A stretch of DNA of 64,000 bases from Oscillospiraceae bacterium. GTDB lineage: Bacteria > Bacillota > Clostridia > Oscillospirales > Oscillospiraceae. Positions 1 to 64,000 of this stretch are shown one piece after another; within the stretch, counting starts at the first letter, position 1; each line of letters starts with the position of its first letter. The notes under the pieces are model-generated. The model was not told where the DNA came from, searched no databases, and worked only from the letters and a program-made list of their open reading frames with translations. The stretch is taken from assembly GCA_902787755.1 (NCBI GenBank), contig CADAHL010000009.1, positions 18,257 to 82,256 of the forward strand, written 5' to 3'. Position numbers and translations under genes: made by a program.

Positions 1-1022
1 GGGGTGCCCTCCTCGGGAGAGAAGGGGAACACGCCCACCCGCTGGATCTTTGCTTCCTTCAGAAACTCACACAGCTCCTCAAACTCGGCCTCGCCCTCGC
101 CGGGAAGCCCGGCGATCAGACTGGTGCGCAGGACCAGACCGGGGATGCGCCGCCGCAGCTCGGCAAAGAGCGCGCGGATCTCGCCGCCGGTACCCTTCCG
201 GTTCATGCGCTTGAGGATCCGGTCGTTGATGTGCTGGATAGGGATGTCCAGATACTTGACGATCTTGTCGTTGGAGGCGATCTCGTCGATGAGCTCGTCG
301 TCGAACTGGTCCGGGTACAGATAGTGCAGCCGGATCCATTGGATCCCCTCAATTTTCGCAAGCTCCCGGCACAGGGCGGCCAGACTGCGCTTGCCGTAAA
401 GATCGGTACCGTAGCGGGTGATGTCCTGAGCGATGACAATCAGCTCCTTCACCCCGTGCTCAGCCAGCTCTCGGGCCTCCGCCAGCACGTTCTCCATGGA
501 ACGGGAGCGATAGCGGCCCCGGATGTAGGGAATGGCACAGAAGGCGCAGAAGTTGTCGCAGCCCTCGGCAATGCGCAGATAAGCCCAGCCCGGACCGGTG
601 GAGACGACCCGGGAGATCTCCTCCACGGGCGCGTTCTTGTCCCCGAACAGGCTCAGGCCCCGACCGTCCATCACGGCGTTGGCGGCCTTGACGATGTCCC
701 CGAAGCTGCCCACACCCAGCACGGCGTCAATTTCCGGCAGTTCCTGAAGGATCGTGCCCTGATAGCGCTCGGAGAGGCAGCCGGTGACGATCAGTCCGCC
801 CAGGCGGCCCTGCTTTTTCAGCTCCGCCATCTCCAGAATGGTGTCGATGGCCTCGCTCTTGGCGGCGTCGATAAAGCCGCAGGTGTTGACAATGGCCAGA
901 TCCGCCCCATCCGGGTCCGGGACCAGGGTGTAGCCGGCCTCGTCCAGAAGGTACAGCATCTGCTCGCTGTTCACCAGATTTTTCGCGCATCCCAGAGAGA
1001 TGAGCGCAAAGGTCTTTTCCAT
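1..1022 (-). CDS. rimO: Ribosomal protein uS12 methylthiotransferase RimO (3' end outside window)
   Basis: Radical SAM enzyme that adds a methylthio group to a conserved aspartate of ribosomal protein S12. Translating the minus strand from the ATG at 1022 gives MEKTFALISLGCAKNLVNSE at the N-terminus; CAKNLVNSE is the RimO version of the UPF0004 motif that separates it from MiaB. About 340 codons are visible, including NTCGF, TGCLSERY and the radical SAM cluster motif CDNFCAFC. The C-terminal part, including the TRAM domain, lies beyond base 1. It is the last gene of a minus-strand run with recA and recX. The family call is firm; only the end is missing. Confidence 0.93.
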   Translation of the reverse strand, partial: MEKTFALISLGCAKNLVNSEQMLYLLDEAGYTLVPDPDGADLAIVNTCGFIDAAKSEAIDTILEMAELKKQGRLGGLIVTGCLSERYQGTILQELPEIDAVLGVGSFGDIVKAANAVMDGRGLSLFGDKNAPVEEISRVVSTGPGWAYLRIAEGCDNFCAFCAIPYIRGRYRSRSMENVLAEARELAEHGVKELIVIAQDITRYGTDLYGKRSLAALCRELAKIEGIQWIRLHYLYPDQFDDELIDEIASNDKIVKYLDIPIQHINDRILKRMNRKGTGGEIRALFAELRRRIPGLVLRTSLIAGLPGEGEAEFEELCEFLKEAKIQRVGVFPFSPEEGT

Positions 1023-1037
1023 AGGTTATTCCCCAAC

Positions 1038-1646
1038 TCAATCTTCTTCAATGTCTGTGACCCGGCCCAGGGCCGAGCGGATCTCCTCCCAGCTGTAGCC
1101 CCGGCGGGAGAGGGAAGCGGAGAGCTTGCGCACCGCGTCCCTGTCCGAGGGATCCCGGAGCTTGGAGGCGATGAGCCTGTCCAGCTTCTCATCCGGGGCC
1201 GGCGCCTGCGCCATGGCGTCCTCCCAGTACTCTCTGGGAACGCCCCGGCGACCGAGCTCCGAGCGGATCCGGCCCGCGCCATAGCCCTTTCCGCCGTAGT
1301 GACGGGCCACCCGGGCGGCGTAATCCGCGTCGTTGAGGTAGCCCCGTTCCTCCAGCCAGTCCAGGCTGAACAGAACGGCGTCCTCGTTTTCCCCCTTTTC
1401 CCGGAGCTTCTTTTCCAGCTCCCGGCGGGACATGGGCCGGTGGGACAGATACTCCAGCGCCCGGTCTCGACAGAGGGAGCGACAGGAATTCCGGCGCAGC
1501 TCCGACAGCGCGTCCTCCTCCAGATCCTTTCCGGCAAAGAGCCGCAGGGAGGCTATAACGCCCAGGCTGGTTCTGATCTCCTCTCCGTCCTCCAGGATCA
1601 CGGTCACCCGGTCGGCGGAGGTCTGTTTCAAATGTCGGATCGTCAT
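1038..1646 (-). CDS. recX: Regulatory protein RecX
   Basis: Small helical protein (202 aa) that modulates RecA filaments. The sequence shows the tandem three-helix RecX repeats: ALEYLSHRPMSRRELEKKLREKG, then a LDWLEERGYLNDADYAARVARH repeat and a GAGRIRSELGRRGV segment. The N-terminal part, about 55 residues, is the usual variable extension. It lies 71 bases downstream of recA and 15 bases upstream of rimO, the normal recA-recX order. No strong Shine-Dalgarno precedes the ATG. It looks intact even though its partner recA does not. Confidence 0.9.
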   Translation of the reverse strand: MTIRHLKQTSADRVTVILEDGEEIRTSLGVIASLRLFAGKDLEEDALSELRRNSCRSLCRDRALEYLSHRPMSRRELEKKLREKGENEDAVLFSLDWLEERGYLNDADYAARVARHYGGKGYGAGRIRSELGRRGVPREYWEDAMAQAPAPDEKLDRLIASKLRDPSDRDAVRKLSASLSRRGYSWEEIRSALGRVTDIEED

Positions 1647-1666
1647 ACGTTATCAAACCAACAAAT

Positions 1667-1694
1667 CCGTGACGAGGGGTTGCCCTCGTCACGG
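1667..1694 (-). terminator. Hairpin between recA and recX
   Basis: A perfect 12-bp stem, CCGTGACGAGGG paired with CCCTCGTCACGG around a 4-base loop, lies just after the recA stop. On the minus strand it is followed only by a weak T stretch (ATTTGTTGG), so it could be an attenuator that lets some transcription run into recX. A partial terminator between recA and recX is common in bacteria. Confidence 0.5.
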
Positions 1695-1717
1695 TTTGAC
1701 TTTCTATTCGCTCGCGC

Positions 1718-2801
1718 TCAGCCTTCGTCGAAATCGTCGGCGGAGACGTTCACGCCCGGCATCTCGGCGATGCGGCCGGAGGCCTGGGCGGCCTTCCTGG
1801 CCTGGGGGGACATGAGCTTGTAGGCGTTGTCCCGGATCTGCTGCTCCACCCGTTCCCGGGCTTCCTCGTTGTTTTGCAGATAGTCCTTCACGCCGTCACG
1901 GCCCTGGATGCGCTGGCCGTCCACGGTGAACCAGGCACCGGCCTTGTCGATGATCTCCAGCTTCACGCCCAGATCCACGATCTCGCCCACCCGGGAGATG
2001 CCTTCGCCGTACATGATGTCGAACTCCGCTTCCCGGAAGGGAGGGGCGACCTTGTTCTTGACGACCTTGGCTCTCGTCCGGTTGCCGATCATCTCGCCGT
2101 TGACCTTCAGCGTCTCGATACGGCGCACGTCGATGCGCACGGAGGCGTAGTATTTCAGGGCCAGACCGCCGGGCGTGGTCTCGGGGTTGCCGTACATGAC
2201 GCCGATCTTCTGGCGCAGCTGGTTGATGAAGAGCCAGCCTCCGCATGGCCTGGCTCATCAGACGGGCCAGGGCGCCCACCACCGTGTCGCCGATCTCGCC
2301 GTCCAGCTCGGACTTCGGGATCAGGGCGGCCACGGAGTCGATGACCAGCACGTCGATGGCGCCGGAGCGGACCAGAGACTCGGCAATGTCCAGAGCCTGC
2401 TCGCCGGAATCGGGCTGGGAAATGAGCAGACTGTCGATGTCAACGCCAAGGGCTCTGGCATAGGCGGGCTCCAGGGCGTGCTCCACGTCGATATACGCGG
2501 CCACGCCGTTGTTCCTCTGGGCGGAGGCCACGATGTGCAGGGCCAGGGTGGTCTTGCCGGAGGCCTCGGGACCGTAGATCTCCACGATCCTGCCCCGGGG
2601 AACGCCGCCGATGCCCAGCGCCAGGTCCAGAGACAGGGAGCCGGTGGACAGGGCTTCCACGTTCACGGAGATATCGTCGCCAAGGCGCATGATGGTGCCC
2701 TTGCCGTAATCCTTCTCGATCTTTGCAATGGCGGTCTCCAGAGCCTTCTTCTTGTCGGAAGAGGGGGCCACAGGGACCGGCGCTTTTTTCTTTTCTGCCA
2801 T
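1718..2801 (-). pseudogene. recA: recA, interrupted by a 32-nt deletion and frameshift
   Basis: RecA recombinase: ATP-dependent strand exchange and SOS co-protease. The first part (from 2801) reads normally: [11 protein letters not shown], Walker [10 protein letters not shown], and [20 protein letters not shown] to [10 protein letters not shown]. Near 2231-2241 the frame is lost. The second part resumes in another frame with [23 protein letters not shown] and continues to the normal C-terminus at 1718. Compared with other RecA proteins the twelve residues between MRKL and FINQ are replaced by four bases, so about 32 nt are missing. As written, the product ends at about 301 aa with a scrambled tail and lacks the L2 loop region. 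The cause may be a real mutation or an assembly error; everything else in the gene is well conserved, which favours an error or a very recent event. Confidence 0.88.
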
Positions 2802-2872
2802 GCTGTTCTCTCCTTTTTTCTTGTTTCCGAGGAAAGTATATCAAAAGATATGTCCAATAAACCGGACTTTTG

Positions 2873-3736
2873 TTACTCGAGATAAGTCCGTCCGAAGACC
2901 ACGCGGTCCACGTTCAGGGTGTCTTTGCGAGTATCGGCGGAGGCAAAGCCCGCAGCCAGGATCATCTCCCTGACCTCGTCGGCCTGACCCTCTCCCACCT
3001 CGAAGAGCAGGTAGCCGCCGGGCTTCAGGAGGCTCTTCCAGTACTTGAGGATGCTCTTGTAGAAGCGCAGTCCGTCCTCGCCGCCGTCCAGAGCCCAGAT
3101 GGGCTCGTAATCCCGAACGGAGCTGTCCAGCGTCAGGATCTCGCCGCTGGGGATGTAGGGGGGATTGGAGACGATCATATCAAAGCTCCCCATGCCCAGG
3201 GGAGGGGAAGCGGTGGCGTCGGCCTGGCGGGTGATGCAGCGGGAGGAGAAGCCGTATTCGGCCAGGTTCTTCCGGCACACGGCCAGCGCGCTTGCGCTGA
3301 TATCCACGGCCACCAGCTTGCTGGCGGGAAAGACCCGGGCCAGGGCGCAGGCGATACACCCGGAGCCGCAGCAAAGATCCAGGATCCGGGCGTCCATCTT
3401 CCGGCCCATGAAGAGTTCCCTGGCGGTGGTCACCAAAAGCTCGGTATCCATGCGGGGGATCAGCACGTCCGGCGTCACGGTCAGGGGAAGGCCATAAAAC
3501 TCCCAGGTGCCGGTGATGTAGGCCACCGGCTCACCCCGCATCCGGCGGGCCAGGGAATCGGTGACCTTTTCCTCCACCGCCGGGCTGGAATACAGATTCA
3601 GATCCCGCAGCAGCTGCTCGGGGGTCTTTCCGGCGGCCTGGGCCACCAGCAGACGGGCCTCCAGATTACAGCTCTCGATACCGCATTGTTTTAGCTGGGT
3701 GCGGGCGGACAGATACAGATCGTTATATGTTTTCAT
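2873..3736 (-). CDS. prmC: Peptide chain release factor N5-glutamine methyltransferase
   Basis: Methylates the GGQ glutamine of release factors RF1 and RF2 using S-adenosylmethionine. The protein (287 aa) has the N-terminal helical domain, the SAM-binding motif ILDLCCGSGCIACALA and the NPPY catalytic motif in IVSNPPYIPSGEI, all diagnostic for PrmC. Length is normal for the family. It lies 13 bases after the DUF1385 gene on the same strand, a conserved Clostridia pairing. No prfA is visible here. Confidence 0.93.
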   Translation of the reverse strand: MKTYNDLYLSARTQLKQCGIESCNLEARLLVAQAAGKTPEQLLRDLNLYSSPAVEEKVTDSLARRMRGEPVAYITGTWEFYGLPLTVTPDVLIPRMDTELLVTTARELFMGRKMDARILDLCCGSGCIACALARVFPASKLVAVDISASALAVCRKNLAEYGFSSRCITRQADATASPPLGMGSFDMIVSNPPYIPSGEILTLDSSVRDYEPIWALDGGEDGLRFYKSILKYWKSLLKPGGYLLFEVGEGQADEVREMILAAGFASADTRKDTLNVDRVVFGRTYLE

Positions 3737-3749
3737 CGTGACCTCCCAC

Positions 3750-4718
3750 TCAGGCGCCCCACAGGTCGCTGCCCTTTTCCTCGGGGATGACCAGCTCCAG
3801 CGCGCGGATGGCGCACTCGATCATGGAATCGTCCGGCTCATTGGTGGTGATGCGCTGCAGCCATTTGCCGGGGGCGGAGAGAACGGCGGACAGCCAGTTG
3901 TCGTGACCGCCGCACCAGCGGTTCATCTCGTAGCTCAGACCCACCACCACGGGCAGGAGCAGCAGATGGCAGCCCACCCGGGCGAAGAGATTGGTGACAG
4001 GGAAGATGAAGTTGAAGAGCAGATTCACCAGAATGCTCACCAGCACCACCACCAGCAGGAAGCTGGTGCCGCAGCGGGGATGGAAGCGGCTCTGCGTCCG
4101 CACGTTCTCCACCGTCAGAGGCAGGCCCTTCTCGTAGCAGAAGATGCTCTTGTGCTCGGCGCCGTGGTAAGAGAACAGGCGGCGGATATCCTTGACCCTG
4201 CTGACCAGGGCCATATAGCCCAGCAGGATCCCGACCCGCAGGACGCCCTCCAGTAGATTGATGAGGGGCAGGGAGAAAGCCTGCTTAAAGTTCAGAAGCC
4301 TCACCAGCAGAGAGGGGAGAAACACGAACAGCAGCAGGGACAGGCCGATGCCCAGCACGACCGAGGTGCCGATAATGAGCTTCTGGGCCTTCTCCTCGGG
4401 GAAATGGTCCTGGATCCACAGATCCAGCTTATCCGGCTCGCCGATCTCCTCCTCGGGGACCAGGCTGGCGGAATAGCTCAGGGCCTGCATGCCCTTGATC
4501 ATGGAGTCCACAAATACGGCGGAGCCCCGGACGAAGGGCAGACCCAGGAAGGGATGACGCTCCTTGAAGGGAACGAAGTCCTCGGTTTTCTCCACCAGAC
4601 CGTCGGCGGTGCGGCAGACGATAGCCTGCTTTCTGGGGCCGCGCATGAGAATGCCCTCGATCAGGGCCTGGCCGCCGATCGAGGTGCGGAAGGAACAGCT
4701 TGCGTTGGATTCGGGCAT
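3750..4718 (-). CDS. DUF1385 family membrane protein (YqhQ-like)
   Basis: Family of unknown biochemical role, often described as a predicted metal-dependent enzyme. The 322-aa protein has the characteristic N-terminal motif GGQALIEGILMRGP, followed by several hydrophobic segments (around residues 110-165 and 215-260) and the conserved SYHGAEHKSIFCYEKG and HPRCGTSFL stretches typical of the family, with possible metal-ligand His/Cys/Glu residues. Its place directly upstream of prmC is conserved in Firmicutes. I do not assign a function. Confidence 0.88.
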   Translation of the reverse strand: MPESNASCSFRTSIGGQALIEGILMRGPRKQAIVCRTADGLVEKTEDFVPFKERHPFLGLPFVRGSAVFVDSMIKGMQALSYSASLVPEEEIGEPDKLDLWIQDHFPEEKAQKLIIGTSVVLGIGLSLLLFVFLPSLLVRLLNFKQAFSLPLINLLEGVLRVGILLGYMALVSRVKDIRRLFSYHGAEHKSIFCYEKGLPLTVENVRTQSRFHPRCGTSFLLVVVLVSILVNLLFNFIFPVTNLFARVGCHLLLLPVVVGLSYEMNRWCGGHDNWLSAVLSAPGKWLQRITTNEPDDSMIECAIRALELVIPEEKGSDLWGA

Positions 4719-4735
4719 GAAAAGGTCTCCTTATG

Positions 4736-5740
4736 TTACTCTACACTTGTCTTGGAATTGAGGGGAAGGATCACCGTGACCCGGCAGCCCTTCTCCGGGG
4801 CGTTCTCCACCAGGAGCTTGCCCTTGTGGCGGGTGACAATCTCGTCGCAGACGGAAAGGCCGATGCCGGTGCCCCGGTTCCGGGAGCTGCCCTTGTAAAA
4901 CTTCTCCTTCACGTGGGGAAGCTCACCCTCGGGGATGCCGTGGCCGTAGTCCCGGATGGTGATGTGAACGCCGTCGTCCATGCGCTGGATGCCCACGTCC
5001 ACCTTCTTGCCGTCGCCGCCGTGGTTGACGGCGTTGTCCAGCAGGTTCAGAAAGACCTGCTTGAGCCGCTCCGGATCGCCGGGGATCAGAGGGATCTCGG
5101 CGGGAGCGGGGGTATAGTTGATCTCCATGCCGGCCTGGCGCATCAGCTCACCGTAGGTGAACAGCGCGTCCTCCAGCTCGGCGGAGATGTCGATGAGCTC
5201 GATGCGCAGATTGAAGCGGCCGTCCTGGATCCGGGTGAACTCCAGAAGCTCGGTCACCATGCCGGTCAGACGCTCAGCCTCCCGGGAGATGATATGGATG
5301 CCCTTGAGGGAATCGCCCTGGACGGCCTCGTCATAGGCGATGGTCTCCGCCCAGCCGGTGATGGCGGTCAGGGGAGTGCGCAGCTCGTGAGAGACCTGGG
5401 AAATGAAGTCGGTCCTGGCCTTTTCCGCCTGGGCCACCTTCTCGGACATGTCGTTGATGGCCTCGGTGAGCCGGCCGATCTCATTGTCGGGGATGTTCTC
5501 CAGCTTGCTGCCGTAGCTGCCTTCGGCGATCTGCCGGGCAAACTCGGTCAGGGAATCGATGGGATCGGAGACGCTGCGCCAGAACCAGAGGATCAGGTAG
5601 ATGAGGTACAGGCACATCACGCTCATCACGCCTACGGCCAGGTAGCGCAGACCGCGCGTGGCGGCCCAGACCCCGAACAGCAGCAGGGCGATCCCGGCGA
5701 TCCCGGAAAAGATCAGCTGGATCTTCAGTTTGTTGAACAT
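4736..5740 (-). CDS. Sensor histidine kinase
   Basis: Membrane sensor kinase of 334 aa. Two N-terminal transmembrane helices (about residues 8-26 and 33-53) are joined by almost no extracellular loop, so it probably senses a membrane or intracellular signal. A HAMP-like linker follows (SDPIDSLTEFARQIAEG). The H-box is VSHELRTPLT with phospho-acceptor His118. The N-box FLNLLDNAVNHG and the G-boxes DYGHGIPE and GTGIGLSVC complete the ATPase domain. It is transcribed 34 bases downstream of its response regulator. The stimulus cannot be read from the sequence. Confidence 0.92.
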   Translation of the reverse strand: MFNKLKIQLIFSGIAGIALLLFGVWAATRGLRYLAVGVMSVMCLYLIYLILWFWRSVSDPIDSLTEFARQIAEGSYGSKLENIPDNEIGRLTEAINDMSEKVAQAEKARTDFISQVSHELRTPLTAITGWAETIAYDEAVQGDSLKGIHIISREAERLTGMVTELLEFTRIQDGRFNLRIELIDISAELEDALFTYGELMRQAGMEINYTPAPAEIPLIPGDPERLKQVFLNLLDNAVNHGGDGKKVDVGIQRMDDGVHITIRDYGHGIPEGELPHVKEKFYKGSSRNRGTGIGLSVCDEIVTRHKGKLLVENAPEKGCRVTVILPLNSKTSVE

Positions 5741-5774
5741 GGATGTAACTTCCTGTCGGTTGGAATGGGAGGGA

Positions 5775-6464
5775 TCAGTAGCCCCACTTGTAGCCGTAGC
5801 CCCAGACGGTGGTCAGATACTCCGGCTCGGTGGGATCCGCCTCGATCTTGATGCGGAGCCTGCGGATGTTCACGTCCACGGTCTTAAGCTCGCCGGAGAA
5901 GCTGTCGCCCCAGACGGCGGAGAGAATATCTTCCCGGCTCATGGCTTTTCCGGGATTTTCCATGAAGAGCTTGACCAGCAGATATTCAATCTGGGTCAGC
6001 TTCAGGCGCTGACCGTTCTTCTCCAGGGTCCGGTTGCGGGTGTTGAGCACGAAGGGCCCCCGGACGATCTCCACCCGGGCCTTCTCGTCCTCATCCACAC
6101 CCAGACGGCGCACCAGCGCGTCCACCCGGGCGGTGAGCTCCGCGGGGGAGAAGGGCTTGGTCACGTAGTCGTCGGCGCCGGTCATGAGCCCCGTGACCTT
6201 GTCGATCTCCTGGCTCTTAGCGGTGAGCATGATGATGCCCATCTTGGAGCCGGAGGCGCGGATCCTGCGGCAGACCTCAAAGCCGTCGATGCCGGGCAGC
6301 ATCACGTCCAGCAGACCGAGACAGATATCCGGGTTCACCTTCAACTGCTCCAGGGCCTGTTCGCCGGTCTCGGCCTCGATGGGTTCGTACCCGTTGCGGC
6401 GAAGGTTAATGACGATAAAGCTGCGGATGTTGGATTCATCCTCCAAAACCAGTATCTTTTTCAT
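5775..6464 (-). CDS. OmpR/PhoB-family response regulator
   Basis: Two-domain DNA-binding regulator, 229 aa. The receiver domain has acidic residues in LVLEDES, phospho-acceptor Asp53 in LLDVMLPG, and Lys103 in VTKPF. A C-terminal winged-helix domain ends in the typical TVWGYGYKW. The start chosen is MKKILVLEDES at 6464, preceded by AAGGAG nine bases upstream. An open frame reaches to 6578 but the extra 38 residues are proline-rich and unlike the family. It pairs with the kinase immediately downstream. Confidence 0.92.
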   Translation of the reverse strand: MKKILVLEDESNIRSFIVINLRRNGYEPIEAETGEQALEQLKVNPDICLGLLDVMLPGIDGFEVCRRIRASGSKMGIIMLTAKSQEIDKVTGLMTGADDYVTKPFSPAELTARVDALVRRLGVDEDEKARVEIVRGPFVLNTRNRTLEKNGQRLKLTQIEYLLVKLFMENPGKAMSREDILSAVWGDSFSGELKTVDVNIRRLRIKIEADPTEPEYLTTVWGYGYKWGY

Positions 6465-6591
6465 TGAAGAAACTCCTTGTTCCAGAGAGTAGTCACGTTT
6501 GGAACCGGCCTGATCCGGGGTCTCCGGCGTGCCAGGTGTATTTTTCATATTCGTCTCCTCGCAGAACGTGATAAACAAACTTCGACGGCTA

Positions 6592-6597
6592 ATTATA
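6592..6597 (-). promoter_or_regulatory. -10 element for the two-component operon
   Basis: On the minus strand this reads TGTTATAAT, a consensus -10 box with an extended TGN element, about 130 bases upstream of the response regulator start. The -35 position is poor, which is usual for extended -10 promoters. It lies back to back with the promoter of the divergent GTPase gene. Confidence 0.45.
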
Positions 6598-6717
6598 ACA
6601 CAGCTTTTACAAAAATGGTAGAGGAAGTTTCAAATTCCGTCCGTATATTTTGCAAGAGAGTGACAATGGAAGTCTTTCCTCGGCAAAGGGTCTTCCGCGC
6701 GGGCGCGAAAATGGCTA

Positions 6718-6746
6718 TCGACTTTACCCGGGAAATATGGTAAAAT
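6718..6746 (+). promoter_or_regulatory. Promoter for the GTPase-NYN/ylmH operon
   Basis: TCGACT (four of six matches to the -35 consensus), a 17-base spacer and TAAAAT give a plausible vegetative promoter about 33 bases ahead of the ATG at 6779. The start is preceded by a strong AGGAGGG. Confidence 0.5.
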
Positions 6747-6778
6747 CATAGACCATATCATACAAAGGAGGGAACGCA

Positions 6779-9412
6779 ATGGCCGAGGGCGCCAAACAGA
6801 TCTGCGTGGGGCTGCTGGCCCATGTGGACGCCGGGAAGACCACCCTTTCCGAGGCCATGCTGTACCTCTCCGGACGCCTGAAGAAGCTGGGCCGGGTGGA
6901 TCACCGGGACAGCTTTCTGGATACCCACAGCCTGGAGCGGCAGCGGGGCATCACCATCTTTTCCAAGCAGGCGGTGTTCCCTCTGGGCGACAAGACCGTG
7001 ACGCTGCTGGATACGCCGGGGCATGTGGACTTTTCCGCCGAAATGGAACGGGCGCTGGGCGTCGTGGACTGCGCGGTGCTGGTGATCAGCGGAACCGATG
7101 GCGTCCAGGCCCATACCGAGACCCTGTGGCGGCTGCTGGAGCGCCGAAGACTTCCCTGCCTGATCTTCGTGACCAAGATGGACCTGGCCCGGCAGGACAA
7201 GCAGCAGCTGATGGAGGAGCTGAAGACCCGGCTGGATCCCCGCTGCGCCGATTTCACCCTCCGGGGCGAAGCCCTGCAGGAGGAGCTGGCCATGACCGGA
7301 GAGAAGCTCATGGACGAGATCCTGTCCGGGCGCCTCCCGGATCGGACGCGCCTGTCCGGAGCGCTGCGGTCCCGAGAGCTGTTTCCGGTGTTCTTCGGTT
7401 CCGGGCTGAAGCTGGACGGTGTGGAGGCGCTGCTGGAGGCGCTGCATGATCTGGTGGAGCCGCCGGAGGACCGGGGGGCCTTTTCCGCCCGGGTCTTCAA
7501 AATCGCCCGGGATCCCCAGGGGAACCGGCTGAGCTTCCTGCGGGTCCTCTCCGGGGAACTGAAGGTTCGTTCTCCGCTGCGATACGAAGACGAGGCCGGA
7601 CAGCAGCTGGAGGAGAAGATCACCCAGCTGCGGATCTATTCCGGCGCGAAATTCGAGACCACGGAGACCCTGACCGCCGGACAGCTGGGGGCGGCGCTGG
7701 GCCTGAGCGGCACCTGGCCCGGGCAGGGTCTGGGGGAGGCCTCCGATTCCGGACGCCCCGCCCTGGAGCCGGTGATGAGTTATCGGCTGCTGCTGCCTTA
7801 CGGCGCGGATCCGGCCCAGTGGATGCCCCGGCTCCGGGTGCTTGGGGAGGAGGATCCCCAGCTGCATCTGCGCTGGAACGAGCGCCTGCGGCAGATCGAG
7901 CTGCGCCTAATGGGCCGGGTGCAGGCGGAGGTCTTTCGGAGCCTGGTAAAGGAACGCTTCGACCTGGACGTGGGCCTGTCGGAGGGGCGGGTCCTGTACC
8001 GGGAGACCATTGCCGACACGGTGGAGGGCGTGGGTCACTTCGAGCCTCTGCGGCACTACGCCGAGGTCCATCTGATCCTGGAGCCTCTTCCCCGGGGCAG
8101 CGGCGTGGTGGCCGACAGCGTCTGTCCCGAGGACAGCCTGGATCGGAACTGGCAGCGGCTCATCCTGGGACACATTCTGGAAAAACACCACCTGGGCGTG
8201 CTCACCGGCTCGCCTGTTACCGATGTAAAAAACACCCTGGCTGCCGGCCGGGCCCATCTGAAGCACACCGAGGGAGGGGACTTCCGGCAGGCCACCTACC
8301 GGGCCATCCGACAGGGCCTGATGAAGGCCGAGAGCGTGCTGCTGGAGCCTTGGTATTGCTTCACCCTGGAAGTACCACCGGACCAGATCGGCCGGGCCAT
8401 CAGCGACGTGCGGGCGATGAACGGCGTGTTTGAGGCGCCGGAGGAGAACGGGGAACTGGTCCGGCTCCGGGGCAGCGCGCCGGTTGCCGCCATGAACGCC
8501 TATGGCGATGAGTTGATGAGTTATACCCACGGCCGGGGGCGGCTCTCGCTTCGGCCCGAGGGCTACCGGCCGGTGAAGGAGCAGGAGAAGCTGGTATCCT
8601 CCTTCGGCTACGATCCCACGGCGGACCTGGAAAATACCCCGGATTCGGTGTTCTGCGCCCACGGCGCCGGCTTCAACGTGCGCTGGGATCAGGTGGAGCA
8701 GTATATGCACCTGGACAGCGTCCTCAGGCCCCGGACGGAGGAGCCCCCGGCCGCGCCCCGGAGAAACCTCTCCATCGACGAGCGGGAGCTGGAAGCCATC
8801 ATGGAGCGGGAGTTCGGGCCCATCCGGCGGCCCCAGTACCGGGCCGGGGAGCGGAACGAGGCTCCGGTGTCCATTACCATCCGGGAGCGGAAGCAGTATG
8901 TGATCGTGGACGGCTACAACGTGATTTTTGCCTCCGAGGAGCTCAAGCGCCTGGCCTCGGAGAAGCTGGAACTGGCCCGGGGGCGGCTGATGGATCTGCT
9001 GTCCAGCTATGCGGGCTTTACGAAGTCCCAGCTGGTGCTGGTCTTCGACGGCTTCCGGACCCCGGGCAATCCGGGCTCCCGGACCGAGTATCACAACATC
9101 CATGTGGCCTTCACCCCGGATGGGGAATCCGCCGACGCCTATATCGAGCGGCTGGTGGACGAGATCGGCAAAAACTACGACGTGCGCGTCATTACCAGCG
9201 ATTCTCTGATCCGGCTCAGCGCGCTGCGCTCGGGCGTTCTGCGAACCAGCTCCGGAGAGTTCCTGGCGGAGCTGGAGTGGACTCTGGAGCAGATCGGGGA
9301 AGTGCTGAAGAAATCCAATCAGGGAGCGCATCTGACGAAACTGAGAGATGGAACAAAACGAATTGATCCGGCGGGCGGAGGATCTGAACCGCCGCTGCCA
9401 AAGAAACAGTGA
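6779..9412 (+). CDS. Tet(M)/EF-G-like ribosomal GTPase fused to a Rae1-type NYN ribonuclease domain
   Basis: A long protein (877 aa) in two parts. Residues 1 to about 690 form a translation-factor GTPase of the tetracycline ribosomal-protection type: AHVDAGKTT (14-22), DTPGHVDF (78-85), TKMD (132-135) and EF-G-like domains III-V. Residues about 705-850 form a NYN/PIN-like domain with VIVDGYNVIF (Asp711, Asn714), LVLVFDG, SADAYIERLV and VRVITSD, the pattern of YacP/Rae1, the nuclease that cleaves mRNA in the ribosomal A site. The fused architecture suggests a factor that binds stalled ribosomes and cuts their message; that is inference. Annotation as a tetracycline-resistance protein should be treated with caution. 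It overlaps ylmH by 65 bases. Confidence 0.85.
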   Translation: MAEGAKQICVGLLAHVDAGKTTLSEAMLYLSGRLKKLGRVDHRDSFLDTHSLERQRGITIFSKQAVFPLGDKTVTLLDTPGHVDFSAEMERALGVVDCAVLVISGTDGVQAHTETLWRLLERRRLPCLIFVTKMDLARQDKQQLMEELKTRLDPRCADFTLRGEALQEELAMTGEKLMDEILSGRLPDRTRLSGALRSRELFPVFFGSGLKLDGVEALLEALHDLVEPPEDRGAFSARVFKIARDPQGNRLSFLRVLSGELKVRSPLRYEDEAGQQLEEKITQLRIYSGAKFETTETLTAGQLGAALGLSGTWPGQGLGEASDSGRPALEPVMSYRLLLPYGADPAQWMPRLRVLGEEDPQLHLRWNERLRQIELRLMGRVQAEVFRSLVKERFDLDVGLSEGRVLYRETIADTVEGVGHFEPLRHYAEVHLILEPLPRGSGVVADSVCPEDSLDRNWQRLILGHILEKHHLGVLTGSPVTDVKNTLAAGRAHLKHTEGGDFRQATYRAIRQGLMKAESVLLEPWYCFTLEVPPDQIGRAISDVRAMNGVFEAPEENGELVRLRGSAPVAAMNAYGDELMSYTHGRGRLSLRPEGYRPVKEQEKLVSSFGYDPTADLENTPDSVFCAHGAGFNVRWDQVEQYMHLDSVLRPRTEEPPAAPRRNLSIDERELEAIMEREFGPIRRPQYRAGERNEAPVSITIRERKQYVIVDGYNVIFASEELKRLASEKLELARGRLMDLLSSYAGFTKSQLVLVFDGFRTPGNPGSRTEYHNIHVAFTPDGESADAYIERLVDEIGKNYDVRVITSDSLIRLSALRSGVLRTSSGEFLAELEWTLEQIGEVLKKSNQGAHLTKLRDGTKRIDPAGGGSEPPLPKKQ

Positions 9413-10094
9413 ACTGACCCACACCAACTTTCTCAGTCCCGCCGAGCGGGCGGAGTTGGAGGCCTGGGCCAGACATATGCCGGACTGTCGGGTGCGGTTC
9501 TTCGGCGGCGATGAAGACTGCGAGAGGACCCTGGCCTTCTTTCTGCCGGACTGGATGGAAGAGGACTCGGCCGAGCTTTCGGAGTACCTGCGGGCCATGG
9601 CCATCACGGCGTATTTTGGCACACCGGCGCACCGGGACTATCTGGGTGCTCTGCTGGGCATGGGCATCGACCGCCAGTGGCTGGGGGATATCCGGGTCAT
9701 CGGGAACGAGGCCAGCATTTTCTGCCTGCCCAGCGTGCTGCGGCATTTGCTGAGCATCGAGAAGGTGGGACGCTGCGGGGTGAAGACCCGGGAACTTGCC
9801 CTTTCCCAGGTGCCCGCGCCTGAACGGAGAGTGAAGGAAAAGCGCTTCTCAGTTCAGTCCATGCGCCTGGACGCGGTACTGGCCGGACTCTTCGATCTCA
9901 GCCGCTCCGAGGCTGCACGGCAGATCCGGGCGGGCCTGGTAACGGTCAACTACCTGGACTGCCAAAAATGCGATCTTCCCATATCCGAAGGGGATATCCT
10001 CGCCCTTCGGGGGAAGGGCAAGGCGAAGGTCACCGGCACCGGCGGCGAGAGCCGGAAGGGAAGACTGTTCATCTACGGAGAAGTATTATTGTGA
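9348..10094 (+). CDS. ylmH: YlmH-type S4-domain RNA-binding protein
   Basis: 248-aa protein with a C-terminal S4 RNA-binding domain (SMRLDAVLAGLFDLSRSEAARQIRAGLVTVNY) behind the YlmH N-terminal region (LTHTNFLSPAERAELE). YlmH proteins bind the large ribosomal subunit and have been linked to ribosome-associated quality control as well as to the division gene cluster. Here it is not among division genes: its start lies inside the preceding GTPase-NYN gene, so translation is probably coupled. The ribosome-binding site is weak, in line with coupling. The pairing suggests a shared role on stalled ribosomes. Confidence 0.85.
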   Translation: MEQNELIRRAEDLNRRCQRNSELTHTNFLSPAERAELEAWARHMPDCRVRFFGGDEDCERTLAFFLPDWMEEDSAELSEYLRAMAITAYFGTPAHRDYLGALLGMGIDRQWLGDIRVIGNEASIFCLPSVLRHLLSIEKVGRCGVKTRELALSQVPAPERRVKEKRFSVQSMRLDAVLAGLFDLSRSEAARQIRAGLVTVNYLDCQKCDLPISEGDILALRGKGKAKVTGTGGESRKGRLFIYGEVLL

Positions 10095-10103
10095 GTGAAG
10101 AGT

Positions 10104-10250
10104 GAAAAGTGAAGAGTGAAAAGTTATGGTGTCCCGCGAGGCGGGACGGATGATAATGAATGCCGCAAGGCGGCATATCAAAACTTATCACTCTTCGCCC
10201 TTATCTCTTCACTAAATTCCGAACTCCGAACTCCGAATTCCGAATTTCCT
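10104..10250 (+). repeat. Intergenic composite hairpin repeat
   Basis: Between ylmH and pepT lies an ordered repeat. Two tandem AGTGAAGAGTGAAA units come first, then two perfect small hairpins (GTCCCGC/GCGGGAC and ATGCCGC/GCGGCAT). The reverse complement of the first unit follows (CACTCTTC), and a short tandem array built on TTCCGAACTCCGAA closes it. Related arrays occur at 12811-12848 (opposite direction) and 13892-13924, and a related composite at 13669-13790. No gene is seen in it. Confidence 0.75.
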
Positions 10251-10281
10251 AAGCACTATTTTACATAGAAGGAGAAAACCG

Positions 10282-11499
10282 ATGAGAGCATACGAGAGAC
10301 TGATCCGCTACGCGAAGATCCATACCGCCAGTGCCGAGGACCTGAGCAGAACACCCACCACCGAGCGTCAGTTCGATCTGGCCCGGCTGTTGGCCGAAGA
10401 GATGAGGGAGCTGGGCCTGGAAAACGTCAAAGTGGACGAGCACGCCTATACCTACGGCTTTCTGCCCGCCAACGAAGGCATGGAGCACAAACCCTGCATC
10501 GGATTCATCGCTCATCTGGATACCATCCCCGACTTCAGCGGTGAAAACGTGCAGCCCACCCTGGTCCCCGACTACGATGGTGGCGTGATACCCCTGGGTG
10601 ACAGCGGCCGGGTACTGGATCCGGAGCAGTTTCCCCACCTGAAGGAGCTGGTGGGACACACCCTCATCACCACCGACGGCACCACCGTCCTGGGCGCTGA
10701 CGACAAGGCCGGCGTGGCCGAGATCATGACCCTGGCAGAGGAGCTGATCCGGGAAAAGCTGCCTCACGGGCCCATCGCCCTGTGCTTTACCCCCGACGAG
10801 GAGGTGGGCCACGGAGCGGATCTGCTGGATCTGGAGGCCTTCGGGGCGGACTTTGCCTACACCGTGGACGGCGGAGAGCCCTGGGAGCTCAACTGCGAGA
10901 CCTTCAACGCCGCCGGAGCGCTGCTGGAGGTCAACGGGGTGAACATCCATCCCGGCAGCGCCAAGGGAAAGATGATCAACGCCAGCCTGGTCGCCATGGA
11001 GGCCAACGCCATGCTGCCCGCCGCCGAGCGCCCGGAGCACACGGAAGGGCATGAGGGCTTCTTCCACCTGACCGAGATGAAGGGCAGCGTGGAGCGGGCG
11101 GAGCTGCACTATATCATCCGGGACCATTCCGCCGCCGAATTCGACAGCCGGGAGCGCTGCCTGCGGCAGATCGAGAAGTTCCTGAACGAGAAGTACGGCG
11201 AGGGCACGGTGAAGCTCACCATCCGGGAGCAGTATCGGAACATGATCGAGGCCCTGGCCGGGCACATGCAGGTGGTGGAGCTGGCGGAAAAGGCCATTGA
11301 AAAGGCCGGTCTTGCGCCCCAGCGGGTGCCAGTCCGGGGCGGCACGGACGGCAGTCATCTGTCCTACCGGGGGTTGCCCTGCCCGAACCTGGGCACCGGC
11401 GGCTACTGCTGCCACGGTCCCTATGAGCACGCCAGCGTGGAGAAGATGGACCAGGTGGTTCGGATCCTGCACAACATCGTGGCGCTGAATCTGGAGTGA
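10282..11499 (+). CDS. pepT: Peptidase T (tripeptide aminopeptidase)
   Basis: Cytoplasmic di-zinc M20B peptidase that removes the N-terminal residue from tripeptides. The 405-aa protein has HLDT (metal His/Asp), LGADDKAG (bridging Asp), DEEVGHGAD (catalytic Glu pair) and the C-terminal RGGTDGSHLS and GTGGYCCHGPYE segments in PepT order. An AGAAGGAG precedes the ATG. It is followed 38 bases later by an MFS transporter, so the two may be cotranscribed, possibly for peptide use. Confidence 0.94.
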   Translation: MRAYERLIRYAKIHTASAEDLSRTPTTERQFDLARLLAEEMRELGLENVKVDEHAYTYGFLPANEGMEHKPCIGFIAHLDTIPDFSGENVQPTLVPDYDGGVIPLGDSGRVLDPEQFPHLKELVGHTLITTDGTTVLGADDKAGVAEIMTLAEELIREKLPHGPIALCFTPDEEVGHGADLLDLEAFGADFAYTVDGGEPWELNCETFNAAGALLEVNGVNIHPGSAKGKMINASLVAMEANAMLPAAERPEHTEGHEGFFHLTEMKGSVERAELHYIIRDHSAAEFDSRERCLRQIEKFLNEKYGEGTVKLTIREQYRNMIEALAGHMQVVELAEKAIEKAGLAPQRVPVRGGTDGSHLSYRGLPCPNLGTGGYCCHGPYEHASVEKMDQVVRILHNIVALNLE

Positions 11500-11537
11500 G
11501 CAGACGGAAGCGGATCTGAGAGAAAGGAGAGCGGCGT

Positions 11538-12848
11538 ATGGAAAAGAAGCTGGGATGGCGCACGTGGCTGACGCTGATCCTTGTGGGCCTGTTCGGGCAG
11601 TTTGCCTGGACCATAGAGAACATGTACTTCAACGTGTTCCTCTACAACACCATTTCCACCGATCCGGGCTATATCGCGGCCATGGTGGCCTGGTCCGCCG
11701 GCGCGGCCACGGTGACGACCCTGGTGATGGGCGCTCTCTCCGACCGGGTTGGCAAACGCAAGATCTTCATCTGCGTGGGCTATCTGCTCTGGGGCCTGTC
11801 CACAGCCGCCTTCGGCTACGTGACCCCGGAGAACGCCGCCCGGCTCTTTCCCGGGGCCAACGGCGTGGCGTCAGCCGCCATGCTGGTGGTGATCCTGGAC
11901 TGCGTGATGACCTTCTTCGGCTCCAGCGCCAACGATGCGGCCTTCAACGCCTATGTCACGGACGTGACAGAGAGCGGAAACCGGGGCCGGGCCGAGAGCG
12001 TGCTGGCAATCCTGCCGCTGGTGTCCATGCTGATCATTTTCGGCGCCTTCGACGGCCTGACTCAGCAGGGGAGATGGCGGGAGTTCTTCAACATCTTCGG
12101 CCTGGCGGTGAGCGCCGTGGGCGTCCTGTGCCTGTTCCTGGTGAAGGACGTGCCGGGACTGAAACCCCGGAAGGGGAATTACCTGCGGGAGCTGCTCTAC
12201 GGCCTGGATCCCCGGGTCTGGCGGGCTAACCCCGAACTGTATGTGAGCCTGGGGGCCTTCTGCCTGTTCTCCATCGCCTTTCAGATCTGCTACCCCTACC
12301 TGATCGTGTATATCCAGAACTATCTGCACATCAACGACTATGCCATCGTGCTGGGCGTGGTGCTGATCCTGGCCTCCCTGGCCAGCGTCCTGTCCGGGCG
12401 CTGGATCGACAAGATCGGCAAGCTGCGCTTCAGCCTGCCTGCCGCCGGGATCATGTTTCTGGGCCTTCTGGGAATGTACGTGGTGCGCGGCAGGATCGGC
12501 GTGATCGTGGCCGGAACCGTGATGATGAGCGGGTATATGATGCTCTCGGCGGCCCTGAGCGCCAATATCCGGGACTGGACCCCGGAGGATCAGGCGGGAC
12601 ATTTTCAGGGCATCCGCATGATCTTCGCGGTGCTGCTGCCCATGATCATCGGCCCCTGGATCGGGGCCGCGGTGATCCGCAGCAGCGACAGCACTTATAT
12701 CGAGCTGGGCCAGGTCAAGACCGTGCCCACGCCCGGCATCTACCTGGCCGCGGCCATCGCCCTGCTGACGATCCTGGTCCCCATCCTCGTGCTGCGCCGC
12801 CGGGAGAAAAGGGCAGTTCGGAATTCGGAGTTCGGAGTTCGGAAGTGA
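11538..12848 (+). CDS. MFS transporter with a repeat-derived C-terminus
   Basis: 436-aa major facilitator with about twelve hydrophobic helices and the loop motif GALSDRVGKRK (MFS motif A, between TM2 and TM3). Substrate not recognisable; it resembles the SLC45/GPH-like group with WTIENMYFNVFLYN in helix 1. The last residues (AVRNSEFGVRK) are encoded by the tandem TTCGGAATTCGGAG array that elsewhere lies between genes, so the original stop codon appears to have been replaced by repeat sequence. Probably cotranscribed with pepT. Confidence 0.85.
   Translation: MEKKLGWRTWLTLILVGLFGQFAWTIENMYFNVFLYNTISTDPGYIAAMVAWSAGAATVTTLVMGALSDRVGKRKIFICVGYLLWGLSTAAFGYVTPENAARLFPGANGVASAAMLVVILDCVMTFFGSSANDAAFNAYVTDVTESGNRGRAESVLAILPLVSMLIIFGAFDGLTQQGRWREFFNIFGLAVSAVGVLCLFLVKDVPGLKPRKGNYLRELLYGLDPRVWRANPELYVSLGAFCLFSIAFQICYPYLIVYIQNYLHINDYAIVLGVVLILASLASVLSGRWIDKIGKLRFSLPAAGIMFLGLLGMYVVRGRIGVIVAGTVMMSGYMMLSAALSANIRDWTPEDQAGHFQGIRMIFAVLLPMIIGPWIGAAVIRSSDSTYIELGQVKTVPTPGIYLAAAIALLTILVPILVLRRREKRAVRNSEFGVRK
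12811..12848 (-). repeat. Short tandem array overlapping the MFS stop codon
   Basis: An array built on CTCCGAACTCCGAATTCCGAA (read on the minus strand) forms the end of the transporter gene. It matches the arrays at about 10215-10250 and 13892-13924. Confidence 0.65.
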
Positions 12849-12892
12849 GTGGACGAATGTGCAGGGCTTAGTGCCCAGTGCTCAGAATATAG

Positions 12893-12930
12893 ACCGGGGC
12901 GGTACGTTGATTCGTACTGCCCCGGTTTTC
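12893..12930 (+). terminator. Terminator hairpin after pepT-MFS
   Basis: ACCGGGGCGGTACG pairs with CGTACTGCCCCGGT over 14 bp and is followed by TTTTC. It belongs to a family of near-identical hairpins after genes in this window (20590-20626, 13795-13836, 15146-15184) and is preceded by the same AGTGCTCAGAATATAG leader as the one at 20590. Confidence 0.75.
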
Positions 12931-13605
12931 TTCGCCCGCAGGGGCCGATGCCCAGCCCATGGCCGGGCATGCGGACATGCAGCGCGTTTCGGTCATGCCG
13001 TAGTGGCCGACGCCCTGGTTGGCCCTTGCTTCCCCCCTCTGGGGGAAGTGGCCGAAGGCCGATAGGGGCGCCTTCCGCTTTGCTTCACCCTTTAGATTAT
13101 GCCGTAGGGGCGCCCTCCGCTTCGCTTCGCCCTCGCGGTCGCCCGCGCGGGCCGCAAGCCCCCCTTGCCTAAAGGGGGGTGGCCCGCAGGGCCGGGGGGA
13201 TATTGATTCGGTAGACCCGCGCGGTACGGTCCTGGTTTCGCGTATCCCCTCGGTGAACGCGAAGAGAGACGGTATTCTTTCTCTTTGCTTGCCCAAAAAG
13301 AAAGAACCAAAGAGAAACGACACTCGGGAGGGGAAGATTGCGATTTCTTCCCCTCCCGAGACCTACCCTAATGAAAATGCCCAAGAGGGGAGAGCCCCCT
13401 CTTGGAACACCCCCGGGCCGTACGGATCCGCCCGGGGGTGCTGTGTTCTTCGGGTCTCCCCGCCGGGCATTCGCTTCTTGCCTCCCCCTCAGGGGGAGGT
13501 GTCGCGAAGCGACGGAAGGGGCGCTCCCCGACGGGCGGGGACGAGCCCCGCCCCTACAGTGAAAAGGTACGTTCCCGCTCAATTTCGAATTGCCCGGGTG
13601 CCGAC

Positions 13606-13655
13606 CTCTGCACGAAAAACGGATGACGACCAGGGGGTATGTCACCTTGTCACCC
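13606..13655 (-). repeat. 50-base dispersed repeat, copy 1
   Basis: On the minus strand it reads GGTGACAAGGTGACA, a C-run, then GGTCGTCATCCG, a T-run and CGTGCAGAG. The same order of blocks occurs in the opposite direction at 15200-15256, so the two copies flank the alpha-hydroxy-acid dehydrogenase gene as an inverted pair. Confidence 0.7.
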
Positions 13656-13794
13656 CGAGAATAGGTAATAGCGAAGAGTGAATCATGAATAGTTGTGGTA
13701 TCACCTTCGGGGGACGGATTGGAATTCATGCCGCGAAGCGGCATACCACTACTCTTTACTCTTCACGATTCGATATTCGCTATATAATCGTTAT

Positions 13795-13836
13795 AACAAA
13801 AACCGGGATGGTACGAATTATCGCACCACCCCGGTT
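13795..13836 (-). terminator. Terminator for the alpha-hydroxy-acid dehydrogenase gene
   Basis: Read on the minus strand, AACCGGGGTGGTGCGA pairs with TCGTACCATCCCGGTT and is followed by TTTTGTTAT, about 90 bases downstream of the gene that ends at 13923. Confidence 0.65.
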
Positions 13837-13922
13837 TCCGGTCTTAAAAATACATTCTAAAAACAAAGAACCGTGCGCAGCAATTCTCGCTTAATTCCGA
13901 ATTCCGAACTCCAAACTCCGAA

Positions 13923-14942
13923 TTAATATCCGAAGATCTTGCTCCGGTCGATGTCCTTCAGACTGGCCGCGCCGCACATGGTCATGGTGCTCTTAAGCTC
14001 GCCCACGATCTTATCCATATACACCCGGAAGCCCTCTTCCCCGGCACCGTAGATAGCGGTGAGGATGGGCCGCCCGATCAGCACGCCGTCGGCGCCCAGA
14101 GCCAGGGCCCGGAACACGTCCACGCCCGAGCGGATGCCGCCGTCCACCAGAATGGTGATCCGATCCTTTACCGCGTCGGCGATGGCGGGCAGCACCTCGG
14201 CGGTGGAGGGCACGCCGCCCTGGACCCGACCTCCGTGATTGGAGACCACAATGGCGTGGGCTCCGGCCTCCACGGCCTTCTTGGCTCCGGCCACGGTCAT
14301 GATGCCTTTGATGATGAAAGGCCGTCCGGCGTAGTCGATGATCTGGCGCATTTCCTCCACGCTCTTGCTGCCGGCGTTGGGATTCATGGCCTTCAGGAAG
14401 GGCAGACCCGCGCCGTCCACGTCCATGGCCACGGCGAACACGTCCGCCTGCTCCACGATATCCAGCTTCTCAAACACGAACTCCTTGTTCCAGGGCTTGA
14501 TGGTGGGGATGCCCATGCCGCCCACGGCCTGCATGTCCTTCACCGCGCTCTTCATGATCTCCGGATTCACGCCGTCTCCGGTGAGGGCGGCGATGCCGTA
14601 GTTGGCGGCGGCGGGGACCAGAATGGAGTTGTAGGTGAAGTCGGTGTGCTTGTCGCCGTAGTGCAGATTCAGCGCGCCCAGAGGCGCGGCGAAGATGGGG
14701 GCGGAGAAGCGGTGACCGAACATCTCAAAGGAGATATCCGGCTCCACGTTGGGACACAGAGTGTCCATGTTCACAAGGACCTCCTGCCACTTGTCGTAGT
14801 TTCTGGCGGCAGTGGGGCCGGGGTATTTGCAGCCGGGGCCGGGCATCGCGTTGCCGCAGGCGCGGCCGTTGCAGACGGGACAGGCCTTGCAGTAAGGCCC
14901 GATACATTCTCTGGCAGCGGCCAGAACTTCCGGATAGGTCAT
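13923..14942 (-). CDS. FMN-dependent alpha-hydroxy-acid dehydrogenase/oxidase with a Cys-rich N-terminus
   Basis: TIM-barrel flavoprotein (339 aa) of the glycolate/lactate oxidase family, oxidising a 2-hydroxy acid to a keto acid. The active-site histidine lies in VVSNHGGR, and FMN-phosphate binding in DGGIRSGVDVFRALALGADGVLIGRPI. The first 40 residues hold six cysteines (13, 18, 21, 24, 29, 38) in a CIGPYCKACPVCNG context, absent from the classical aerobic oxidases, which could hold an Fe-S cluster or zinc. In an anaerobe the electron acceptor is unlikely to be oxygen. Substrate unknown. The stop codon abuts a repeat array at 13892-13924. Confidence 0.85.
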   Translation of the reverse strand: MTYPEVLAAARECIGPYCKACPVCNGRACGNAMPGPGCKYPGPTAARNYDKWQEVLVNMDTLCPNVEPDISFEMFGHRFSAPIFAAPLGALNLHYGDKHTDFTYNSILVPAAANYGIAALTGDGVNPEIMKSAVKDMQAVGGMGIPTIKPWNKEFVFEKLDIVEQADVFAVAMDVDGAGLPFLKAMNPNAGSKSVEEMRQIIDYAGRPFIIKGIMTVAGAKKAVEAGAHAIVVSNHGGRVQGGVPSTAEVLPAIADAVKDRITILVDGGIRSGVDVFRALALGADGVLIGRPILTAIYGAGEEGFRVYMDKIVGELKSTMTMCGAASLKDIDRSKIFGY

Positions 14943-15278
14943 GGGGATCTGCCTCCTTACTATTTATCGAATATGATTATAATGCTTATCTGATGGCGAA
15001 AAGCGAAAACGCTTTTCGCCGTGCAGCAAAACAGCTGGGCTGTTTTGCCGGGTACGATGATCATTATGGAGCCGGAAGGGGAGTTTGTCAACGATAATTC
15101 TGTGTTGAGTGTTCAGTGCTTGGGAAATCGTGCTCAGGACAGGGAACGGGACGATACGAACCTCGTGTACCGCCCCCGTTTTTCTGTGTACTGCGTACCG
15201 GTGACAAGGTGACAAGGTGACAGCCCCCGGGGTCGTCATCCGGTTTTCGGGCAGAGATCGTCACCCGGCAGCTTCCCC
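14943..15278. repeat. Intergenic hairpins and dispersed repeat
   Basis: No gene seen. Two perfect hairpins lie side by side: GGCGAAAAGCG/CGCTTTTCGCC (14995-15020) and GCAAAACAGC/GCTGTTTTGC (15026-15048). An AGTGCTTGGGAAATCGTGCTC leader and an imperfect terminator-like hairpin follow (15146-15184, ending in TTTTTC), then copy 2 of the dispersed repeat (15200-15256). A TATAAT (minus strand, 14981-14976) is a candidate -10 box for the dehydrogenase gene. Confidence 0.6.
15200..15256 (+). repeat. 50-base dispersed repeat, copy 2
   Basis: GGTGACAAGGTGACAAGGTG, a C-run, GGGGTCGTCATCCGG, a T-run and CGGGCAGAG, matching the minus-strand copy at 13606-13655, here with one extra AGGTGAC unit. Confidence 0.7.
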
Positions 15279-16172
15279 TTATCTCTCCACGCCCGTTCCG
15301 TCGAATTCCGGGATCATCTCCCCGGTGGCGGCCTCGGGCTCCTGCCAGTAGCCGTCCTCGATCCCCCGGCGGATCATGTATTCCACCAGGTCCGCGTTCA
15401 GGTCCGGGTCTACGGTGCGCTGCAGCTCGGGATACCGCTCCAGGCCGGGCATGGGGGTGTACTGGCTCATGAGAGAAAACAGCACGCTGCCCCGGGGAAA
15501 TTCCTCGGCCACAAAGTCGATCACGTCCATGGCCGTCTCCCGCTGAGCCGGCAGGATCAGATGCCGGATGAGAACGCCGGACTGAAGCAGGCCTTCCTCG
15601 TCCATCCGGTAAGGCCCCACCTGGCGGTACATCTCCCGGATGGCTGCCGGAGCAACCGCCGGATAATCCTTCGCAAAGGACCAGCGTAGGGCAAGGTCGG
15701 CGCGGGTGTACTTATAGTCCGGCATATAGACCTGCACCAGGCCCTCCAGCCGCCGGAGGCTCTCCACCGACTCATAGCCGCTGCTGTTCCAGACCACCGG
15801 GATCCCCAACTCCAGCCCATCCAGCGCCTGGGCGATCGCCCGGACGTAGTGGGCCCCGGTGACCAGATTGATGTTGTGCACTCCCTGATCCCGCAGCCGC
15901 AGCATCAGATCCCGCAGCTGAGGCACCGACAGCGCTTCGCCCTCGCCGCCCCGGCTGATCTCATGGTTCTGGCAGAACACGCATCTCAGATTGCAGCCGG
16001 TGAAGAAGACGGTGCCCGAACCCCGGACGCCGCTGATGCAGGGCTCCTCTCCGAAGTGGGGGGCGGCCCGGGCGATCCGGGGCAGCAGGGGAGAGCGGCA
16101 GACGCCGCCGGGGACGGTATCCGCCCGGAGGGCTCCGCAGCTTCTCGGGCAGTCCCGGCAGAGAATTTCCAT
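15279..16172 (-). CDS. Radical SAM protein, pyruvate formate-lyase activase-like
   Basis: 297-aa enzyme with the radical SAM cluster motif CNLRCVFC in FFTGCNLRCVFCQNHEISR. An N-terminal cysteine motif (CRDCPRSCGA) is typical of the PflX/AmmeMemoRadiSam-like branch. The rest follows the family: VTGAHYVRAI, VWNSSGYE, VYMPDYKY and LILPAQRETAMDVIDF. No glycyl-radical enzyme or AMMECR1/Memo partner is nearby, so the target is unknown. It is a single gene flanked by repeats on its 3' side. Confidence 0.85.
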   Translation of the reverse strand: MEILCRDCPRSCGALRADTVPGGVCRSPLLPRIARAAPHFGEEPCISGVRGSGTVFFTGCNLRCVFCQNHEISRGGEGEALSVPQLRDLMLRLRDQGVHNINLVTGAHYVRAIAQALDGLELGIPVVWNSSGYESVESLRRLEGLVQVYMPDYKYTRADLALRWSFAKDYPAVAPAAIREMYRQVGPYRMDEEGLLQSGVLIRHLILPAQRETAMDVIDFVAEEFPRGSVLFSLMSQYTPMPGLERYPELQRTVDPDLNADLVEYMIRRGIEDGYWQEPEAATGEMIPEFDGTGVER

Positions 16173-16286
16173 GGATCATCAACCTTTCCGGGTTTTGTAC
16201 AATAAGGGCAAAATGCACAAATTTCACACATTGACAGGCCAATTATACCGCGAATTTGTTAAATGTGCAAGAACTTGAAAAAATGC

Positions 16287-16292
16287 TAAAAT
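16287..16292 (+). promoter_or_regulatory. Candidate extended -10 box for trmL
   Basis: TGCTAAAAT, an extended -10 element in an AT-rich stretch, lies about 80 bases upstream of the trmL start. The -35 match is weak. Confidence 0.35.
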
Positions 16293-16369
16293 AGGTTATC
16301 AAAATTCGGAATTTTGTGCTAAAATGTCCCAGGACTGGTTGAAGAGATACTGTTCTTTGGAGGAATGGC

Positions 16370-16855
16370 ATGGTCGACATCGTTTTGGTGGAACCGGAGA
16401 TCCCTCATAACACCGGAGCGATCGCCCGCACCTGCGCCTGCACCGGCGCCAGGCTTCATCTCATCAAGCCCCTGGGCTTCGAAATCAGCGACAAATGGGT
16501 CAAACGCTGCGGTCTGGATTACTGGCATCTGGTGGATCTGCACGTCTATGATAACCTGGAGGAGTACTTCGCCTCTCGGGGCGACAAAGGCCTCTGGCTG
16601 CTGACCACCAAGGCGCCCCGGGACTATACCCGGGCGGATCTGTCCGGCGATGTGAGCCTGATGTTCGGCAAGGAGACCGCGGGCCTGCCTCTGTGGCTGA
16701 GAGAGAAGTACCGGGACCGGTGTCTGCGCATCCCCATGGTCTCCGGGGCCAGAAGTCTGAACCTGTCCAACTCCGCTGCGATCCTGGCCTATGAGGCGCT
16801 GCGTCAGCAGGGCTTCCCGGGCCTCAACCCCACCGGCGAGATGGCCGGAGAATAA
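16370..16855 (+). CDS. trmL: tRNA (cytidine/uridine-34 2'-O)-methyltransferase TrmL
   Basis: SPOUT-class methyltransferase (161 aa) that methylates the wobble ribose of leucine tRNAs. All family motifs are present: IPHNTGAIARTCACTGARLH, LMFGKETAGLP (SAM-binding knot) and RSLNLSNSAAILAYEALRQ. Normal length. A GGAGGAATGG precedes the ATG. It lies 38 bases upstream of pgk and may be cotranscribed with it. Confidence 0.93.
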   Translation: MVDIVLVEPEIPHNTGAIARTCACTGARLHLIKPLGFEISDKWVKRCGLDYWHLVDLHVYDNLEEYFASRGDKGLWLLTTKAPRDYTRADLSGDVSLMFGKETAGLPLWLREKYRDRCLRIPMVSGARSLNLSNSAAILAYEALRQQGFPGLNPTGEMAGE

Positions 16856-16893
16856 AACAGCTGCCAAATTAAAATTTTTTAGGGAGGATACAC

Positions 16894-18159
16894 ATGAACT
16901 ACAGCAAAAAGACCGTTTACGATGTGGACGTAAAGGGCAAGAAGGTTCTGCTCCGCTGCGACTTCAACGTCCCCCAGGACAAGAAGACCGGCGAGATCAC
17001 CAGCAACAAGCGTATCGTTGCCGCTATCCCCACCATCAAGTATCTGCTGGAGCACGGCGCCGCTGTCATTGCCTGCTCTCATCTGGGCAAGCCCGCGGCC
17101 ACTTTCGACAGCTACGTGAAGAAGCAGGTCGAGAAGGGCAAGAACGCCGAGGATATCACCAAGGAAGACTGGGAGAAGTCCCTGAAGAAGCTGACCCTGG
17201 CTCCCGTTGCCAAGCGCCTGAGCGAACTGCTGGGTCAGGACGTGATCTTCGCCACCGACACCATCGGCGAGGACGCCAAGGCCAAGGCCGCCGCTCTGCA
17301 GCCCGGCCAGATCATGCTGCTGGAGAATCTGCGCTTTGCCAAGGGCGAGACCAAGAACGACCCCGCCTTCGCCAAGGCTCTGGCCGACATGGCCGAGATC
17401 TTCGTGTCCGACGCCTTCGGCACCGTGCACCGCGCTCACGCCTCCACCGCCGGTGTGGCCAACTATCTGCCCGCCTATTCCGGTCTGCTGGTGGACAAGG
17501 AGCTGAGCATCATGGGCAAGGCTCTGGATAACCCCGCCCGTCCCTTCGTGGCCGTTCTGGGCGGCGCCAAGGTTTCCGACAAGATCAACGTCATCAACAA
17601 CCTGCTGGAGAAGGCCGACACCATCATCATCGGCGGCGGCATGGCCTACACCTTCAAGGCTGCTCAGGGCTTCAAGATCGGCAAGTCCCTGCTGGAGGCC
17701 GACCGCATCGACTACGCCAAGGACATGATCGCCAAGGCCGAGGCCAAGGGCGTGAAGTTCCTGCTGCCCGTTGACAACATCTGCGCCAAGGAGTTTTCCG
17801 CCGACGCCGAGCCCGTCCTGGTGGAGGGCGACATCGCCGACGATCTCATGGGCATGGACATCGGCCCCAAGACCCGGGAGCTGTTTGCCGCGGCCGTCAA
17901 GGGCGCTGGCACTATCGTGTGGAACGGACCCATGGGCGTGTTCGAGTTTGAGGCGTTTGCCGAAGGCACCAAGGCTATGGCCCGCGCCCTGGCCGAGTCC
18001 GGCGCCGTGACCATCGTGGGCGGCGGCGACTCCGCCTCCGCTGTGGAGAAGCTGGGCTTTGCCGACAAGATCACCCATATCTCCACCGGCGGCGGCGCTT
18101 CCCTGGAGTTCCTGGAAGGCAAGGAGCTGCCGGGCGTGGCCTGCCTGCTGGACAAGTAA
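16894..18159 (+). CDS. pgk: Phosphoglycerate kinase
   Basis: Glycolytic enzyme making ATP and 3-phosphoglycerate from 1,3-bisphosphoglycerate. The 421-aa protein carries the signature [55 protein letters not shown] and the C-terminal VGGGDSA and [19 protein letters not shown]. It is slightly longer than the E. coli enzyme because of an insertion around residues 72-95 common in Clostridia. First gene of a pgk-tpiA-gpmI run. Strong AGGGAGGA ribosome-binding site. No gap gene in view. Confidence 0.97.
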
Positions 18160-18198
18160 TCAGTGCTTCAAATTTAGAAAACGAGGATAGGAAAAAAG

Positions 18199-18972
18199 AT
18201 GAACAGAAAGTACCGTAAAACCATCATCGCCGGCAACTGGAAGATGAACCAGCTGGCCTCCACCATCAAGCCCTTTATGGAAGAGCTGAAGGGAAACCTC
18301 CCCAAGACCAAGACCTGTGACGTGGTCATCTGCGCCCCCGCGGTCATGGTTCCCGCTCTGATCCGCGCCGGCAAGGAGTGCAAGGTCGCTCCGGGCGCTC
18401 AGGACGTTTCCAAGTATGAGAAGGGCGCCTACACCGGCGAGGTTTCTGCCGATCAGCTCAGCGATATCGGCGTGAAGTACTGCATCGTCGGCCATTCCGA
18501 GCGTCGTCAGTACCACGGTGAGGACGATATGCTTGTCAACGCCAAGGCCAAGGCTCTGCTGAACAAGGGCATCAACCCCATCATCTGCGTGGGCGAGAGC
18601 CTGGAGCAGCGGGAGATGGACCTGACCATGGAGTACGTGGCCTACCAGGTCAAGGCTGCCCTGAACGGCATCGACGCCACTCAGCTGCGGCACTGCGTCA
18701 TCGCCTATGAGCCCATCTGGGCCATCGGCACCGGCAAGACCGCCACTTCCGAGCAGGCCCAGGAGGTCTGCGAAGGCATCCGTGCCGTCATCCGCAAGAT
18801 CTACGGCGCCCGTCCCGCCCGTGCCGTCAGCATCCTGTACGGCGGCAGCATGAACGCCAAGAACGCTGCCGAGCTGCTGGCCCAGCCCGACATCGACGGC
18901 GGCCTGATCGGCGGCGCCTCCCTGAAGCCCGCTGACTTCGCCACCATTATCGCCGCTACCGCCCAGGAGTAA
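18199..18972 (+). CDS. tpiA: Triosephosphate isomerase
   Basis: Interconverts dihydroxyacetone phosphate and glyceraldehyde 3-phosphate. 257 aa with GNWKMN (active-site Lys), CIVGHSERRQ (His electrophile), AYEPIWAIGTGKTA (catalytic Glu) and LYGGSMNAKNAAEL plus GGLIGGASL phosphate-binding loops. It lies 39 bases after pgk on the same strand and ends just before a terminator. Confidence 0.97.
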   Translation: MNRKYRKTIIAGNWKMNQLASTIKPFMEELKGNLPKTKTCDVVICAPAVMVPALIRAGKECKVAPGAQDVSKYEKGAYTGEVSADQLSDIGVKYCIVGHSERRQYHGEDDMLVNAKAKALLNKGINPIICVGESLEQREMDLTMEYVAYQVKAALNGIDATQLRHCVIAYEPIWAIGTGKTATSEQAQEVCEGIRAVIRKIYGARPARAVSILYGGSMNAKNAAELLAQPDIDGGLIGGASLKPADFATIIAATAQE

Positions 18973-18982
18973 AAACACCATC

Positions 18983-19017
18983 AAGGGGACGCGAAGAGAC
19001 CTTTGCGTCCCTTTTTC
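18983..19017 (+). terminator. Terminator after tpiA
   Basis: AGGGGACGC and GCGTCCCTTTTT form a stem followed by a T run, between tpiA and gpmI. It probably reduces read-through, so gpmI may need its own promoter or partial read-through. Confidence 0.7.
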
Positions 19018-19046
19018 AAACCCATAAAAGGAAGGTTTATTTTTCT

Positions 19047-20558
19047 ATGAAGAAAGCAGTATTTATCATCCTTGACGGCTTCGGCATCGCCCCTCCCACC
19101 GCCGGCAACGCCATCGCCCAGGCCAAGAAGCCCAATCTGGACAAGCTCTTTTCCGAGTATCCCTGCACCCAGCTGCAGGCCTCCGGGCTGGACGTGGGTC
19201 TGCCCGAGGGACAGATGGGCAACTCCGAGGTGGGCCACACCAATATCGGGGCCGGCCGGGTGGTGTTCCAGATCCTGCCCAAGATCACCCAGGAGATCGA
19301 GACCGGCAAGTTCTTCCAGAACGAGGTCTATATCAAGGCCATGGAGGACGCCAAGGCAGGCGGTAAGGCCCTGCACATTCTGGGCCTGCTGTCCGATGGC
19401 GGCGTACACAGCCATATCAAGCACATCTTCGCTATCCTGGATATGGCCAAGTCCCGGGGCCTGGAGAAGGTCTACGTCCACTGCTTCCTGGACGGCCGTG
19501 ATGTGCCGCCCACCAGCGGCGCCGGCTTCGTGGAAAAGCTGAACGAGAAGTGCAAGGAGCTTGGCAACGCCCGGATCGCCACCATCCAGGGCCGCTTCTG
19601 GGGCATGGACCGCGACAAGCGCTGGGACCGTGTGGAGAAGGGCTATGAGGCCATCGTCTGCGGCGAGGGCGTCCAGGATCCCGATCCTGTCCACGCCGTG
19701 AAGGCCAGCTATGAAGCGGGCAAGACCGATGAGTTCGTGGAGCCTGTGGTGGTCTGCCCCGAGGGCCAGATCAATGAGGGCGACAGCGTCATCTTCATGA
19801 ACTTCCGTCCCGACCGGGCCCGTGAGATGACCTGGGCGCTGAATCTGCCCGAGTTCGACGGCTTTGCCCGGAAGAAGACCGTGTATCCTCTCAGCTATGT
19901 CTGCACTGCCCAGTACGACGAGGCCCTGCCTCTGCCCATCGCCTATCCCCCCGAGGTCATCGAGAATACCATCGGCGATCTCATTGCCGCCCACGGCCTG
20001 AAGCAGTTCCGTGTGGCCGAGACCGAGAAGTACGCTCACGTCACCTTCTTCTTCAACGGCGGCGTGGAGAAGCAGTGCGAGGGCGAGGACCGCTGCCTGG
20101 TGCCCTCTCCCAAGGAATTCCCCACTTACGACCTGATCCCTCAGATGAGCGCGGAGAAGGTGGCCGACAAGGTGGTGGAGGCCATCGCATCCGAGCAGTA
20201 TGCCCTGATCGTCTGCAACTTCGCCAACTGCGACATGGTGGGTCACACCGGCGTCATGGAAGCCGCTGTCAAGGCGGTGGAGACGGTGGACGGCTGCATG
20301 GGCCGCATCATCGCCGAGGTGGAAAAGCATGACGACGTGGTGCTGCTGGTGACTGCCGACCACGGCAACGCCGACGTGATGTTCGACGAGACCGGCAAGG
20401 TCAATACCGCCCACACCACCAATCCCGTGCCCTTCTGCGTGCGTCAGAAGGGGATCGAGCTGCAGCCCGGCAGACTTGCGGATATCTCTCCCACCATCCT
20501 CAAGCTCATCGGCCTGGAGCAGCCGAAGGAAATGACCGGCAAGTGCCTGATCGTGTGA
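19047..20558 (+). CDS. gpmI: 2,3-bisphosphoglycerate-independent phosphoglycerate mutase
   Basis: Two-manganese alkaline-phosphatase-superfamily enzyme converting 3-phosphoglycerate to 2-phosphoglycerate. 503 aa with FIILDGFGIAP (metal Asp), Ser60 nucleophile in QMGNSEVGHTNIGAGR, LLSDGGVHSH, DGRDVPPTSG, RPDRAREMT and the C-terminal metal site TADHGNADVM and AHTTNPVPF. Normal length. Third enzyme of the glycolytic cluster. Confidence 0.97.
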   Translation: MKKAVFIILDGFGIAPPTAGNAIAQAKKPNLDKLFSEYPCTQLQASGLDVGLPEGQMGNSEVGHTNIGAGRVVFQILPKITQEIETGKFFQNEVYIKAMEDAKAGGKALHILGLLSDGGVHSHIKHIFAILDMAKSRGLEKVYVHCFLDGRDVPPTSGAGFVEKLNEKCKELGNARIATIQGRFWGMDRDKRWDRVEKGYEAIVCGEGVQDPDPVHAVKASYEAGKTDEFVEPVVVCPEGQINEGDSVIFMNFRPDRAREMTWALNLPEFDGFARKKTVYPLSYVCTAQYDEALPLPIAYPPEVIENTIGDLIAAHGLKQFRVAETEKYAHVTFFFNGGVEKQCEGEDRCLVPSPKEFPTYDLIPQMSAEKVADKVVEAIASEQYALIVCNFANCDMVGHTGVMEAAVKAVETVDGCMGRIIAEVEKHDDVVLLVTADHGNADVMFDETGKVNTAHTTNPVPFCVRQKGIELQPGRLADISPTILKLIGLEQPKEMTGKCLIV

Positions 20559-20589
20559 GTGCTCAGAATATAGTGCTCAGGAAAGTTTT

Positions 20590-20626
20590 CCGGGGTGGTA
20601 CCCTGATCGGTACCACCCCGGTTTTC
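20590..20626 (+). terminator. Terminator after gpmI
   Basis: A perfect 13-bp stem, CCGGGGTGGTACC with GGTACCACCCCGG, is followed by TTTTCTTTT. It lies between the convergent gpmI and cotJC genes and belongs to the same hairpin family as 12893-12930. Confidence 0.85.
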
Positions 20627-20642
20627 TTTTCCTGCTTACGGA

Positions 20643-21152
20643 TTAGCTGTCGAAGGCCGGGTTTACGGCGTAGAGGTTCTTCTGATCCATCCGGTCCATG
20701 CTCAGCCGCAGACCCTCGCCGAAACGCTGATAGTGGACCACCTCCCGCTCCCGCAGGAAGCGGATCACGTCGTTCACGTCCGGATCGTCGGACAGGCGGA
20801 GAATGTTGTCATAGGTCACCCGGGCCTTCTGCTCGGCGGCCAGATCCTCGTTCAGATCGGCGATCACGTCGCCCTTGACCTGCATGGAGGCCGCCGTCCA
20901 GGGAAAACCGGAAGCTGCGGTGGGGTAGACCCCGGCGGTGTGGTCCACGAAATAGGTCTCCAGTCCCGCCCGCTTGACCTCTTCCGGGCTCATCTCCCGG
21001 GTCAGCTGATGAATAATGGCCGCCACCATCTCCAGGTGCCCCAGCTCCTCCACGCCGATATCCGTCAACAGACCCTGCAGTTCGGGGTAGGGCATGGAGT
21101 AGCGCTGGTGCAGATAGCGCATGGACGCGCCGAGCTCCCCGTCAGGACCACC
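20643..21152 (-). pseudogene. cotJC: cotJC, 3' part (separated from its start by the prophage)
   Basis: Codes for residues from GGPDGELGASMRYLHQRY onward to the stop, the bulk of a CotJC/manganese-catalase-like spore coat protein (HLEMVAAIIHQL, LNEDLAAEQKARVTYD and REREVVHYQRF carry the ferritin-like metal ligands). The first 29 codons lie at 56388-56474 beyond the prophage. Joining the halves through the shared GGTGG core gives an uninterrupted 198-aa protein. No start codon suitable for this part is seen in the phage side of attL, so it is silent while the phage is integrated. Confidence 0.92.
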
Positions 21153-21177
21153 TAATTGCAGAAACCGATAATAATCA
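21141..21177. other. attL
   Basis: Junction of cotJC with the phage. The host half contains GTCAGGA. The core CCACC is at 21148-21152. The phage half is TAATTGCAGAAACCGATAAT (21153-21172). The phage half is the mirror image of the phage half in attR. The integrase stop codon (21175) lies at its edge. Confidence 0.88.
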
Positions 21178-22620
21178 GCTATAGAAAAAAACGAGCAGCT
21201 TGGCGTTGGCTTTGTCGTAGACGATACGGGAAATGATAGATCGCAGGGCCTGGCCTTTGGCGGACTCGCTCTGGTCGGGATCCCGGATGATCTCCAGGAC
21301 GGAGAGGACCTTCTCGGAGAAGGCCACCGGATCCAGTTGGGCGGCTTTGAATTTTGCCTGGGCATCCTGACGCTGCTGCTCCAGATCGGCGATCTGAGCG
21401 GCCAGGGCGGCCTTGCGGGAGGCGAATTCCTCCAGCGTATATATCCCGCCCTCGTAGGCTTCCATGATCCGGCGCATCTTTAGATTCTCCACGTCGATCA
21501 GGTGGTCGAAGTCCGGGGCGTCGGTGTCGGGCCTGCTGGGCTGCTCCGGATCTACCGGAAAGGACAGCGTTACCACGGCGTTTTCCAGGTACTGCGTGAT
21601 CAGACGGTTGGCCTTGGCAATCGATAGGCAGTGGGAGGTATGGCACTTGCCCCGCCCATAATTGTGGCACTGCATGGATGGACAGGCGGCGGTCAGACGG
21701 ATGAGAGTCGCGCCGCAGCAGGAGCAGCGAACAAGGCCCTTCAGCATCCACTCCAGGGGCTGCTCTCGGCGCTGATAGCGTCCGAACCGGGCGGCTTCGC
21801 TGGCGATCCGCGCCTGGACGGCGTCGAACAGCTCCCGGTCCACGATGGGCTCATGGGTGCCGGGATACAGATTCTCCTCGCAGTCCTTCCCGCCCCGGTG
21901 GTAGTTGCCCTTGCCGCCGGCCTTATTCCAGCGGAGATAGCCGATATAGACCGGATTCGTCAGCATGTACTCCACCCAACGGTTGTCCGGAGGGTTCCCG
22001 CGCTTGGTTCGGATTCCAGCCTGGCCCAGCTCGGTGGCGATGGTGCGCATACCCTTTCCGCCCAGGTAGTCCCGGAAGATCCGCCGCACCAGATCGGCGT
22101 CGGCGTTGGGAATATAGCGCTTGTCGATGATATCATAGCCAAAGCTGGGAGCAGTTACCGGTTCGCCCCGGCTGAGCTTCTCGGCCATGCCGCGCTTCAC
22201 TTCGCCGGAGAGCCGGATGGAATAGAATTCGTCCATCCACTCCAGGATCCGCTCGATCAGACTGCCGAAGGGGCCCTCGGCCAGCGGCTCGGAGATGGAG
22301 ATCACCTCCACGCCGGAGCGGGCCAGCATGGATTTGTAGACGATGCTCTCCTCCTGGTTCCGGGCGAAGCGGCTGAACTTCCAGACCAGGATCACTTCAA
22401 AGGGCTTTTCTGTTGCTTTGGCATAGCCGATCATCTGGTTGAAGGCCGGGCGCTTCCTGGCGCTGCGGCCGGAGATCCCGTCGTCTGTGAACACGAATTC
22501 ATCCGGCACGACCATGTCGTTCCTGGCTGCATAGTCCCGGATCAGCTTCAGCTGCGAGTCCAAAGAATATTCGTCCTGCTTCTCCGTGGACACCCGGAGA
22601 TAAGCAGCAGCGGTGCGCAT
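21175..22620 (-). CDS. int: Large serine recombinase (phage integrase)
   Basis: 481-aa serine integrase. Catalytic domain with Ser11 in AYLRVSTEKQ, DDGISGRSARKRPAFNQM and VWKFSRFARNQEE; recombinase domain near residues 160-260; zinc ribbon with CSCCGATL and later Cys pairs (CHNYGRGKCHTSHC); and a C-terminal coiled coil (LAAQIADLEQQRQDAQAKFKAAQ). This class recombines short attB and attP sites without host factors and needs a directionality factor to excise. Its gene lies directly beside attL, as usual. It reads away from the repressor block. Confidence 0.95.
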   Translation of the reverse strand: MRTAAAYLRVSTEKQDEYSLDSQLKLIRDYAARNDMVVPDEFVFTDDGISGRSARKRPAFNQMIGYAKATEKPFEVILVWKFSRFARNQEESIVYKSMLARSGVEVISISEPLAEGPFGSLIERILEWMDEFYSIRLSGEVKRGMAEKLSRGEPVTAPSFGYDIIDKRYIPNADADLVRRIFRDYLGGKGMRTIATELGQAGIRTKRGNPPDNRWVEYMLTNPVYIGYLRWNKAGGKGNYHRGGKDCEENLYPGTHEPIVDRELFDAVQARIASEAARFGRYQRREQPLEWMLKGLVRCSCCGATLIRLTAACPSMQCHNYGRGKCHTSHCLSIAKANRLITQYLENAVVTLSFPVDPEQPSRPDTDAPDFDHLIDVENLKMRRIMEAYEGGIYTLEEFASRKAALAAQIADLEQQRQDAQAKFKAAQLDPVAFSEKVLSVLEIIRDPDQSESAKGQALRSIISRIVYDKANAKLLVFFYS

Positions 22621-22646
22621 CGACAGCGCCTCCTTTCTTCACATCC

Positions 22647-22673
22647 CGCCCCGGAGAGATCCGGGGCGTTTTT
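22647..22673 (+). terminator. Plus-strand terminator hairpin between lipoprotein and integrase genes
   Basis: CGCCCCGG and CCGGGGCG around AGAGAT, then TTTTT on the plus strand, which is antisense to the genes on both sides. A near copy with the same loop lies at 23263-23291. It would stop plus-strand transcripts entering the lysogeny genes; on the minus-strand message it is only a stem-loop between cistrons. Confidence 0.55.
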
Positions 22674-22684
22674 CTTTACTCAGA

Positions 22685-23242
22685 TCAGCGATCCAGGGAG
22701 AGGCCAACAGTCGACAAAAACGCCAGCCGGGCATCCACCACTTCGAGGCGGCACTGATCCACCAACTCCTCGCACTCTTCGAGCAGCTTGCGGTATTCGC
22801 TGCCGCCAAATTGGGCGTAGCTCACGATGTACAGGGAATAATTCTGAGTGGCGTCGAAGAAGGCCTGGGCGGCTTTGATGTAATCCTGAGCGTAGTCGTT
22901 GTTTACGCCGATGACCCGGAGCTCGGACGGGTATTTCTTGTCTATCCGCTCCGTGATGCTAACGACGTCCTCCTTGTCGCTGCGGATGGGGCCGTGGTTA
23001 TCGTAATATTTGTCGTAGGCGTGCACGTATTCATCGGCGCCGACCATGAAATTCCAGAGGTTCCGGTCGATGGCGGCATAGTCCCGCGCGGTCTCCTCAT
23101 CCAGGTGCAGCACAGGCTCGGCTTCATATCCCTCGACCCGCTCCGTGTACAGAATCTGGATGTACCTGGACGGCTTGGCACCGCAGGCGGTCAGCGTCAG
23201 GAGCATGGACAGGGCCACCAAAAGCACAATGATTCTTCTCAT
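22685..23242 (-). CDS. Phage-encoded lipoprotein, possible superinfection-exclusion factor
   Basis: 185 aa with a type II signal peptide: MRRIIVLLVALSMLLTLTAC, lipobox LTAC. The mature part is soluble and rich in Tyr, Asp and Glu; I recognise no domain. Its position between integrase and repressor on the lysogeny strand is where several Gram-positive phages carry exclusion lipoproteins that block DNA injection by related phages, such as Ltp of phage TP-J34. The role here is inferred from position and signal only. Confidence 0.75.
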   Translation of the reverse strand: MRRIIVLLVALSMLLTLTACGAKPSRYIQILYTERVEGYEAEPVLHLDEETARDYAAIDRNLWNFMVGADEYVHAYDKYYDNHGPIRSDKEDVVSITERIDKKYPSELRVIGVNNDYAQDYIKAAQAFFDATQNYSLYIVSYAQFGGSEYRKLLEECEELVDQCRLEVVDARLAFLSTVGLSLDR

Positions 23243-23262
23243 AGTCTCCTCCTTATTCTGCC

Positions 23263-23291
23263 CCGCCCCGGAGAGATCCAGGGCGGTTTTT
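23263..23291 (+). terminator. Plus-strand terminator hairpin between ImmA and lipoprotein genes
   Basis: CCGCCC and GGGCGG around a CGGAGAGATCCA loop, then TTTTT. It is a near duplicate of 22647-22673, again antisense to the flanking genes. Confidence 0.5.
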
Positions 23292-23296
23292 CCTTA

Positions 23297-23698
23297 CTAC
23301 CGATCCATTGCCAGGTTGCCGTGCTGGTAGAACCAGACGGCCTTGATCATGAAGTCGTCAGTCACGTCAAAATACTCGGCCAGCTGCCATGGCTCAGAAT
23401 AGCCTTGGGAGACGGCGCGCTTCAGCTCGTCCTTCGGGACGAGTTTTTTTATTGCCCATTTGTCGGCCTTATTCTCGCAGCGCTGCCGGATCCAGCGAGG
23501 ATCCCCGCGGCTGTAGAACGCCGCCCTGGCGCAGTGGCCGAGCTCGTGGGCGAAGTGCACCCGCTCCACTGCTCCGCCATAGGCCAGGGACGCATCCATG
23601 CAGATCGCGCCGGGGACAGACATAGACACGGTCTCGGGAATGTTGCCGGTAAAGACTTCAACGCCGAGCATCTCGGCGGTCTGGAACAATTCGATCAA
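23297..23698 (-). CDS. ImmA/IrrE-family metallopeptidase
   Basis: 133-aa zinc peptidase with HELGH in VHFAHELGHCARAAFYS and a downstream acidic helix (NKADKWAIKKLVP) supplying the third ligand. ImmA proteins cleave phage or ICE repressors on induction. Its start overlaps the stop of the repressor gene by four bases, the usual repressor-protease pairing, so repressor proteolysis is the likely induction route. Confidence 0.88.
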   Translation of the reverse strand: MIELFQTAEMLGVEVFTGNIPETVSMSVPGAICMDASLAYGGAVERVHFAHELGHCARAAFYSRGDPRWIRQRCENKADKWAIKKLVPKDELKRAVSQGYSEPWQLAEYFDVTDDFMIKAVWFYQHGNLAMDR

Positions 23699-24045
23699 TT
23701 CTTTCCCTTTTCCTTTTCTCTCTGTTTTACGAAGGCTGCGAAGCGCTTGACCTCTTCATACATCTCGTCGGTAATCTCGCCGTCCCCACCAAAGAGGGCA
23801 AATTTGATGTCGTCATCCGTGGCCGGGCTGCCCTTTGCCGGGGTGGGGGTGGGGTCGTCGGTTTTTCCGATCAGGTAGTCGATGCTGACACCGTAAAAAT
23901 TGGCAAAGCGGATCAGCATCTCCGAATTCGGCTCGCGGTCCTCCTTCTCATAGCTGATATAGGTAGTATATGGAATTCCAAGAGCTTGTGCAGTCTCTTT
24001 CATATTTCTCCCGGAGTTTTGCCGCAGTTGCTTCAGCTTGATCAT
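23695..24045 (-). CDS. XRE-family (CI-like) phage repressor
   Basis: 116 aa with an N-terminal helix-turn-helix (IKLKQLRQNSGRNMKETAQALGIPYTTYISYEKEDREP) and a short acidic C-terminal region. The start at 24045 is chosen because GAGGAGGTGATCTA precedes it; the open frame reaches 24102. It faces the Cro-like gene across the operator region and is coupled to the ImmA gene, so it is very likely the lysogenic repressor and the ImmA substrate. Confidence 0.9.
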   Translation of the reverse strand: MIKLKQLRQNSGRNMKETAQALGIPYTTYISYEKEDREPNSEMLIRFANFYGVSIDYLIGKTDDPTPTPAKGSPATDDDIKFALFGGDGEITDEMYEEVKRFAAFVKQREKEKGKN

Positions 24046-24103
24046 TAGATCACCTCCTCTTTCAATAATTATTACACAATATGAGTAAAATAGCAACAAC
24101 AAA

Positions 24104-24219
24104 TTACACGTTTTCGGAAATATTCACAAAAAGAAGGTGCACAAAACGTGTATTCTTCTACTTGCCAATACCCGATACGTGTAGTATATTATACCCAGCC
24201 GATACACAAAACGTGTATC
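24104..24219. promoter_or_regulatory. Immunity operator region
   Basis: Between the divergent repressor and Cro-like genes. Core AAAACGTGTA occurs three times: 24104-24114 (as TTACACGTTTT), 24143-24152 and 24208-24217. The last is a perfect palindrome, GATACAC-AAAAC-GTGTATC (24201-24219). The second has one arm mismatch (GTGCAC-AAAAC-GTGTAT). GATACGTGTA at 24174 is a possible fourth half-site. TATATTATAC near 24184-24193 may be part of the rightward promoter. The spacing suits a CI/Cro switch. Confidence 0.75.
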
Positions 24220-24241
24220 GCATGAAATGGGAGGTGAGTTT

Positions 24242-24445
24242 TTGTTTTATCCGAACATAGCGGCGGAGCGGGCCAAGCGCCGGATGAGCCTGGATGCGAT
24301 GGCCAGAGAACTGGGAGTGACCCGAAAGACCATCTATAACTGGGAGACGTCCGGGAACATCCCGCAGTCTGCCCTGGAGCGGATGTCGGCACTGTTTGGC
24401 TGCAGTATCGACTACCTCCTGAATAATCCTCAGGCAACACAATGA
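24242..24445 (+). CDS. Cro-like helix-turn-helix regulator
   Basis: Short XRE protein (67 aa), almost entirely one HTH domain: NIAAERAKRRMSLDAMARELGVTRKTIYNWETSGNIPQSALERMS. The likely start is the TTG at 24242, because the ribosome-binding site GGGAGGTGAG begins right at the upstream in-frame ATG (24227). It is the first rightward gene and lies just past the perfect operator palindrome, as expected for Cro. Confidence 0.85.
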   Translation: MFYPNIAAERAKRRMSLDAMARELGVTRKTIYNWETSGNIPQSALERMSALFGCSIDYLLNNPQATQ

Positions 24446-24526
24446 TAGCAGAAACACAGTCCGATAAACCGGACACGCAAGTGTCCAAGCGGTCGAAACA
24501 TATCTTTGAAGGAGGTGAGGAAGAAC

Positions 24527-24748
24527 ATGGCGGCGAAGAAGAGCAGAGGCAGGGAGATCACGGTGGTCGGGATCCTGATCCTGGAGGACGGGACCCCGGT
24601 GCCCATGGACGAGGCCACGCCGGAGCAGATCGAGCATTTCCGGGAACGGGCCACGGCCAGGCTCAGCGCCGTCATGAGCGCCTACTATACACATCATCCG
24701 GAAGAATACCTGAAATTAGGAAGGACGAAAGACAATGGCGACGTGTAA
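24527..24748 (+). CDS. Small early phage protein, unknown
   Basis: 73 aa starting MAAKKSRGREITVVGILILEDG; GGAGGTGAGG lies a few bases upstream, which is why I prefer 24527 to the in-frame ATG at 24506. Beyond a basic N-terminus and a helical stretch (EQIEHFRERATARLSAVMSAYY) I see no known motif. It overlaps the next gene by 14 bases. Confidence 0.7.
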   Translation: MAAKKSRGREITVVGILILEDGTPVPMDEATPEQIEHFRERATARLSAVMSAYYTHHPEEYLKLGRTKDNGDV

Positions 24749-25433
24749 AAGACCCTGCCTGTACCGGGTCCCGAAGGAATCAGAGAGCTATTGCCATGGG
24801 CAGGGCTGCCGGTACATCGAGATCACAGGCCACAGCCGGGTGGCCAGGGTGTACAAGCAGTTGGGCGTCAAACAGCTGACCGCCGCGGCCGAGGAGCTGC
24901 TGCGACCCAAGAACTGCCCCTGCTTTGTGGATCGGCTGGGCCGGAAATCGCCGCCGCCCGAAGAGCCGGCCAGGAAGGCGCCGGCGGTCCGGGAGGCCTG
25001 GAGGAAGGTGGACCCGGCAAAGATCCGGGCGCTGTACGAGCAGGGGCTGACGGACCGGCAGATCGCCGAGAAGCTGGAGTGCACCACAACGCCGATCTAC
25101 GCCTGGCGGAAACGCTGGGGCAAAGCGGCGCATGCGGAAAAGCCCCGGGGCAAGGTGGATCCGGAGCTGGCGCTGAAGCTGTACCTGGAAGGCAAGAATG
25201 ACCGGGAGATCGGCGAGGCCATGGGCTGTAGCCACAGCGCCGTGGCCTGGTGGCGCACCAGGAACGGCCTGCAGACGCTGCAGGGTCCGGAGCGCTACGA
25301 CTGGTCGAAGGCGCTGCCCCTGTACCGGGCGGGCGCCACGGACAAGCAGATCGCCGCGGCGGTGGGATGCTCGGTCTCCGGCGCCAGAGAATGGCGGCGC
25401 CGGGTCACGGAAGCGGAAAGGGGAAAGCAGTGA
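24735..25433 (+). CDS. Protein with Cys-rich N-terminus and three tandem helix-turn-helix repeats
   Basis: 232 aa. The first 70 residues hold scattered cysteines (CKRPCLY, CHGQGC, KNCPCF). Then three similar units of about 45 residues follow: IRALYEQGLTDRQIAEKLEC, LALKLYLEGKNDREIGEAMG and ALPLYRAGATDKQIAAAVGC, each followed by a W/R-rich recognition helix. This looks like a sequence-specific DNA-binding protein with three HTH modules. Role unknown; an early regulator or DNA-structure protein is possible. Confidence 0.75.
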   Translation: MATCKRPCLYRVPKESESYCHGQGCRYIEITGHSRVARVYKQLGVKQLTAAAEELLRPKNCPCFVDRLGRKSPPPEEPARKAPAVREAWRKVDPAKIRALYEQGLTDRQIAEKLECTTTPIYAWRKRWGKAAHAEKPRGKVDPELALKLYLEGKNDREIGEAMGCSHSAVAWWRTRNGLQTLQGPERYDWSKALPLYRAGATDKQIAAAVGCSVSGAREWRRRVTEAERGKQ

Positions 25434-25600
25434 AGACGTTGAGACGAAACCTTTGCAAGGACTGCGAGGACACCCTGAGGAAGGCCGGGCTCGTTTATCG
25501 GCAGCGGCACCGGGAGGCGGATGCAAGCCTGTGCGACTGGTGCCACAAGCAGCGGGTCCTCCGGAGGTTCGAGATCCAGTATGAGCGAAACAAAATGTAA
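25430..25600 (+). CDS. Small zinc-ribbon-like protein
   Basis: 56 aa starting at a GTG that overlaps the previous stop. CKDC and CDWC pairs 23 residues apart suggest a single zinc site. It resembles the protein at 32836-33045 (same length between Cys pairs, shared LRKAGLVYRQR/VKKAGIRYERL segment), so the phage carries two paralogues. Confidence 0.7.
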   Translation: MKTLRRNLCKDCEDTLRKAGLVYRQRHREADASLCDWCHKQRVLRRFEIQYERNKM

Positions 25601-25847
25601 CGGCTGCCGCTTCCTTCGGTGGGAGCATTTCCGTGGTACCTGGGCGGCGCTGTGCACGGATCCGGACAAGCCCATGATGGGCGAGAGACGGACCCTGCAG
25701 GTCGGCGAAGTCTGGCCGGAGAGCGGGGAGCCCGCGGTGATCCGGCCGGTGTGGTGTGGGAAGGCTCCGGGATGCGGGGACAACCCTTCCACCGCTGACG
25801 CGGTCCCCCTCCCCTTAGACAGGGGAGGCAGCAAGGAAAATAAATAA
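25581..25847 (+). CDS. Small cysteine protein with a repeat-derived tail
   Basis: 88 aa, start MSETKCNGCRFLRWEHFRG overlapping the previous gene by 20 bases. Four conserved-looking cysteines (CNGC, LCTD, WCGK) suggest metal binding. The last 24 residues are translated from a poly-C/poly-G hairpin repeat (25768-25836) of the kind found between host genes, so the natural end was probably nearer to residue 65. Confidence 0.65.
   Translation: MSETKCNGCRFLRWEHFRGTWAALCTDPDKPMMGERRTLQVGEVWPESGEPAVIRPVWCGKAPGCGDNPSTADAVPLPLDRGGSKENK
25768..25836 (+). repeat. Hairpin repeat cassette inside the prophage, copy 1
   Basis: GCGGGGACAACCCTTCCACC followed by CCCCTCCCCTTAGACAGGGG (hairpin) and AGGCAGCAAGG. 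The same order occurs at 33790-33852, and related cassettes lie in the host repeat island. Confidence 0.65.
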
Positions 25848-25914
25848 AGAGGCCGCCCCCGTTGGCGGACGGGAAGCGGCCAGAGTCTCAAAAGACAAGG
25901 AGAGTATACCAAAA

Positions 25915-26070
25915 ATGATAACAAAAATCAAGAGAAGCCTGCGCTCCTGGGCCATCGCCCTGGCGGTGCTGCTGTTCCTGGGGCAGATCCAGGACGAGAT
26001 CGTGGGGCTGATCGTGCTGATCGCCCTGGGCCTGATGCTGGGCGCGAAGCTCCTGGAGGCGGCGCCATGA
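25915..26070 (+). CDS. Small membrane protein
   Basis: 51 aa, start MITKIKRSLRSWAIALAVLL; AAGGAGAG lies upstream. Basic N-terminus and two short hydrophobic stretches around QIQDEI, the second being VGLIVLIALGLMLGAKLL. It overlaps the next gene by four bases. Function unknown. Confidence 0.6.
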   Translation: MITKIKRSLRSWAIALAVLLFLGQIQDEIVGLIVLIALGLMLGAKLLEAAP

Positions 26071-26234
26071 TGCAGCCGGAAATGTTGAGGAACCCGATCC
26101 CCATCAATGGGGTGGTCTGGGATCAGGCCAGCTGGACCTGGCAGGTGTGGTCTCCGGATATGGAGACGGTGATGGAGTTCAAGGACTTCTGGACGGCGGT
26201 GATCTATGCGATGGAGGTGGAGGGATGGCGGTGA
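26067..26234 (+). CDS. Small Trp-rich phage protein, unknown
   Basis: 55 aa (MMQPEMLRNPIPINGVVWDQ at the N-terminus) with seven methionines and six tryptophans. The start overlaps the previous stop (ATGA), indicating coupled translation. No known motif. Confidence 0.55.
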   Translation: MMQPEMLRNPIPINGVVWDQASWTWQVWSPDMETVMEFKDFWTAVIYAMEVEGWR

Positions 26235-26488
26235 TGGTGTTGTCGGGGATCTGCTTTGTACTGCTGTGCACGGTGTTCCTCTGCCTCTATGTGATCTGGC
26301 GCCAGGGACTCGACGCGGAAAACCGGGAAGCTGAGGTCGAGCTGGCCCGCGCCGAGCGGGACCGGTACAAGAAGCTGGCGGAGGATGCGATCCGGGCCAA
26401 GGCGGAAGAGAGCGGGCCAACCAGGGCGTCGGCCCCTACAAAGAGACCCTATGTGACGCCGGTGATGGAGATCATCGAGGAGGAATGA
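26225..26488 (+). CDS. Single-pass membrane protein with coiled coil
   Basis: 87 aa: one transmembrane helix (VMVLSGICFVLLCTVFLCLYV) and then a charged helix (AENREAEVELARAERDRYKKLAEDA). The segment SGPTRASAPTKRP near the end is translated from a dispersed repeat (26411-26440) that also occurs at 33001-33030. The layout resembles small phage membrane accessory proteins; function unknown. Confidence 0.6.
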   Translation: MAVMVLSGICFVLLCTVFLCLYVIWRQGLDAENREAEVELARAERDRYKKLAEDAIRAKAEESGPTRASAPTKRPYVTPVMEIIEEE

Positions 26489-26490
26489 GC

Positions 26491-26787
26491 ATGAGTGGAA
26501 TTTACATCCCTGATATGAGCCTGCCCGGAGAGGAAGATTTGTGGATAGTCGTAAGAAAAGACGGTTCGTTCACTTATAACGTTAGAGAAGGCTGGCAAGA
26601 TGGAAAGCAAAAAACCGTCCCCGTCCCGCCGCATGGGAGGCTGGGCGATCTGGATGCGTTGGCGGAGTATGTGCATCAGCAAGATGATTGGCTTTCCGAA
26701 ACAGCAATCCATGCCTTTTGCGGAATCTTATGCAAGACTCCCGCTATCATCCCGGCAGAGCCGCTTAACGAGGAGGTGAATGAGTAA
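26491..26787 (+). CDS. Conserved phage protein, unknown
   Basis: 98 aa. Starts at the second ATG (26491), seven bases after GAGGAGGA. Contains the motif VPPHGRLGDLDALAEYV, a variant of the HGRLIDADAL signature common in small early proteins of Firmicutes phages, followed by a Cys-containing segment. GC is lower than in neighbouring genes. Function unknown. Confidence 0.65.
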   Translation: MSGIYIPDMSLPGEEDLWIVVRKDGSFTYNVREGWQDGKQKTVPVPPHGRLGDLDALAEYVHQQDDWLSETAIHAFCGILCKTPAIIPAEPLNEEVNE

Positions 26788-26930
26788 TGGTAGAGAACTG
26801 TAAATATTGCTGGCAGAACTGCCCTAACGCGGGCCAAGAAGGGAAAGACGAGACCGACGTCTGCGAATTTTACAATGGGCCTTGGGAAGACACCGTCCCA
26901 GCGGAGGAAAAGGAGGCCGACCATGACTGA
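26787..26930 (+). CDS. Very small cysteine protein
   Basis: 47 aa, MVENCKYCWQNCPNAGQEGK at the N-terminus with CxxC plus two further Cys (12 and 26), a probable zinc site, then an acidic tail. The start touches the preceding stop (TAATG) behind GAGGAGGTGAATG. Overlaps the next gene. Confidence 0.55.
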   Translation: MVENCKYCWQNCPNAGQEGKDETDVCEFYNGPWEDTVPAEEKEADHD

Positions 26931-27372
26931 CCGCCTCCAACTCAGACCGTGTGATTTCCAGACCGCCGTGCGGTTTGTCGGAGAGCATCACAGGCACAAC
27001 AAGCCGCCAATAGGGCATAAATTTTCCATCGCTTGCTATGCCGGAGACCGTCTCTGCGGTGTGTGCATGGTTGGCAGACCGATTGGGCGCTACTTGGACG
27101 ATGGGCTGACGCTTGAGGTCAACCGATGCTGCACGGACGGGACGCGAAACGCTTGCACGATGCTGTATGGGGCCGCACAACGAGCCGCCGCCGCGCTTGG
27201 CTACAAGCGGCTCATTACCTACACTCTGGAGTCGGAAAATGGGTCAAGCCTTAGAGCATCAAACTGGATCTGTGACGGTCAGGCTGGGGGGACTCATTGG
27301 ACTGGGCAACGATACGAGCAGACAGAGATGGTCTTGGGAGAAATGAAAGTGAGATGGAGGAAGGAACTATGA
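26923..27372 (+). CDS. XF1762-like phage protein (GNAT-like fold)
   Basis: 149 aa, start MTDRLQLRPCDFQTAVRFVG. The family is frequent in phages: FVGEHHRHNKPPIGHKFSIACY, VGRPIGRYLDDGLTLEVNRCCTDGTRNACTMLYGAA, and RLITYTLESENGSSLRAS, with the GNAT-type order of motifs. Activity unproven. Lower GC than the neighbouring modification genes. Confidence 0.75.
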   Translation: MTDRLQLRPCDFQTAVRFVGEHHRHNKPPIGHKFSIACYAGDRLCGVCMVGRPIGRYLDDGLTLEVNRCCTDGTRNACTMLYGAAQRAAAALGYKRLITYTLESENGSSLRASNWICDGQAGGTHWTGQRYEQTEMVLGEMKVRWRKEL

Positions 27373-27518
27373 GTGACCGCCTTACCCGCTGGGAGGGCCA
27401 AGACGAGGACGGCCCAAGAGCCGTGATGGTTCACCGGGACAAGCCCTTCCATGAAGCGTTCCAAGAGATTCTGCGCAAGCTTGCGAAGTATGAGGACCTG
27501 GAGGAGAACGATGGTTAA
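27369..27518 (+). CDS. Small phage protein, unknown
   Basis: 49 aa, N-terminus MSDRLTRWEGQDEDGPRAVM, ending in LRKLAKYEDLEEN. The KLAKYED ending is typical of small early proteins in Firmicutes phages. Overlaps its neighbours by four and eight bases. Confidence 0.6.
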   Translation: MSDRLTRWEGQDEDGPRAVMVHRDKPFHEAFQEILRKLAKYEDLEENDG

Positions 27519-28620
27519 GGTATGGCAGCCGGGCGGGCATAAGGAGACTCGGGACGAGAAGCTGTACCGCCTGCAGACCAATGCTCAGCGGATCGCCCTG
27601 CCCTACGGGGCCAAGGTCAACATGGCCCAGAGGCGGATCAGGGAGTGGGCGGATTTCTGTTGGGATAACGGAAAAAACTACGCCGTATCGGTGGGTGGCC
27701 TGGACAGCATCACTCTCCTGGCCCTGTGCCGCAAGACGCTGCATGAGGACGTGCCAGGGATCTCTGTCTCGGTCCTGGAGGACAAGAGCATCCAGCGGGT
27801 CCACCGGGAGATGGGCGTGATCCCGATCAAGCCTCTGAAAAGCAAGGTCCAGGTCCTCCAAGAGGACGGCTTCCCAGTGGTCTCCAAACTGGCCGCCGCC
27901 AAGATCGCCCGGCTTCAGACGCCAGGAGACGACAGCCCCATCATCCGGGCCTATATGACCGGGGACATGGGCGCCTGGGGCGGCTTCGGCCACAACGACC
28001 GCTTCAAACTGCCAGACCGCTGGGTGGAGCTTTTCGGAGGACTGTATGCGGAAATGCGCCCGGACCTCAAATGCAAGGTTGCGCCGTTTAAGGTCTCTGA
28101 TCAGTGTTGCTACTGGCTCAAGGAGCTGCCTGCCCAGCAGTACCAGCAAGAGCACAACATCTGGCCATTCCTTGGCCTGATGCAATCTGAGGGCGGACGC
28201 CGGCAGTATTCCCTCCGGGCCCACGGCTGCAACTATGTGGGCGAGACTACGGCCAGAAGCTGCCCGTTCAACTACTTCACCCGTCAGGATCTTCTGCAGC
28301 TTGCCCTGGATCTGGGCGTGCACGTGCCGGATATCTACGGCGAGATTGTGATGGACCCGGACGGCACCCTGCGGACCACCAAGGCCCAGAGGACAGGCTG
28401 CTCCATGTGCGGCTTCGGGATCCACCTGGACAGCAGGCCCCACCACTTTGACCTGCTTCGGGAGCAGAATCCCAAGGAGTGGGAATTTTGGATGTACCGA
28501 TGCTGCACCGACCCGGCGACGGGCGAGAAATACGGCTGGGGCCGTGTCCTGGACTGGATCGGCGTGGGCTGGGAAAACCGCCCGGACACCGATTGCGTCG
28601 GGCAATACTCATTGTTTTAG
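27511..28620 (+). CDS. PP-loop protein of the PAPS reductase/DndC-like family
   Basis: 369 aa starting MVKVWQPGGHKETRDE. The ATP-pyrophosphatase loop is VGGLDS (61-66), a variant of SGGKDS with Ser to Val and Lys to Leu, in YAVSVGGLDSITLLALCR. Two cysteine groups, GCNYVG...SCPF and GCSMCGFGIH...RCC, could bind an Fe-S cluster as in adenylyl-sulfate reductases and DndC. No cysteine desulfurase or other Dnd gene is present, so phosphorothioation is not supported. It immediately precedes two DNA methyltransferase genes and probably works with them or supplies sulfur chemistry; inference. Confidence 0.8.
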   Translation: MVKVWQPGGHKETRDEKLYRLQTNAQRIALPYGAKVNMAQRRIREWADFCWDNGKNYAVSVGGLDSITLLALCRKTLHEDVPGISVSVLEDKSIQRVHREMGVIPIKPLKSKVQVLQEDGFPVVSKLAAAKIARLQTPGDDSPIIRAYMTGDMGAWGGFGHNDRFKLPDRWVELFGGLYAEMRPDLKCKVAPFKVSDQCCYWLKELPAQQYQQEHNIWPFLGLMQSEGGRRQYSLRAHGCNYVGETTARSCPFNYFTRQDLLQLALDLGVHVPDIYGEIVMDPDGTLRTTKAQRTGCSMCGFGIHLDSRPHHFDLLREQNPKEWEFWMYRCCTDPATGEKYGWGRVLDWIGVGWENRPDTDCVGQYSLF

Positions 28621-28628
28621 GGGGAAGT

Positions 28629-30347
28629 ATGAAAGCACAAACAAATCTGTTCAATGAGATCATCGTCGACAACTTTGCAGGAGGCGGTGGAGCCTCCACG
28701 GGAATCGAGCTGGCTACTGGGCGCCCGGTGGCCATTGCCATCAACCACGACCCGGCGGCGATCCTGATGCACAAGACGAATCACCCGCACACTCTGCACC
28801 TGCAGGCGTCCGTCTGGGACGTGGACCCTGTGGACGTTTGCGCGGGCCGCCCGGTTGGCCTGGCATGGTTCAGCCCGGACTGCAAGCACTTTTCCAAGGC
28901 CAAGGGAAGCGCCCTGGTAGACCGTAACATCAGGGGCCTTGCCTGGATCGTTCTGCGCTGGGCGGGAACCGTGCGGCCCAGAGTCATCATGCTGGAAAAC
29001 GTGGAGGAGTTCCAGACCTGGGGTCCGGTACGCAAAGGCAAGCCGGTCAGAAGCAAGCAGGGCCAGACTTTCCGAAAGTGGCTCAGTCAGCTTGAGGCTC
29101 TGGGCTATCGGGTGGAGCATCGGGAACTTGTTGCTGCTGACTACGGCGCCCCAACTACCCGCAAGCGCTTTGTGCTGATCGCCCGCTGTGACGGTCGGCC
29201 TATCGTCTGGCCGGAGCGGACCCACGCACCGAATGGCAGCGAGGAGGTCAGATCCGGGCGGCTTCTGCCATGGCGGTCCGCCGCTGAGATCATCGACTGG
29301 ACCGTGCCGATGTTTTCCATCTTCGCCAGCAAGCAGGAGATCCGGGAGCAATACGGCGTAAATGCTGTTCGCCCGCTGGCCGACAACACCCTGCGGCGAA
29401 TCATCCGCGGCGTTGACAAGTTCACGATCCGGAGTGGGAAGCCCTTCCTGGTGCCGACCGGCTATGGTGAGCGCAATGGTCAGGCGCCGAGGATCCATGA
29501 CATTGACCGTCCGGTCCCCACGGTTGTCTCCACCTGCAAACAAAATCTGGTGGAGCCTGTGCTGGCACCGGTTACGCTCTCCAATACCGGCGGCTCATCC
29601 GGCACTCCCGCAGATCAGCCCATCGGTACTGTGCGCACGGCGGGCGGACAGATCCTGGCCTCCGCCAATCTGATCCAGTACCACACCGAGCAGACCGAGA
29701 GTGTCCGGGCAAACGGGCTGAGAGAGCCGCTTCCCACGGCGGACGCCTCCAACCGTTACGGGCTGGTAGCCGCAAATCTGGTGGAATATTATACCGGCGG
29801 TAGGCCGTTAAGCCTGGAGGCCCCGATGCACACCGCCACTTCCCACGACCGGGAATCGCTGATTGCCGCCCATGTGGCGGAGTTCAAGGGCCAGGACCTG
29901 GGCCAAAGCCCGGAGAGGCCGCTGCGCACCATAACGGCAAGCGCGGGAGAGTTTGCGGCTGTTGCGGTCCGGGTGGAGCAATATGCCCCCGGAACGGCGC
30001 TCGGCTGCTGGCCGCAGATACGCGCCCTACTCAACAAGCACTGCGGTTATTCGCTTGCTGACGACCAGATTCTTCTGCTGCGGATTGGCGGGACCTGGTA
30101 TTACCTCTCGGACATTACCATGCGGATGCTGACGCCGAGGGAGCTGTACGCGGCCATGGGCTTTCCGCCGGATTACATCATCGACCGGGACTATACCGGC
30201 AAGGAGTATCCAAAGACCCAGCAGGTGGCCCGATGCGGGAACGCCGTGTGCCCGCCGATGGCCTCCGCTGTGGTCCGGGCCAATTTTCCAGAGTGGGCTG
30301 TGCAGATCCGTACCATGGCGGAGCTGGAAAAGGCGGTGGCGCTGTGA
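28629..30347 (+). CDS. C5-cytosine DNA methyltransferase
   Basis: 572 aa. Motif I VDNFAGGGGASTGIE, motif IV SPDCKHFSKAKG with catalytic Cys85 (PDC in place of the usual PPC), motif VI MLENVEEF (123-125 ENV), motif VIII TTRKRFVLIAR, a long target-recognition region, motif IX-like MRMLTPRELYAAMGFP and motif X RCGNAVCPPMA. All catalytic motifs are present. No cognate restriction gene is adjacent, so it is an orphan methylase, probably protecting phage DNA. The stop overlaps the GTG start of the next gene. Confidence 0.9.
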   Translation: MKAQTNLFNEIIVDNFAGGGGASTGIELATGRPVAIAINHDPAAILMHKTNHPHTLHLQASVWDVDPVDVCAGRPVGLAWFSPDCKHFSKAKGSALVDRNIRGLAWIVLRWAGTVRPRVIMLENVEEFQTWGPVRKGKPVRSKQGQTFRKWLSQLEALGYRVEHRELVAADYGAPTTRKRFVLIARCDGRPIVWPERTHAPNGSEEVRSGRLLPWRSAAEIIDWTVPMFSIFASKQEIREQYGVNAVRPLADNTLRRIIRGVDKFTIRSGKPFLVPTGYGERNGQAPRIHDIDRPVPTVVSTCKQNLVEPVLAPVTLSNTGGSSGTPADQPIGTVRTAGGQILASANLIQYHTEQTESVRANGLREPLPTADASNRYGLVAANLVEYYTGGRPLSLEAPMHTATSHDRESLIAAHVAEFKGQDLGQSPERPLRTITASAGEFAAVAVRVEQYAPGTALGCWPQIRALLNKHCGYSLADDQILLLRIGGTWYYLSDITMRMLTPRELYAAMGFPPDYIIDRDYTGKEYPKTQQVARCGNAVCPPMASAVVRANFPEWAVQIRTMAELEKAVAL

Positions 30348-32839
30348 CCTATCTTGACTTTTTGCGTTCCAAAATTGAGGTTGCCCCGGTGAGCGGCTTT
30401 ACCGTGGATCCGTCAGCGCTCTCCCCGGTGCTCAAGCCTCACCAGCGGGATGCGGTGGTATGGGCGCTGGCCGGAGGACGGCGGGCACTGTTTGAGAGCT
30501 TCGGCCTGGGTAAGACCCTCCAGGAGCTGGAATACTGCCGCCTGGTGCTGCAGCATGAGGGCGGGAAGGCCCTGATCGTGCTGCCGCTGGGCGTCCGCCA
30601 GGAGTTCAGACGTGACGCTGTGCAGCTGTTGGGCATGGAGGAACCGCGATACATCACAAGCCCAAGCGAGGCCACAGAGGTCGGAAAGATCTATCTGACC
30701 AACTATGAGCGTGTCCGGGACGGCGAGATCGACCCGAAGGACTTCACCGCCTGCGTCCTGGATGAGGCGGCGGTGCTGCGGTCCTTTGGCAGCAAGACAT
30801 ACCAGACCTTTCTTCCCAAGTTCAAGGGTGTCAAATATAAGCTCGTCGCCACAGCGACACCCGCCCCAAACCGGCTGAAAGAGCTGATCCACTACGCCGG
30901 ATTCCTTGAGGTCATGGATACCGGACAGGCCCTGACCCGCTTCTTTCAGCGGGACAGCACAAAGGCCAACAATCTGACCCTGTACCCGCACAAGGAAGAA
31001 GAGTTTTGGCTGTGGGTATCTTCCTGGGCGCTGTTCATCTCTAAACCTTCGGATCTGGGGTATGACGATGAGGGCTACGCCCTTCCGCCAATGGATGTCC
31101 GGCCTCACATGATCTCCAGGGGTTACGAGGGGATCACCGACAAGGACGGACAGTACAAGTTAATGAACGACGCCGCCACCAGTCTGCAAGAGGCAGCGCG
31201 GGAGAAGAAAGATAGCATTGCGGCCCGCTGTGCCATGGCCAAAGAGATCGTGGACAGCGACCCGGACGCCCACTTCATCCTATGGCATGACCGGGAGGAG
31301 GAACGGCACGAGCTGAAGCGACTCATGCCGGAGGCAGTAGAGATCTACGGCACGATGGACTACGACGAGCGAGAGCGCAGGGTGATGGACTTCTCCGACG
31401 GGAAAACCCGGCTCTTCGCCACAAAGAAAAGCCTCTCCGGTTGCGGCTGCAACTTCCAGCGGCATTGTCACCGGGCTATCTTTGTGGGCATTGACTATGA
31501 ATTCCATGATTTCATCCAGGCGGTCCACCGCATCTACCGCTTCCTCCAGACGGAGCAGGTCATTATCGACATCCTCTATACCGAGGCAGAGGAGCCGATC
31601 TTCCGGGTGCTGATGGAGAAGTGGAAGCAGCACAACGAGCAGCAAGAGCGGATGCGGGAAATCATCCGGAAATACGGGCTGAACGAGGCGGCACAGGCCG
31701 AGCGCATGGCCCGAAGCATAGGAGTTGAGACAGTGAGAGTTGACGGAAAACGCTTCACCGCCATTCATGGCGACTGCGTGGAGGAGACGGCCAAGATGGA
31801 GGAGAACAGTGTTGACATGATCCTGACTTCCATTCCCTTCTCCAATCATTACGAGTACACACCAAGCTATAACGACTTCGGCCACAACGAGAACACGGCC
31901 CGCTTCTTCGAGCAGATGGATTTTCTCAGCCCGGAGCTGCTGCGGGTTCTGCGCCCCGGCCGGGTGTTTGCCTGCCACGTCAAGGATCGGGTGCTCTTCG
32001 GAAACGCCACAGGAACCGGAATGCCAACCATGGAGCCTTTCCACGCCATGTGCATCCAGCACTACATGAAGCATGGTTTTCAGTACTTCGGCATGATAAC
32101 GGTGGTGACCGATGTGGTGCGGGAGAACAATCAGACCTACCGCCTGGGCTGGACGGAGCAGTGCAAGGACGGAACCAAAATGGGCGTTGGCTGCCCCGAG
32201 TACATTCTGCTGTTCCGGAAGCTGCCCACCGACACCTCCACAGCTTATGCTGATGTGCCGGTCAAAAAGAGCAAAGGGGACTATACCCGCGCCCAGTGGC
32301 AGATCGACGCCCACGGCTATTGGCGCAGCAGCGGGGACAGGCTGCTGACCAAAGCGGAGATTCAGGCCGCACCGGTAGACAGGCTGCAGGCCATGTACCG
32401 TAAATACAGCCGGGAGACAGTCTATGACTATGCCGAGCACGTCCAGATTGCAAAGAAACTGGACGAGGACGGCCATCTGCCTGCCACCTTCATGGTGGTG
32501 GCGCCTGGATCCTGGTCCGAAGAAGTCTGGGACGATGTAAACCGGATGCGTACGCTGAATACCAGCCAGAGCCAAAGGCGCCAGCAGATGCACGTCTGCC
32601 CGCTGCAGTTTGACATTGTAGACCGACTCATTAACCGCTACACCAATGAGGGTGATCTGGTCTTTGACCCCTTCGGCGGGATCGGCACCGTGCCCCTGCG
32701 GGCGGTCATTGCCGGGAGACGTGGCCTGATGACGGAGCTCAACCCGGACTATTTTCGGGACGCTGTTGGCTACCTGGACGCCGAAGAAGCGAAGATCGAC
32801 ACGCCGACGCTATTTGATCTAATGGAGGGCCAGGTATGA
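30344..32839 (+). CDS. Fusion of an SF2 (SNF2-like) helicase and a DNA amino-methyltransferase
   Basis: 831 aa starting with GTG. N-terminal half: helicase motif I FGLGKT (GLGKT 54-58), motif II LDEAA (140-143), motif III ATATPAP, and motif VI QAVHRIYRF in a C-terminal helicase domain. C-terminal half: methyltransferase of permuted order, motif IV as LTSIPF (495-499; usual form TSPPY), then SAM motif FDPFGGIGTVPLRAV (775-781 DPFGGIG) near the end. One chain could move along DNA and methylate adenine or cytosine exocyclic amines. It is overlapped by the C5 methylase gene and may also stand in for a replicative helicase; no other helicase is present in the phage. Confidence 0.87.
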   Translation: MTYLDFLRSKIEVAPVSGFTVDPSALSPVLKPHQRDAVVWALAGGRRALFESFGLGKTLQELEYCRLVLQHEGGKALIVLPLGVRQEFRRDAVQLLGMEEPRYITSPSEATEVGKIYLTNYERVRDGEIDPKDFTACVLDEAAVLRSFGSKTYQTFLPKFKGVKYKLVATATPAPNRLKELIHYAGFLEVMDTGQALTRFFQRDSTKANNLTLYPHKEEEFWLWVSSWALFISKPSDLGYDDEGYALPPMDVRPHMISRGYEGITDKDGQYKLMNDAATSLQEAAREKKDSIAARCAMAKEIVDSDPDAHFILWHDREEERHELKRLMPEAVEIYGTMDYDERERRVMDFSDGKTRLFATKKSLSGCGCNFQRHCHRAIFVGIDYEFHDFIQAVHRIYRFLQTEQVIIDILYTEAEEPIFRVLMEKWKQHNEQQERMREIIRKYGLNEAAQAERMARSIGVETVRVDGKRFTAIHGDCVEETAKMEENSVDMILTSIPFSNHYEYTPSYNDFGHNENTARFFEQMDFLSPELLRVLRPGRVFACHVKDRVLFGNATGTGMPTMEPFHAMCIQHYMKHGFQYFGMITVVTDVVRENNQTYRLGWTEQCKDGTKMGVGCPEYILLFRKLPTDTSTAYADVPVKKSKGDYTRAQWQIDAHGYWRSSGDRLLTKAEIQAAPVDRLQAMYRKYSRETVYDYAEHVQIAKKLDEDGHLPATFMVVAPGSWSEEVWDDVNRMRTLNTSQSQRRQQMHVCPLQFDIVDRLINRYTNEGDLVFDPFGGIGTVPLRAVIAGRRGLMTELNPDYFRDAVGYLDAEEAKIDTPTLFDLMEGQV

Positions 32840-33045
32840 AGGTGACAAGGCGGCTGTGCTGGAACTGCCTGGAGGACGTGAAGAAGGCCGGGATCCGGTA
32901 TGAGCGGCTGACCGGCACCACCGGGTGGATGGACAAGTGCGAGGGCTGCGGAAAGCGGCGCCTCATTGAGGAATACGTGATCGAGATCCGCGGACGAGAG
33001 CGGGCCAACCAGGGCGTCGGCCCCTACGAAAGGAGAATGATATGA
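32836..33045 (+). CDS. Small zinc-ribbon-like protein, paralogue of 25430-25600
   Basis: 69 aa with CWNC and CEGC pairs and the shared segment VKKAGIRYERL. The final residues (RERANQGVGPYERRMI) are read from the dispersed repeat at 33001-33030. Starts four bases inside the helicase-methylase gene and overlaps the next gene. Confidence 0.7.
   Translation: MKVTRRLCWNCLEDVKKAGIRYERLTGTTGWMDKCEGCGKRRLIEEYVIEIRGRERANQGVGPYERRMI
33001..33030 (+). repeat. Short dispersed repeat shared with the host island
   Basis: GGCCAACCAGGGCGTCGGCC within a longer match ending CCCCTACGAA. Also at 26413-26440 in the prophage and, inverted, at 13000-13025 in the host. Confidence 0.65.
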
Positions 33046-33587
33046 AACTGAAAGCGATTGCCCGGCTGGTGAAGCAGGCCGGGGTTCTGGTGCTCTGGGA
33101 TGAGGGCAGGTGGATCGGGACCGGAGAGGCCATGTATTCCTCCCCGCTGCCCGGCCTGGACGAGGATCAGATCCTGACCGTGCTGGACCTGAGCGCCAAG
33201 GAGCAGGAGAAGATCGAGATCCGCTGGGGCAGCGAGGACGAGCGGGGATGGGATCTGGAGGACCGGCCCGAGGAGCCGGAGCTGCGCTGGCCCAAGCTGA
33301 TTCTGAGCATCGGGGGAGAGAGCTGGATCCCCTTTCGGGCGCCGCTCAGCCCGGCGCCGGCGCTGCTGCGGGCGGATCTGCTGGCGCCCCTCCGGGACAG
33401 CCGGGAGCAGCTGCGGGTCTGCCAGCGGCGGAACGCGGCGGGGGAGCCCTATCTGGTGGTGTGCGCCGGGTGGATGGTGCTGTCGGTGTTTCAGCCGGGC
33501 AGCCCCTCCGGCCTGTGGGACGAGCTGCACGAGCTTTCCAAGCCCGTGGGCTTTGACCCGGCCACCGGGGAGGTGGTGGCGGAATGA
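33042..33587 (+). CDS. Hypothetical phage protein
   Basis: 181 aa, MKLKAIARLVKQAGVLVLWD at the start. No recognised domain. Acidic overall with a Pro/Leu-rich middle (PFRAPLSPAPALLRADLLAPL) and a C-terminal LWDELHELSKPVGFDPATGE. Overlaps both neighbours by four bases. Confidence 0.65.
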   Translation: MKLKAIARLVKQAGVLVLWDEGRWIGTGEAMYSSPLPGLDEDQILTVLDLSAKEQEKIEIRWGSEDERGWDLEDRPEEPELRWPKLILSIGGESWIPFRAPLSPAPALLRADLLAPLRDSREQLRVCQRRNAAGEPYLVVCAGWMVLSVFQPGSPSGLWDELHELSKPVGFDPATGEVVAE

Positions 33588-33937
33588 CGCTGCTGGAGAA
33601 GGCCGTGGAGATGACCGGGTGGGCGCCGGAGCTGATCCGGGACAAGCTGTGCCCCTCGGATCTGGAGATGGAGGAGGACCGATATACCATAAACGGCTGC
33701 GAAGTTCTCAAAGAGCTGGGCAGCTGCCGGGCCTGCTGGGGGCGGGAAGTGGAGAGCGGGCTGCCGGGAGTGTCGCCCCCTACGGACGAAATGGGGAGCG
33801 GGGACAACCCCTCCGGCCTTCGGCCACCTCCCCTTGCACAAGGGAGGCAGGAGTGGGCGTCAAGTACGTCGGCCCCTGCGGGGAGAACGGAGCCCCTTCC
33901 GCCTGCGGCACCTCCCCCAAAGGGGGAGGCGGGATGA
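33584..33937 (+). CDS. Hypothetical phage protein with repeat-derived C-terminal half
   Basis: 117 aa. Residues 1-58 look like a real small protein (LEKAVEMTGWAPELIRDKLC, then a CRAC pair). The remaining half is Pro/Ser/Gly-rich and is read from the repeat cassettes at 33768-33931, which resemble host intergenic repeats. The genuine gene may once have ended near 33760. Confidence 0.55.
   Translation: MTLLEKAVEMTGWAPELIRDKLCPSDLEMEEDRYTINGCEVLKELGSCRACWGREVESGLPGVSPPTDEMGSGDNPSGLRPPPLAQGRQEWASSTSAPAGRTEPLPPAAPPPKGEAG
33768..33931 (+). repeat. Hairpin repeat cassettes inside the prophage, copies 2 and 3
   Basis: GTCGCCCCCTACGGACG; then GCGGGGACAACCCCTCCGGC with CCTCCCCTTGCACAAGGGAG (33790-33852, like 25768-25836); then GTCGGCCCCTGCGGGGAGAA and CCTCCCCCAAAGGGGGAGG (to 33931). 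They read through as protein in one frame. Confidence 0.65.
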
Positions 33938-34161
33938 GCGATCCGATCTTTATCAGGCTGTGCAGGAAGTGCGCGTCGGCTACCAGCTGGCAGAGAGGCC
34001 GGCCGCGGGGGTACATGCTCCTGGAGGAGCCGGAGAGCGGGAAGACGCTGACCTGCCCCATGTGCTTCCGGCCCGCGACGGTCTATCGCTATGAGTTCGT
34101 GGCGAGGCCGCCGCAGCAGGCGCCAAAGACCGGCGGCGGGGAGCGGGCCAGAAGCAGTTGA
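33934..34161 (+). CDS. Small zinc-binding protein
   Basis: 75 aa, MSDPIFIRLCRKCASATSWQ at the start, with CRKC and CPMC pairs 32 residues apart and a basic tail. Overlaps the preceding frame by four bases. Function unknown; one of several Cys-pair proteins in this early region. Confidence 0.6.
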   Translation: MSDPIFIRLCRKCASATSWQRGRPRGYMLLEEPESGKTLTCPMCFRPATVYRYEFVARPPQQAPKTGGGERARSS

Positions 34162-34396
34162 TCCCGGATCCTGCGCTCTCGAAAGAGAGCGTGGGCTCGG
34201 AGACCAACGGACCTTGAAAACCGAAGACAAAAAAGAAATGAGAACGGCGCCCACGCGCGTGCGCGTGTGCGTGCGTTCTTATGATTGACCTTTAAGCGTC
34301 TAAGGTTTCGACAGAATCTAAAATCACACTGGGATCGGCAGTCGGGGATCCTCTCTCCGTCCGCCGATCCGCTCAGCGGAATATGGGAGGAGCGGG
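34162..34396. other. Candidate replication origin upstream of the HUH initiator gene
   Basis: A non-coding stretch with unusual structure: perfect hairpin CGCTCTC-GAAA-GAGAGCG (34174-34191); 25 bases of strictly alternating pyrimidine and purine (34252-34276), which could adopt Z-DNA and lie inside an imperfect inverted repeat flanked by GAACG and CGTTC; and an 8-bp inverted repeat GGATCGGC/GCCGATCC (34332-34370). Its position directly before the replication initiator makes an origin plausible; no nick site has been proven. Confidence 0.45.
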
Positions 34397-35200
34397 ATGC
34401 AAATCATGGAGTACCACATCATCAGCGGAAACGTCATCGAGACCCGGCGGAGCTACATGGCCATGAGGCCCAGGAAGCGGCGGGGAACCAGGGTGGCCGG
34501 GGCCAGCTCCCAGAAGAAGATCCTGGCCAACGAGCGGGAGACGGTGAAGCGCCTGGCCAGGATCCTGAACTGCAATTTTTCCACGGGGCTGCTGTGGGTG
34601 ACGCTCAAATACTCCAACGGCAGACTGCCGGAGAGCTATGAGGAGGCGCAGAAGACTATGGAGAAATTTCTGCGGAAGCTGAGAGCGGGCGTGGAGGGCC
34701 TGAAGTATGTGGACGTCACAGCCAACTGGAGCCCCAAGCACGACCGGCCGGCCCGCCTGCATCACCACATCGCCCTGCCGGTGGACCTGAGCCTGGACGC
34801 GCTGCGCCGGCTCTGGCCGGAGGGAGAGATCTACATAGAGACCGTCTCCCGGCCGGGGGATCTGACGGGCCTGGCCGCCTATATGCTGGCAAACGTCCGG
34901 GGTCTGGAGCCGGGCAAGAAAAAGTACAGCTGCTCCAAGGGCCTCAAAAAGCCCGTCTATACCGAGCCCAGGCCCGTGGACGAGATCGAGGGCGTCCAGG
35001 CCCTGCCGGAGACCTGGGTGGTGGACGGCGAGACCAGCCGGGACGACGAGGGCCGGGTGATCGGCAGCTATATCCGGGCGGTGGCCCAGGAGCCGCCCAA
35101 GGTCCGGGGGAGCATGGTGATTCTGCCCCGGAGGAAGAAAAGGAAACAGTCCTTCGGGGACGGGGAGAGTCTGGCGGAGATCCGCCGGGCCGACGATTGA
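34397..35200 (+). CDS. HUH-type rolling-circle replication initiator
   Basis: 267 aa. Three Rep motifs in order: LLWVTLKYSNGRLP (motif 1), RLHHHIALP with the metal-binding HHH at 122-124 (motif 2, HUH), and LTGLAAYMLANV with candidate nicking Tyr162 (motif 3, lacking the usual YxxK lysine at +3). Basic C-terminus (RRKKRKQ). Matches the rolling-circle replication-associated proteins found in clostridial mobile elements. The phage has no DnaB-like helicase, primase or polymerase, so this is its best replication initiator. Confidence 0.75.
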   Translation: MQIMEYHIISGNVIETRRSYMAMRPRKRRGTRVAGASSQKKILANERETVKRLARILNCNFSTGLLWVTLKYSNGRLPESYEEAQKTMEKFLRKLRAGVEGLKYVDVTANWSPKHDRPARLHHHIALPVDLSLDALRRLWPEGEIYIETVSRPGDLTGLAAYMLANVRGLEPGKKKYSCSKGLKKPVYTEPRPVDEIEGVQALPETWVVDGETSRDDEGRVIGSYIRAVAQEPPKVRGSMVILPRRKKRKQSFGDGESLAEIRRADD

Positions 35201-35215
35201 GAGGGGGAGCGGAGC

Positions 35216-35653
35216 ATGAAAACGAGTGACTGGCTGATCCCGCGGCTGCGGGAACTGAACGGAGAGCGGGAAGCGCTCATTGCCATCCCGGAGCGGATCC
35301 AGACCCTGAAGCTGTCCTTCGGGGCGATCCGGGCCGCCAGGACGGACGGAGATCCGGTGTCGGGAGGCACCAACCGGCGGGAGGATGCGCTGCTGGCCAA
35401 CATCGCCGAGCGGGATCGCCTGCGGCAGAATCTGGAGGTCACCCGGCGGGAAGTGGAGCAGCTGGAGCGGGCCCTGAAAAAGCTCAGCGAGGACGAGCGC
35501 CTGATCATCGATCGCTTTTACATCGATCGGCCCAGGGACCACGTGGAGCGCCTCTGTGAGGAGCTGCACCTGGAAAAGAGCCAGGTCTACGAGCTGAAGA
35601 ACCGGGCGCTGATCAGCCTGGCGCGGGCGCTCTACGGCCAGGTGAATCTGTAG
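35216..35653 (+). CDS. Sigma-70 region 4-like late regulator
   Basis: 145 aa. N-terminal helical part, then KLSEDERLIIDRFYIDRPRDHVERLCEELHLEKSQVYELKNRALISLARALYG, which has the shape of sigma region 4 (HTH). Proteins of this kind (ArpU/RinA-like) sit just before the terminase genes in Firmicutes phages and activate late transcription. Good ribosome-binding site (GAGAGGGGGAG). Confidence 0.8.
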   Translation: MKTSDWLIPRLRELNGEREALIAIPERIQTLKLSFGAIRAARTDGDPVSGGTNRREDALLANIAERDRLRQNLEVTRREVEQLERALKKLSEDERLIIDRFYIDRPRDHVERLCEELHLEKSQVYELKNRALISLARALYGQVNL

Positions 35654-35679
35654 GCCGGAAAAATCCCGGACGATTTTTG

Positions 35680-35697
35680 CACAGGGCCGTGCTATAA
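35680..35697 (+). promoter_or_regulatory. Candidate late promoter (extended -10)
   Basis: TGCTATAAT, a perfect -10 hexamer with TGN, lies about 40 bases after the late-regulator stop, with no good -35. It could be the target of that regulator and would drive HNH, terminase and structural genes. Confidence 0.5.
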
Positions 35698-35745
35698 TGG
35701 CAGCATGGAAAAAAGGCGGTGAGATACCCGCCGATCATACTGCCG

Positions 35746-35786
35746 GGCGGCTCCTGTGCTGGATCATGGGGGCCGCCATCTTTTTT
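35746..35786 (+). terminator. Terminator-like hairpin in the late leader
   Basis: GGCGGCTCC pairs with GGGGCCGCC (9 bp, G-T wobbles) and is followed by ATCTTTTTT, about 50 bases downstream of the candidate late promoter and just before the next start codon. This makes a short leader RNA of about 90 nt, or an antitermination point. Confidence 0.6.
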
Positions 35787-35790
35787 GCCT

Positions 35791-35979
35791 ATGGAAGTGA
35801 GAACGCTGTGCCCGCGGTGCCGGGCCAATTATCTGGACGCCGGCTACCGGCTGCGGCTGATCCCGGGGCGCTATCGGCAGCCCTGCGATCTGTGCACCCG
35901 TCCCGGCAACTCCTACTCCCTGGAGGATCAAGATGCTCAAAGCCTGCAGTATTTGCGGCAGAATCCACAAACGCGGTGA
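35791..35979 (+). CDS. Small CxxC protein upstream of HNH
   Basis: 62 aa, MEVRTLCPRCRANYLDAGYR at the start, with CPRC and CDLC pairs 21 residues apart, a zinc site. Overlaps the HNH gene by 47 bases. The same pattern appears in many phage late-region leaders. Function unknown. Confidence 0.65.
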   Translation: MEVRTLCPRCRANYLDAGYRLRLIPGRYRQPCDLCTRPGNSYSLEDQDAQSLQYLRQNPQTR

Positions 35980-36364
35980 GATCTGCCCGAAGGCAGCCAA
36001 GCGCCGCTATCTTCGCCGGGAGGAGGAGCGGGGGCGCTACACCTACGCCTTCGCCAAGCTATCCCAGCAGATCAAGGCGCGGCAGTCCCAGCTCTGTCCT
36101 CTGTGCCTGCTGGCGGGAGATCTGAGGCCCAAGCCCCTGGAGACCCACCACATCGAGAAGATCGTGGACCGGCCTGATCTGCTGCTGGACGACGCGAATC
36201 TGATCGCGCTGTGCAATGAGCATCATCGTCAGGCCGACGAGGGCGAGATCGAGAAGTCCGTGCTCCGGGATCTGGCCGCCGAAAGGGACGGATCGGAGTC
36301 CCCCCCGGCCTGGGTGACCCTCGTTTATTCTCGCCGCGAAACCACAGGCCCCACCCAAAAATAA
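35933..36364 (+). CDS. HNH endonuclease
   Basis: 143 aa with two N-terminal zinc cysteine pairs (CSICGRIHKRGEICP, CPLCLLAG) and the HNH core: LETHHIEKI, DDANLIALCNEHHRQAD. Free-standing HNH proteins beside terminase are needed for DNA packaging in HK97-like and related phages, where they act with the terminase to cut at cos sites. That suggests cohesive-end packaging here. Confidence 0.9.
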   Translation: MLKACSICGRIHKRGEICPKAAKRRYLRREEERGRYTYAFAKLSQQIKARQSQLCPLCLLAGDLRPKPLETHHIEKIVDRPDLLLDDANLIALCNEHHRQADEGEIEKSVLRDLAAERDGSESPPAWVTLVYSRRETTGPTQK

Positions 36365-36478
36365 GAAAAATTCCCAAAATGAAAAATCCGCCAGAAATGG
36401 GACAAGCCAGGGGCAGGCGGCGGGGAGGCCGGAGAAGTCGATCCCCTTCGGGGGATCGAGGCGGAGGAGGTGAAACGG
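36365..36478. other. Leader of terS with a strong UUCG hairpin
   Basis: 114 bases without a gene. TCGATCCCC-TTCG-GGGGATCGA (36438-36459) is a perfect 9-bp stem with a UUCG tetraloop just ahead of the ribosome-binding site. It could be part of the packaging (cos) site, which usually lies beside terS and HNH, or a translational control element. Confidence 0.4.
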
Positions 36479-36967
36479 ATGGCCAGACCGAGCAAGTCTG
36501 CGGAGATTCTGGAAAGTGAAGGGAAATCCCACCGGACGAAAGCGGAAATCGAGCAGAGAAAAGCGGCGGAGGCTGCCGTCCTCACCGGAATCAAGATGAG
36601 CGAGAGCCCCGAAGTCAAGGTGGATCCGGTAGCCCATGCAGAGTTCCGCCGAGTGAAGAAGATCCTGACCGCCGCCGGGAAGTTTGACGCGCTGTATGAA
36701 GCTGTCATCAACGACTACTGCCTGGCAAAGTCGGACATCGCCAGATATCAAGCGCTGCGGGCGGAGGTCGAGCAGCAGGAGGACCTGAAGCCGGTGGACA
36801 AGCTGGACGCGCTGCTCTCCTGTGACCGCATGATTGAGAAGCTGAAGAAGAAGCGCTTCGACATCGAGAAGGAGAACGGTATGACTATCGCCTCCTCTGC
36901 CAGGGCCATCCCGAAGAAGGTGACCCGGGAGGCAAATCCGCTGCTGGAGATCCTGAGCAATGGATGA
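36479..36967 (+). CDS. terS: Terminase small subunit (P27 family)
   Basis: 162 aa from ATG 36479, eight bases after GGAGGAGG (a GTG nine bases upstream is too close to it). Basic N-terminus (MARPSKSAEILESEGKSHRT) and helical remainder; C-terminal EANPLLEILSNG. P27-type small terminases recognise the packaging site and regulate the large subunit. Overlaps terL by eight bases. Confidence 0.85.
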   Translation: MARPSKSAEILESEGKSHRTKAEIEQRKAAEAAVLTGIKMSESPEVKVDPVAHAEFRRVKKILTAAGKFDALYEAVINDYCLAKSDIARYQALRAEVEQQEDLKPVDKLDALLSCDRMIEKLKKKRFDIEKENGMTIASSARAIPKKVTREANPLLEILSNG

Positions 36968-38636
36968 GCTGCGAAGCGGCAAGGCCGTGGCTTATGCTCG
37001 CTGGTGCCTGCCCGAGGACAACCGAAAGGTGCCCAGATACGTCCGGATGCAGGCCAGACAATGGCTGGACATTGTGGAGGGCCGGGACCCGTCGGCCCGG
37101 ATCGACGAGGCAAGGTATCGGAAGATCTGCAAGCTGCTGCGAGTGATCATACACCCGGACCTGAAGGCGCCGCTGTACGACACGCTGGAGGATTACGCCT
37201 GGTTCCTGATCACCGCGGTGTTCTGCACGGTAGATCCGGCCGGAAACCGATATTTCGAGACGGTGCTGCTGGAAATCGCACGAAAGAACTTCAAGACCTT
37301 CAACAGCGCCGTGATCTTCATTCTGTTGATGCTCACCGAGCCTCGCTTCTCCCGCTTCTTTTCGGTAGCGCCGGATCTGAAGCTGTCCTCGGAGCTGAAA
37401 CTGGCCATTCGGAAGATCATCAAGTCCTCGCCGCTGCTGGACGACAAGGTTTTCAAGACCCTGCGCTCGGAGATCCGCTGCCCGCTGACGGACAGCGAAT
37501 ACACGCCCCTGGCCTACAGCGAGGACAAGATGGACGGCAAGCTGCCCAACGCTTTCCTGGCTGACGAGGCCGGAGCCATGGACTCCTATCCCATCGAGGC
37601 CATGCGCTCGGGCCAGATCACCCTGGACAGCAAGCTGGGCATCATCATCTCCACCCAGTACCCAAACGACGACAACGGGATGATCGACGAGATCGACATC
37701 TCGAAGAAAACCCTGGACGGCCTGCTGGAAGACCGGCAGCGCTTTTCCTTGCTCTATGAGCCGGATCCGGAGCTGCTGAAGGACGAGCTCTGGATGACGG
37801 ATGACACACTGATCTATCAGGCAAATCCGGTGGCGGTGAAGAACGAGAAGATCTTCCGGGCCATCGTGAAGCTGAGAACGTCGGCGGCCCTCTATCCCAA
37901 CAAGCGGGAAAACTTTCTCTGCAAGCATCTGAACATCAAATTCCGGGGCCTGGGCGTAGAGGGCTATGTGGACATGGACGCCCTGCGGCCATGCGCGGTC
38001 CAGCCGGATCCGGAGTGGTGGCGGGGCCGCCGGGTGTGGCTGGGCCTGGACCTGAGCCAGAGCGACGACAATACCGCCGTGGCCATGGTCACCGCCGAGG
38101 ACGGGATGCTCTATGCCAGGGTCTGGGGCTTCATCCCGGCGGACGCCGTGGAGAAGAAGACCAAGAAGGAAAAGCTCAATTACGAGCGCCTGATCCGGGA
38201 GGGGCTGTGCATCGCCTGCGGCGATTCCATCATCGACTACTCCGCCGTGGAGGAGCACATCCTGGCCCTGCCGGAGAACTACGGGGTGGAGATCGTCCAG
38301 GTGGGCTATGACCGTTGGAACGCCATCTCGACCGTCCAGAAGTTGGAGGCGGCGGGGATCGAATGCGTGGAGATCAAGCAGCACTCCAGCGTGCTGCACA
38401 GCCCCACCAAGCTCCTGCGGGAGAAGATCCTGTCAGGGCTCTTCCGATACGGCCGGAACCGGCTGCTGGAGGTCAATTTTGAGAACGCCCGCTGCACCGA
38501 GGACACCAACCGGAACAAATACGTCAACAAGAAAAAGAGCGCCGGCAAGGTGGACGAGGTGGTGGCGATCATCAACGCCGTCTACCTGGTCGAGCAGGAT
38601 CTGCTCAACGCCGGCAGCTTCCTGATCCAATACTGA
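36960..38636 (+). CDS. terL: Terminase large subunit
   Basis: 558-aa packaging motor. Walker A-like LLEIARKNFKTFNSAV, Walker B AFLADEAGAM, coupling motif IISTQYPND, and nuclease acidic residues in WLGLDLSQSDDNTAVAMV and KSAGKVDEVVAIINAVYL. Length and motifs fit HK97-group terminases. Coupled to terS and followed 13 bases later by the portal gene. Confidence 0.95.
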   Translation: MDELRSGKAVAYARWCLPEDNRKVPRYVRMQARQWLDIVEGRDPSARIDEARYRKICKLLRVIIHPDLKAPLYDTLEDYAWFLITAVFCTVDPAGNRYFETVLLEIARKNFKTFNSAVIFILLMLTEPRFSRFFSVAPDLKLSSELKLAIRKIIKSSPLLDDKVFKTLRSEIRCPLTDSEYTPLAYSEDKMDGKLPNAFLADEAGAMDSYPIEAMRSGQITLDSKLGIIISTQYPNDDNGMIDEIDISKKTLDGLLEDRQRFSLLYEPDPELLKDELWMTDDTLIYQANPVAVKNEKIFRAIVKLRTSAALYPNKRENFLCKHLNIKFRGLGVEGYVDMDALRPCAVQPDPEWWRGRRVWLGLDLSQSDDNTAVAMVTAEDGMLYARVWGFIPADAVEKKTKKEKLNYERLIREGLCIACGDSIIDYSAVEEHILALPENYGVEIVQVGYDRWNAISTVQKLEAAGIECVEIKQHSSVLHSPTKLLREKILSGLFRYGRNRLLEVNFENARCTEDTNRNKYVNKKKSAGKVDEVVAIINAVYLVEQDLLNAGSFLIQY

Positions 38637-38649
38637 GGAGTGAGAAAAC

Positions 38650-40191
38650 ATGGGACTTTTTGACTGGCTCCGCCGCCGGGAGGATCGGGCGGAGGGCGAG
38701 GTGGAAGTGGAGGACGCCCTGCTGCGGGCCATCCTTGGAAAGAGCACCGTGGACCGGAAGATGGCCCTGCAGGTGCCCACCGTCTCCGGCGGCATCGATC
38801 TGATCGCCGGGATCATCGCCCAGACGCCCATCGGCCTCTACAAAGAGGAAAACGGCAAGACCCGTCCGGTGACCGGGGATCCCCGGCTGAGGCTGCTCAA
38901 CGACGAGCCGGAGGACAACATGGACGCCAATCAATTCTGGCGGGCCGTGGTGGCGGACTACTACCTGGGCAAGGGCGCCTACATCTTCATGAACCGCCGG
39001 AAGGGCAAGGTGGTGTCCCTGCACTATGTGCCGGAGGACAAGATCAGCGTCCAGGCGAAAGAGGACCCCATCTTCAAGGACTTCGACCTGCAGGTGAACG
39101 GCCAGCTCTACCAGCCGCGGCACTTTATCAAGATCCTGCGCAACTCCCGCGACGGCGCCACCGGGACGCCCATCACCGAGGAGAGCGCCAAGCTCATCCA
39201 GGTGGCTTACCGGTCCATGATTATGGAGCTGGCCATGGCCACCAGAGGCGGCAACAAGAAGGGTTTTTTGCAGAGCGACAAGCCTTTGAGCGACGCCGCC
39301 ATGGAGAAGCTGAAGGCCGGGTGGAAAGAGGTCTACGGCGCTCAGGACAATTCGGCCATGGTCCTCAACAACGGCGTCACCTTCAAGGAGTGCACGGAAA
39401 CAGCCGCAGAGCTGCAGCTGGACGAGAACAAGAAGACCAACGCCAACGAATTCGCGAAGATCTTCCACGTCTCGCCGGACGTGGTTTCCGGCCGGTCCGC
39501 GGATCTGGAGGGCCTGGTGAAGCTGGCGGCCATGCCGCTGATGACGGCCATCCAGTGTGCTCTGAACAAGGATCTGCTGCTGGAGCGGGAGAAGGGAAGC
39601 CTGTACTTTGCCTTCGATACCAAGGAGCTGCTGAAGGGCTCGCTGCGGGAGCGGATGGAGGCCTACAAGACCGCCGTGGAGGCCAACATCATGCAGATCG
39701 ACGAGGTCCGCTTCGCCGAGGATCTGGAGCCCCTGGGCCTGAGCTGGATCAAGCTGGGCCTGCAGGACGTGCTCTACGATCCCAAGACCAAGACCATCTA
39801 CACCCCCAACACCAACCAGACCGCCACCATGGGCGAAAAGACGGTGCCTGGGGCGGCGAAATCCGAGGATCCGCCCTTGCAGGAGCGGGCCGATGATGGT
39901 AATATAGAGGAGCGGGGAAACCCGAACCACGATCCCACCAACGGACGATTCACCAGCGGAGCGGGCGGGGGAAGCGCAGGCGGAGAGGGCGAGCGCCCAT
40001 TTGCCAAGAAACCGCTGGCTCTGTCGAAGAGGGAATACGCCCATGTGACAAGCGAGATCAGCACCCACTTCGAGGCGAGGTATAAGGGCAAAACAAGAGG
40101 CGTCATATATCTCTCCGACGGAAGTTACAGCTTCGAAATACGCGGATTTGGCGACTATAATATTTTTGCAAAGAAAGGGCTAAAGAAATGA
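38650..40191 (+). CDS. Portal protein with an unusual C-terminal extension
   Basis: 513 aa. Residues 1 to about 420 are an HK97-type portal (GLFDWLRRR, VSGGIDLIAGIIAQTPIGLY, YLGKGAYIFMNR, FKECTETAAELQLDENKKTNANEFAKIFHVSP). After the linker NPNHDPTNGRFTSGAGGGSA comes a 55-residue domain (SKREYAHVTSEISTHFEARY to DYNIFAKKGLKK) not found in ordinary portals. Such tails occur on phage head proteins and some have been described as nuclease or toxin-like. The DNA coding for it is more AT-rich, suggesting acquisition. The next gene overlaps the stop. Confidence 0.9.
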   Translation: MGLFDWLRRREDRAEGEVEVEDALLRAILGKSTVDRKMALQVPTVSGGIDLIAGIIAQTPIGLYKEENGKTRPVTGDPRLRLLNDEPEDNMDANQFWRAVVADYYLGKGAYIFMNRRKGKVVSLHYVPEDKISVQAKEDPIFKDFDLQVNGQLYQPRHFIKILRNSRDGATGTPITEESAKLIQVAYRSMIMELAMATRGGNKKGFLQSDKPLSDAAMEKLKAGWKEVYGAQDNSAMVLNNGVTFKECTETAAELQLDENKKTNANEFAKIFHVSPDVVSGRSADLEGLVKLAAMPLMTAIQCALNKDLLLEREKGSLYFAFDTKELLKGSLRERMEAYKTAVEANIMQIDEVRFAEDLEPLGLSWIKLGLQDVLYDPKTKTIYTPNTNQTATMGEKTVPGAAKSEDPPLQERADDGNIEERGNPNHDPTNGRFTSGAGGGSAGGEGERPFAKKPLALSKREYAHVTSEISTHFEARYKGKTRGVIYLSDGSYSFEIRGFGDYNIFAKKGLKK

Positions 40192-40385
40192 GCGAGGGGA
40201 AAAGCATCAAAGAATTGGCAGAAGCTATTGATGACTCTTATGAGGATTTCGTTCGTTGGGTGACCGAGTTTGCTGAAGAGCGGGCAGATTTGGAACCGAA
40301 GCTCAGGCAGTTCATTACTGGCAAGACGAATATCACAAGCTCTGATGTTCTCGAGTATATCGACGATGTACTTGATCCCAAGTAA
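40188..40385 (+). CDS. Tiny acidic protein coupled to the portal gene; possible immunity protein
   Basis: 65 aa: MSEGKSIKELAEAIDDSYED at the start, all helical, strongly acidic, C-terminal ITSSDVLEYIDDVLDPK. Its ATG overlaps the portal stop codon and its GC is clearly lower than the flanking head genes. Position, size and charge are those of an immunity protein for the portal C-terminal domain, but no homology shows it. Confidence 0.65.
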   Translation: MSEGKSIKELAEAIDDSYEDFVRWVTEFAEERADLEPKLRQFITGKTNITSSDVLEYIDDVLDPK

Positions 40386-40411
40386 GTCACAACAACCAAA
40401 TACACCCGCAC

Positions 40412-40443
40412 AAGCATCTTGTTGAAAAACAGGGTGCTTTTTT
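40412..40443 (+). terminator. Terminator inside the head operon
   Basis: AAGCATCTTGTT-GAAA-AACAGGGTGCTT followed by six T. It closes the portal/acidic-gene segment and would limit transcription into the protease and capsid genes unless antiterminated; it may have come in with the acidic gene. Confidence 0.75.
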
Positions 40444-40462
40444 CATGCCTGAAAGACAGGAG

Positions 40463-40511
40463 AATCCCCCAGTCCGGCTGACGCCGGACAGCCCCCTTTA
40501 GGCAAGGGGGC
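40463..40511 (+). repeat. Hairpin repeat cassette inside the prophage, copy 4
   Basis: AATCCCCC, hairpin GTCCGGC-TGAC-GCCGGAC, then GCCCCCTTTAGGCAAGGGGG. The host copy at about 13160-13200 (minus strand) has the same order, including CCCCCTTTAGGCAAGGGGG. Confidence 0.7.
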
Positions 40512-40533
40512 CTAAGAGGAAGGAGAGACTGAA

Positions 40534-41148
40534 ATGAAAATCGAAATTCGGGCGGACGGCGCCCACATCTCCGGCTATGTGAACGCCACGGAGAAGAAAA
40601 GCCGCCCGGTGATGACGCCTCACGGCAAGGTGATTGAGGTTATCGAGCCCAGGGCCTTTGAACAGGCCATCGAGAGGGCCGGAAACATCACCGTGAGCGT
40701 GGATCACGATCAGACCCACATCTACGCCAGCACCGAGGCCGGTACCTGCACCCTCTACGAGGACCCCATCGGCCTGCATGCCGACGTGCTGATCACCGAT
40801 CCGGAGCTGATCCAGCTGGCCAAGGCCGGGAAGATCCGGGGCTGGAGCTTTGGCATGTACAACGTGGTGGACGAGCTGGAGCCTCGGGCGGACGAGCTGC
40901 CCATCCGGCACGTCAAGAGCCTGGATCTGGACCACCTGACCCTGGTGGTACACAAAAATCCCGTCTATTCCGCCACGTCCGTGGAGCTGCGCGCGGACGC
41001 GGAAGTGCAGATGGAGACCCGCAGCAGCGAGGAAACCCCGCAAATCTCGGAGACTGAGCCGAAAGAGGCTGAGCCTCCGATTTTTGATATCGACAGTTAC
41101 AGGCGGAGGGCCGAGGCCCTCAGAAACAACAGAGGAGGAAAAAAATGA
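40534..41148 (+). CDS. HK97-family prohead protease
   Basis: 204 aa. VSVDHDQTHIYAS supplies the catalytic His and RGWSFGMYNV the catalytic Ser, in the herpes/HK97 prohead protease order. It matures the capsid by cleaving the major capsid protein N-terminal domain. Strong GGAAGGAGAG ribosome-binding site; overlaps the capsid gene by four bases. Confidence 0.92.
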   Translation: MKIEIRADGAHISGYVNATEKKSRPVMTPHGKVIEVIEPRAFEQAIERAGNITVSVDHDQTHIYASTEAGTCTLYEDPIGLHADVLITDPELIQLAKAGKIRGWSFGMYNVVDELEPRADELPIRHVKSLDLDHLTLVVHKNPVYSATSVELRADAEVQMETRSSEETPQISETEPKEAEPPIFDIDSYRRRAEALRNNRGGKK

Positions 41149-42290
41149 ATCTGAAAGCACTGTACGAGAAGCGCGACGAGCTCCAGAACCAGCTGGACGC
41201 CATCGTCAACACCGCCCAGACCGAGGTCCGGGCCATGACTGAGGACGAGCAGGGCGAATTTGACCGCCTGGAGGGCGAGATCCGGGCCCTGGACGAGACC
41301 ATCGCGCGGGCCGAGCGGGCCAGAGCTGCCCAGCATCCTGCCCAGTCCGGCAGCCAGGAGACCGAGGAGCGGGCCGACGAGCAGGTCTTCGTGGACTACA
41401 TCCAGGGCCGCGTCAAGGAGATGCGCGCCGGCGAGCAGAATGTCACCATGGCAAACAACGGCGCCGTGATCCCCACGAGCATCGCCAACCGCATTATCAA
41501 GGCCGTGAAGGACCGCTGCCCCATCCTGGCCGGCGCTCAGATGTACGCCGTCAAGGGTACCCTGAAGATCCCCGTGTGGGGCAACGCCAACACCACCCAC
41601 AACATCCATGTGGGCTACCAGACCGAGTTCACCGAGATCACTGCTGACGCCGGCAAGTTCACCAGCGTCGACCTGGGCGGTTTCCTGGCCGGTGCTCTAA
41701 CCCTGATCGGCAAGAGCGTGGCCAACAACGCCGCCGTGGACGTGGTGGCCTTCATCATCGACGCCATGGCCGAGGAGATCGCCGTCTTCATCGAGGGCGA
41801 GCTGCTGAAGGGCTCCGGCACCAATGCTGCCCAGGGCGCCCTGAACACCACCAACAGCCTGACCGCTGCCGCGGCTGCCGCTGTCACCGCCGACGAGCTG
41901 ATCACTCTGCAGAGCAAGGTGAAGCAGGCCTTCCAGCGCAACGCCTGCTGGACCATGCACCCCGACACCTTCGCCGCGGTGAAGAAGCTGAAGGACGGCA
42001 ACAGCCGCTACCTGCTGCAGGACGATATCACCGGCGAATTCCCCTATCGCCTGCTGGGCAAGCCCGTGTATCTGTCCGACAACATGCCCACCATGGCCGC
42101 CGGCGCCAAGGCGATCCTGTACGGCGACTACTCCGGCCTGGCCGTGAACATGCGCGAGGCCATCTCCATCGAGGTCCTGCGCGAGAAGTACGCCACTCAG
42201 CATGCCCTGGGCGTCGTGGCCTGGTTCGAATTCGACTCCAAGGTCGCCAACGCTCAGAAGCTGGCCGTGCTGACCATGAAGGCGTCCTGA
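41145..42290 (+). CDS. HK97-fold major capsid protein
   Basis: 381 aa. Residues 1 to about 95 form the coiled-coil delta/scaffold domain (LYEKRDELQNQLDAIVNTAQTE). The mature part follows, with IPTSIANRIIKAV, LKIPVWGNANTTHNIHVGYQTE, and the C-terminal region YGDYSGLAVNMREAISIEVLREKYATQHALGVVAWFEFDSKVANAQKLAVL typical of the family. Codon usage is strongly biased to C/G-ending codons, as expected for the most expressed phage gene. Confidence 0.95.
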   Translation: MNLKALYEKRDELQNQLDAIVNTAQTEVRAMTEDEQGEFDRLEGEIRALDETIARAERARAAQHPAQSGSQETEERADEQVFVDYIQGRVKEMRAGEQNVTMANNGAVIPTSIANRIIKAVKDRCPILAGAQMYAVKGTLKIPVWGNANTTHNIHVGYQTEFTEITADAGKFTSVDLGGFLAGALTLIGKSVANNAAVDVVAFIIDAMAEEIAVFIEGELLKGSGTNAAQGALNTTNSLTAAAAAAVTADELITLQSKVKQAFQRNACWTMHPDTFAAVKKLKDGNSRYLLQDDITGEFPYRLLGKPVYLSDNMPTMAAGAKAILYGDYSGLAVNMREAISIEVLREKYATQHALGVVAWFEFDSKVANAQKLAVLTMKAS

Positions 42291-42301
42291 GGAGCTGAGC
42301 C

Positions 42302-42619
42302 ATGACCTATGAGGGCCTGACCCTGTCCGGGGCGGCGTTGGACCAGGACACGGTGCAAAAATTCCTGCGCCTGGACCGGGATCAGGTCCAGTTGGATGTC
42401 CTGCTGCTCTGCCAGACGGCTGCGATGAATTACATCCTGGAATACACGGGCCTGACGGAAGAGGAGGTGGCCGGTCATGACGACCTGGCCATCGCCTTCC
42501 TGGTCCTGGTCCAGGACATGTACGACAACCGCACGCTGCACCCGGACACCAAGTACGCCAACAGCGCCAACCGGGTTGTCACCGGCATCCTGGATCTGCA
42601 TCGGAGGAATCTGGTATGA
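42302..42619 (+). CDS. Head-tail connector (gp6-like adaptor)
   Basis: 105 aa, all helical: DQVQLDVLLLCQTAAMNYILEYTG and DLAIAFLVLVQDMYDNR, the pattern of HK97 gp6/phage DNA-packaging adaptor proteins. Located right after the capsid gene as usual. Overlaps the head-closure gene by four bases. Confidence 0.85.
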   Translation: MTYEGLTLSGAALDQDTVQKFLRLDRDQVQLDVLLLCQTAAMNYILEYTGLTEEEVAGHDDLAIAFLVLVQDMYDNRTLHPDTKYANSANRVVTGILDLHRRNLV

Positions 42620-42954
42620 ACGTGAATCCCGGAGAGATGAACAAGCGGATCCGGATCGAACGGATGAGCAGGGAGCAGGACGCGGCGGGCTACGGCCCCA
42701 AGACCTGGGAGCCGGTGCTGGAGGCCTGGGCCAAGGTGACCCGGGAGAGCGGCTCGGAGCTGCGGCAGCGGGAGGCGGATTACAGCCTGGAGAACCTGCG
42801 GCTGCTGCTCCGGACTCCGGCGCAGGTAATCAACCGGAAAATGACGGTGGTTTACCGGGGCCGACGCTACGAGATCGACTATCTCAACGACTACGGCGAT
42901 CGGGGCGAGTATCTGGAGATGCTCGTCCACCGGCGCACTCTGGAGGCGAGCTGA
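42616..42954 (+). CDS. Head closure protein
   Basis: 112 aa, beta-rich stopper of the SPP1 gp16/HK97 gp7 type: NPGEMNKRIRIERMSREQDAAGYGPKTWEPVLEAWAKV, then FKM-type ending IDYLNDYGDRGEYLEMLVHRR. Follows the adaptor in the standard order. Confidence 0.88.
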   Translation: MNVNPGEMNKRIRIERMSREQDAAGYGPKTWEPVLEAWAKVTRESGSELRQREADYSLENLRLLLRTPAQVINRKMTVVYRGRRYEIDYLNDYGDRGEYLEMLVHRRTLEAS

Positions 42955-42955
42955 C

Positions 42956-43282
42956 ATGAGCACCGAGGAGATCATCCGCAAGGCGCTGCTGACGGTGCTG
43001 CCTGCGGTTGAGCCGGAGGGATACGACGGCGAGGAGGCGGAATATCTGACTTTCTCCTGCGACGAGCGGCCCGCTCTCTTCGGGGACGACACAGCCCAGG
43101 AGCGGGTGGCGGATGTGCTGGTCAGCTGGTACGCGCCGGTGGGGACCAATCCCAAGACCCGCCGCCGGGCGATCTGCAAGGCGCTGGAGGAGGCCGGGTG
43201 CACCAGCCCAAGGGTGACCAACGCCTCAGACGAGGAGGGGCTGCACCAGTCCTTTGAGTGCGAACGGGAGGTTGAGGACTGA
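42956..43282 (+). CDS. Probable tail completion/terminator protein
   Basis: 108 aa with alpha/beta pattern and the segment ERVADVLVSWYAPVGTNPKTRRRAICKALEEAG. Placed between head closure and the gp10-like protein, where small head-tail joining proteins lie. The order (this gene before gp10) differs slightly from the commonest layout. The stop overlaps the next start. Confidence 0.7.
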   Translation: MSTEEIIRKALLTVLPAVEPEGYDGEEAEYLTFSCDERPALFGDDTAQERVADVLVSWYAPVGTNPKTRRRAICKALEEAGCTSPRVTNASDEEGLHQSFECEREVED

Positions 43283-43710
43283 TGGCCAGCTTCCGCGTGG
43301 ACGGTCTGGATGATCTCATTGAGTCCACCAGCCACATGTCCAGGATCCCGGACGGCGTAAAGTCCAACATTCTCACCGCCATGGGCGAGGTAATCCGGAA
43401 GGCACAGGCAGCCCTCGCCGACCGGATCCTCTCCGGCCCCTACGCCACCGGAGGAACGGCAAGGGCACTGTCGCTGTCAAAACCGAAGCTGGACGGAGGC
43501 GAGAACCGCATCAGCGTCACCTTCAAGGGATCGCGGCAGCGGGGCGGAGAAAAGAAGCCTACCCGCAACGCCGTTATCGCCTTTATCAACGAATTTGGCA
43601 AGAGGGGCCAGCCGGCCAGGCCCTTCATCAAGCAGGCCAACGACCAGGCCGGAGACCAGGCCGTGGAGGCCGGAGCCAGAGTGTTTTACGACTGGCTTGA
43701 AAAACAATAA
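43282..43710 (+). CDS. HK97 gp10-like tail completion protein
   Basis: 142 aa: FRVDGLDDLIESTSHMSRIPDG, RKAQAALADRIL and AVIAFINEFGKRGQPARPFIKQANDQAGDQAVEAG, the HK97 gp10 signature with the NEFG...RPF motif. Joins tail tube to neck. Confidence 0.9.
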   Translation: MASFRVDGLDDLIESTSHMSRIPDGVKSNILTAMGEVIRKAQAALADRILSGPYATGGTARALSLSKPKLDGGENRISVTFKGSRQRGGEKKPTRNAVIAFINEFGKRGQPARPFIKQANDQAGDQAVEAGARVFYDWLEKQ

Positions 43711-43722
43711 GGAGGAACCCAA

Positions 43723-44289
43723 ATGGCAAAATACGGTGCAAGATACATCAAATTTGCGCCCTTCGCGTCCACCAATCCCGAGCCGGAGAACGCCTATCCC
43801 AACTACGGTACGGTTGTGGACATGAGCAAGCTGGTCAAGGTGTCGGACAATCCTTCCGTGGCGGAGGGCAAGCTTCACGGTGACGACGAGCTGGCCGAAT
43901 ACGCCGCTGAATTTACGGAGGCCGACGTCGACGTGGAGGTGACCGAGGTTTCCAACGCCATGGGTGCCGCCATCCTGGGGGCGACTCTGGGCACGGACGG
44001 CGACCTGGAGCAGGGCGGCGACGACGCTGCCCCCTACGGCGGCCTGGGCTTCATCACCTGCAAGGTGATCAACGGCGTCAAGGGCTATGCCGGCGTCTAT
44101 TATCCCAAGGCAAAGGCCCAGATCCAGGGCGAGGAGTATGAGACCAAGGGCGAAAGCATCACCTTCGTCACCGGTAAGCTGCGCTTCAAAGCTTTCCAGG
44201 CAGCCAACGGCAAGTGGAAGGTGACTTCCGGGGTCAAGGCGACCTTCGCGGCGGCCAAGACCTGGCTTGACGGGAAGCTGGGCGGATGA
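43723..44289 (+). CDS. Major tail tube protein
   Basis: 188 aa of the phi13/tail-tube family: KYGARYIKFAPFAS, LHGDDELAEYAAEFTEADVDVEVTEVSN, YGGLGFITCKVINGVKGYAGVYYPKAKAQIQGEEYETKGESITF. High, biased GC like the capsid gene, fitting strong expression. Overlaps the tail chaperone gene by four bases. Confidence 0.9.
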   Translation: MAKYGARYIKFAPFASTNPEPENAYPNYGTVVDMSKLVKVSDNPSVAEGKLHGDDELAEYAAEFTEADVDVEVTEVSNAMGAAILGATLGTDGDLEQGGDDAAPYGGLGFITCKVINGVKGYAGVYYPKAKAQIQGEEYETKGESITFVTGKLRFKAFQAANGKWKVTSGVKATFAAAKTWLDGKLGG

Positions 44290-44753
44290 TCTCCTACAGC
44301 TACAGGGGTGGCAATTACCACCTCTACTTCAACTTGGCCGCTCTGCTGGACTTTAAAGAAAAGTATCAGGATCAGAACCTGGTGGAGCTGATCTCCCGGA
44401 ATGACCGGGAGGGCCTGGAGGCGGCGGTGTGGCTGCTGTGCCAGCTGAGCCGTCAGGGCGAGCTCTATCGGCGCTATCTGGGGGAGGACCCGGGCCAGGT
44501 GCTGGATTATGAGCGCACGCTCCTGAGCCTGACGCCCGCCGAACAGCCCATGATGCAGGCGGCGCTGATGGCCGCGGTGGCCGAGGGCTTCCGCCGGGAG
44601 CACCCGGAGGAAGGGGCGGACGATCCCTGGCTGCAGGAATATGAGGCAGAGCACAGCACAAAAAAAGCCTCAGCCGGGCGGAGATTTGTCTGCTTCTGTC
44701 GCAGGCTCTGGGCCTCTCTCTCAAAGAGGGGCTCCATCTCCCGCCCGGCTTGA
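44286..44753 (+). CDS. Tail assembly chaperone, unshifted form (gpG-like)
   Basis: 155 aa if no frameshift occurs. Residues 1 to about 125 are the chaperone domain (MISYSYRGGNYHLYFNLAAL, then KYQDQNLVELISRND). The part after the slippery site (ASAGRRFVCFCRRLWASLSK) looks like out-of-frame sequence; the conserved continuation is in the -1 frame. Confidence 0.85.
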   Translation: MISYSYRGGNYHLYFNLAALLDFKEKYQDQNLVELISRNDREGLEAAVWLLCQLSRQGELYRRYLGEDPGQVLDYERTLLSLTPAEQPMMQAALMAAVAEGFRREHPEEGADDPWLQEYEAEHSTKKASAGRRFVCFCRRLWASLSKRGSISRPA

Positions 44754-44824
44754 TGTCGGACATGCTCCGACTGAGGCGGGGCACAGAGGAGGAAGATAAG
44801 GATGCCGGCGACACGGACGATTAG
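44286..44824 (+). CDS. Tail assembly chaperone, -1 frameshift product (gpGT-like)
   Basis: A -1 slip on A AAA AAA (44660-44666) joins the chaperone to a second frame coding SLSRAEICLLLSQALGLSLK, continuing to DKDAGDTDD and a TAG at 44822. This is the classical G/GT arrangement of siphovirus tail assembly, in which a minority long form recruits tail-tube subunits to the tape measure. The T part ends 23 bases inside the tape-measure gene. Confidence 0.85.
44660..44749 (+). promoter_or_regulatory. Programmed -1 ribosomal frameshift signal
   Basis: Slippery heptamer A AAA AAA in the zero frame (codons ACA AAA AAA). Six bases later comes a stable stem: GCCGGGCGG (44673-44681) pairs perfectly with CCGCCCGGC (44741-44749), extended by AGA/TCT past a one-base bulge. 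Spacer and stem are what stimulate -1 slipping in known tail genes. Confidence 0.85.
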
Positions 44825-47252
44825 CACCACCATTGCCCTCAACGGCGAAGCGGCCTACCGCAGGAGCATGGAGGAGATCAACCGCAGCCTGCGGACGCTC
44901 AAGGCAGAGACCCAGGCCGCTGCCGCCGCTTTCCAGAGCGAGGGCCGGACCATGCAGAGCCTGACCAGCTATCAGCAGCGGCTCCAGGCTCAGTATGATC
45001 AGCTCAGAGTCAAGCAGGAGAGCCTGAAGCAGGCGGTCCAGGATGCGTCCCGGATCTACGGCGACAACTCCAAAGAAGCAGATCGGCACAGGGCCGCTCT
45101 GGCCAATGTGGAGGCGGAGATGAACCGCCTGCAGGGCGAGATGAACCGGACGGAAACCGAGCTGCAGGAGCTGCGCCAGGCCGAGCAGGGCGCCGCAGAC
45201 GGCGCCAACGACATGGCCGGCGGGATGCAGGGCGCGGCCCAGTCCATGGGCGTGAGCACCATCGCCATCGGCAACATGCTGGCGGATCTGGCCCGCAGGG
45301 CGGCCCGCTTCCTGGCGGACGCCGCAAAAGCGGGGATCGAGTACAACGCTGAGATGCAGTCCTACACCCAGGCGCTGACCAACTCCCTGGGCAGCGCCGA
45401 GGCAGCCGCTGCAGCCCTCAGCGCCATCAAGCTGGACGCGGCGGTGACGCCCTATTCCGTGGCGGCTCTGACCAGAGCCAATCAGCTGCTGATCTCCACG
45501 GGCATCAGCGCCGAGAGCGCCCGCGCTACCATCAACGCCCTGTCCGAGGCGATCTCCGCTACGGGCGGCGGCAACGACGAGCTGCAGCGCATGGCCCAGA
45601 ATCTGCAGCAGATCCAGAACGTGGGCAAGGCCAGCGCCATGGATATCAAGCAGTTTCAGATGGCCGGTATCGACGTCTACGGCATCCTGGCTGACTACAC
45701 AGGTCAAACCGTGCAAGAGGTACAGGATCTGACCATCACCTACGATCTGCTCAGCAAGGCCCTGCAGAACGCCGCCTCGGAGGGCGGAAAGTATTACGGA
45801 GCCAACGCCGCCCAAGCGGCCACTCTTAACGGACAGATCTCAACGCTGACGGACAACATCAAATCCAAGCTGGGAGAGGCCATGGAAGGCGTCTCCGATA
45901 TGCTCAGCGAGGATATCCTGCCGAAAGTCAATGAATTTGTCAGCAACATCGACGTCGGCAAAACCATGGAATTTTTCGGCAGCTATTACCGGATCATCCT
46001 ACCTGTGGCAGGGCAATTGGAGAACCTGCTGCCGCTGCTGCGGGCAGTAAAAGGAGAGTTCGACACCTGGGATAACGCCACCGGGAACGTGGAGAGCCTG
46101 GCCCTTGCACTGGACGAACTGATGCAGAGAAAGGCCGAGCTGGAAGCGCAGGGCGTGACCGAGGACGGTGCGGGCGGGATCTTTGATCCGCGGGTGGACG
46201 AATATCAGACCCTGCTCAATCAGATCGCGGAGCTGCGGGCAGAGATTGCCAGACTGCGGGGCGAGGAGGCGGAAGCCTCCGCCGAGCAGGAGACCCACAG
46301 CCAGCACATGACCGAGACCGCGGAAAAGGCCCAGGAACTGGCGGATCAGATCGCCGCCCTGGAGGCGGCCTACACCGAAGCATACGAGGCTGCCAAGACC
46401 AGCCTGGAAGGACAATTTGATCTCTTTGAGAAGGTGGATCAGGCGGCCACCATCAGCGTCCAGGACATGATCGCCGCCATGGGCACCCAGGCGGACTACT
46501 GGAACGCCTACAGCGAGAATCTGACTATGGTCCAGGGGCTGACTGAGCAGAGCATCGGGCTGAACGCGGACCTGGTGGCCGGGCTGAACGACGGCAGCGC
46601 CAAGAGCGTCCAGGCGGTGGCCTCTCTGGCAGCGGGCTATGAGGAGGCCCTGGCCAAGGGACCGGCGGCGGTGGAAGCCTATATCGCATCCATCAACGCG
46701 GCCTATGAGAGCCAGCAGGCAGCCATCGCGGGAGCGGCGGACGCCATGGCCAAGGGGCAAACCGATTTCGACAACCAGATGGCGGAGATCCAGGCCAAGG
46801 CCGAAGAGCTTGTGACAGCAATGGACAAGTCCGCCGAGATGGGGACGGCAGCCTACAACTCCATGCGGAGCTATATGGAGCAGATTGCCTATTCCGAGCA
46901 GCCTGCCATTGAGCAGATGTTTGCTCTGGGCCAGGCAATCTCCCAGGCCCTCCAGGACGGAATCGACAGCAAGAGCGTGACCGGCCCAAGGATCGCCCAC
47001 GGCGGCAACGGTATGATTGCCTATGACGGCTCCCATGCCTCTGGTCTGGACTACGTCCCCTTTGACGGCTACATCGCGGAGCTGCACCGGGGCGAGATGG
47101 TCCTGAACGCCGCTGCCGCGGATGCGCTGCGGCAGGGAGCGGGCGGAGGCGGAACCGTGGTAAATGTCACCGTCAACACCCGAGAGATGAGCCGGTCTCA
47201 GACCGATTATCTGATCCGCCAGCTGAACCAGGAGCTGGGCAAGGAGGCGTGA
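44802..47252 (+). CDS. Tail tape measure protein
   Basis: 816 aa; its length implies a tail of roughly 120 nm by the usual rule of thumb. N-terminal coiled coil (RSMEEINRSLRTLKAETQAAAAAF, LRVKQESLKQAV), a hydrophobic stretch, the conserved tape-measure segment MAQNLQQIQNVGKASAMDIKQFQMAGIDVYGILADYTG, further coiled coils, and a Gly-rich C-terminus with ASGLDYVPFDGYIAELHRGEMVLNAAAADAL typical of the family. No peptidoglycan hydrolase domain is seen. Confidence 0.93.
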   Translation: MPATRTISTTIALNGEAAYRRSMEEINRSLRTLKAETQAAAAAFQSEGRTMQSLTSYQQRLQAQYDQLRVKQESLKQAVQDASRIYGDNSKEADRHRAALANVEAEMNRLQGEMNRTETELQELRQAEQGAADGANDMAGGMQGAAQSMGVSTIAIGNMLADLARRAARFLADAAKAGIEYNAEMQSYTQALTNSLGSAEAAAAALSAIKLDAAVTPYSVAALTRANQLLISTGISAESARATINALSEAISATGGGNDELQRMAQNLQQIQNVGKASAMDIKQFQMAGIDVYGILADYTGQTVQEVQDLTITYDLLSKALQNAASEGGKYYGANAAQAATLNGQISTLTDNIKSKLGEAMEGVSDMLSEDILPKVNEFVSNIDVGKTMEFFGSYYRIILPVAGQLENLLPLLRAVKGEFDTWDNATGNVESLALALDELMQRKAELEAQGVTEDGAGGIFDPRVDEYQTLLNQIAELRAEIARLRGEEAEASAEQETHSQHMTETAEKAQELADQIAALEAAYTEAYEAAKTSLEGQFDLFEKVDQAATISVQDMIAAMGTQADYWNAYSENLTMVQGLTEQSIGLNADLVAGLNDGSAKSVQAVASLAAGYEEALAKGPAAVEAYIASINAAYESQQAAIAGAADAMAKGQTDFDNQMAEIQAKAEELVTAMDKSAEMGTAAYNSMRSYMEQIAYSEQPAIEQMFALGQAISQALQDGIDSKSVTGPRIAHGGNGMIAYDGSHASGLDYVPFDGYIAELHRGEMVLNAAAADALRQGAGGGGTVVNVTVNTREMSRSQTDYLIRQLNQELGKEA

Positions 47253-48130
47253 CCGTGCGGAAATTTTATCTACAGAACGTGGCGGGGGAGCGCTTCGGCC
47301 TCAACAAGGAAAACGGCGTCTTCTTCTCTGACCCCTCCGGCCTGGGCTTTGAGCAGGCAGTGACCTGGGGCGACCTTGGCCGTGGCTTTTTCACAGCTCT
47401 GGATGAGCCGGAGGAGCGGGCAGACCCGCAGACGCCGGTGACGGGCAAGCTGACCTTCCTGCCGCCGGCTTATGCCAATTACCGCAGCTTTGCCGACTGG
47501 ATCCACGCCGCCGGGAGCCTGGTGCTGATCTATCAACCGTACGGCACGGACGAATTTGAGAAGCCGGTGGAAGTCGGTTATCTCCAGAAAGGCGAGCTGA
47601 ACAAGGTCCGGTGGCTGCCGTGCCCGGTGTCCTTCGAGCCGTCCAGCCCATGGCGGCGGCCTACGCCCACGGAAATGGAGATGCAGAGCTCCGAGACCGG
47701 GACGAACCGGCGATACCCCTACCGCTATCCCATCCGCTACGGCACCGACGCCGCCGGGCGGATGTCGGCCAGGATCCGGGCGGCGGGCCATCTCAACGGA
47801 GCCGTGCTTCTGCGCTATACAGGCGCCATCGTTGAGCCGGAGATCCGGCTGACCGGCGCTGTGACCGGCAAGGTCTACGGGATCTGCCGTCTGTCCTCCA
47901 CCCTGGGCAGCTCCGACACCCTGGAGCTGAGCACCATGGTGGAGGATTGCCATGTGCACCGGATCGCCCCATCCGGCACCGCGGAAGATCTTTCCCCGGA
48001 TCTGGATCTGAGCCAGAATCCCTATTTCCGGGTGCCATGCGATGAGGACAGCATCCTCAGCATCGAGAGCAGCCAGCGCTTTACCGGCTCGGCTCAGCTC
48101 ACGGTTTATCACTACTTTAGGACGGTGTGA
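47249..48130 (+). CDS. Distal tail (Dit-like) protein
   Basis: 293 aa starting with GTG that overlaps the tape-measure stop. N-terminal VRKFYLQNVAGERFGLN and GLGFEQAVTWGDLGRGFFTALDEPE resemble the Dit hub domain; the C-terminal half is a beta-rich galectin-like segment. It occupies the expected position after the tape measure. Confidence 0.8.
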   Translation: MTVRKFYLQNVAGERFGLNKENGVFFSDPSGLGFEQAVTWGDLGRGFFTALDEPEERADPQTPVTGKLTFLPPAYANYRSFADWIHAAGSLVLIYQPYGTDEFEKPVEVGYLQKGELNKVRWLPCPVSFEPSSPWRRPTPTEMEMQSSETGTNRRYPYRYPIRYGTDAAGRMSARIRAAGHLNGAVLLRYTGAIVEPEIRLTGAVTGKVYGICRLSSTLGSSDTLELSTMVEDCHVHRIAPSGTAEDLSPDLDLSQNPYFRVPCDEDSILSIESSQRFTGSAQLTVYHYFRTV

Positions 48131-48133
48131 GCT

Positions 48134-49543
48134 ATGCAGGCGACGATCAAAACGCGCCCGGCCTTCCGGACGCTTCGCCAGGCTGCAGTCCTGGATTACA
48201 CCCTGGTCCTGGACAGCCTGGAGGACATGAGCTCGGCAGCGCGTGTAAAAGGAGAGATCCCGCGCAGCTGTGTGGGCGGGTGGCTGATCCTGTCGGATGC
48301 GGTGTGGCTCATCAGCAGCATCACGCCCGGACGCGGAGACACGGACCTGGGCCTGCAGGGGCCGGGAGAGGCTTTCTCCCGCCCCAGGCTGTACACCGCC
48401 TATTCCGGCACGGTCGGCGGCTTTCTGGCGCGTGAGCTGGAGGCCTACAGGGACGAGAGCGACGCGGTCTACGCGCTGCCATATCTGGTCGTCCACGACT
48501 ACGACAACACGCCATTCGCGGCGCCGGAGCTGGACGATAACGGCCTGTACATCCTGGCGGACTATCTGCGGCTGATTCACGCCAATCTCGGGGTGGAGGT
48601 CAGCTTCCGACCGGAGGGCAGCGGCCTGGCCGCGACCATCCGGCGCCGAAATCCCTCGTCTCTGACCCTGTTGGAGGGCGACGGCCATGTGTCGCTTCAG
48701 GCCGACACCTACGCCCGTACGGCGGTGGCGAAGGTAACCACGGTCCAGCCGGTGGACACCGGGGAAGTGGACGAGAACGAGGAGAAGATCTTCGAGACGC
48801 AGATGCAGGACTGGTATCTGGCCACAGACGGCTCCGTGAGCGACACAGCGCCTCCCAGTCGGGCCCAGGGCGAATGGGTGACCACGGTTGTCTCGGAGAA
48901 AAACGACGCTCAGGAGGCTGCCTCGGCCCTCTTCGCGAAGAACGGAGAGAGCCACAAGCTGCAGATCTGGAGCGACGCCCGCTATCAGGTCAGGGACAGC
49001 TTTCGACTGCGGCTGAAAAGCGGGGAAGTGATCAACGGAGAGATCTCCGCTGTGACCAAAGTCAGGGGCGACCGCCGGTGGCTGTATCAGGCCGGGAGCC
49101 TGCCGGTGACCCTGACGGACAAGGTCCGCCGGGCCTCCGGCTCCTATGGCTCCTACAGCGGCGGATCCGGCGGCAGCAGCGGCGGCGGTCAGATCTACGC
49201 TGTCGGCGACGTGTTTATTACCACCCGGCCCGGAGATCCCGCCCAGCTGCTCGGCTACGGAGCATGGGACCGGATCAAGGGGCGCTTTCTTTTTGCCGCG
49301 GACAATGAGATCCCGGCGGGCAGCCGGGGCGGAGCCAAGACGCACACCCTCAGCACCGGCGAGCTGCCGGAGATCGGCATGGTGGACGAGGACAGCCTGT
49401 ACGCCACATCCGGGAGCGGGTCCGGCACCATAACCGTGGCGTCCAAAGTCAACTACATCAAGACCAAAACTGTCGGCGGCGGACAGGCATTTTCCATCAT
49501 GCCGCCCTATCTGTCGCTGTACGTCTGGGTCCGAAAGGAGTAA
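48134..49543 (+). CDS. Tail hub/baseplate protein with C-terminal collar-type fibre domain
   Basis: 469 aa. Residues 1 to about 330 look like the siphovirus tail hub (Gp37/Tal-like: DYTLVLDSLEDMSSAARVKGE, ALPYLVVHDYDNTPFAAPELDDNGLYILADYLRL). A Ser/Gly-rich linker (SYGSYSGGSGGSSGGG) leads to a tail-collar/baseplate wedge domain (IYAVGDVFITTRPGDPAQLLGYGAWDRIKGRFLFAADNE, FSIMPPYLSLYVWVRKE) usually found at the tip of fibres. The fusion puts a receptor-binding type domain on the hub. Confidence 0.75.
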   Translation: MQATIKTRPAFRTLRQAAVLDYTLVLDSLEDMSSAARVKGEIPRSCVGGWLILSDAVWLISSITPGRGDTDLGLQGPGEAFSRPRLYTAYSGTVGGFLARELEAYRDESDAVYALPYLVVHDYDNTPFAAPELDDNGLYILADYLRLIHANLGVEVSFRPEGSGLAATIRRRNPSSLTLLEGDGHVSLQADTYARTAVAKVTTVQPVDTGEVDENEEKIFETQMQDWYLATDGSVSDTAPPSRAQGEWVTTVVSEKNDAQEAASALFAKNGESHKLQIWSDARYQVRDSFRLRLKSGEVINGEISAVTKVRGDRRWLYQAGSLPVTLTDKVRRASGSYGSYSGGSGGSSGGGQIYAVGDVFITTRPGDPAQLLGYGAWDRIKGRFLFAADNEIPAGSRGGAKTHTLSTGELPEIGMVDEDSLYATSGSGSGTITVASKVNYIKTKTVGGGQAFSIMPPYLSLYVWVRKE

Positions 49544-49546
49544 ACA

Positions 49547-50233
49547 ATGGCAAATTATCCTCTGAGCGGCGTCAACTTTGTCAATCAGCAGCTGACGCCA
49601 TCGTCCGACGGCGCTCTTTACAAGGGCCTGCTTACTGACGGCATCCTGCACGGCTGCGCACTGAGCGCGGTCGGCACAACGCTGAAGATCGCGCCGGGCT
49701 ATCTGGTCATCGGCGGACAGCAGATGCAGATGGACAGTGAGTGCAACATCCCCCTCACCGATCAGAGCTCCGGCTTTGCCAGGATCCTGGCGGTGGCGGA
49801 TCTGTCGAAGACCGCCACTGAGACTGTGTTCGACCAGGCCTGGCTTACCGTAGAGTACGCAGCGTCGATCTCCGGCTTTCAGCCCCTGGTCCAGGAGGAC
49901 CTGCAGGGCTCTGGCACCTATTACGAGGCCGTGATCTGCGTGGTGGCGCTGGGCTCCGGCGGCATTACCGGCATCCGGTACCGGGCCTATTCCCACGGGC
50001 GGGGACGGGCCTTTCAGCTGACCCTCGCGGCGGCTGACTGGTCGAATGATCAGATCACAGTCGCGGCGGACGTGCTGACCACTGACCACCCTATCGCAAG
50101 CTATAATCCGGCCAGTCGGGACATCTGGATGGATGCGGACGTTTTCCTTTCCGCCCAGGCCGACGGATCGCTGACTTTCCGCTGCGAAACGGCGCCGTCG
50201 AGCGACATCACGGTCAACATTCTGCTCCTGTGA
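49547..50233 (+). CDS. Baseplate/receptor-binding complex protein, unassigned
   Basis: 228 aa, MANYPLSGVNFVNQQLTPSS at the start. Resembles upper baseplate (BppU-like) or fibre-adaptor proteins that start with a VNxQxLTP-type segment and carry the pattern IAPGYLVIGGQQMQM. Beta-rich, no catalytic motif seen. Confidence 0.65.
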   Translation: MANYPLSGVNFVNQQLTPSSDGALYKGLLTDGILHGCALSAVGTTLKIAPGYLVIGGQQMQMDSECNIPLTDQSSGFARILAVADLSKTATETVFDQAWLTVEYAASISGFQPLVQEDLQGSGTYYEAVICVVALGSGGITGIRYRAYSHGRGRAFQLTLAAADWSNDQITVAADVLTTDHPIASYNPASRDIWMDADVFLSAQADGSLTFRCETAPSSDITVNILLL

Positions 50234-50244
50234 GGTGAGACGCC

Positions 50245-50937
50245 ATGATCTTCAATTTTCCGCCCGTTGGCGGCGGATCGCTCCCGCACTTTGATTATAC
50301 GGGCCAGTACACCATCACAAAAAGCAACGGCCGGTGGGAAATCGCATTACTGACCAGCGGCACGCTGACGCCTCGCCGGCCCATGCTCTGCGATATTTTC
50401 GCGGTCGCAGCAGGTCGATCCGGCGGAAACGCGAGCGTTGACGGGCCGAACTACTACGGCGGCGCCGGCGGCTATGGCGGCGCACGGAAAACCTTCCTGG
50501 CGGCGCAGCTATCTGCCGGTCCCATCGTGGTGACGATCGGTGAGAACGGCGGGGCCTCATCCATCGGAACCTACAGCGCCAGCGGGACATCCGACGCCAC
50601 TCCTGGCCGAGGCGGCTGGGTCGGAACCAACGGATACCAAGATGAGAACATCGACGGCGTTGGAGGCGGCGAAGGCGCTCTTGCCTTTGACGGAGAGGAC
50701 TGCCTTAGCTTCCCGGGCCGCAAATTCGCCGCGGCGGGCGGCGGCGCCGGCGGCGTCAAGGGAACCGACTACTCCTATGGCGCGAACGGCGGCACGACCG
50801 GAGGTGGCAAGGGCGGCACAAAAAGCAACGGCGGATCCGGCGTAGCTAACACCGGCAGCGGCGGCGGCGGAGCAAGCAACGGCTACAGCCCAGGCGCCGG
50901 CGGCAGCGGCGTCATCATTCTGAGAGGAGGCGCGTGA
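50245..50937 (+). CDS. Glycine-rich tail adhesin
   Basis: 230 aa. After 60 residues with FDYTGQYTITKSNGRWEIALL the sequence is dominated by Gly-rich runs (GGAGGYGGARKTF, AAAGGGAGGVKGTDYSYGANG, SGGGGASNGYSPGAGGSGVI), the make-up of phage tip adhesins built as polyglycine-II bundles, such as T-even gp38. Likely a host-range determinant. Confidence 0.75.
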   Translation: MIFNFPPVGGGSLPHFDYTGQYTITKSNGRWEIALLTSGTLTPRRPMLCDIFAVAAGRSGGNASVDGPNYYGGAGGYGGARKTFLAAQLSAGPIVVTIGENGGASSIGTYSASGTSDATPGRGGWVGTNGYQDENIDGVGGGEGALAFDGEDCLSFPGRKFAAAGGGAGGVKGTDYSYGANGGTTGGGKGGTKSNGGSGVANTGSGGGGASNGYSPGAGGSGVIILRGGA

Positions 50938-51302
50938 TGGCACAGCACGGAATAAATTTTCTCATGCCGATTCTCCTGGATGGAGCTGTGCTGGAGGATC
51001 TGGAGTACATCGAGCTGATCTTCAAGCAACAGAACAGCGAAAATGCGAAGATTGTCAAGCAGTCGCTCTGGGCGTCGGACGATTCCGGTGACGCCAAAAC
51101 TAAGGACGGGGCCAAGAACGTGATCCTGGTGCCATGGACCAGAGAGGAGACTTACAAGTTTCAGCGCAACGGAAAGTTTTACGGCCAGGCGCGGCTCCAC
51201 TATTCTGGAACCGAGTACCAGCCGGAGACGCCGCCGTTTGAAATGGTTATGAACGAGTCTCTGTTCGGCCCCCAGGAGGAGGTCCCCTATGGTTCGGATT
51301 AA
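50937..51302 (+). CDS. Small tail-region protein, unknown
   Basis: 121 aa from ATG 50937, six bases after GAGGAGG. MAQHGINFLMPILLDGAVLE at the start and FKQQNSENAKIVKQSLWASDD; similar proteins follow Gly-rich or fibre genes in Clostridia phages and end by overlapping a collagen-like gene. Function unknown. Confidence 0.65.
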   Translation: MAQHGINFLMPILLDGAVLEDLEYIELIFKQQNSENAKIVKQSLWASDDSGDAKTKDGAKNVILVPWTREETYKFQRNGKFYGQARLHYSGTEYQPETPPFEMVMNESLFGPQEEVPYGSD

Positions 51303-52128
51303 AGTCGGTGACACCGCGCCGGTTAAGGCGAGCGCGGCCGGATCCGAGGCGATCCGCGTGCGAGGCAAGGCCGGGATCGTCGGCATTCCGGGTCCGAAAG
51401 GCGAACGGGGCGATCCAGGAAAAAGCGCCTATCAGGTGGCTGTGGACAACGGGTTTGAAGGCACGGAGGCCGAATGGCTGGCGTCCCTTGTCGGGCCGAA
51501 AGGCGATCCCGCAAGCCTGACTTCCGTCTATGTGGAGATCGCCGAGGATGGGGATAGCTACTCCGTCACCTCCGAATTTGCACCGAGCGATGTTATCGAC
51601 ATGATCCGCATCCTCGGCGAGTCCGAGTCCGGCATCTGGGCGTACTTTGAGGACGGCACGGGCATCTACCTCCCAGCACAGCGGATCGTTGACGGCGAAG
51701 AGTTGTACTGCATCTTCTCCGGCGGCGGCATCCGGGTCAAGGCCACGGCAAATGTCGGGTGGACAGCCGAGCCGGATGCCTACATCATCCACGCCGTGAC
51801 CACCATTGACGGCATGAGAACCACGGACGGACTCTGGGAACTCTTTGACGAGGCGCTTTCCGAGGGCCGGGAAATCTGGTTCCAGGGCGAGGATTACACC
51901 CTCAAGCACTTTGAGGAGAGGCCGTCCTTCGGAGGCCGTCAGGCGGTGTTTTGGGAGTATCTGTACGATCCCGGCGATCCGGCCCCCATCACAAGCTATG
52001 AGATCCTCGGCGAGGATGAGGGCGGCATGACGGTAATCAACAGAAGAACCGAACCGCTCGGATCAGACAACGAAATCGCGACCGATGAAGAAGTTGAGCA
52101 GATGCTCGACACAATTTTTGATTCATAA
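51289..52128 (+). CDS. Tail protein with short collagen-like segment
   Basis: 279 aa. MVRIKVGDTAPVKASAAGSE at the start, then GIPGPKGERGDPGKSAYQVAVDNGFEGTEAEWLASLVGPKGD, a short Gly-X-Y run with the SAYxxAVxxGFxGTEAEWLxSL motif common in Firmicutes phage fibre proteins. The rest is beta-rich. Probably trimeric. Confidence 0.75.
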   Translation: MVRIKVGDTAPVKASAAGSEAIRVRGKAGIVGIPGPKGERGDPGKSAYQVAVDNGFEGTEAEWLASLVGPKGDPASLTSVYVEIAEDGDSYSVTSEFAPSDVIDMIRILGESESGIWAYFEDGTGIYLPAQRIVDGEELYCIFSGGGIRVKATANVGWTAEPDAYIIHAVTTIDGMRTTDGLWELFDEALSEGREIWFQGEDYTLKHFEERPSFGGRQAVFWEYLYDPGDPAPITSYEILGEDEGGMTVINRRTEPLGSDNEIATDEEVEQMLDTIFDS

Positions 52129-52140
52129 GGAGGCCGAACC

Positions 52141-52767
52141 GTGGCTAAAGTAACGACATTCTCCCAGCTCCAGGCGCTTGCGACCAGAACCAAACAGGAA
52201 CTGGACGCAGCCAAAGCAACGATCCCAAGCAAGACCAGCGATCTGACCAACGACAGCGGCTTTATCACCAAGGCTGTCTCGGATCTGACGAACTACTACA
52301 CCAAGACCAACACCTACACAAAGACGGAGATTGACAACAAGATCTCTGCGATCCCCAAATTCAACATCGCTGTCGTGAGCGCTCTGCCCACCTCAAACAT
52401 CTCCACCACCACGATCTATCTGGTGACCTCCGGCGAGGAGAGCCAGAACCTGTACGATGAGTACATCTACGTCGACTCCAAGTGGGAGAAGCTGGGGACT
52501 CAGACCGTGGATCTGAGCGGCTACGTCCAGAAGGAGGCGGGGAAGGGCCTGTCCTCCAACGACTACACCACCGCCGAGAAGAACAAACTGGCTGGTATCC
52601 AGACCGGGGCCACCAAGGTAGAGGCCAGTTCCACCAACGGACACATCAAGATCAACGGCACTGACACCACCGTTTACACGCTGCCGAGCGATGTGCTTCA
52701 GGGCAGTGTGGCAACGGACGCAGAGGTCACCACCATGCTCAACACCGTCTTCGGGGCGTCGAATTAA
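52141..52767 (+). CDS. Tail fibre protein
   Basis: 208 aa starting with GTG. Helical N-terminus (FSQLQALATRTKQELDAA), then SKTSDLTNDSGFITKAVSDLTNYYTK and YVQKEAGKGLSSNDYTTAEKNKLAGIQTGA, standard shaft motifs of tailed-phage fibres. Ends in TDAEVTTMLNTVFGAS, as the previous gene ends in DEEVEQMLDTIFDS, so these endings look duplicated. Confidence 0.82.
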   Translation: MAKVTTFSQLQALATRTKQELDAAKATIPSKTSDLTNDSGFITKAVSDLTNYYTKTNTYTKTEIDNKISAIPKFNIAVVSALPTSNISTTTIYLVTSGEESQNLYDEYIYVDSKWEKLGTQTVDLSGYVQKEAGKGLSSNDYTTAEKNKLAGIQTGATKVEASSTNGHIKINGTDTTVYTLPSDVLQGSVATDAEVTTMLNTVFGASN

Positions 52768-52779
52768 GGAGGCGATGAT

Positions 52780-54159
52780 ATGGCGTCAGCCAATAAAGCG
52801 ACCATCCTTGACCAACTGCAAGAGACAGCAACTCGCATCAAACAGTACATCCTCCAGCAGATCGCCGATCTCAGCGATGCGGTCATGGCGGCAATCCCGG
52901 AAACCTATGCCGGGTCTGCCGAAGCCGGTGGCGTTGCTGACAAGGCGGCGGCAATCCCTTACGGTCATGTGGACAGCACATCCACCGCTACGGCCTACAC
53001 CGCCACCATTGATGGCATCACAGAGCTGGTTGACGGCACAACCGTACTGCTCAAAAACGGTGTGGTCACCTCCAAGGCGGGATTCACCATCAATATCAAC
53101 GGCCTTGGAGCCAAGCCAGTCTATAACAATATGGCGGCAGCGAGTGCGGAGACAACGATCTTTAATGTCGCATACACTCTGCTCCTTGTCTATGACTCCA
53201 CCAGGGTCAGCGGTGGCTGCTGGATCAATTATCGCGGATACTACACGGACTCTAATACAGTTCCGACTGGCTACTGCACGACAGCGGCTGGGACTGCTGC
53301 AAAGGTCGCGACTTGCAATTACGGCTATAGGGACGATGATGCCTATTTCCCGTGCCTTTTCCGTTATGGAAACACGGCGGCAAATGCGACTCTTGCCATC
53401 GCATCTTATGCCACAACTGCCGCGCCGATCTATGTGAACGGAGCAAGGACAAGCAGCAATAACACCTTCGGACGTGGTTTGATCCTGTTCCTCTATCACG
53501 ATGGTTCATACTACACCTACAATGACGGCAGATTCCCCATTGTGGTTGATGGCGCTGTGACGAGCGTCCAGGAGTATGTTGCGGCGAAGTACACCAAGCC
53601 CTCCGGCGGCATCCCGGCCAGCGATTTGGCTGCGGGTGTGATCCCCACAGTTCCATCGGCGGCGACAAGCGCTCCTCTGATGGACGGCACAGCGGCTGTC
53701 GGCAGCAGCACCAAGTGGGCCAAAGAGGACCATGTGCATCCGAGTGATACATCCAAGGTGAATTCGAGCTTTACCAGGGCAGGCGGCGTTTCCACCATTG
53801 AAAATACAGAGAACACCCTTAGCATGGGGTGGTATCTGGAGTCGCAGCAACAAGATAAGACACAAGATATATATATCGAAGTAAATAGAGGACTAAGTCA
53901 GTCCAACGTAGTGATACACGCCGAAAGAGGCGAAGATAGCAACGAACTTACTGTTTCTCCAACAGGAACTACCATCCACAAAGTAGTTACACCCACCGCT
54001 GATGGCGATGCTGCTAATAAAAAATATGTGGATGATGCCGTTGCAGCTGCCGGTTCTCTTCCGTCAGTAACTTCGTCCGACAACGGCAAGGTGCTGATGG
54101 TGGTCAACGGCGCATGGGCAGCGGGATCCATTCCCAGCGCAACGGGGGTGAGCTTCTGA
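52780..54159 (+). CDS. Tail fibre protein, long
   Basis: 459 aa. Helical start (KATILDQLQETATRIKQYILQQI), a middle beta domain with many Thr/Ala/Asn (DKAAAIPYGHVDSTSTATAY, NGLGAKPVYNNMAAASAETTIFNVAYTLLLVYD), then PSAATSAPLMDGTAAVGSSTKWAKEDHVHPSDTS. The C-terminal part is more AT-rich than the head genes, suggesting module exchange. Confidence 0.8.
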   Translation: MASANKATILDQLQETATRIKQYILQQIADLSDAVMAAIPETYAGSAEAGGVADKAAAIPYGHVDSTSTATAYTATIDGITELVDGTTVLLKNGVVTSKAGFTININGLGAKPVYNNMAAASAETTIFNVAYTLLLVYDSTRVSGGCWINYRGYYTDSNTVPTGYCTTAAGTAAKVATCNYGYRDDDAYFPCLFRYGNTAANATLAIASYATTAAPIYVNGARTSSNNTFGRGLILFLYHDGSYYTYNDGRFPIVVDGAVTSVQEYVAAKYTKPSGGIPASDLAAGVIPTVPSAATSAPLMDGTAAVGSSTKWAKEDHVHPSDTSKVNSSFTRAGGVSTIENTENTLSMGWYLESQQQDKTQDIYIEVNRGLSQSNVVIHAERGEDSNELTVSPTGTTIHKVVTPTADGDAANKKYVDDAVAAAGSLPSVTSSDNGKVLMVVNGAWAAGSIPSATGVSF

Positions 54160-54160
54160 C

Positions 54161-54994
54161 ATGGCATCATTACAATATACCTTTCATAAGAATGACGGTT
54201 CTGGTATTTCATTGGATTTTCCGATGGAGCCTGGATCAACTTTTCCAAATGCAGATATATTTGCCGGGACTGGAGAAAACCCAGGCAATCTTAAAGAATG
54301 GAATAGGCGTGATGATGGTACTGGTGCGTCATATGCTCCCGGAGATGCTATTCCATCAACAGGCAATTACTATGCCATCTGGGAAGTGCCGGAGCCAGTC
54401 CCGTACATCGTTACGGATCAGGATCTGACCGCAATTGCCGACGCTATCCGGTACAAGGGCGGCACGGCGGCACAGTTGGCCTTCCCGGCGGGGTTCGTGT
54501 CGGCCATCGGAGATATTCAGGCTGGTGGTGGAGGCGCAACGGAGCATGTTCTCCAAGCTGCATATCTTCCCGTTGGGGATCATGGATGGGACTTTGCCAG
54601 CGCAGGACTTACTGCATCCGATTTTGATCGAAATTCCACCACAAAAATGTGGTTAGAAGCAACGGATACCATTCAGGCAGATGTTTACTTAGATGAGTAC
54701 GATGATGACGATTTTCGCATCACGCTCCCTTCCGGGACTATTTTTGAATGCGTTTCTTGCCAAGACGGTCAAAGCTGGAAGACTGCCCTGTTTGCTTTTG
54801 CGGCAGGCAGTAATGCACCGTATGGTTTTGTTGAGGTGGACTACGACAAAACGGATGACGCTGCTCGGATATACGCAGGGGGCACAAATCCATCTTCTGG
54901 TAGTGCGGTTCAAATGCCCGGATTTAATAAGCAAAATGGTGGGATTAACCTTATTGGGGAACTAAAGCTCGAACTCCACATCCTCAAATATTAA
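54161..54994 (+). CDS. Tail-tip protein, unassigned
   Basis: 277 aa and the most AT-rich gene of the late region. A segment VTDQDLTAIADAIRYKGGTAAQLAFPAGFVSAIGDI is the LxxIAxAIRxKxGTxxxLxFPxGFxxAI repeat seen in many Firmicutes phage tail and host-range proteins. The rest is unlike its neighbours. Probably a receptor-binding accessory acquired by exchange. Confidence 0.7.
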   Translation: MASLQYTFHKNDGSGISLDFPMEPGSTFPNADIFAGTGENPGNLKEWNRRDDGTGASYAPGDAIPSTGNYYAIWEVPEPVPYIVTDQDLTAIADAIRYKGGTAAQLAFPAGFVSAIGDIQAGGGGATEHVLQAAYLPVGDHGWDFASAGLTASDFDRNSTTKMWLEATDTIQADVYLDEYDDDDFRITLPSGTIFECVSCQDGQSWKTALFAFAAGSNAPYGFVEVDYDKTDDAARIYAGGTNPSSGSAVQMPGFNKQNGGINLIGELKLELHILKY

Positions 54995-55017
54995 GCGGAG
55001 ATACAGGAGGCATAACC

Positions 55018-55767
55018 ATGTGGAAAGTCAATGGCCACGATCTGCAAATGCTTGACATTCTTTCCCGCTTTGTCTCCAATGGCATGACCCCCACGGCGGC
55101 AGAGGCCATGTGGGGCAACATCGCCGAGGAGAGCGGCGGCGAGTCCAACCGGGTACAGGGGGATTTCTCCCCCGCCCGGAGTGCGAGCAAGACATACACC
55201 AAGGACGTGGACGAGGGCCGTATCAGCCCCTACAGCTTTGCCCACGACAGCAGGGGCTACGGCCTTGTCCAGTGGACTTTCTGGAGCCGGAAGCAGGGGC
55301 TTCTCAACTACGCCAGGAGCAGGGGTGTCTCCATCGGCGACGCCGGGATGCAGGCAGACTACATCGTGGTGGAGCTCAAGCGGGACTACCCGGCATTGTG
55401 GCAGTATCTGACGCAGACCACGGACCTCTACGAGGCCACCAGGAAGATCTGCCTGCAATACGAGCGCCCTGCCGTCAACAACGTGGATGTGCGCTACAAG
55501 GCCGCGCAGGAGGCCAAGGCGGTCTGGGATGCCGCGGAGAAGACCGAGCGCTATTGGCCTCCCCGCACGGTGGATAAGGGCATGGACGGCCCGGACGTGG
55601 CGGCTCTGCAAGCGCTTCTCACCGCCCACGGCTACACCGTCCGCACCATCAGCGGGGTCTTTGACGAGGCCACGGAGGCGGCGGTCAAACGGTATCAGCA
55701 AGGCAACGGGCTTGACGCGGACGGCGTGGCCGGGCCCAAGACCTGGGCGAGCATTTTGGAAATCTGA
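55018..55767 (+). CDS. Endolysin: tail-lysozyme domain plus peptidoglycan-binding domain
   Basis: 249 aa. Residues 15-150 form a phage tail lysozyme-type domain (AEAMWGNIAEESGGESNRVQGD, GYGLVQWTFWSRKQGLLNYA); Glu in IAEESGG is the probable catalytic acid. Residues about 185-249 are a PG_binding_1 domain (GMDGPDVAALQALLTAHGYTVRTISGVFDEATEAAVKRYQQGNGLDADGVAGPKTW). Beside the holin, so it is the lysis enzyme and not a tail component. Confidence 0.88.
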   Translation: MWKVNGHDLQMLDILSRFVSNGMTPTAAEAMWGNIAEESGGESNRVQGDFSPARSASKTYTKDVDEGRISPYSFAHDSRGYGLVQWTFWSRKQGLLNYARSRGVSIGDAGMQADYIVVELKRDYPALWQYLTQTTDLYEATRKICLQYERPAVNNVDVRYKAAQEAKAVWDAAEKTERYWPPRTVDKGMDGPDVAALQALLTAHGYTVRTISGVFDEATEAAVKRYQQGNGLDADGVAGPKTWASILEI

Positions 55768-55781
55768 AGGAGGAGAAGAAA

Positions 55782-56300
55782 ATGAATACACCCGATAAGG
55801 CATTGGAGATCAAGGCCATCATCACGGCCGTATTGGCGTTTTGCACGGCGCTATGGGGCTGGCTCGGCTGGGCTGTGATCACACTGATCTGCTGCATGGC
55901 CCTGGATTGGATCACCGGAACCTGGGCCGCACGCGCGAGAGGGGAGTGGTCCAGCGCTGTGGCCAGAGCGGGCTGCTGGCATAAGCTCGGTGAGGTCGTG
56001 GCTATGCTGGTGGCTGCGCTGTGCGACATTGCTATCAAGGTAGTACTCAACAGTACAGCGGCGCCGATTCTGAGCGGCTGGGAATACGGGAATTACATCA
56101 GCCTCGTAGTGGCCATCTGGTACATATTCACGGAGCTCGGATCTATTATGGAAAATGCGATCAAGCTCGGCGCTCCGATCCCGGAATGGCTGCCCCGCGG
56201 CATCGCCTGGCTCAAAGGAAAAGCAGACGCGGCTACGCCGGTGCCGATTGCAGAAAAGCCTCCCGACGAGTACCAGGGAAAGCACGAGAAGAAAGAATAA
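55782..56300 (+). CDS. Phage holin
   Basis: 172 aa with three or four membrane segments: ITAVLAFCTALWGWLGWAVITLICCMALDWITG, VVAMLVAALCDIAIKVVL and YISLVVAIWYIFTELGSIMEN. The DWITG motif and the IxTELxSIxEN motif are typical of the Firmicutes toxin-secretion/phage lysis holin family. Charged C-terminal tail (EYQGKHEKKE). Last phage gene before attR. Confidence 0.9.
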   Translation: MNTPDKALEIKAIITAVLAFCTALWGWLGWAVITLICCMALDWITGTWAARARGEWSSAVARAGCWHKLGEVVAMLVAALCDIAIKVVLNSTAAPILSGWEYGNYISLVVAIWYIFTELGSIMENAIKLGAPIPEWLPRGIAWLKGKADAATPVPIAEKPPDEYQGKHEKKE

Positions 56301-56312
56301 TAGATACAAAGA

Positions 56313-56345
56313 CACCGCCCAGGAAGGATTTCGGTCTCTCCTGGG
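56313..56345 (+). terminator. Terminator at the end of the late operon
   Basis: CCGCCCAGGA pairs with TCCTGGGCGG and is followed by ATTTTG. It stops late phage transcription just before attR and the opposing cotJ genes. Confidence 0.8.
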
Positions 56346-56355
56346 CGGATTTTGT

Positions 56356-56395
56356 CATTATTATCGGTTTCAACAACTTGGGCCACCGATCTGAC
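56356..56395. other. attR
   Basis: The phage half CATTATTATCGGTTTCAACA (56356-56375) mirrors the phage half of attL at 19 of 22 aligned positions. The core CCACC is at 56383-56387. The host half is GATCTGAC (cotJC). Reconstructed attB is GTCAGATCGG-TGGTCCTGAC, itself an inverted repeat (GTCAG/CTGAC). Confidence 0.88.
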
Positions 56396-56474
56396 TGACA
56401 ATAAACTTCGCCAGAGCCGGGTTGGGCCGTTTGATCTTCACCGGGTACTGCAGCTTCTTTTCATAGATGAACAT
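56370..56474 (-). pseudogene. cotJC: cotJC, 5' part (cut by the prophage)
   Basis: Starts MFIYEKKLQYPVKIKRPNPA and runs to IVSQIGG, then reads five further codons into phage DNA to a stop at 56370 (34 aa). The N-terminal match to CotJC is clear (YEKKLQYPVK, NPxLAK). The remainder of the gene is at 20643-21152. It lies three bases after the cotJA-cotJB frame in normal operon order. Confidence 0.9.
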
Positions 56475-56477
56475 CTC

Positions 56478-56915
56478 TCAGCCCTCCTTTTTGCCCCGAT
56501 ATTCCCAGGGCCAGGGACCGTCGATCCAGCCGTAGCCGCCCATGCCCAGCAGATCCCGCTGCTGCAGGGCGCCGCACTGAGCGACGTAGCGCTCCCGCGC
56601 CTCTTTTCCCAGGGCCAGCATGGTCTGGTACAGGGTGAAGGCCTCCATGTCGTACTGGTGGGTGTCCAGGTACAGCTCCAGCTCCTTGGTGACAAAATCG
56701 ATGGCCATCAGCTCCTTGATGGGAGACATGGGCATGGGGTCGTTGACTACGTTCATAAAGGGCAGATCCAGACCCGGAAACAGGGTGCCTCTGGACAGGG
56801 ACAGCTCCGTGTCATAGGTGGGGGCGGCTTCCCGCTGCATGGGGATATAGGCCGCTGCCAGAGGGGCCTGTTCCGGCAGACTTCCGGTCCGCCAAGCCTG
56901 AGGTTTCTGATCCAA
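56478..56915 (-). CDS. cotJAB: Fused CotJA-CotJB spore coat protein
   Basis: One frame holds what are usually two adjacent genes: CotJA-like residues 1-58 (QAPLAAAYIPMQREAAPTYD, LSRGTLFPGLDLPFMN) and CotJB-like residues from about 61 (PIKELMAIDFVTKELELYLDTHQYDMEAFTLYQTML, GYGWIDGPWPWEYRG). The start is probably the TTG at 56915, behind AAGGAGGAATCACT; the frame stays open to 56963. CotJA/B are needed to assemble CotJC into the coat. CATAGAAT (minus strand, 56974-56967) resembles a sigma-E -10 box, fitting mother-cell expression, but the -35 is weak. Confidence 0.82.
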   Translation of the reverse strand: MDQKPQAWRTGSLPEQAPLAAAYIPMQREAAPTYDTELSLSRGTLFPGLDLPFMNVVNDPMPMSPIKELMAIDFVTKELELYLDTHQYDMEAFTLYQTMLALGKEARERYVAQCGALQQRDLLGMGGYGWIDGPWPWEYRGKKEG

Positions 56916-56998
56916 AGTGATTCCTCCTTGGACGATCGCAGGATCCTTTCGGCGATCGACCACACCATTCTATGAGGCGACCGCTCCGGAGGTGAGTC

Positions 56999-57026
56999 TT
57001 GACAAATTTCACCGGAATGGTAGGAT
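56999..57026 (+). promoter_or_regulatory. Promoter for tcdA
   Basis: TTGACA (perfect -35), 16-base spacer, TAGGAT, then a start 31 bases downstream with AGGGAGGG. It overlaps the region upstream of the divergent cotJ operon. Confidence 0.6.
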
Positions 57027-57056
57027 ACTCCCAGAGAACAAAAGGGAGGGATCGGG

Positions 57057-57785
57057 ATGGAGTCTGCGTTTTCCAGAACCGAGATGCTGCTGGGAGCCGA
57101 GGCTATGGAGCGCCTGAGACAGTCGCGGGTGGCGATCTTCGGCCTGGGCGGAGTAGGCGGTTATGTGCTGGAGGCCCTGGCCCGATCCGGCGTGGGACAG
57201 CTGGTGCTCATCGACAATGACGAGGTCTCTCTCTCCAACCTGAACCGCCAGATCCTGGCCACCCGGGAGAGCATCGGCAGACTCAAGACCGACGTGGCGG
57301 CGGAACGGGTCCGAAGCATCAACCCGGACTGCCGGGTCGAGACCCATGCGCTTTTTTATTTGCCGGAAACCAGGAACGAGGTGAGCTTCACCGGCCTGGA
57401 TTACGTCGTAGACGCCATCGATACCGTCAGCGGCAAGCTGACCATCATCACCGAGGCCCGGGCCGCGGGGGTTCCCATGATCTGCTCCCTGGGAACGGGA
57501 AACAAGCTGGACCCCTCCCGGCTCCGGATCTCCGATCTGTATGAGACGCAGATGGATCCCCTGGCCCGGATCATGCGCAAAGAATGCCGCAAGCGGGGGA
57601 TCGATCGGCTCCAGGTCCTCTGGTCGGATGAAACGCCCATCGTCCCGGATCATCACCTGGCCATTCAGGCCATAGCTGAGGGCGGCTCCACCCGCCGATC
57701 CATCCCCGGCTCCAGCGCCTTCGTGCCCGCCGCCGGGGGACTGCTGATCGCCTCCCGGGTCATCCGGGATCTGACCGGCCGGTAA
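57057..57785 (+). CDS. tcdA: tRNA threonylcarbamoyladenosine dehydratase (TcdA/ThiF family)
   Basis: 242-aa E1-like enzyme that cyclises the t6A modification at position 37 of tRNAs. Nucleotide-binding VAIFGLGGVGGYVLEALARSGVG, then LIDNDEVSLSNLNRQILAT (Arg/Gln of the adenylation site) and the TcdA-type region LDYVVDAIDTVSGKLTIITEA. ThiF or MoeB roles are less likely because no ThiS/MoaD gene is close. Normal length. Confidence 0.88.
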   Translation: MESAFSRTEMLLGAEAMERLRQSRVAIFGLGGVGGYVLEALARSGVGQLVLIDNDEVSLSNLNRQILATRESIGRLKTDVAAERVRSINPDCRVETHALFYLPETRNEVSFTGLDYVVDAIDTVSGKLTIITEARAAGVPMICSLGTGNKLDPSRLRISDLYETQMDPLARIMRKECRKRGIDRLQVLWSDETPIVPDHHLAIQAIAEGGSTRRSIPGSSAFVPAAGGLLIASRVIRDLTGR

Positions 57786-57876
57786 GCCTGCGGACTTCGG
57801 GCTTGCTTTCGGAGAGAAAATGCGGTACTCTGGAAACAGATCGCAGACTAAATATTCAGAAGCAGAGGTCAGGAAC

Positions 57877-59352
57877 GTGAAAAAACAGGAACATAACATG
57901 CTGCTGTCCATCGTGAAGTTTATCCCCCTGATGGTCTTCGCCCTACTGGTCATCGTCTTCAAGCTGGATCTGCTGATCGCGGCGCCGCTGGCCACCTTTA
58001 CCGCCGCCGCGGTATATATGATCACCAAACGGGCCCGCTTCGCCACGGCCTTCGAGCATGCTCTGGACGCGGCGAGGAAGATCGTCCTCATTTTCTTCAT
58101 TCTGATGTTTGCCTACGGCGTGGCCGAGTGTTTCATGGCCACCGGCGTGGGCGCCTCGCTCATCATCCTGGCTCTGAAGCTGGGCGTCACCGCCCGGACC
58201 ATCGCCCCCATCGCCATCGTGGTCACCTGCCTGCTGTCGGTGGCCACCGGCTCCAGCTGGGGCACCTTCGCCGCCTGCGCGCCCATCTTCCTGTGGCTCA
58301 ACCACCTGGTGGGCGGCGACGTGATCCTGACCGTCTGCGGCATCGCCGGCGGCTCCTGCTTCGGCGACAACATCGGCATGATCTCCGACGTGACCGTGCT
58401 CAGCTGCGGCATGCAGGATGTGAAGATCATCGACCGCATCAAGCATCAGCTGTTCTGGTGTGTGGGCTGCCTGGTGATTTCTCTGGGGCTCTTTTACCTG
58501 GCCGGGAGCAGCCTGCCCAATACCCAGGGCGACGTGCAGCAGGCTCTGGAGCAGATCCCGGAGGAGGCTTATCTGGCCCTGCAGGAGAGCCGGCCCTCGG
58601 CGGTGCTGCTGCTGGAGCAGGTCAAAAACGGCGTGCCCTACTACATGGTCATCCCCATGCTCCTGGTCATCTTCTTCAGCTTCATCGGCCTGCACACCCT
58701 GCTGTGCCTGGGCATCGGCATGGTCTCCTCTCTGATCCTGGGGACGGTGGCCGGTACCGTGGGCATCGACAGCTGGCTCAACGAGCTGCTCTACGGCGGC
58801 TTCTCCGGCGCGGGCAGCTGGGTCATCGTCATGATGATGTGGGTCTCGGCCTTCGGCGGCATCATGAACGCCATGGACGCCTTCGAGCCCTTCTCCCGGG
58901 GCGTGGTGCGGGTGTCGAAGAATCATCATCAGCTGATGGGCTGGTGTTCCGTCCTGTGCCTGCTGGGGAACGTGGCCCTGGCCGACGAGGCGGCCCAGGT
59001 GGCCACCATGAGCCCCATCGTGCGCAAGATCGTGGAGGAGAACGTGGTGACGGAGTCCGAGAAGGACGCCTACACCTTCCGTCTGCGCCTGGCTACCTTC
59101 ACCTCCTCCATGGGCATCTACGGCTCTCAGCTGATCCCCTGGCACTGCTTCCCGGTGTTCTTCGCTTCCATCGCCAACGCCGTGTACCCCATCCGGGCCC
59201 AGGGCTTCTCTCCGCTGGATATCATCAGCAAGAATTATCTGAGCTTTCTGATCGTGGGCAGCCTTCTGATCCTGACCTTCACCGGCTGGGATCGCTTCGT
59301 GCCCGGCATGGCCCTGCCCGATACCGCCCGCCTGAAACAAGAGAAAAACTGA
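57877..59352 (+). CDS. NhaC-family Na+/H+ antiporter-like transporter
   Basis: Membrane protein of 491 aa with about eleven hydrophobic segments, including IVVTCLLSVATGSSWGTFAACAPIF, ICGIAGGSCFGDNIGMISDVTVLSC and WCSVLCLLGNVALADEAAQVATMSPI, the motifs of the NhaC branch. The GTG at 57877 (KKQEHNMLLSIVK) is a likely start; the frame is also open from an ATG at 57820 that follows GGAGAG closely. Substrate may be Na+ or an organic anion, as NhaC relatives include malate-lactate antiporters. Confidence 0.87.
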   Translation: MKKQEHNMLLSIVKFIPLMVFALLVIVFKLDLLIAAPLATFTAAAVYMITKRARFATAFEHALDAARKIVLIFFILMFAYGVAECFMATGVGASLIILALKLGVTARTIAPIAIVVTCLLSVATGSSWGTFAACAPIFLWLNHLVGGDVILTVCGIAGGSCFGDNIGMISDVTVLSCGMQDVKIIDRIKHQLFWCVGCLVISLGLFYLAGSSLPNTQGDVQQALEQIPEEAYLALQESRPSAVLLLEQVKNGVPYYMVIPMLLVIFFSFIGLHTLLCLGIGMVSSLILGTVAGTVGIDSWLNELLYGGFSGAGSWVIVMMMWVSAFGGIMNAMDAFEPFSRGVVRVSKNHHQLMGWCSVLCLLGNVALADEAAQVATMSPIVRKIVEENVVTESEKDAYTFRLRLATFTSSMGIYGSQLIPWHCFPVFFASIANAVYPIRAQGFSPLDIISKNYLSFLIVGSLLILTFTGWDRFVPGMALPDTARLKQEKN

Positions 59353-59361
59353 GGTGAGCCC

Positions 59362-60069
59362 ATGTCTTATATCGTTACACAAGAGAACATCCTGAGCGTT
59401 TCCGCAGATGCCGCTGTTCTCGCAGTGGAGATCGGCCTGGAGAGCGCCCGATGGCCTTCCTGTCTGGCGCTGGAACAGGCCGGGGGAGAAGACTTGCTTG
59501 GGCTCCTGCGGGAAAAACGCTTTCTTGCCGTGGGCAGCGCCGTGGAGGCCGCGCCCTGTGCGCTGCCCTATGGGCATCTGTTTCTCGTCTGCGCGCCCCA
59601 TTGGCTCACCGGCAAGGCCAACGAGCTGCTGGCTCTGCGGAGATGTTATCAGAATCTGTTTCAGCTTGCCCTGGAGGCGGGCTGCCGGAGTCTGGCCATG
59701 CCCTTCCTCTCCGCCCTGTATTACCGCTTCCCCCGGCCGGAAGCGCTGTATATCGCCATGGATGAGGCGGCGAAAAGCGCCCTGTCGGTCACTTTCATTT
59801 CGGATACGCCGGAGCTCTTCGCTCTGAGCAAGGTCCCGTACCGTAAGCCGGAGATCCTCTCCTACGTCGGCTGGTACCGGGATCACGCTATCTTTGAGTT
59901 GGACAACGGCCTCTTTGCCCGGGTGGACCTGCGGCCTGAAAATCGGGCCGTGGATATGATCCCGTACTTCGAAGCCTGTTACCGCCGGGGCATCGACCCC
60001 ACCCAGCCGGATCTGCCGGAGGAGGAGCTGTGTCGTCTGCGGACTCTCTATGAGGCGTGGGAGATCTGA
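59362..60069 (+). CDS. Macro-domain-like protein
   Basis: 235 aa. N-terminal macro-domain pattern: YIVTQENILSVSADAAVLAVEIG, VGSAVEAAPCALPYGHLFLVCAP, LLALRRCYQNLFQLALEAGCRSLAMPFLSALYYRFP. This would bind ADP-ribose or related nucleotides. The C-terminal 70 residues (PEILSYVGWYRDHAIFELDN onward) are not part of a standard macro domain. Follows the transporter by nine bases and may be cotranscribed. Confidence 0.75.
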   Translation: MSYIVTQENILSVSADAAVLAVEIGLESARWPSCLALEQAGGEDLLGLLREKRFLAVGSAVEAAPCALPYGHLFLVCAPHWLTGKANELLALRRCYQNLFQLALEAGCRSLAMPFLSALYYRFPRPEALYIAMDEAAKSALSVTFISDTPELFALSKVPYRKPEILSYVGWYRDHAIFELDNGLFARVDLRPENRAVDMIPYFEACYRRGIDPTQPDLPEEELCRLRTLYEAWEI

Positions 60070-60084
60070 ACGGTTGTATTATCG

Positions 60085-60113
60085 TTGACAAAAGGCGGCG
60101 AATCCTGTAGTAT
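60085..60113 (+). promoter_or_regulatory. Promoter for the nitrite reductase operon
   Basis: TTGACA (perfect), 17-base spacer, TAGTAT. About 58 bases upstream of the chosen start at 60171. Confidence 0.6.
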
Positions 60114-60170
60114 AACTATGAGTGAGTATCCATCCCTTCAAAATCATTTTGAATGACGGAGGAACCCGAG

Positions 60171-61778
60171 ATGAGCCGTTTACAGGACATCATGAAGGAC
60201 AAACAGAAAAAAGCAAAGCTTATGGATATCCTGGGCATCGCCGCGGGCTGCGTGGTGGTGCTGATCGCGCTGGTGACCCTGGTCATCAATCTGATGCCAG
60301 CCACCGCCGGCGTGAAGGACAGTGAGGTGCCGGAATCCGCTCTGCATCTGACCGGCGTGGGCGCCGGCCGCAACGGTGACATCACCGTGGAGGTCGTGGC
60401 CGACGAGAGCATGCTCTATCAGATCAAGATCCTCGACCAGAACGAGACCCAGAACATCGGCTCCGTGGCGGTGGACCAGCTGCCCGCCCGGATCTTCCAG
60501 GCCCAGAGCCTGAAGGTGGACGCCATCAGCGGCGCGACTCTGAGCTCCGACGGGATCAAGGCCGCCGTGCTGAACGCTCTGGAGAGCGGCGGCATCGACG
60601 CGGCTCTCTTCGGCGGAGAGAAGATTAAGGTCGAGACCATCGCCAAGCGGGTGGAGACCCATTCAGGCGTCACCGTCATGTACGCCGCTGAGTGGCAGGA
60701 GCAGTACCCGGAGATCTATGACAGCTGGACCATGACCCGCAACAACGACGAGGTCGTGGACTATCTGGAGCAGTATCCCATGCTGCCCACCCTGTACGAG
60801 CCCTACGGCTTTTCCTTCAGCTACGGCAGCGCCCGGGGCCACTTCTATGACGTGACTGATATCACCGAGACCGGCCGCCCCCACGCCATGGCCAACTGCT
60901 GGACCTGCAAGACCCCGGACTTTACCAATATGGTGAACGAGCAGGGGATCGAGGCCTATCAGTACCTGTGGACCGACGTGCAGCAGCAGGTCAACGAGGG
61001 CATCAGCTGCTACAACTGCCACGCCAATACCCCCGGTGAGATCACGGTGACCCATACCTATTGGATCGACGCGCTGGGCGAGGACTTTGAGAAGGTAGAC
61101 GCGGCCAACATGGCCTGCGGCCAGTGCCACAACGAGTATTATTTCGATCCCATCACCAAGGAGACGAAGATCGCCCACAACAGCATCGACTCCATGAGCC
61201 CGGACGCCATCCTGGCCTACTTTAACGATCCGTCCAACTTCGGCAACAACGAGATCTTTACCGACTACACCAACCCCCGTACCGGCGTACAGCAGATCAA
61301 GGTTCAGCACCCTGAGTTTGAGACCTATCTGGGCGAGGGCAGCCAGCACCGCCTGAACTACACCTGCGCCGACTGCCATATGCCCTATGTCACCAACGAG
61401 GAGGGCAAGACCTTCCGCAGCCACGAGCTTATCAGCCCCCTGGACAACCCCGAGCTTATCGAGAACGAGTGCTCCAAGTGCCATGCCGATCTGGAGGCTG
61501 AGGTGCGGGCCGTACAGGAAAAGGTGGAAGCCAGAACCTACTCTGTGGGGTATGAGCTGGAGTTCCTGACGGAGTTGCTGGCCCAGGCCGTGGAGAGCGG
61601 CGAGGTACCGGAGGAGACTCTGAACGAGGTCCGGATGCTGGCCCGCAACGCCCAGTTCTACTGGGACTTCGTGTTCGTGGAGAACGCGGAGGGCGTCCAC
61701 AACCCGACCCTGACCTACGACTGTCTGGACAAGGCCGAGGCCCTGACCAACCAGGCGATCAATCTGCTGAGAAAGTAA
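60171..61778 (+). CDS. nrfA: Pentahaem nitrite reductase NrfA fused to a membrane-anchored FMN-binding domain
   Basis: 536 aa, reducing nitrite to ammonium outside the membrane. Start at 60171, eight bases after GGAGG; an in-frame ATG lies at 60153. Residues 20-42 are one transmembrane anchor. Residues about 55-140 form an FMN-binding domain with VDAISGATLSS (SGAT 120-123), the ApbE-type covalent flavinylation motif with acceptor Thr123. The NrfA part carries CWTCK (243-247, the Lys-ligated catalytic haem typical of NrfA) and four CxxCH haems (280-284, 316-320, 399-403, 434-438). The flavin domain may replace the NrfH electron donor. Downstream resB and ccsA would attach the haems. Confidence 0.9.
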   Translation: MSRLQDIMKDKQKKAKLMDILGIAAGCVVVLIALVTLVINLMPATAGVKDSEVPESALHLTGVGAGRNGDITVEVVADESMLYQIKILDQNETQNIGSVAVDQLPARIFQAQSLKVDAISGATLSSDGIKAAVLNALESGGIDAALFGGEKIKVETIAKRVETHSGVTVMYAAEWQEQYPEIYDSWTMTRNNDEVVDYLEQYPMLPTLYEPYGFSFSYGSARGHFYDVTDITETGRPHAMANCWTCKTPDFTNMVNEQGIEAYQYLWTDVQQQVNEGISCYNCHANTPGEITVTHTYWIDALGEDFEKVDAANMACGQCHNEYYFDPITKETKIAHNSIDSMSPDAILAYFNDPSNFGNNEIFTDYTNPRTGVQQIKVQHPEFETYLGEGSQHRLNYTCADCHMPYVTNEEGKTFRSHELISPLDNPELIENECSKCHADLEAEVRAVQEKVEARTYSVGYELEFLTELLAQAVESGEVPEETLNEVRMLARNAQFYWDFVFVENAEGVHNPTLTYDCLDKAEALTNQAINLLRK

Positions 61779-61793
61779 GCGCAAATACATCTG

Positions 61794-61822
61794 CCGCCCG
61801 CCCAGAAGGGCGGGCGGTTTCT
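61794..61822 (+). terminator. Hairpin between nrfA and resB
   Basis: CCGCCCGCCC-AGAA-GGGCGGGCGG, a perfect 10-bp stem followed by TTTCTGTT. Probably an attenuator that makes less message for the maturation genes than for the reductase, or a processing/stability element. Confidence 0.65.
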
Positions 61823-61835
61823 GTTGGGGGAAGCT

Positions 61836-63083
61836 ATGAAAAAAGTGCTGAACTATCTGCGCTCCATGCGCTTCGGGATCCTGCTGCTGGTGCTGATCGC
61901 CCTCTGCTCGGTGGCCGGCTCCCTGATCCCCCAGGGCCGGGAGATCTCCTTTTACGCCCAGACCTACCGCAGCTTCCACGGCGTGATCCTGATGCTGCGG
62001 CTGAACCGGGTGTTTGAGTCCTGGTACTTCATCGCGCTGCTGGTGCTGCTGGGATTGAACCTGACCTTCTGCTCCCTGGTGCGCGTGTTCTCTCTGGTGG
62101 GGAGCCGGAACCTGGTATCGAAGCAGGCGGCGGGCCTGCCGGATACGGTGTTTCTCAGCCCGGAAGGCGTACGGGCCCTGGAGGATGCTCTGGTGAACCG
62201 GCGCTGCCGGGTGGAGCGCTTCGGCGCTGCCCGGGTCTATCGGAAGAACAACATCGGCCGCTACGGCAGCTTTCTGACCCACCTATCCATCCTGCTGACG
62301 CTGATCATCGGCGCGCTGGCGCTGTATACGCCCACCGTCATTGACCAGAGCTGCCTGCCCGGGGAGGCGCTGACCATGGCCGACGGCACCCGGATCGGGG
62401 TCCATGATTTCACCATCGAGAATCCCACCGGTCAGCTGGACTTCACCAGCGAGATCCAGATCACCCTGCCCGACGGGCGGGACAGCGGTCCCCGGATCAT
62501 TCGGGTCAATCACCCCTGCGCCTTCGGCTCCTACAAGGTCTATCAGCAGACCTATGGCACCGCCGGAAGCATTACGGTTACCAATCTTCAGAACGGCGGG
62601 AGTGACACCTTCACGCTGACCGAGGAGGTTTTTCTCAGCCTGGACGGAGCAAACGGCCTGTGGTATGAGGCTCTGTATCCCGGCTATCTCCGGGATCCCA
62701 GCGGGAATGTGACGCTTATCACATCTACCAGCGGTCACTATGACGACCCGGTCTATCAGGTCCTGACGGCCTCGGACGGCGTCTATACCCCGGTGCTGGC
62801 CTTTCCCGGGGACGAGCTGCAGATCGGGGAGCTGAAATACAGCTTCAACGCGCCGGTGGAGTATCCCGGCCTGCGCATCAAGTACACGCCGCCCCTGGTC
62901 AACGCCCTTCTGATCGCCGTGTTCGTGCTGATGACCGCCGCGCTTTTCATCACCTTCTTCCTGCCCCCGGTGGTGGTAAAGGTGGACGACGAGGGGTATA
63001 CCGTGACCGGCCCCAAGCCCGAAGGCATGCGGATCGAGCTCGGGGACGTAACAGCGGAATATGAAAGGAAGTCGGAAGAATGA
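61836..63083 (+). CDS. resB: Cytochrome c biogenesis protein ResB (CcsB)
   Basis: 415 aa. Start at 61836 behind GGGGGAAGCT. System II cytochrome c synthetase subunit: transmembrane segments near residues 11-30, 56-80, 145-165 and 358-380, with a large external domain (residues 170-350). Motifs SMRFGILLLVLIALCSVAGSLIPQG, YGSFLTHLSILLTLIIGA (His ligand) and YPGLRIKYTPP are family features. Works with CcsA to attach haem to the CxxCH/CxxCK sites of NrfA. Overlaps ccsA by four bases. Confidence 0.9.
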   Translation: MKKVLNYLRSMRFGILLLVLIALCSVAGSLIPQGREISFYAQTYRSFHGVILMLRLNRVFESWYFIALLVLLGLNLTFCSLVRVFSLVGSRNLVSKQAAGLPDTVFLSPEGVRALEDALVNRRCRVERFGAARVYRKNNIGRYGSFLTHLSILLTLIIGALALYTPTVIDQSCLPGEALTMADGTRIGVHDFTIENPTGQLDFTSEIQITLPDGRDSGPRIIRVNHPCAFGSYKVYQQTYGTAGSITVTNLQNGGSDTFTLTEEVFLSLDGANGLWYEALYPGYLRDPSGNVTLITSTSGHYDDPVYQVLTASDGVYTPVLAFPGDELQIGELKYSFNAPVEYPGLRIKYTPPLVNALLIAVFVLMTAALFITFFLPPVVVKVDDEGYTVTGPKPEGMRIELGDVTAEYERKSEE

Positions 63084-63871
63084 AAGCTCTGTTTTTTGTG
63101 GCGTTTATCGTCTATGCCGCGGCGGTGGTCCTGCAGTTTACGGGGATCGCCTTCAAAAAGGAGAAGCTGCTGAAGCTGTCCCGGATCCTGTTTGTGGCGG
63201 CCTTCGCGGTACACAGCCTGTTCACCATCGTCCGGGGCGCCAAGGCCGGACGCTTGCCGCTGTCCAATCAGTTTGAGTTCGCCAATGGCTTTGCCTGGGG
63301 CGTGGCGCTGATGCTCATTATCCTTCGGAGCCGGCTGAAAGGGGACTGGCTGTCGGTGACGGCCATGCCCATGACGCTGCTGGTGATGACCTATGCCGCC
63401 CTCCAGCCCATGGAGATCCACGATCTGATGCCCGCTCTGCGCAGCGGCTGGTTCGGCATCCATATCGGCTCTGCGGTGCTCAGCTATTCCGCCTTCGTGC
63501 TGGCCGGCTGCGTGGGCCTGCGGTACCTGATCGTCAGTAAAAAGAACGGGGAAGGGGAGAAGCAGAAGCTGGAGCAGATGGATTATCTGAGCTACCGCCT
63601 GGTGGCCTTCGGCTTCCTGTTTCTCACCATCGTGATCCTGTCCGGCGCCATCTGGGCCGAGCAGGCCTGGTCCAGCTTCTGGACCTGGGATCCCAAGGAA
63701 GTCTGGGCGCTCATCACCTGGATCATCTACGCGGTGTTTCTGCATCTGCGCCTGGTGGCCAAGCACAAAGGCGCACGGATGGCCTGGTTCCTGGTGATCG
63801 CGGTGCCGGTGGTGTTCTTCACCTTCGCCGGCGTCAACACCCTGATCCCGGGCATGCACTCCTACGGCTGA
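63080..63871 (+). CDS. ccsA: Cytochrome c biogenesis protein ResC/CcsA
   Basis: 263 aa with about eight membrane helices. The haem-binding WWD-type motif is WSSFWTWDPKEVWALITW, and conserved His residues are present in VHSLFTI, FGIHIGSAVLSY and VFLHLRLVAKH. Forms the haem exporter/ligase with ResB. The CxxCK haem of NrfA in some bacteria needs a dedicated synthetase; this pair may be specialised for it, since it sits in the nrfA operon. Strong overlap with resB. Confidence 0.92.
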   Translation: MKALFFVAFIVYAAAVVLQFTGIAFKKEKLLKLSRILFVAAFAVHSLFTIVRGAKAGRLPLSNQFEFANGFAWGVALMLIILRSRLKGDWLSVTAMPMTLLVMTYAALQPMEIHDLMPALRSGWFGIHIGSAVLSYSAFVLAGCVGLRYLIVSKKNGEGEKQKLEQMDYLSYRLVAFGFLFLTIVILSGAIWAEQAWSSFWTWDPKEVWALITWIIYAVFLHLRLVAKHKGARMAWFLVIAVPVVFFTFAGVNTLIPGMHSYG

Positions 63872-64000
63872 TCTTTGAAGAACAAGAAAACCCCCGCTCC
63901 TTTGAACCGAACCAGTAAAAACGGACAATAGACAAGAACCCCCTTGATGTAGGAAAATAGGAGTACTACATCAAGGGGGAATTATTATGGCAAGGATATA
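63872..64000. repeat. Perfect inverted repeat at the right edge, probable insertion-sequence end
   Basis: After ccsA there is no recognisable gene. CCCCCTTGATGTAG (63939-63952) and CTACATCAAGGGGG (63966-63979) form a perfect 14-bp inverted repeat. The second arm contains AAGGGGG, the only ribosome-binding site for the ATG at 63987, so translation would be blocked in a read-through transcript. Such RBS-hiding stems are typical of transposase genes. Confidence 0.5.
63987..64000 (+). CDS. Start of a gene cut by the window edge, possible transposase
   Basis: Only MARI is visible. The call rests on the inverted repeat just upstream (63939-63979) and cannot be confirmed inside this window. Confidence 0.25.

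Follow-up and report, generated by a model that had tools for sequence, protein, structure and literature searches.

A temperate prophage inside the spore-coat gene cotJC, a recurrent target of serine-recombinase elements that may be excised during sporulation

In the 64-kb window considered here (the whole stretch of DNA that was analysed), cotJC is interrupted after codon 29 by a prophage of 35,235 bp, as read from its junctions. We consider it probable that this is a temperate phage residing in an attB within cotJC, that it is one of many elements intervening in this gene, and that it is excised in the sporulating mother cell. The 5' part of cotJC (codons 1–29) is read on the minus strand from 56474 down to 56388, and the 3' part (codons 30–198), on the same strand, from 21152 down to 20643. 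Both junctions carry the same 5 bp, CCACC on the plus strand and GGTGG in the gene, and junction comparison places the attL core at 21148–21152 and the attR core at 56383–56387. Fusing the halves at GGTGG yields a single 198-codon frame (MFIYEKK...NPAFDS, then a stop), residues 1–178 of which match Pfam Mn_catalase (PF05067, E 2e-53). The cut, the shared repeat and the joined frame had been claimed in an initial annotation and are all borne out by the sequence; the rest of the cotJ operon, described there as intact, is indeed found, with CotJA and CotJB as one fused ORF (56478–56963, minus strand; start more likely near 56917). An intact cotJC elsewhere in the genome, which the annotation had named as a reason to abandon its reading, was looked for, and the whole assembly (86 contigs, 92.3% complete) holds no second copy. 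The host encodes both SpoIVA and SpoIIID.

To all appearance the prophage is a complete temperate phage whose integrase is a large serine recombinase, and it possesses integrase, repressor, terminase, portal, capsid, tail and lysis genes. The serine recombinase gene (21175–22620, minus strand; 481 aa, clade A; Pfam Resolvase and Recombinase, phrog_95 integrase) adjoins one cotJC junction. Upstream of it lie a lipoprotein-like ORF, named by eye and with no Pfam match (22685–23242), a metallo-protease ORF (23297–23698; phrog_87) and an HTH repressor (23695–24102; Pfam HTH_3), all on the minus strand. A divergent Cro-like HTH gene (24227–24445, plus strand; profile match) is followed by a small early ORF (24506–24748, plus strand; phrog_26314), which is matched in 8 or more of the 17 related loci and is a weak candidate for the directionality factor. 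The plus strand also carries the small and large terminase subunits (36470–38636), portal, head protease and major capsid genes (38650–42290), the major tail protein and tape measure (43723–47252), and endolysin and holin genes adjoining attR (55018–56300). In the predicted attP, the core is flanked by a perfect 15-bp inverted repeat, GAAACCGATAATAAT, whose left and right arms lie at 21161–21175 and 56357–56371.

Chance placement in cotJC is excluded, because the insertion recurs among the relatives of the integrase: of the 80 best relatives kept, all from named genomes, 73 adjoin part of a cotJC gene whose cut falls at codon 30 or close to it. A comparison of related genomes for the insertion point had been proposed in the initial annotation. 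The excised junction is present in three IMG/VR contigs (L036, L274 and L275) with integrases 65% identical; in each, the inverted arms surround GGTGG and the far-end phage lysin converges from the other side, accompanied in L036 and L275 by the holin. The conserved attB within cotJC was the target of a clade-A integrase, and the phage can probably leave it precisely. These related contigs, like the full set of phage genes, are also compatible with an ordinary temperate phage for which cotJC is merely a conserved, vegetatively silent and dispensable attB, excision occurring only at lytic induction and CotJC being lost in lysogens. The orientation of the integrase, co-directional with the repressor genes, points the same way. 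We regard this reading as rather unlikely, in view of how cotJC is split and conserved in related bacteria.

In a sample of 400 genomes from the gut family of the host, 318 carry cotJC, and cuts in the gene fall at four sites, near codons 30, 62, 135 and 174; at least one of these is cut in 128 of the 318 by a loose rule and in 96 by a strict two-sided rule, 17 genomes having doubly cut genes under the strict rule. Five serine-recombinase clades are involved, each associated with one cotJC site; the site labels of 14 recombinases were set by hand where the nearest-end rule failed, five clade-A rows with no cotJC piece are unlabelled for site, and in two genomes, G193 and G227, the label was taken from the cut alone, since the clade-A recombinase is found past the 3' end of cotJC and away from the codon-30 cut. 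Automatic placement misses the cut point by a few codons for a number of loci (one of two listings is wrong for L148, L155 and L166), and the two listings were read side by side. One locus, L137 of genome G391, was set aside, as its parts do not join cleanly and its recombinase is unusual; a tyrosine-recombinase assignment of one of the sites, site D, was rejected, since serine recombinases were found there. Assembly artefact was rejected as a cause of the splitting, as split cotJC occurs in two single-contig genomes (G098 and G370) and in the isolate F. jeddahensis JCD; matches to triose-phosphate isomerase, used as a control, are listed at near full length, which also speaks against it. Faecalispora jeddahensis DSM 27834, described as a spore-former (PMC4148971), has a clade-A element of 4.5 kb. 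Many of the elements are small, with cargo of host type that includes pyrimidine phosphorylase, FeoB, NADH-type redox subunits and peroxiredoxin, and in one genus an element of recombinase and phosphorylase is found in all six species sampled. SpoIVA was found in all 17 split-cotJC genomes tested; in G166 it is in two pieces that both end at contig ends, and this was not counted as an element. A paralog with 36–41% identity could stand in for cotJC in 13 of the 128 split genomes.

Conservation of cotJC is about as strong in split copies as in intact copies, and without rejoining of the gene this would be difficult to explain. The median ratio of change at first and second positions to change at fourfold sites is 0.165 for 19 same-genus pairs of split copies, which differ by 0.25–0.64 at fourfold sites and 15 of which come from a single genus and are not independent, versus 0.136 for 27 intact pairs; in the genus with 15 pairs, the divergences of recombinase and CotJC are not fully congruent. 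The four same-genus pairs of clade A give ratios of 0.069–0.130. From codon 32 onward, none of 40 clade-A 3' parts contains a stop; neutral simulation at a difference of 0.3 gave a mean of 5.5 stops and no stop-free run in 200. A stop flag stands on about 28 of 348 cotJC fragment rows (counted by eye), several of which run past the junction. As a claim about the class, judged from sequence, rejoining of split cotJC is supported by this conservation, while the insertion in the window itself is perhaps so young that selection has had no time to act. An ordinary phage fits poorly with conservation that extends to old small elements and clade-A pairs, and neutral use of a dispensable site fits poorly with four sites in one gene and with genus-wide non-phage elements. 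It is also conceivable that truncated CotJC pieces function as they stand and excision is unnecessary, as in the lysogen an open frame that starts upstream takes in the 3' part (20643–21365); the sites near codons 62, 135 and 174, however, run through conserved segments, some genes are cut twice, and the short 5' parts remain recognisable and in frame, all of which makes this very improbable.

According to the preferred reading, the integrase and a directionality factor would remove the prophage in the mother cell during sporulation, cotJC would be rebuilt in frame, the mother-cell promoter of its operon would drive its transcription, and the forespore would retain the prophage; the timing, the cell type and the directionality factor are what we infer. 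The promoter, sigma-K-like and of the form AC-N16-CATAGAATG (56965–56997, minus strand), was recognised by eye and is covered by a class-level test, in which a mother-cell-type promoter occurs at 45 of 71 cotJ loci of the family (shuffled mean 11.2, maximum 18 of 100). At the clade-A integrases, sigma-E-like promoters are not enriched (12 of 138 versus 13.7 shuffled and 18 on the reverse strand) and sigma-K-like promoters not clearly so (26 of 138 versus 19.6), a stricter sigma-K form giving only a hint (12 versus 5.9, shuffled maximum 12). The initial annotation had suggested a search for a phage gene under sigma-E or sigma-K control; mother-cell promoters in the window prophage number 3 against 3.4 expected, none above chance. 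This lack of a clear promoter signal favours an ordinary phage. Of the proposed sporulation switch, what stands is a serine-recombinase prophage in a gene of mother-cell type that excision would repair in frame, the presence of sporulation genes in the host, and the excised junction that relatives show; mother-cell control of the integrase does not emerge from clade A or the prophage, and the integrase runs with the repressors. Operons of clade-B1 recombinases do carry mother-cell-like -10 boxes near their start (12 of 15 versus 27 of 236 cargo ORFs), a motif for which one set of elements served both discovery and test. As few of their upstream regions fit the ATA -35 rule (6 of 32, shuffled mean 2.2 and maximum 6) or the AC rule (4 of 32, shuffled 5.7), these promoters were not assigned to sigma-E or sigma-K. 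Together with the mother-cell type of the cotJ promoter, the -10 boxes argue against excision that is not specific to sporulation, in which a minority of cells would always carry rejoined cotJC and selection would act through those cells. Such excision has a parallel in yin of Clostridium botulinum, of which the integrated and the excised form were both found throughout the time course (PMC10747680), and seems improbable here.

Taken at the level of the family, these observations suggest that spore formation widely includes a step of gene splicing that has attracted little notice. We incline slightly to the view that cotJC serves this gut family as a dedicated locus for landing and splicing, used by five recombinase clades at four conserved segments, sometimes with two elements per gene, some of them kept across a genus with host metabolic genes, and all excised at each sporulation from the terminal mother cell; spoIIID, which is split in like manner in some genomes, would be a second such locus. 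If so, the mother cell is a safe exit point, and phages and cargo alike have a lasting home in cotJC. So far, a handful of cases of programmed excision of DNA during sporulation are known; here the interrupted gene occurs in 30–40% of the cotJC-bearing genomes sampled. Confirmation would mean that a developmental splicing step has gone unnoticed where gut spore-formers were assembled and annotated, and the terminal mother cell would explain in general where mobile DNA can live free of cost. The cotJC elements also form natural collections of integrases whose paired att sites are known.

The kind of element is already known from skin, SPbeta, gin and yin; the gene, the stacking at several sites and the scale appear new. 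The cotJC prophage shares with skin, SPbeta, vfbin, gin and yin its position in a sporulation gene, a serine recombinase at the junction, a short repeat and a restored frame. Skin differs from it in occupying a sigma-factor gene, at a single site. Skin elements in sigK are prophage-like and, like the cotJC prophage, divide a mother-cell gene (PMC5025042), and SPbeta in spsM of Bacillus subtilis is an active prophage inside a spore-envelope gene that excision repairs (PMC4191935), a situation similar to that of cotJC in another gene and host, the SPbeta directionality factor being under sporulation control (PMC5595907). The gin element in gerE of Bacillus cereus, without phage genes and with a serine recombinase and an extra factor, GirX, resembles those cotJC elements that lack phage genes and likewise sits in a mother-cell gene, but it is described there with a single site, unlike the four sites and five recombinase clades of cotJC (PMC5595907). 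The yin element in yabG of C. botulinum is, like the cotJC prophage, prophage-like with a serine recombinase and a sporulation gene as target; it has a circular form and is described as unique to one strain (PMC10747680), whereas splitting of cotJC is frequent in the family sampled.

The spore-coat gene cotJC is cut after codon 29 by a prophage, as the initial annotation had proposed: a 5' part of 29 codons (56474-56388, minus strand) and a 3' part (21152-20643, minus strand) flank a 35,235-bp element within the window and have in common the core GGTGG (gene sense), which is flanked in the predicted attP by a perfect 15-bp inverted repeat. Joined, the two parts give 198 codons free of stops, of which residues 1-178 match the Pfam family Mn_catalase. 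A second cotJC copy, which would make the split one irrelevant, is absent from the rest of the assembly (86 contigs, 92.3% complete), in which spoIVA and spoIIID are both present. The case is genuine and of a kind already known, and we infer that excision of its phage would be timed to sporulation. Upstream of cotJC, CotJA and CotJB form a single fused ORF (56478-56963), whereas CotJB appears by eye as a separate ORF in F. jeddahensis.

The window prophage looks like a complete temperate phage. Its serine recombinase (481 aa) adjoins attL; immediately upstream, on the same strand, come a lipoprotein-like ORF, a metallo-protease ORF and an HTH repressor. The opposite strand bears terminase, portal, protease, capsid, tail, tape measure, endolysin and holin genes. 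The closest of 50,697 public phage records is bajarodcaudo virus 3, at 41.6% identity. A C5 DNA methylase and an ORF of a large helicase plus N4/N6 methylase lie at 28479-32839.

The excised state can be recognized in related viral sequences. Three stretches from IMG/VR (L036, L274 and L275, integrases 65% identical) have, directly after the integrase, a GGTGG core bracketed by inverted arms. From the far side a gene related to the window lysin runs toward this junction, accompanied in L036 and L275 by a holin; these are the two ends of the window prophage in joined form. A further stretch, L277 (59% integrase), keeps the integrase-holin order, and a script found no inverted arms in it. The insertion point recurs among relatives. 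Queried with 17 aligned integrases of clade A, to which the window enzyme belongs, named genomes with titles such as Oscillospiraceae, Ruminococcus and Clostridia yielded at least 524 relatives; among the best 80, 73 have a cotJC piece no more than 400 bases from the integrase end, cut at or near codon 30, with scattered alignment ends, and no such piece was found in seven (L207, L222, L239, L242, L246, L255 and L263). Among 80 viral contigs, 22 have a cotJC piece beside the integrase and 42 show none; the remaining 16 stop no more than 120 bases from the integrase.

Split cotJC is widespread in the family. A CotJC search of 400 genomes gave a match in 318, for 181 of which the fragments were listed one by one. 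Under a loose rule, 128 of these 181 have no intact cotJC and are broken in at least one of four positions (sites A to D, near codons 30, 62, 135 and 174); 42 have an intact copy, and 11 have nothing but a paralog or pieces that are weak or unplaced. Of the remaining 137 matched genomes, five are unresolved (G044, G062, G077, G134 and G194), and the other 132, by subtraction, were counted as intact because each has a single CotJC match of full-length strength. Under a strict rule, by which one piece must end and another begin at the same site, 96 genomes are split, 17 of them at two sites; the window genome and G218 fall outside it through numeric limits alone, and in 30 other loose-rule genomes the break is visible from one side only. 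Two single-contig genomes (G098 and G370) carry a split cotJC. As a control, triose-phosphate isomerase matched in 188 of 200 genomes, and among the matches listed (E to about 1e-94) every row spans 243 or more of the 257 residues; the best E-value exceeds 1e-50 in five genomes (G048, G105, G140, G177 and G191). In the same 200 genomes, cotJC is split (loose rule) in 57. Extra cotJC pieces lie beside the intact copy in three of the 42 genomes (G001, G103 and G173), and a second CotJC-like paralog, 36-41% identical, occurs in 13 of the 128 split genomes and in some intact ones.

The main argument for rejoining comes from selection. In 19 same-genus split pairs, 15 of them from the genus labelled g98, the median ratio of first/second-position to fourfold changes is 0.165, compared with 0.136 in 27 intact pairs, and in four same-genus clade-A pairs the ratio is 0.069-0.130. 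Fourfold differences in the 19 split pairs are 0.25-0.64, and neutral change simulated at 0.3 introduced a mean of 5.5 stops, with 0 of 200 runs stop-free. From codon 32 onward, all 40 clade-A 3' parts are free of stops; a stop flag falls, by eye, on about 28 of 348 fragment rows, several of which extend beyond a junction. This conservation suggests, for the class as a whole, that split cotJC is rejoined and used; it gives no date for the window insertion.

Exact junctions were sought in 60 stretches. The cores lie at codons 29-31 (site A), 61-65 (B), 133-135 (C) and 173-175 (D), and 49 of 50 junctions join in frame; in several rows the position of the cut may be off by a few codons. The exception is L137 (G391), with oddly overlapping cotJC pieces and no clean join; automatic joins gave a stop near the cut in L137, L155 and L166 (L175 is unread). 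Five clades are supported in a tree of 78 recombinases: A (35 rows), B1 (25), B2 (5), C (6) and D (6); the L137 recombinase is a distant sister of clade D. Apart from L137, each labelled recombinase sits in a cotJC cut at its clade's site, 14 of the labels having been assigned by hand, and site B is common to B1 and B2. Of the clade-A rows, 28 lie directly at the codon-30 cut and five come from stretches that lack a cotJC piece; in the other two, from G193 (L062/L089) and G227 (L087), the recombinase sits just past the 3' end of a codon-30-cut cotJC, perhaps through inversion or a second element. Elements with both ends on one contig (fragment rule) measure 1.9-50.9 kb at site A (9), 3.0-32.9 kb at B (33), 5.6-29.6 kb at C (9) and 7.1-19.5 kb at D (3). 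Near-alike B1 recombinases in two different genera (L159 and L162, branches 0.05-0.07) point to recent horizontal transfer of a cotJC element.

Many of these elements are not phages. Most of those read (up to about 8 kb) hold a recombinase and host-type cargo, confirmed by Pfam in tested examples as pyrimidine-nucleoside phosphorylase, iron-dependent repressor with FeoB, NADH/FMN and pyridine-nucleotide redox subunits, peroxiredoxin and TspO, and elsewhere named by eye; the cargo seen among L140, L148 and L248 includes FeoB with an iron-dependent repressor, NADH-type redox subunits, peroxiredoxin and TspO. All six sampled g98 species have a 3.0-3.8-kb site-B element with recombinase and phosphorylase (L138, L147, L150, L154, L157 and L158), the latter identified by eye in all six and Pfam-tested only in L138. 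Identities are 47-82% for the recombinases, 81-97% for joined CotJC and 65-71% for the phosphorylase (five of the six species), and their orders are not fully congruent (L138-L150: CotJC 90.9% vs recombinase 51.6%).

Sporulation markers were looked for alongside cotJC. SpoIVA was found in all 17 split genomes searched, that of the window among them, and F. jeddahensis JCD, described as a spore-former (PMC4148971), has its cotJC split by a 4.5-kb clade-A element. In the window genus, four genomes have intact cotJC and SpoIVA; of five without cotJC, four also lack SpoIVA and G334 has it. G125 has an intact cotJC and gave no SpoIVA match.

In Clostridioides difficile, sigma-E and sigma-K promoters have a common -10 and distinct -35 boxes (ATA or AC), and a sigK mutant shows lowered expression of the cotJB2-cotD and cotF-cotCB operons (PMC3789822). 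The cotJ operon promoter AC-N15..17-CATA occurs at 45 of 71 loci (reverse strand 9; mean 11.2 and maximum 18 in 100 shuffles). CATAnnnT lies near the start of 12 of 15 B1 recombinase operons, as against 27 of 236 cargo ORFs. In the 460 bases upstream of the recombinase, its forward and reverse counts (shuffled mean/maximum) are 23 and 13 of 32 in B1 (8.6/15), 6 and 2 of 7 in C (1.8/5), 6 and 4 of 7 in D (2.2/5), 7 and 5 of 10 in B2 (4.5/8), and 74 and 83 of 138 in A (58.2/75). The B1 -35 region mostly fits neither the ATA nor the AC rule. Matches to both boxes are hints only: 3 of 7 in D for the sigma-K core (0.4/2) and 3 of 10 in B2 for the sigma-E core (0.6/2), both small sets, and 12 of 138 in A for the strict sigma-K form (5.9/12). 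In the window prophage, no promoter signal rises above chance. Upstream of the recombinase and on its strand, one small ORF family occurs in 15 B1 elements (in L144 and L156 it opens a longer row of genes) and a different one in five D elements; the members searched have no Pfam match, and both families are candidate directionality factors.

In literature that included few subscription papers or preprints, titles and abstract openings mention no intervening element in cotJC or spoIIID; the nearest mention of cotJC, in PMC11222575, concerns a deletion next to a C. difficile prophage. What is new is the wider pattern: a single coat gene with four sites and five recombinase clades, elements that are stacked and carry cargo, and split genes that stay conserved. 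A search for spoIIID gave a match in 241 of 300 genomes, 20 of which, as read from the table, have at least two pieces with weak best hits, contig breaks being possible among them. In all three checked (G174, G389 and G150; stretches L351-L356), spoIIID is cut in the conserved segment FGISKSTVH/KDLTERLP and a serine recombinase adjoins its 3' part; the parts lie about 29 kb apart in G174 and about 20 kb in G150, and G174 and G389 are members of the window genus.
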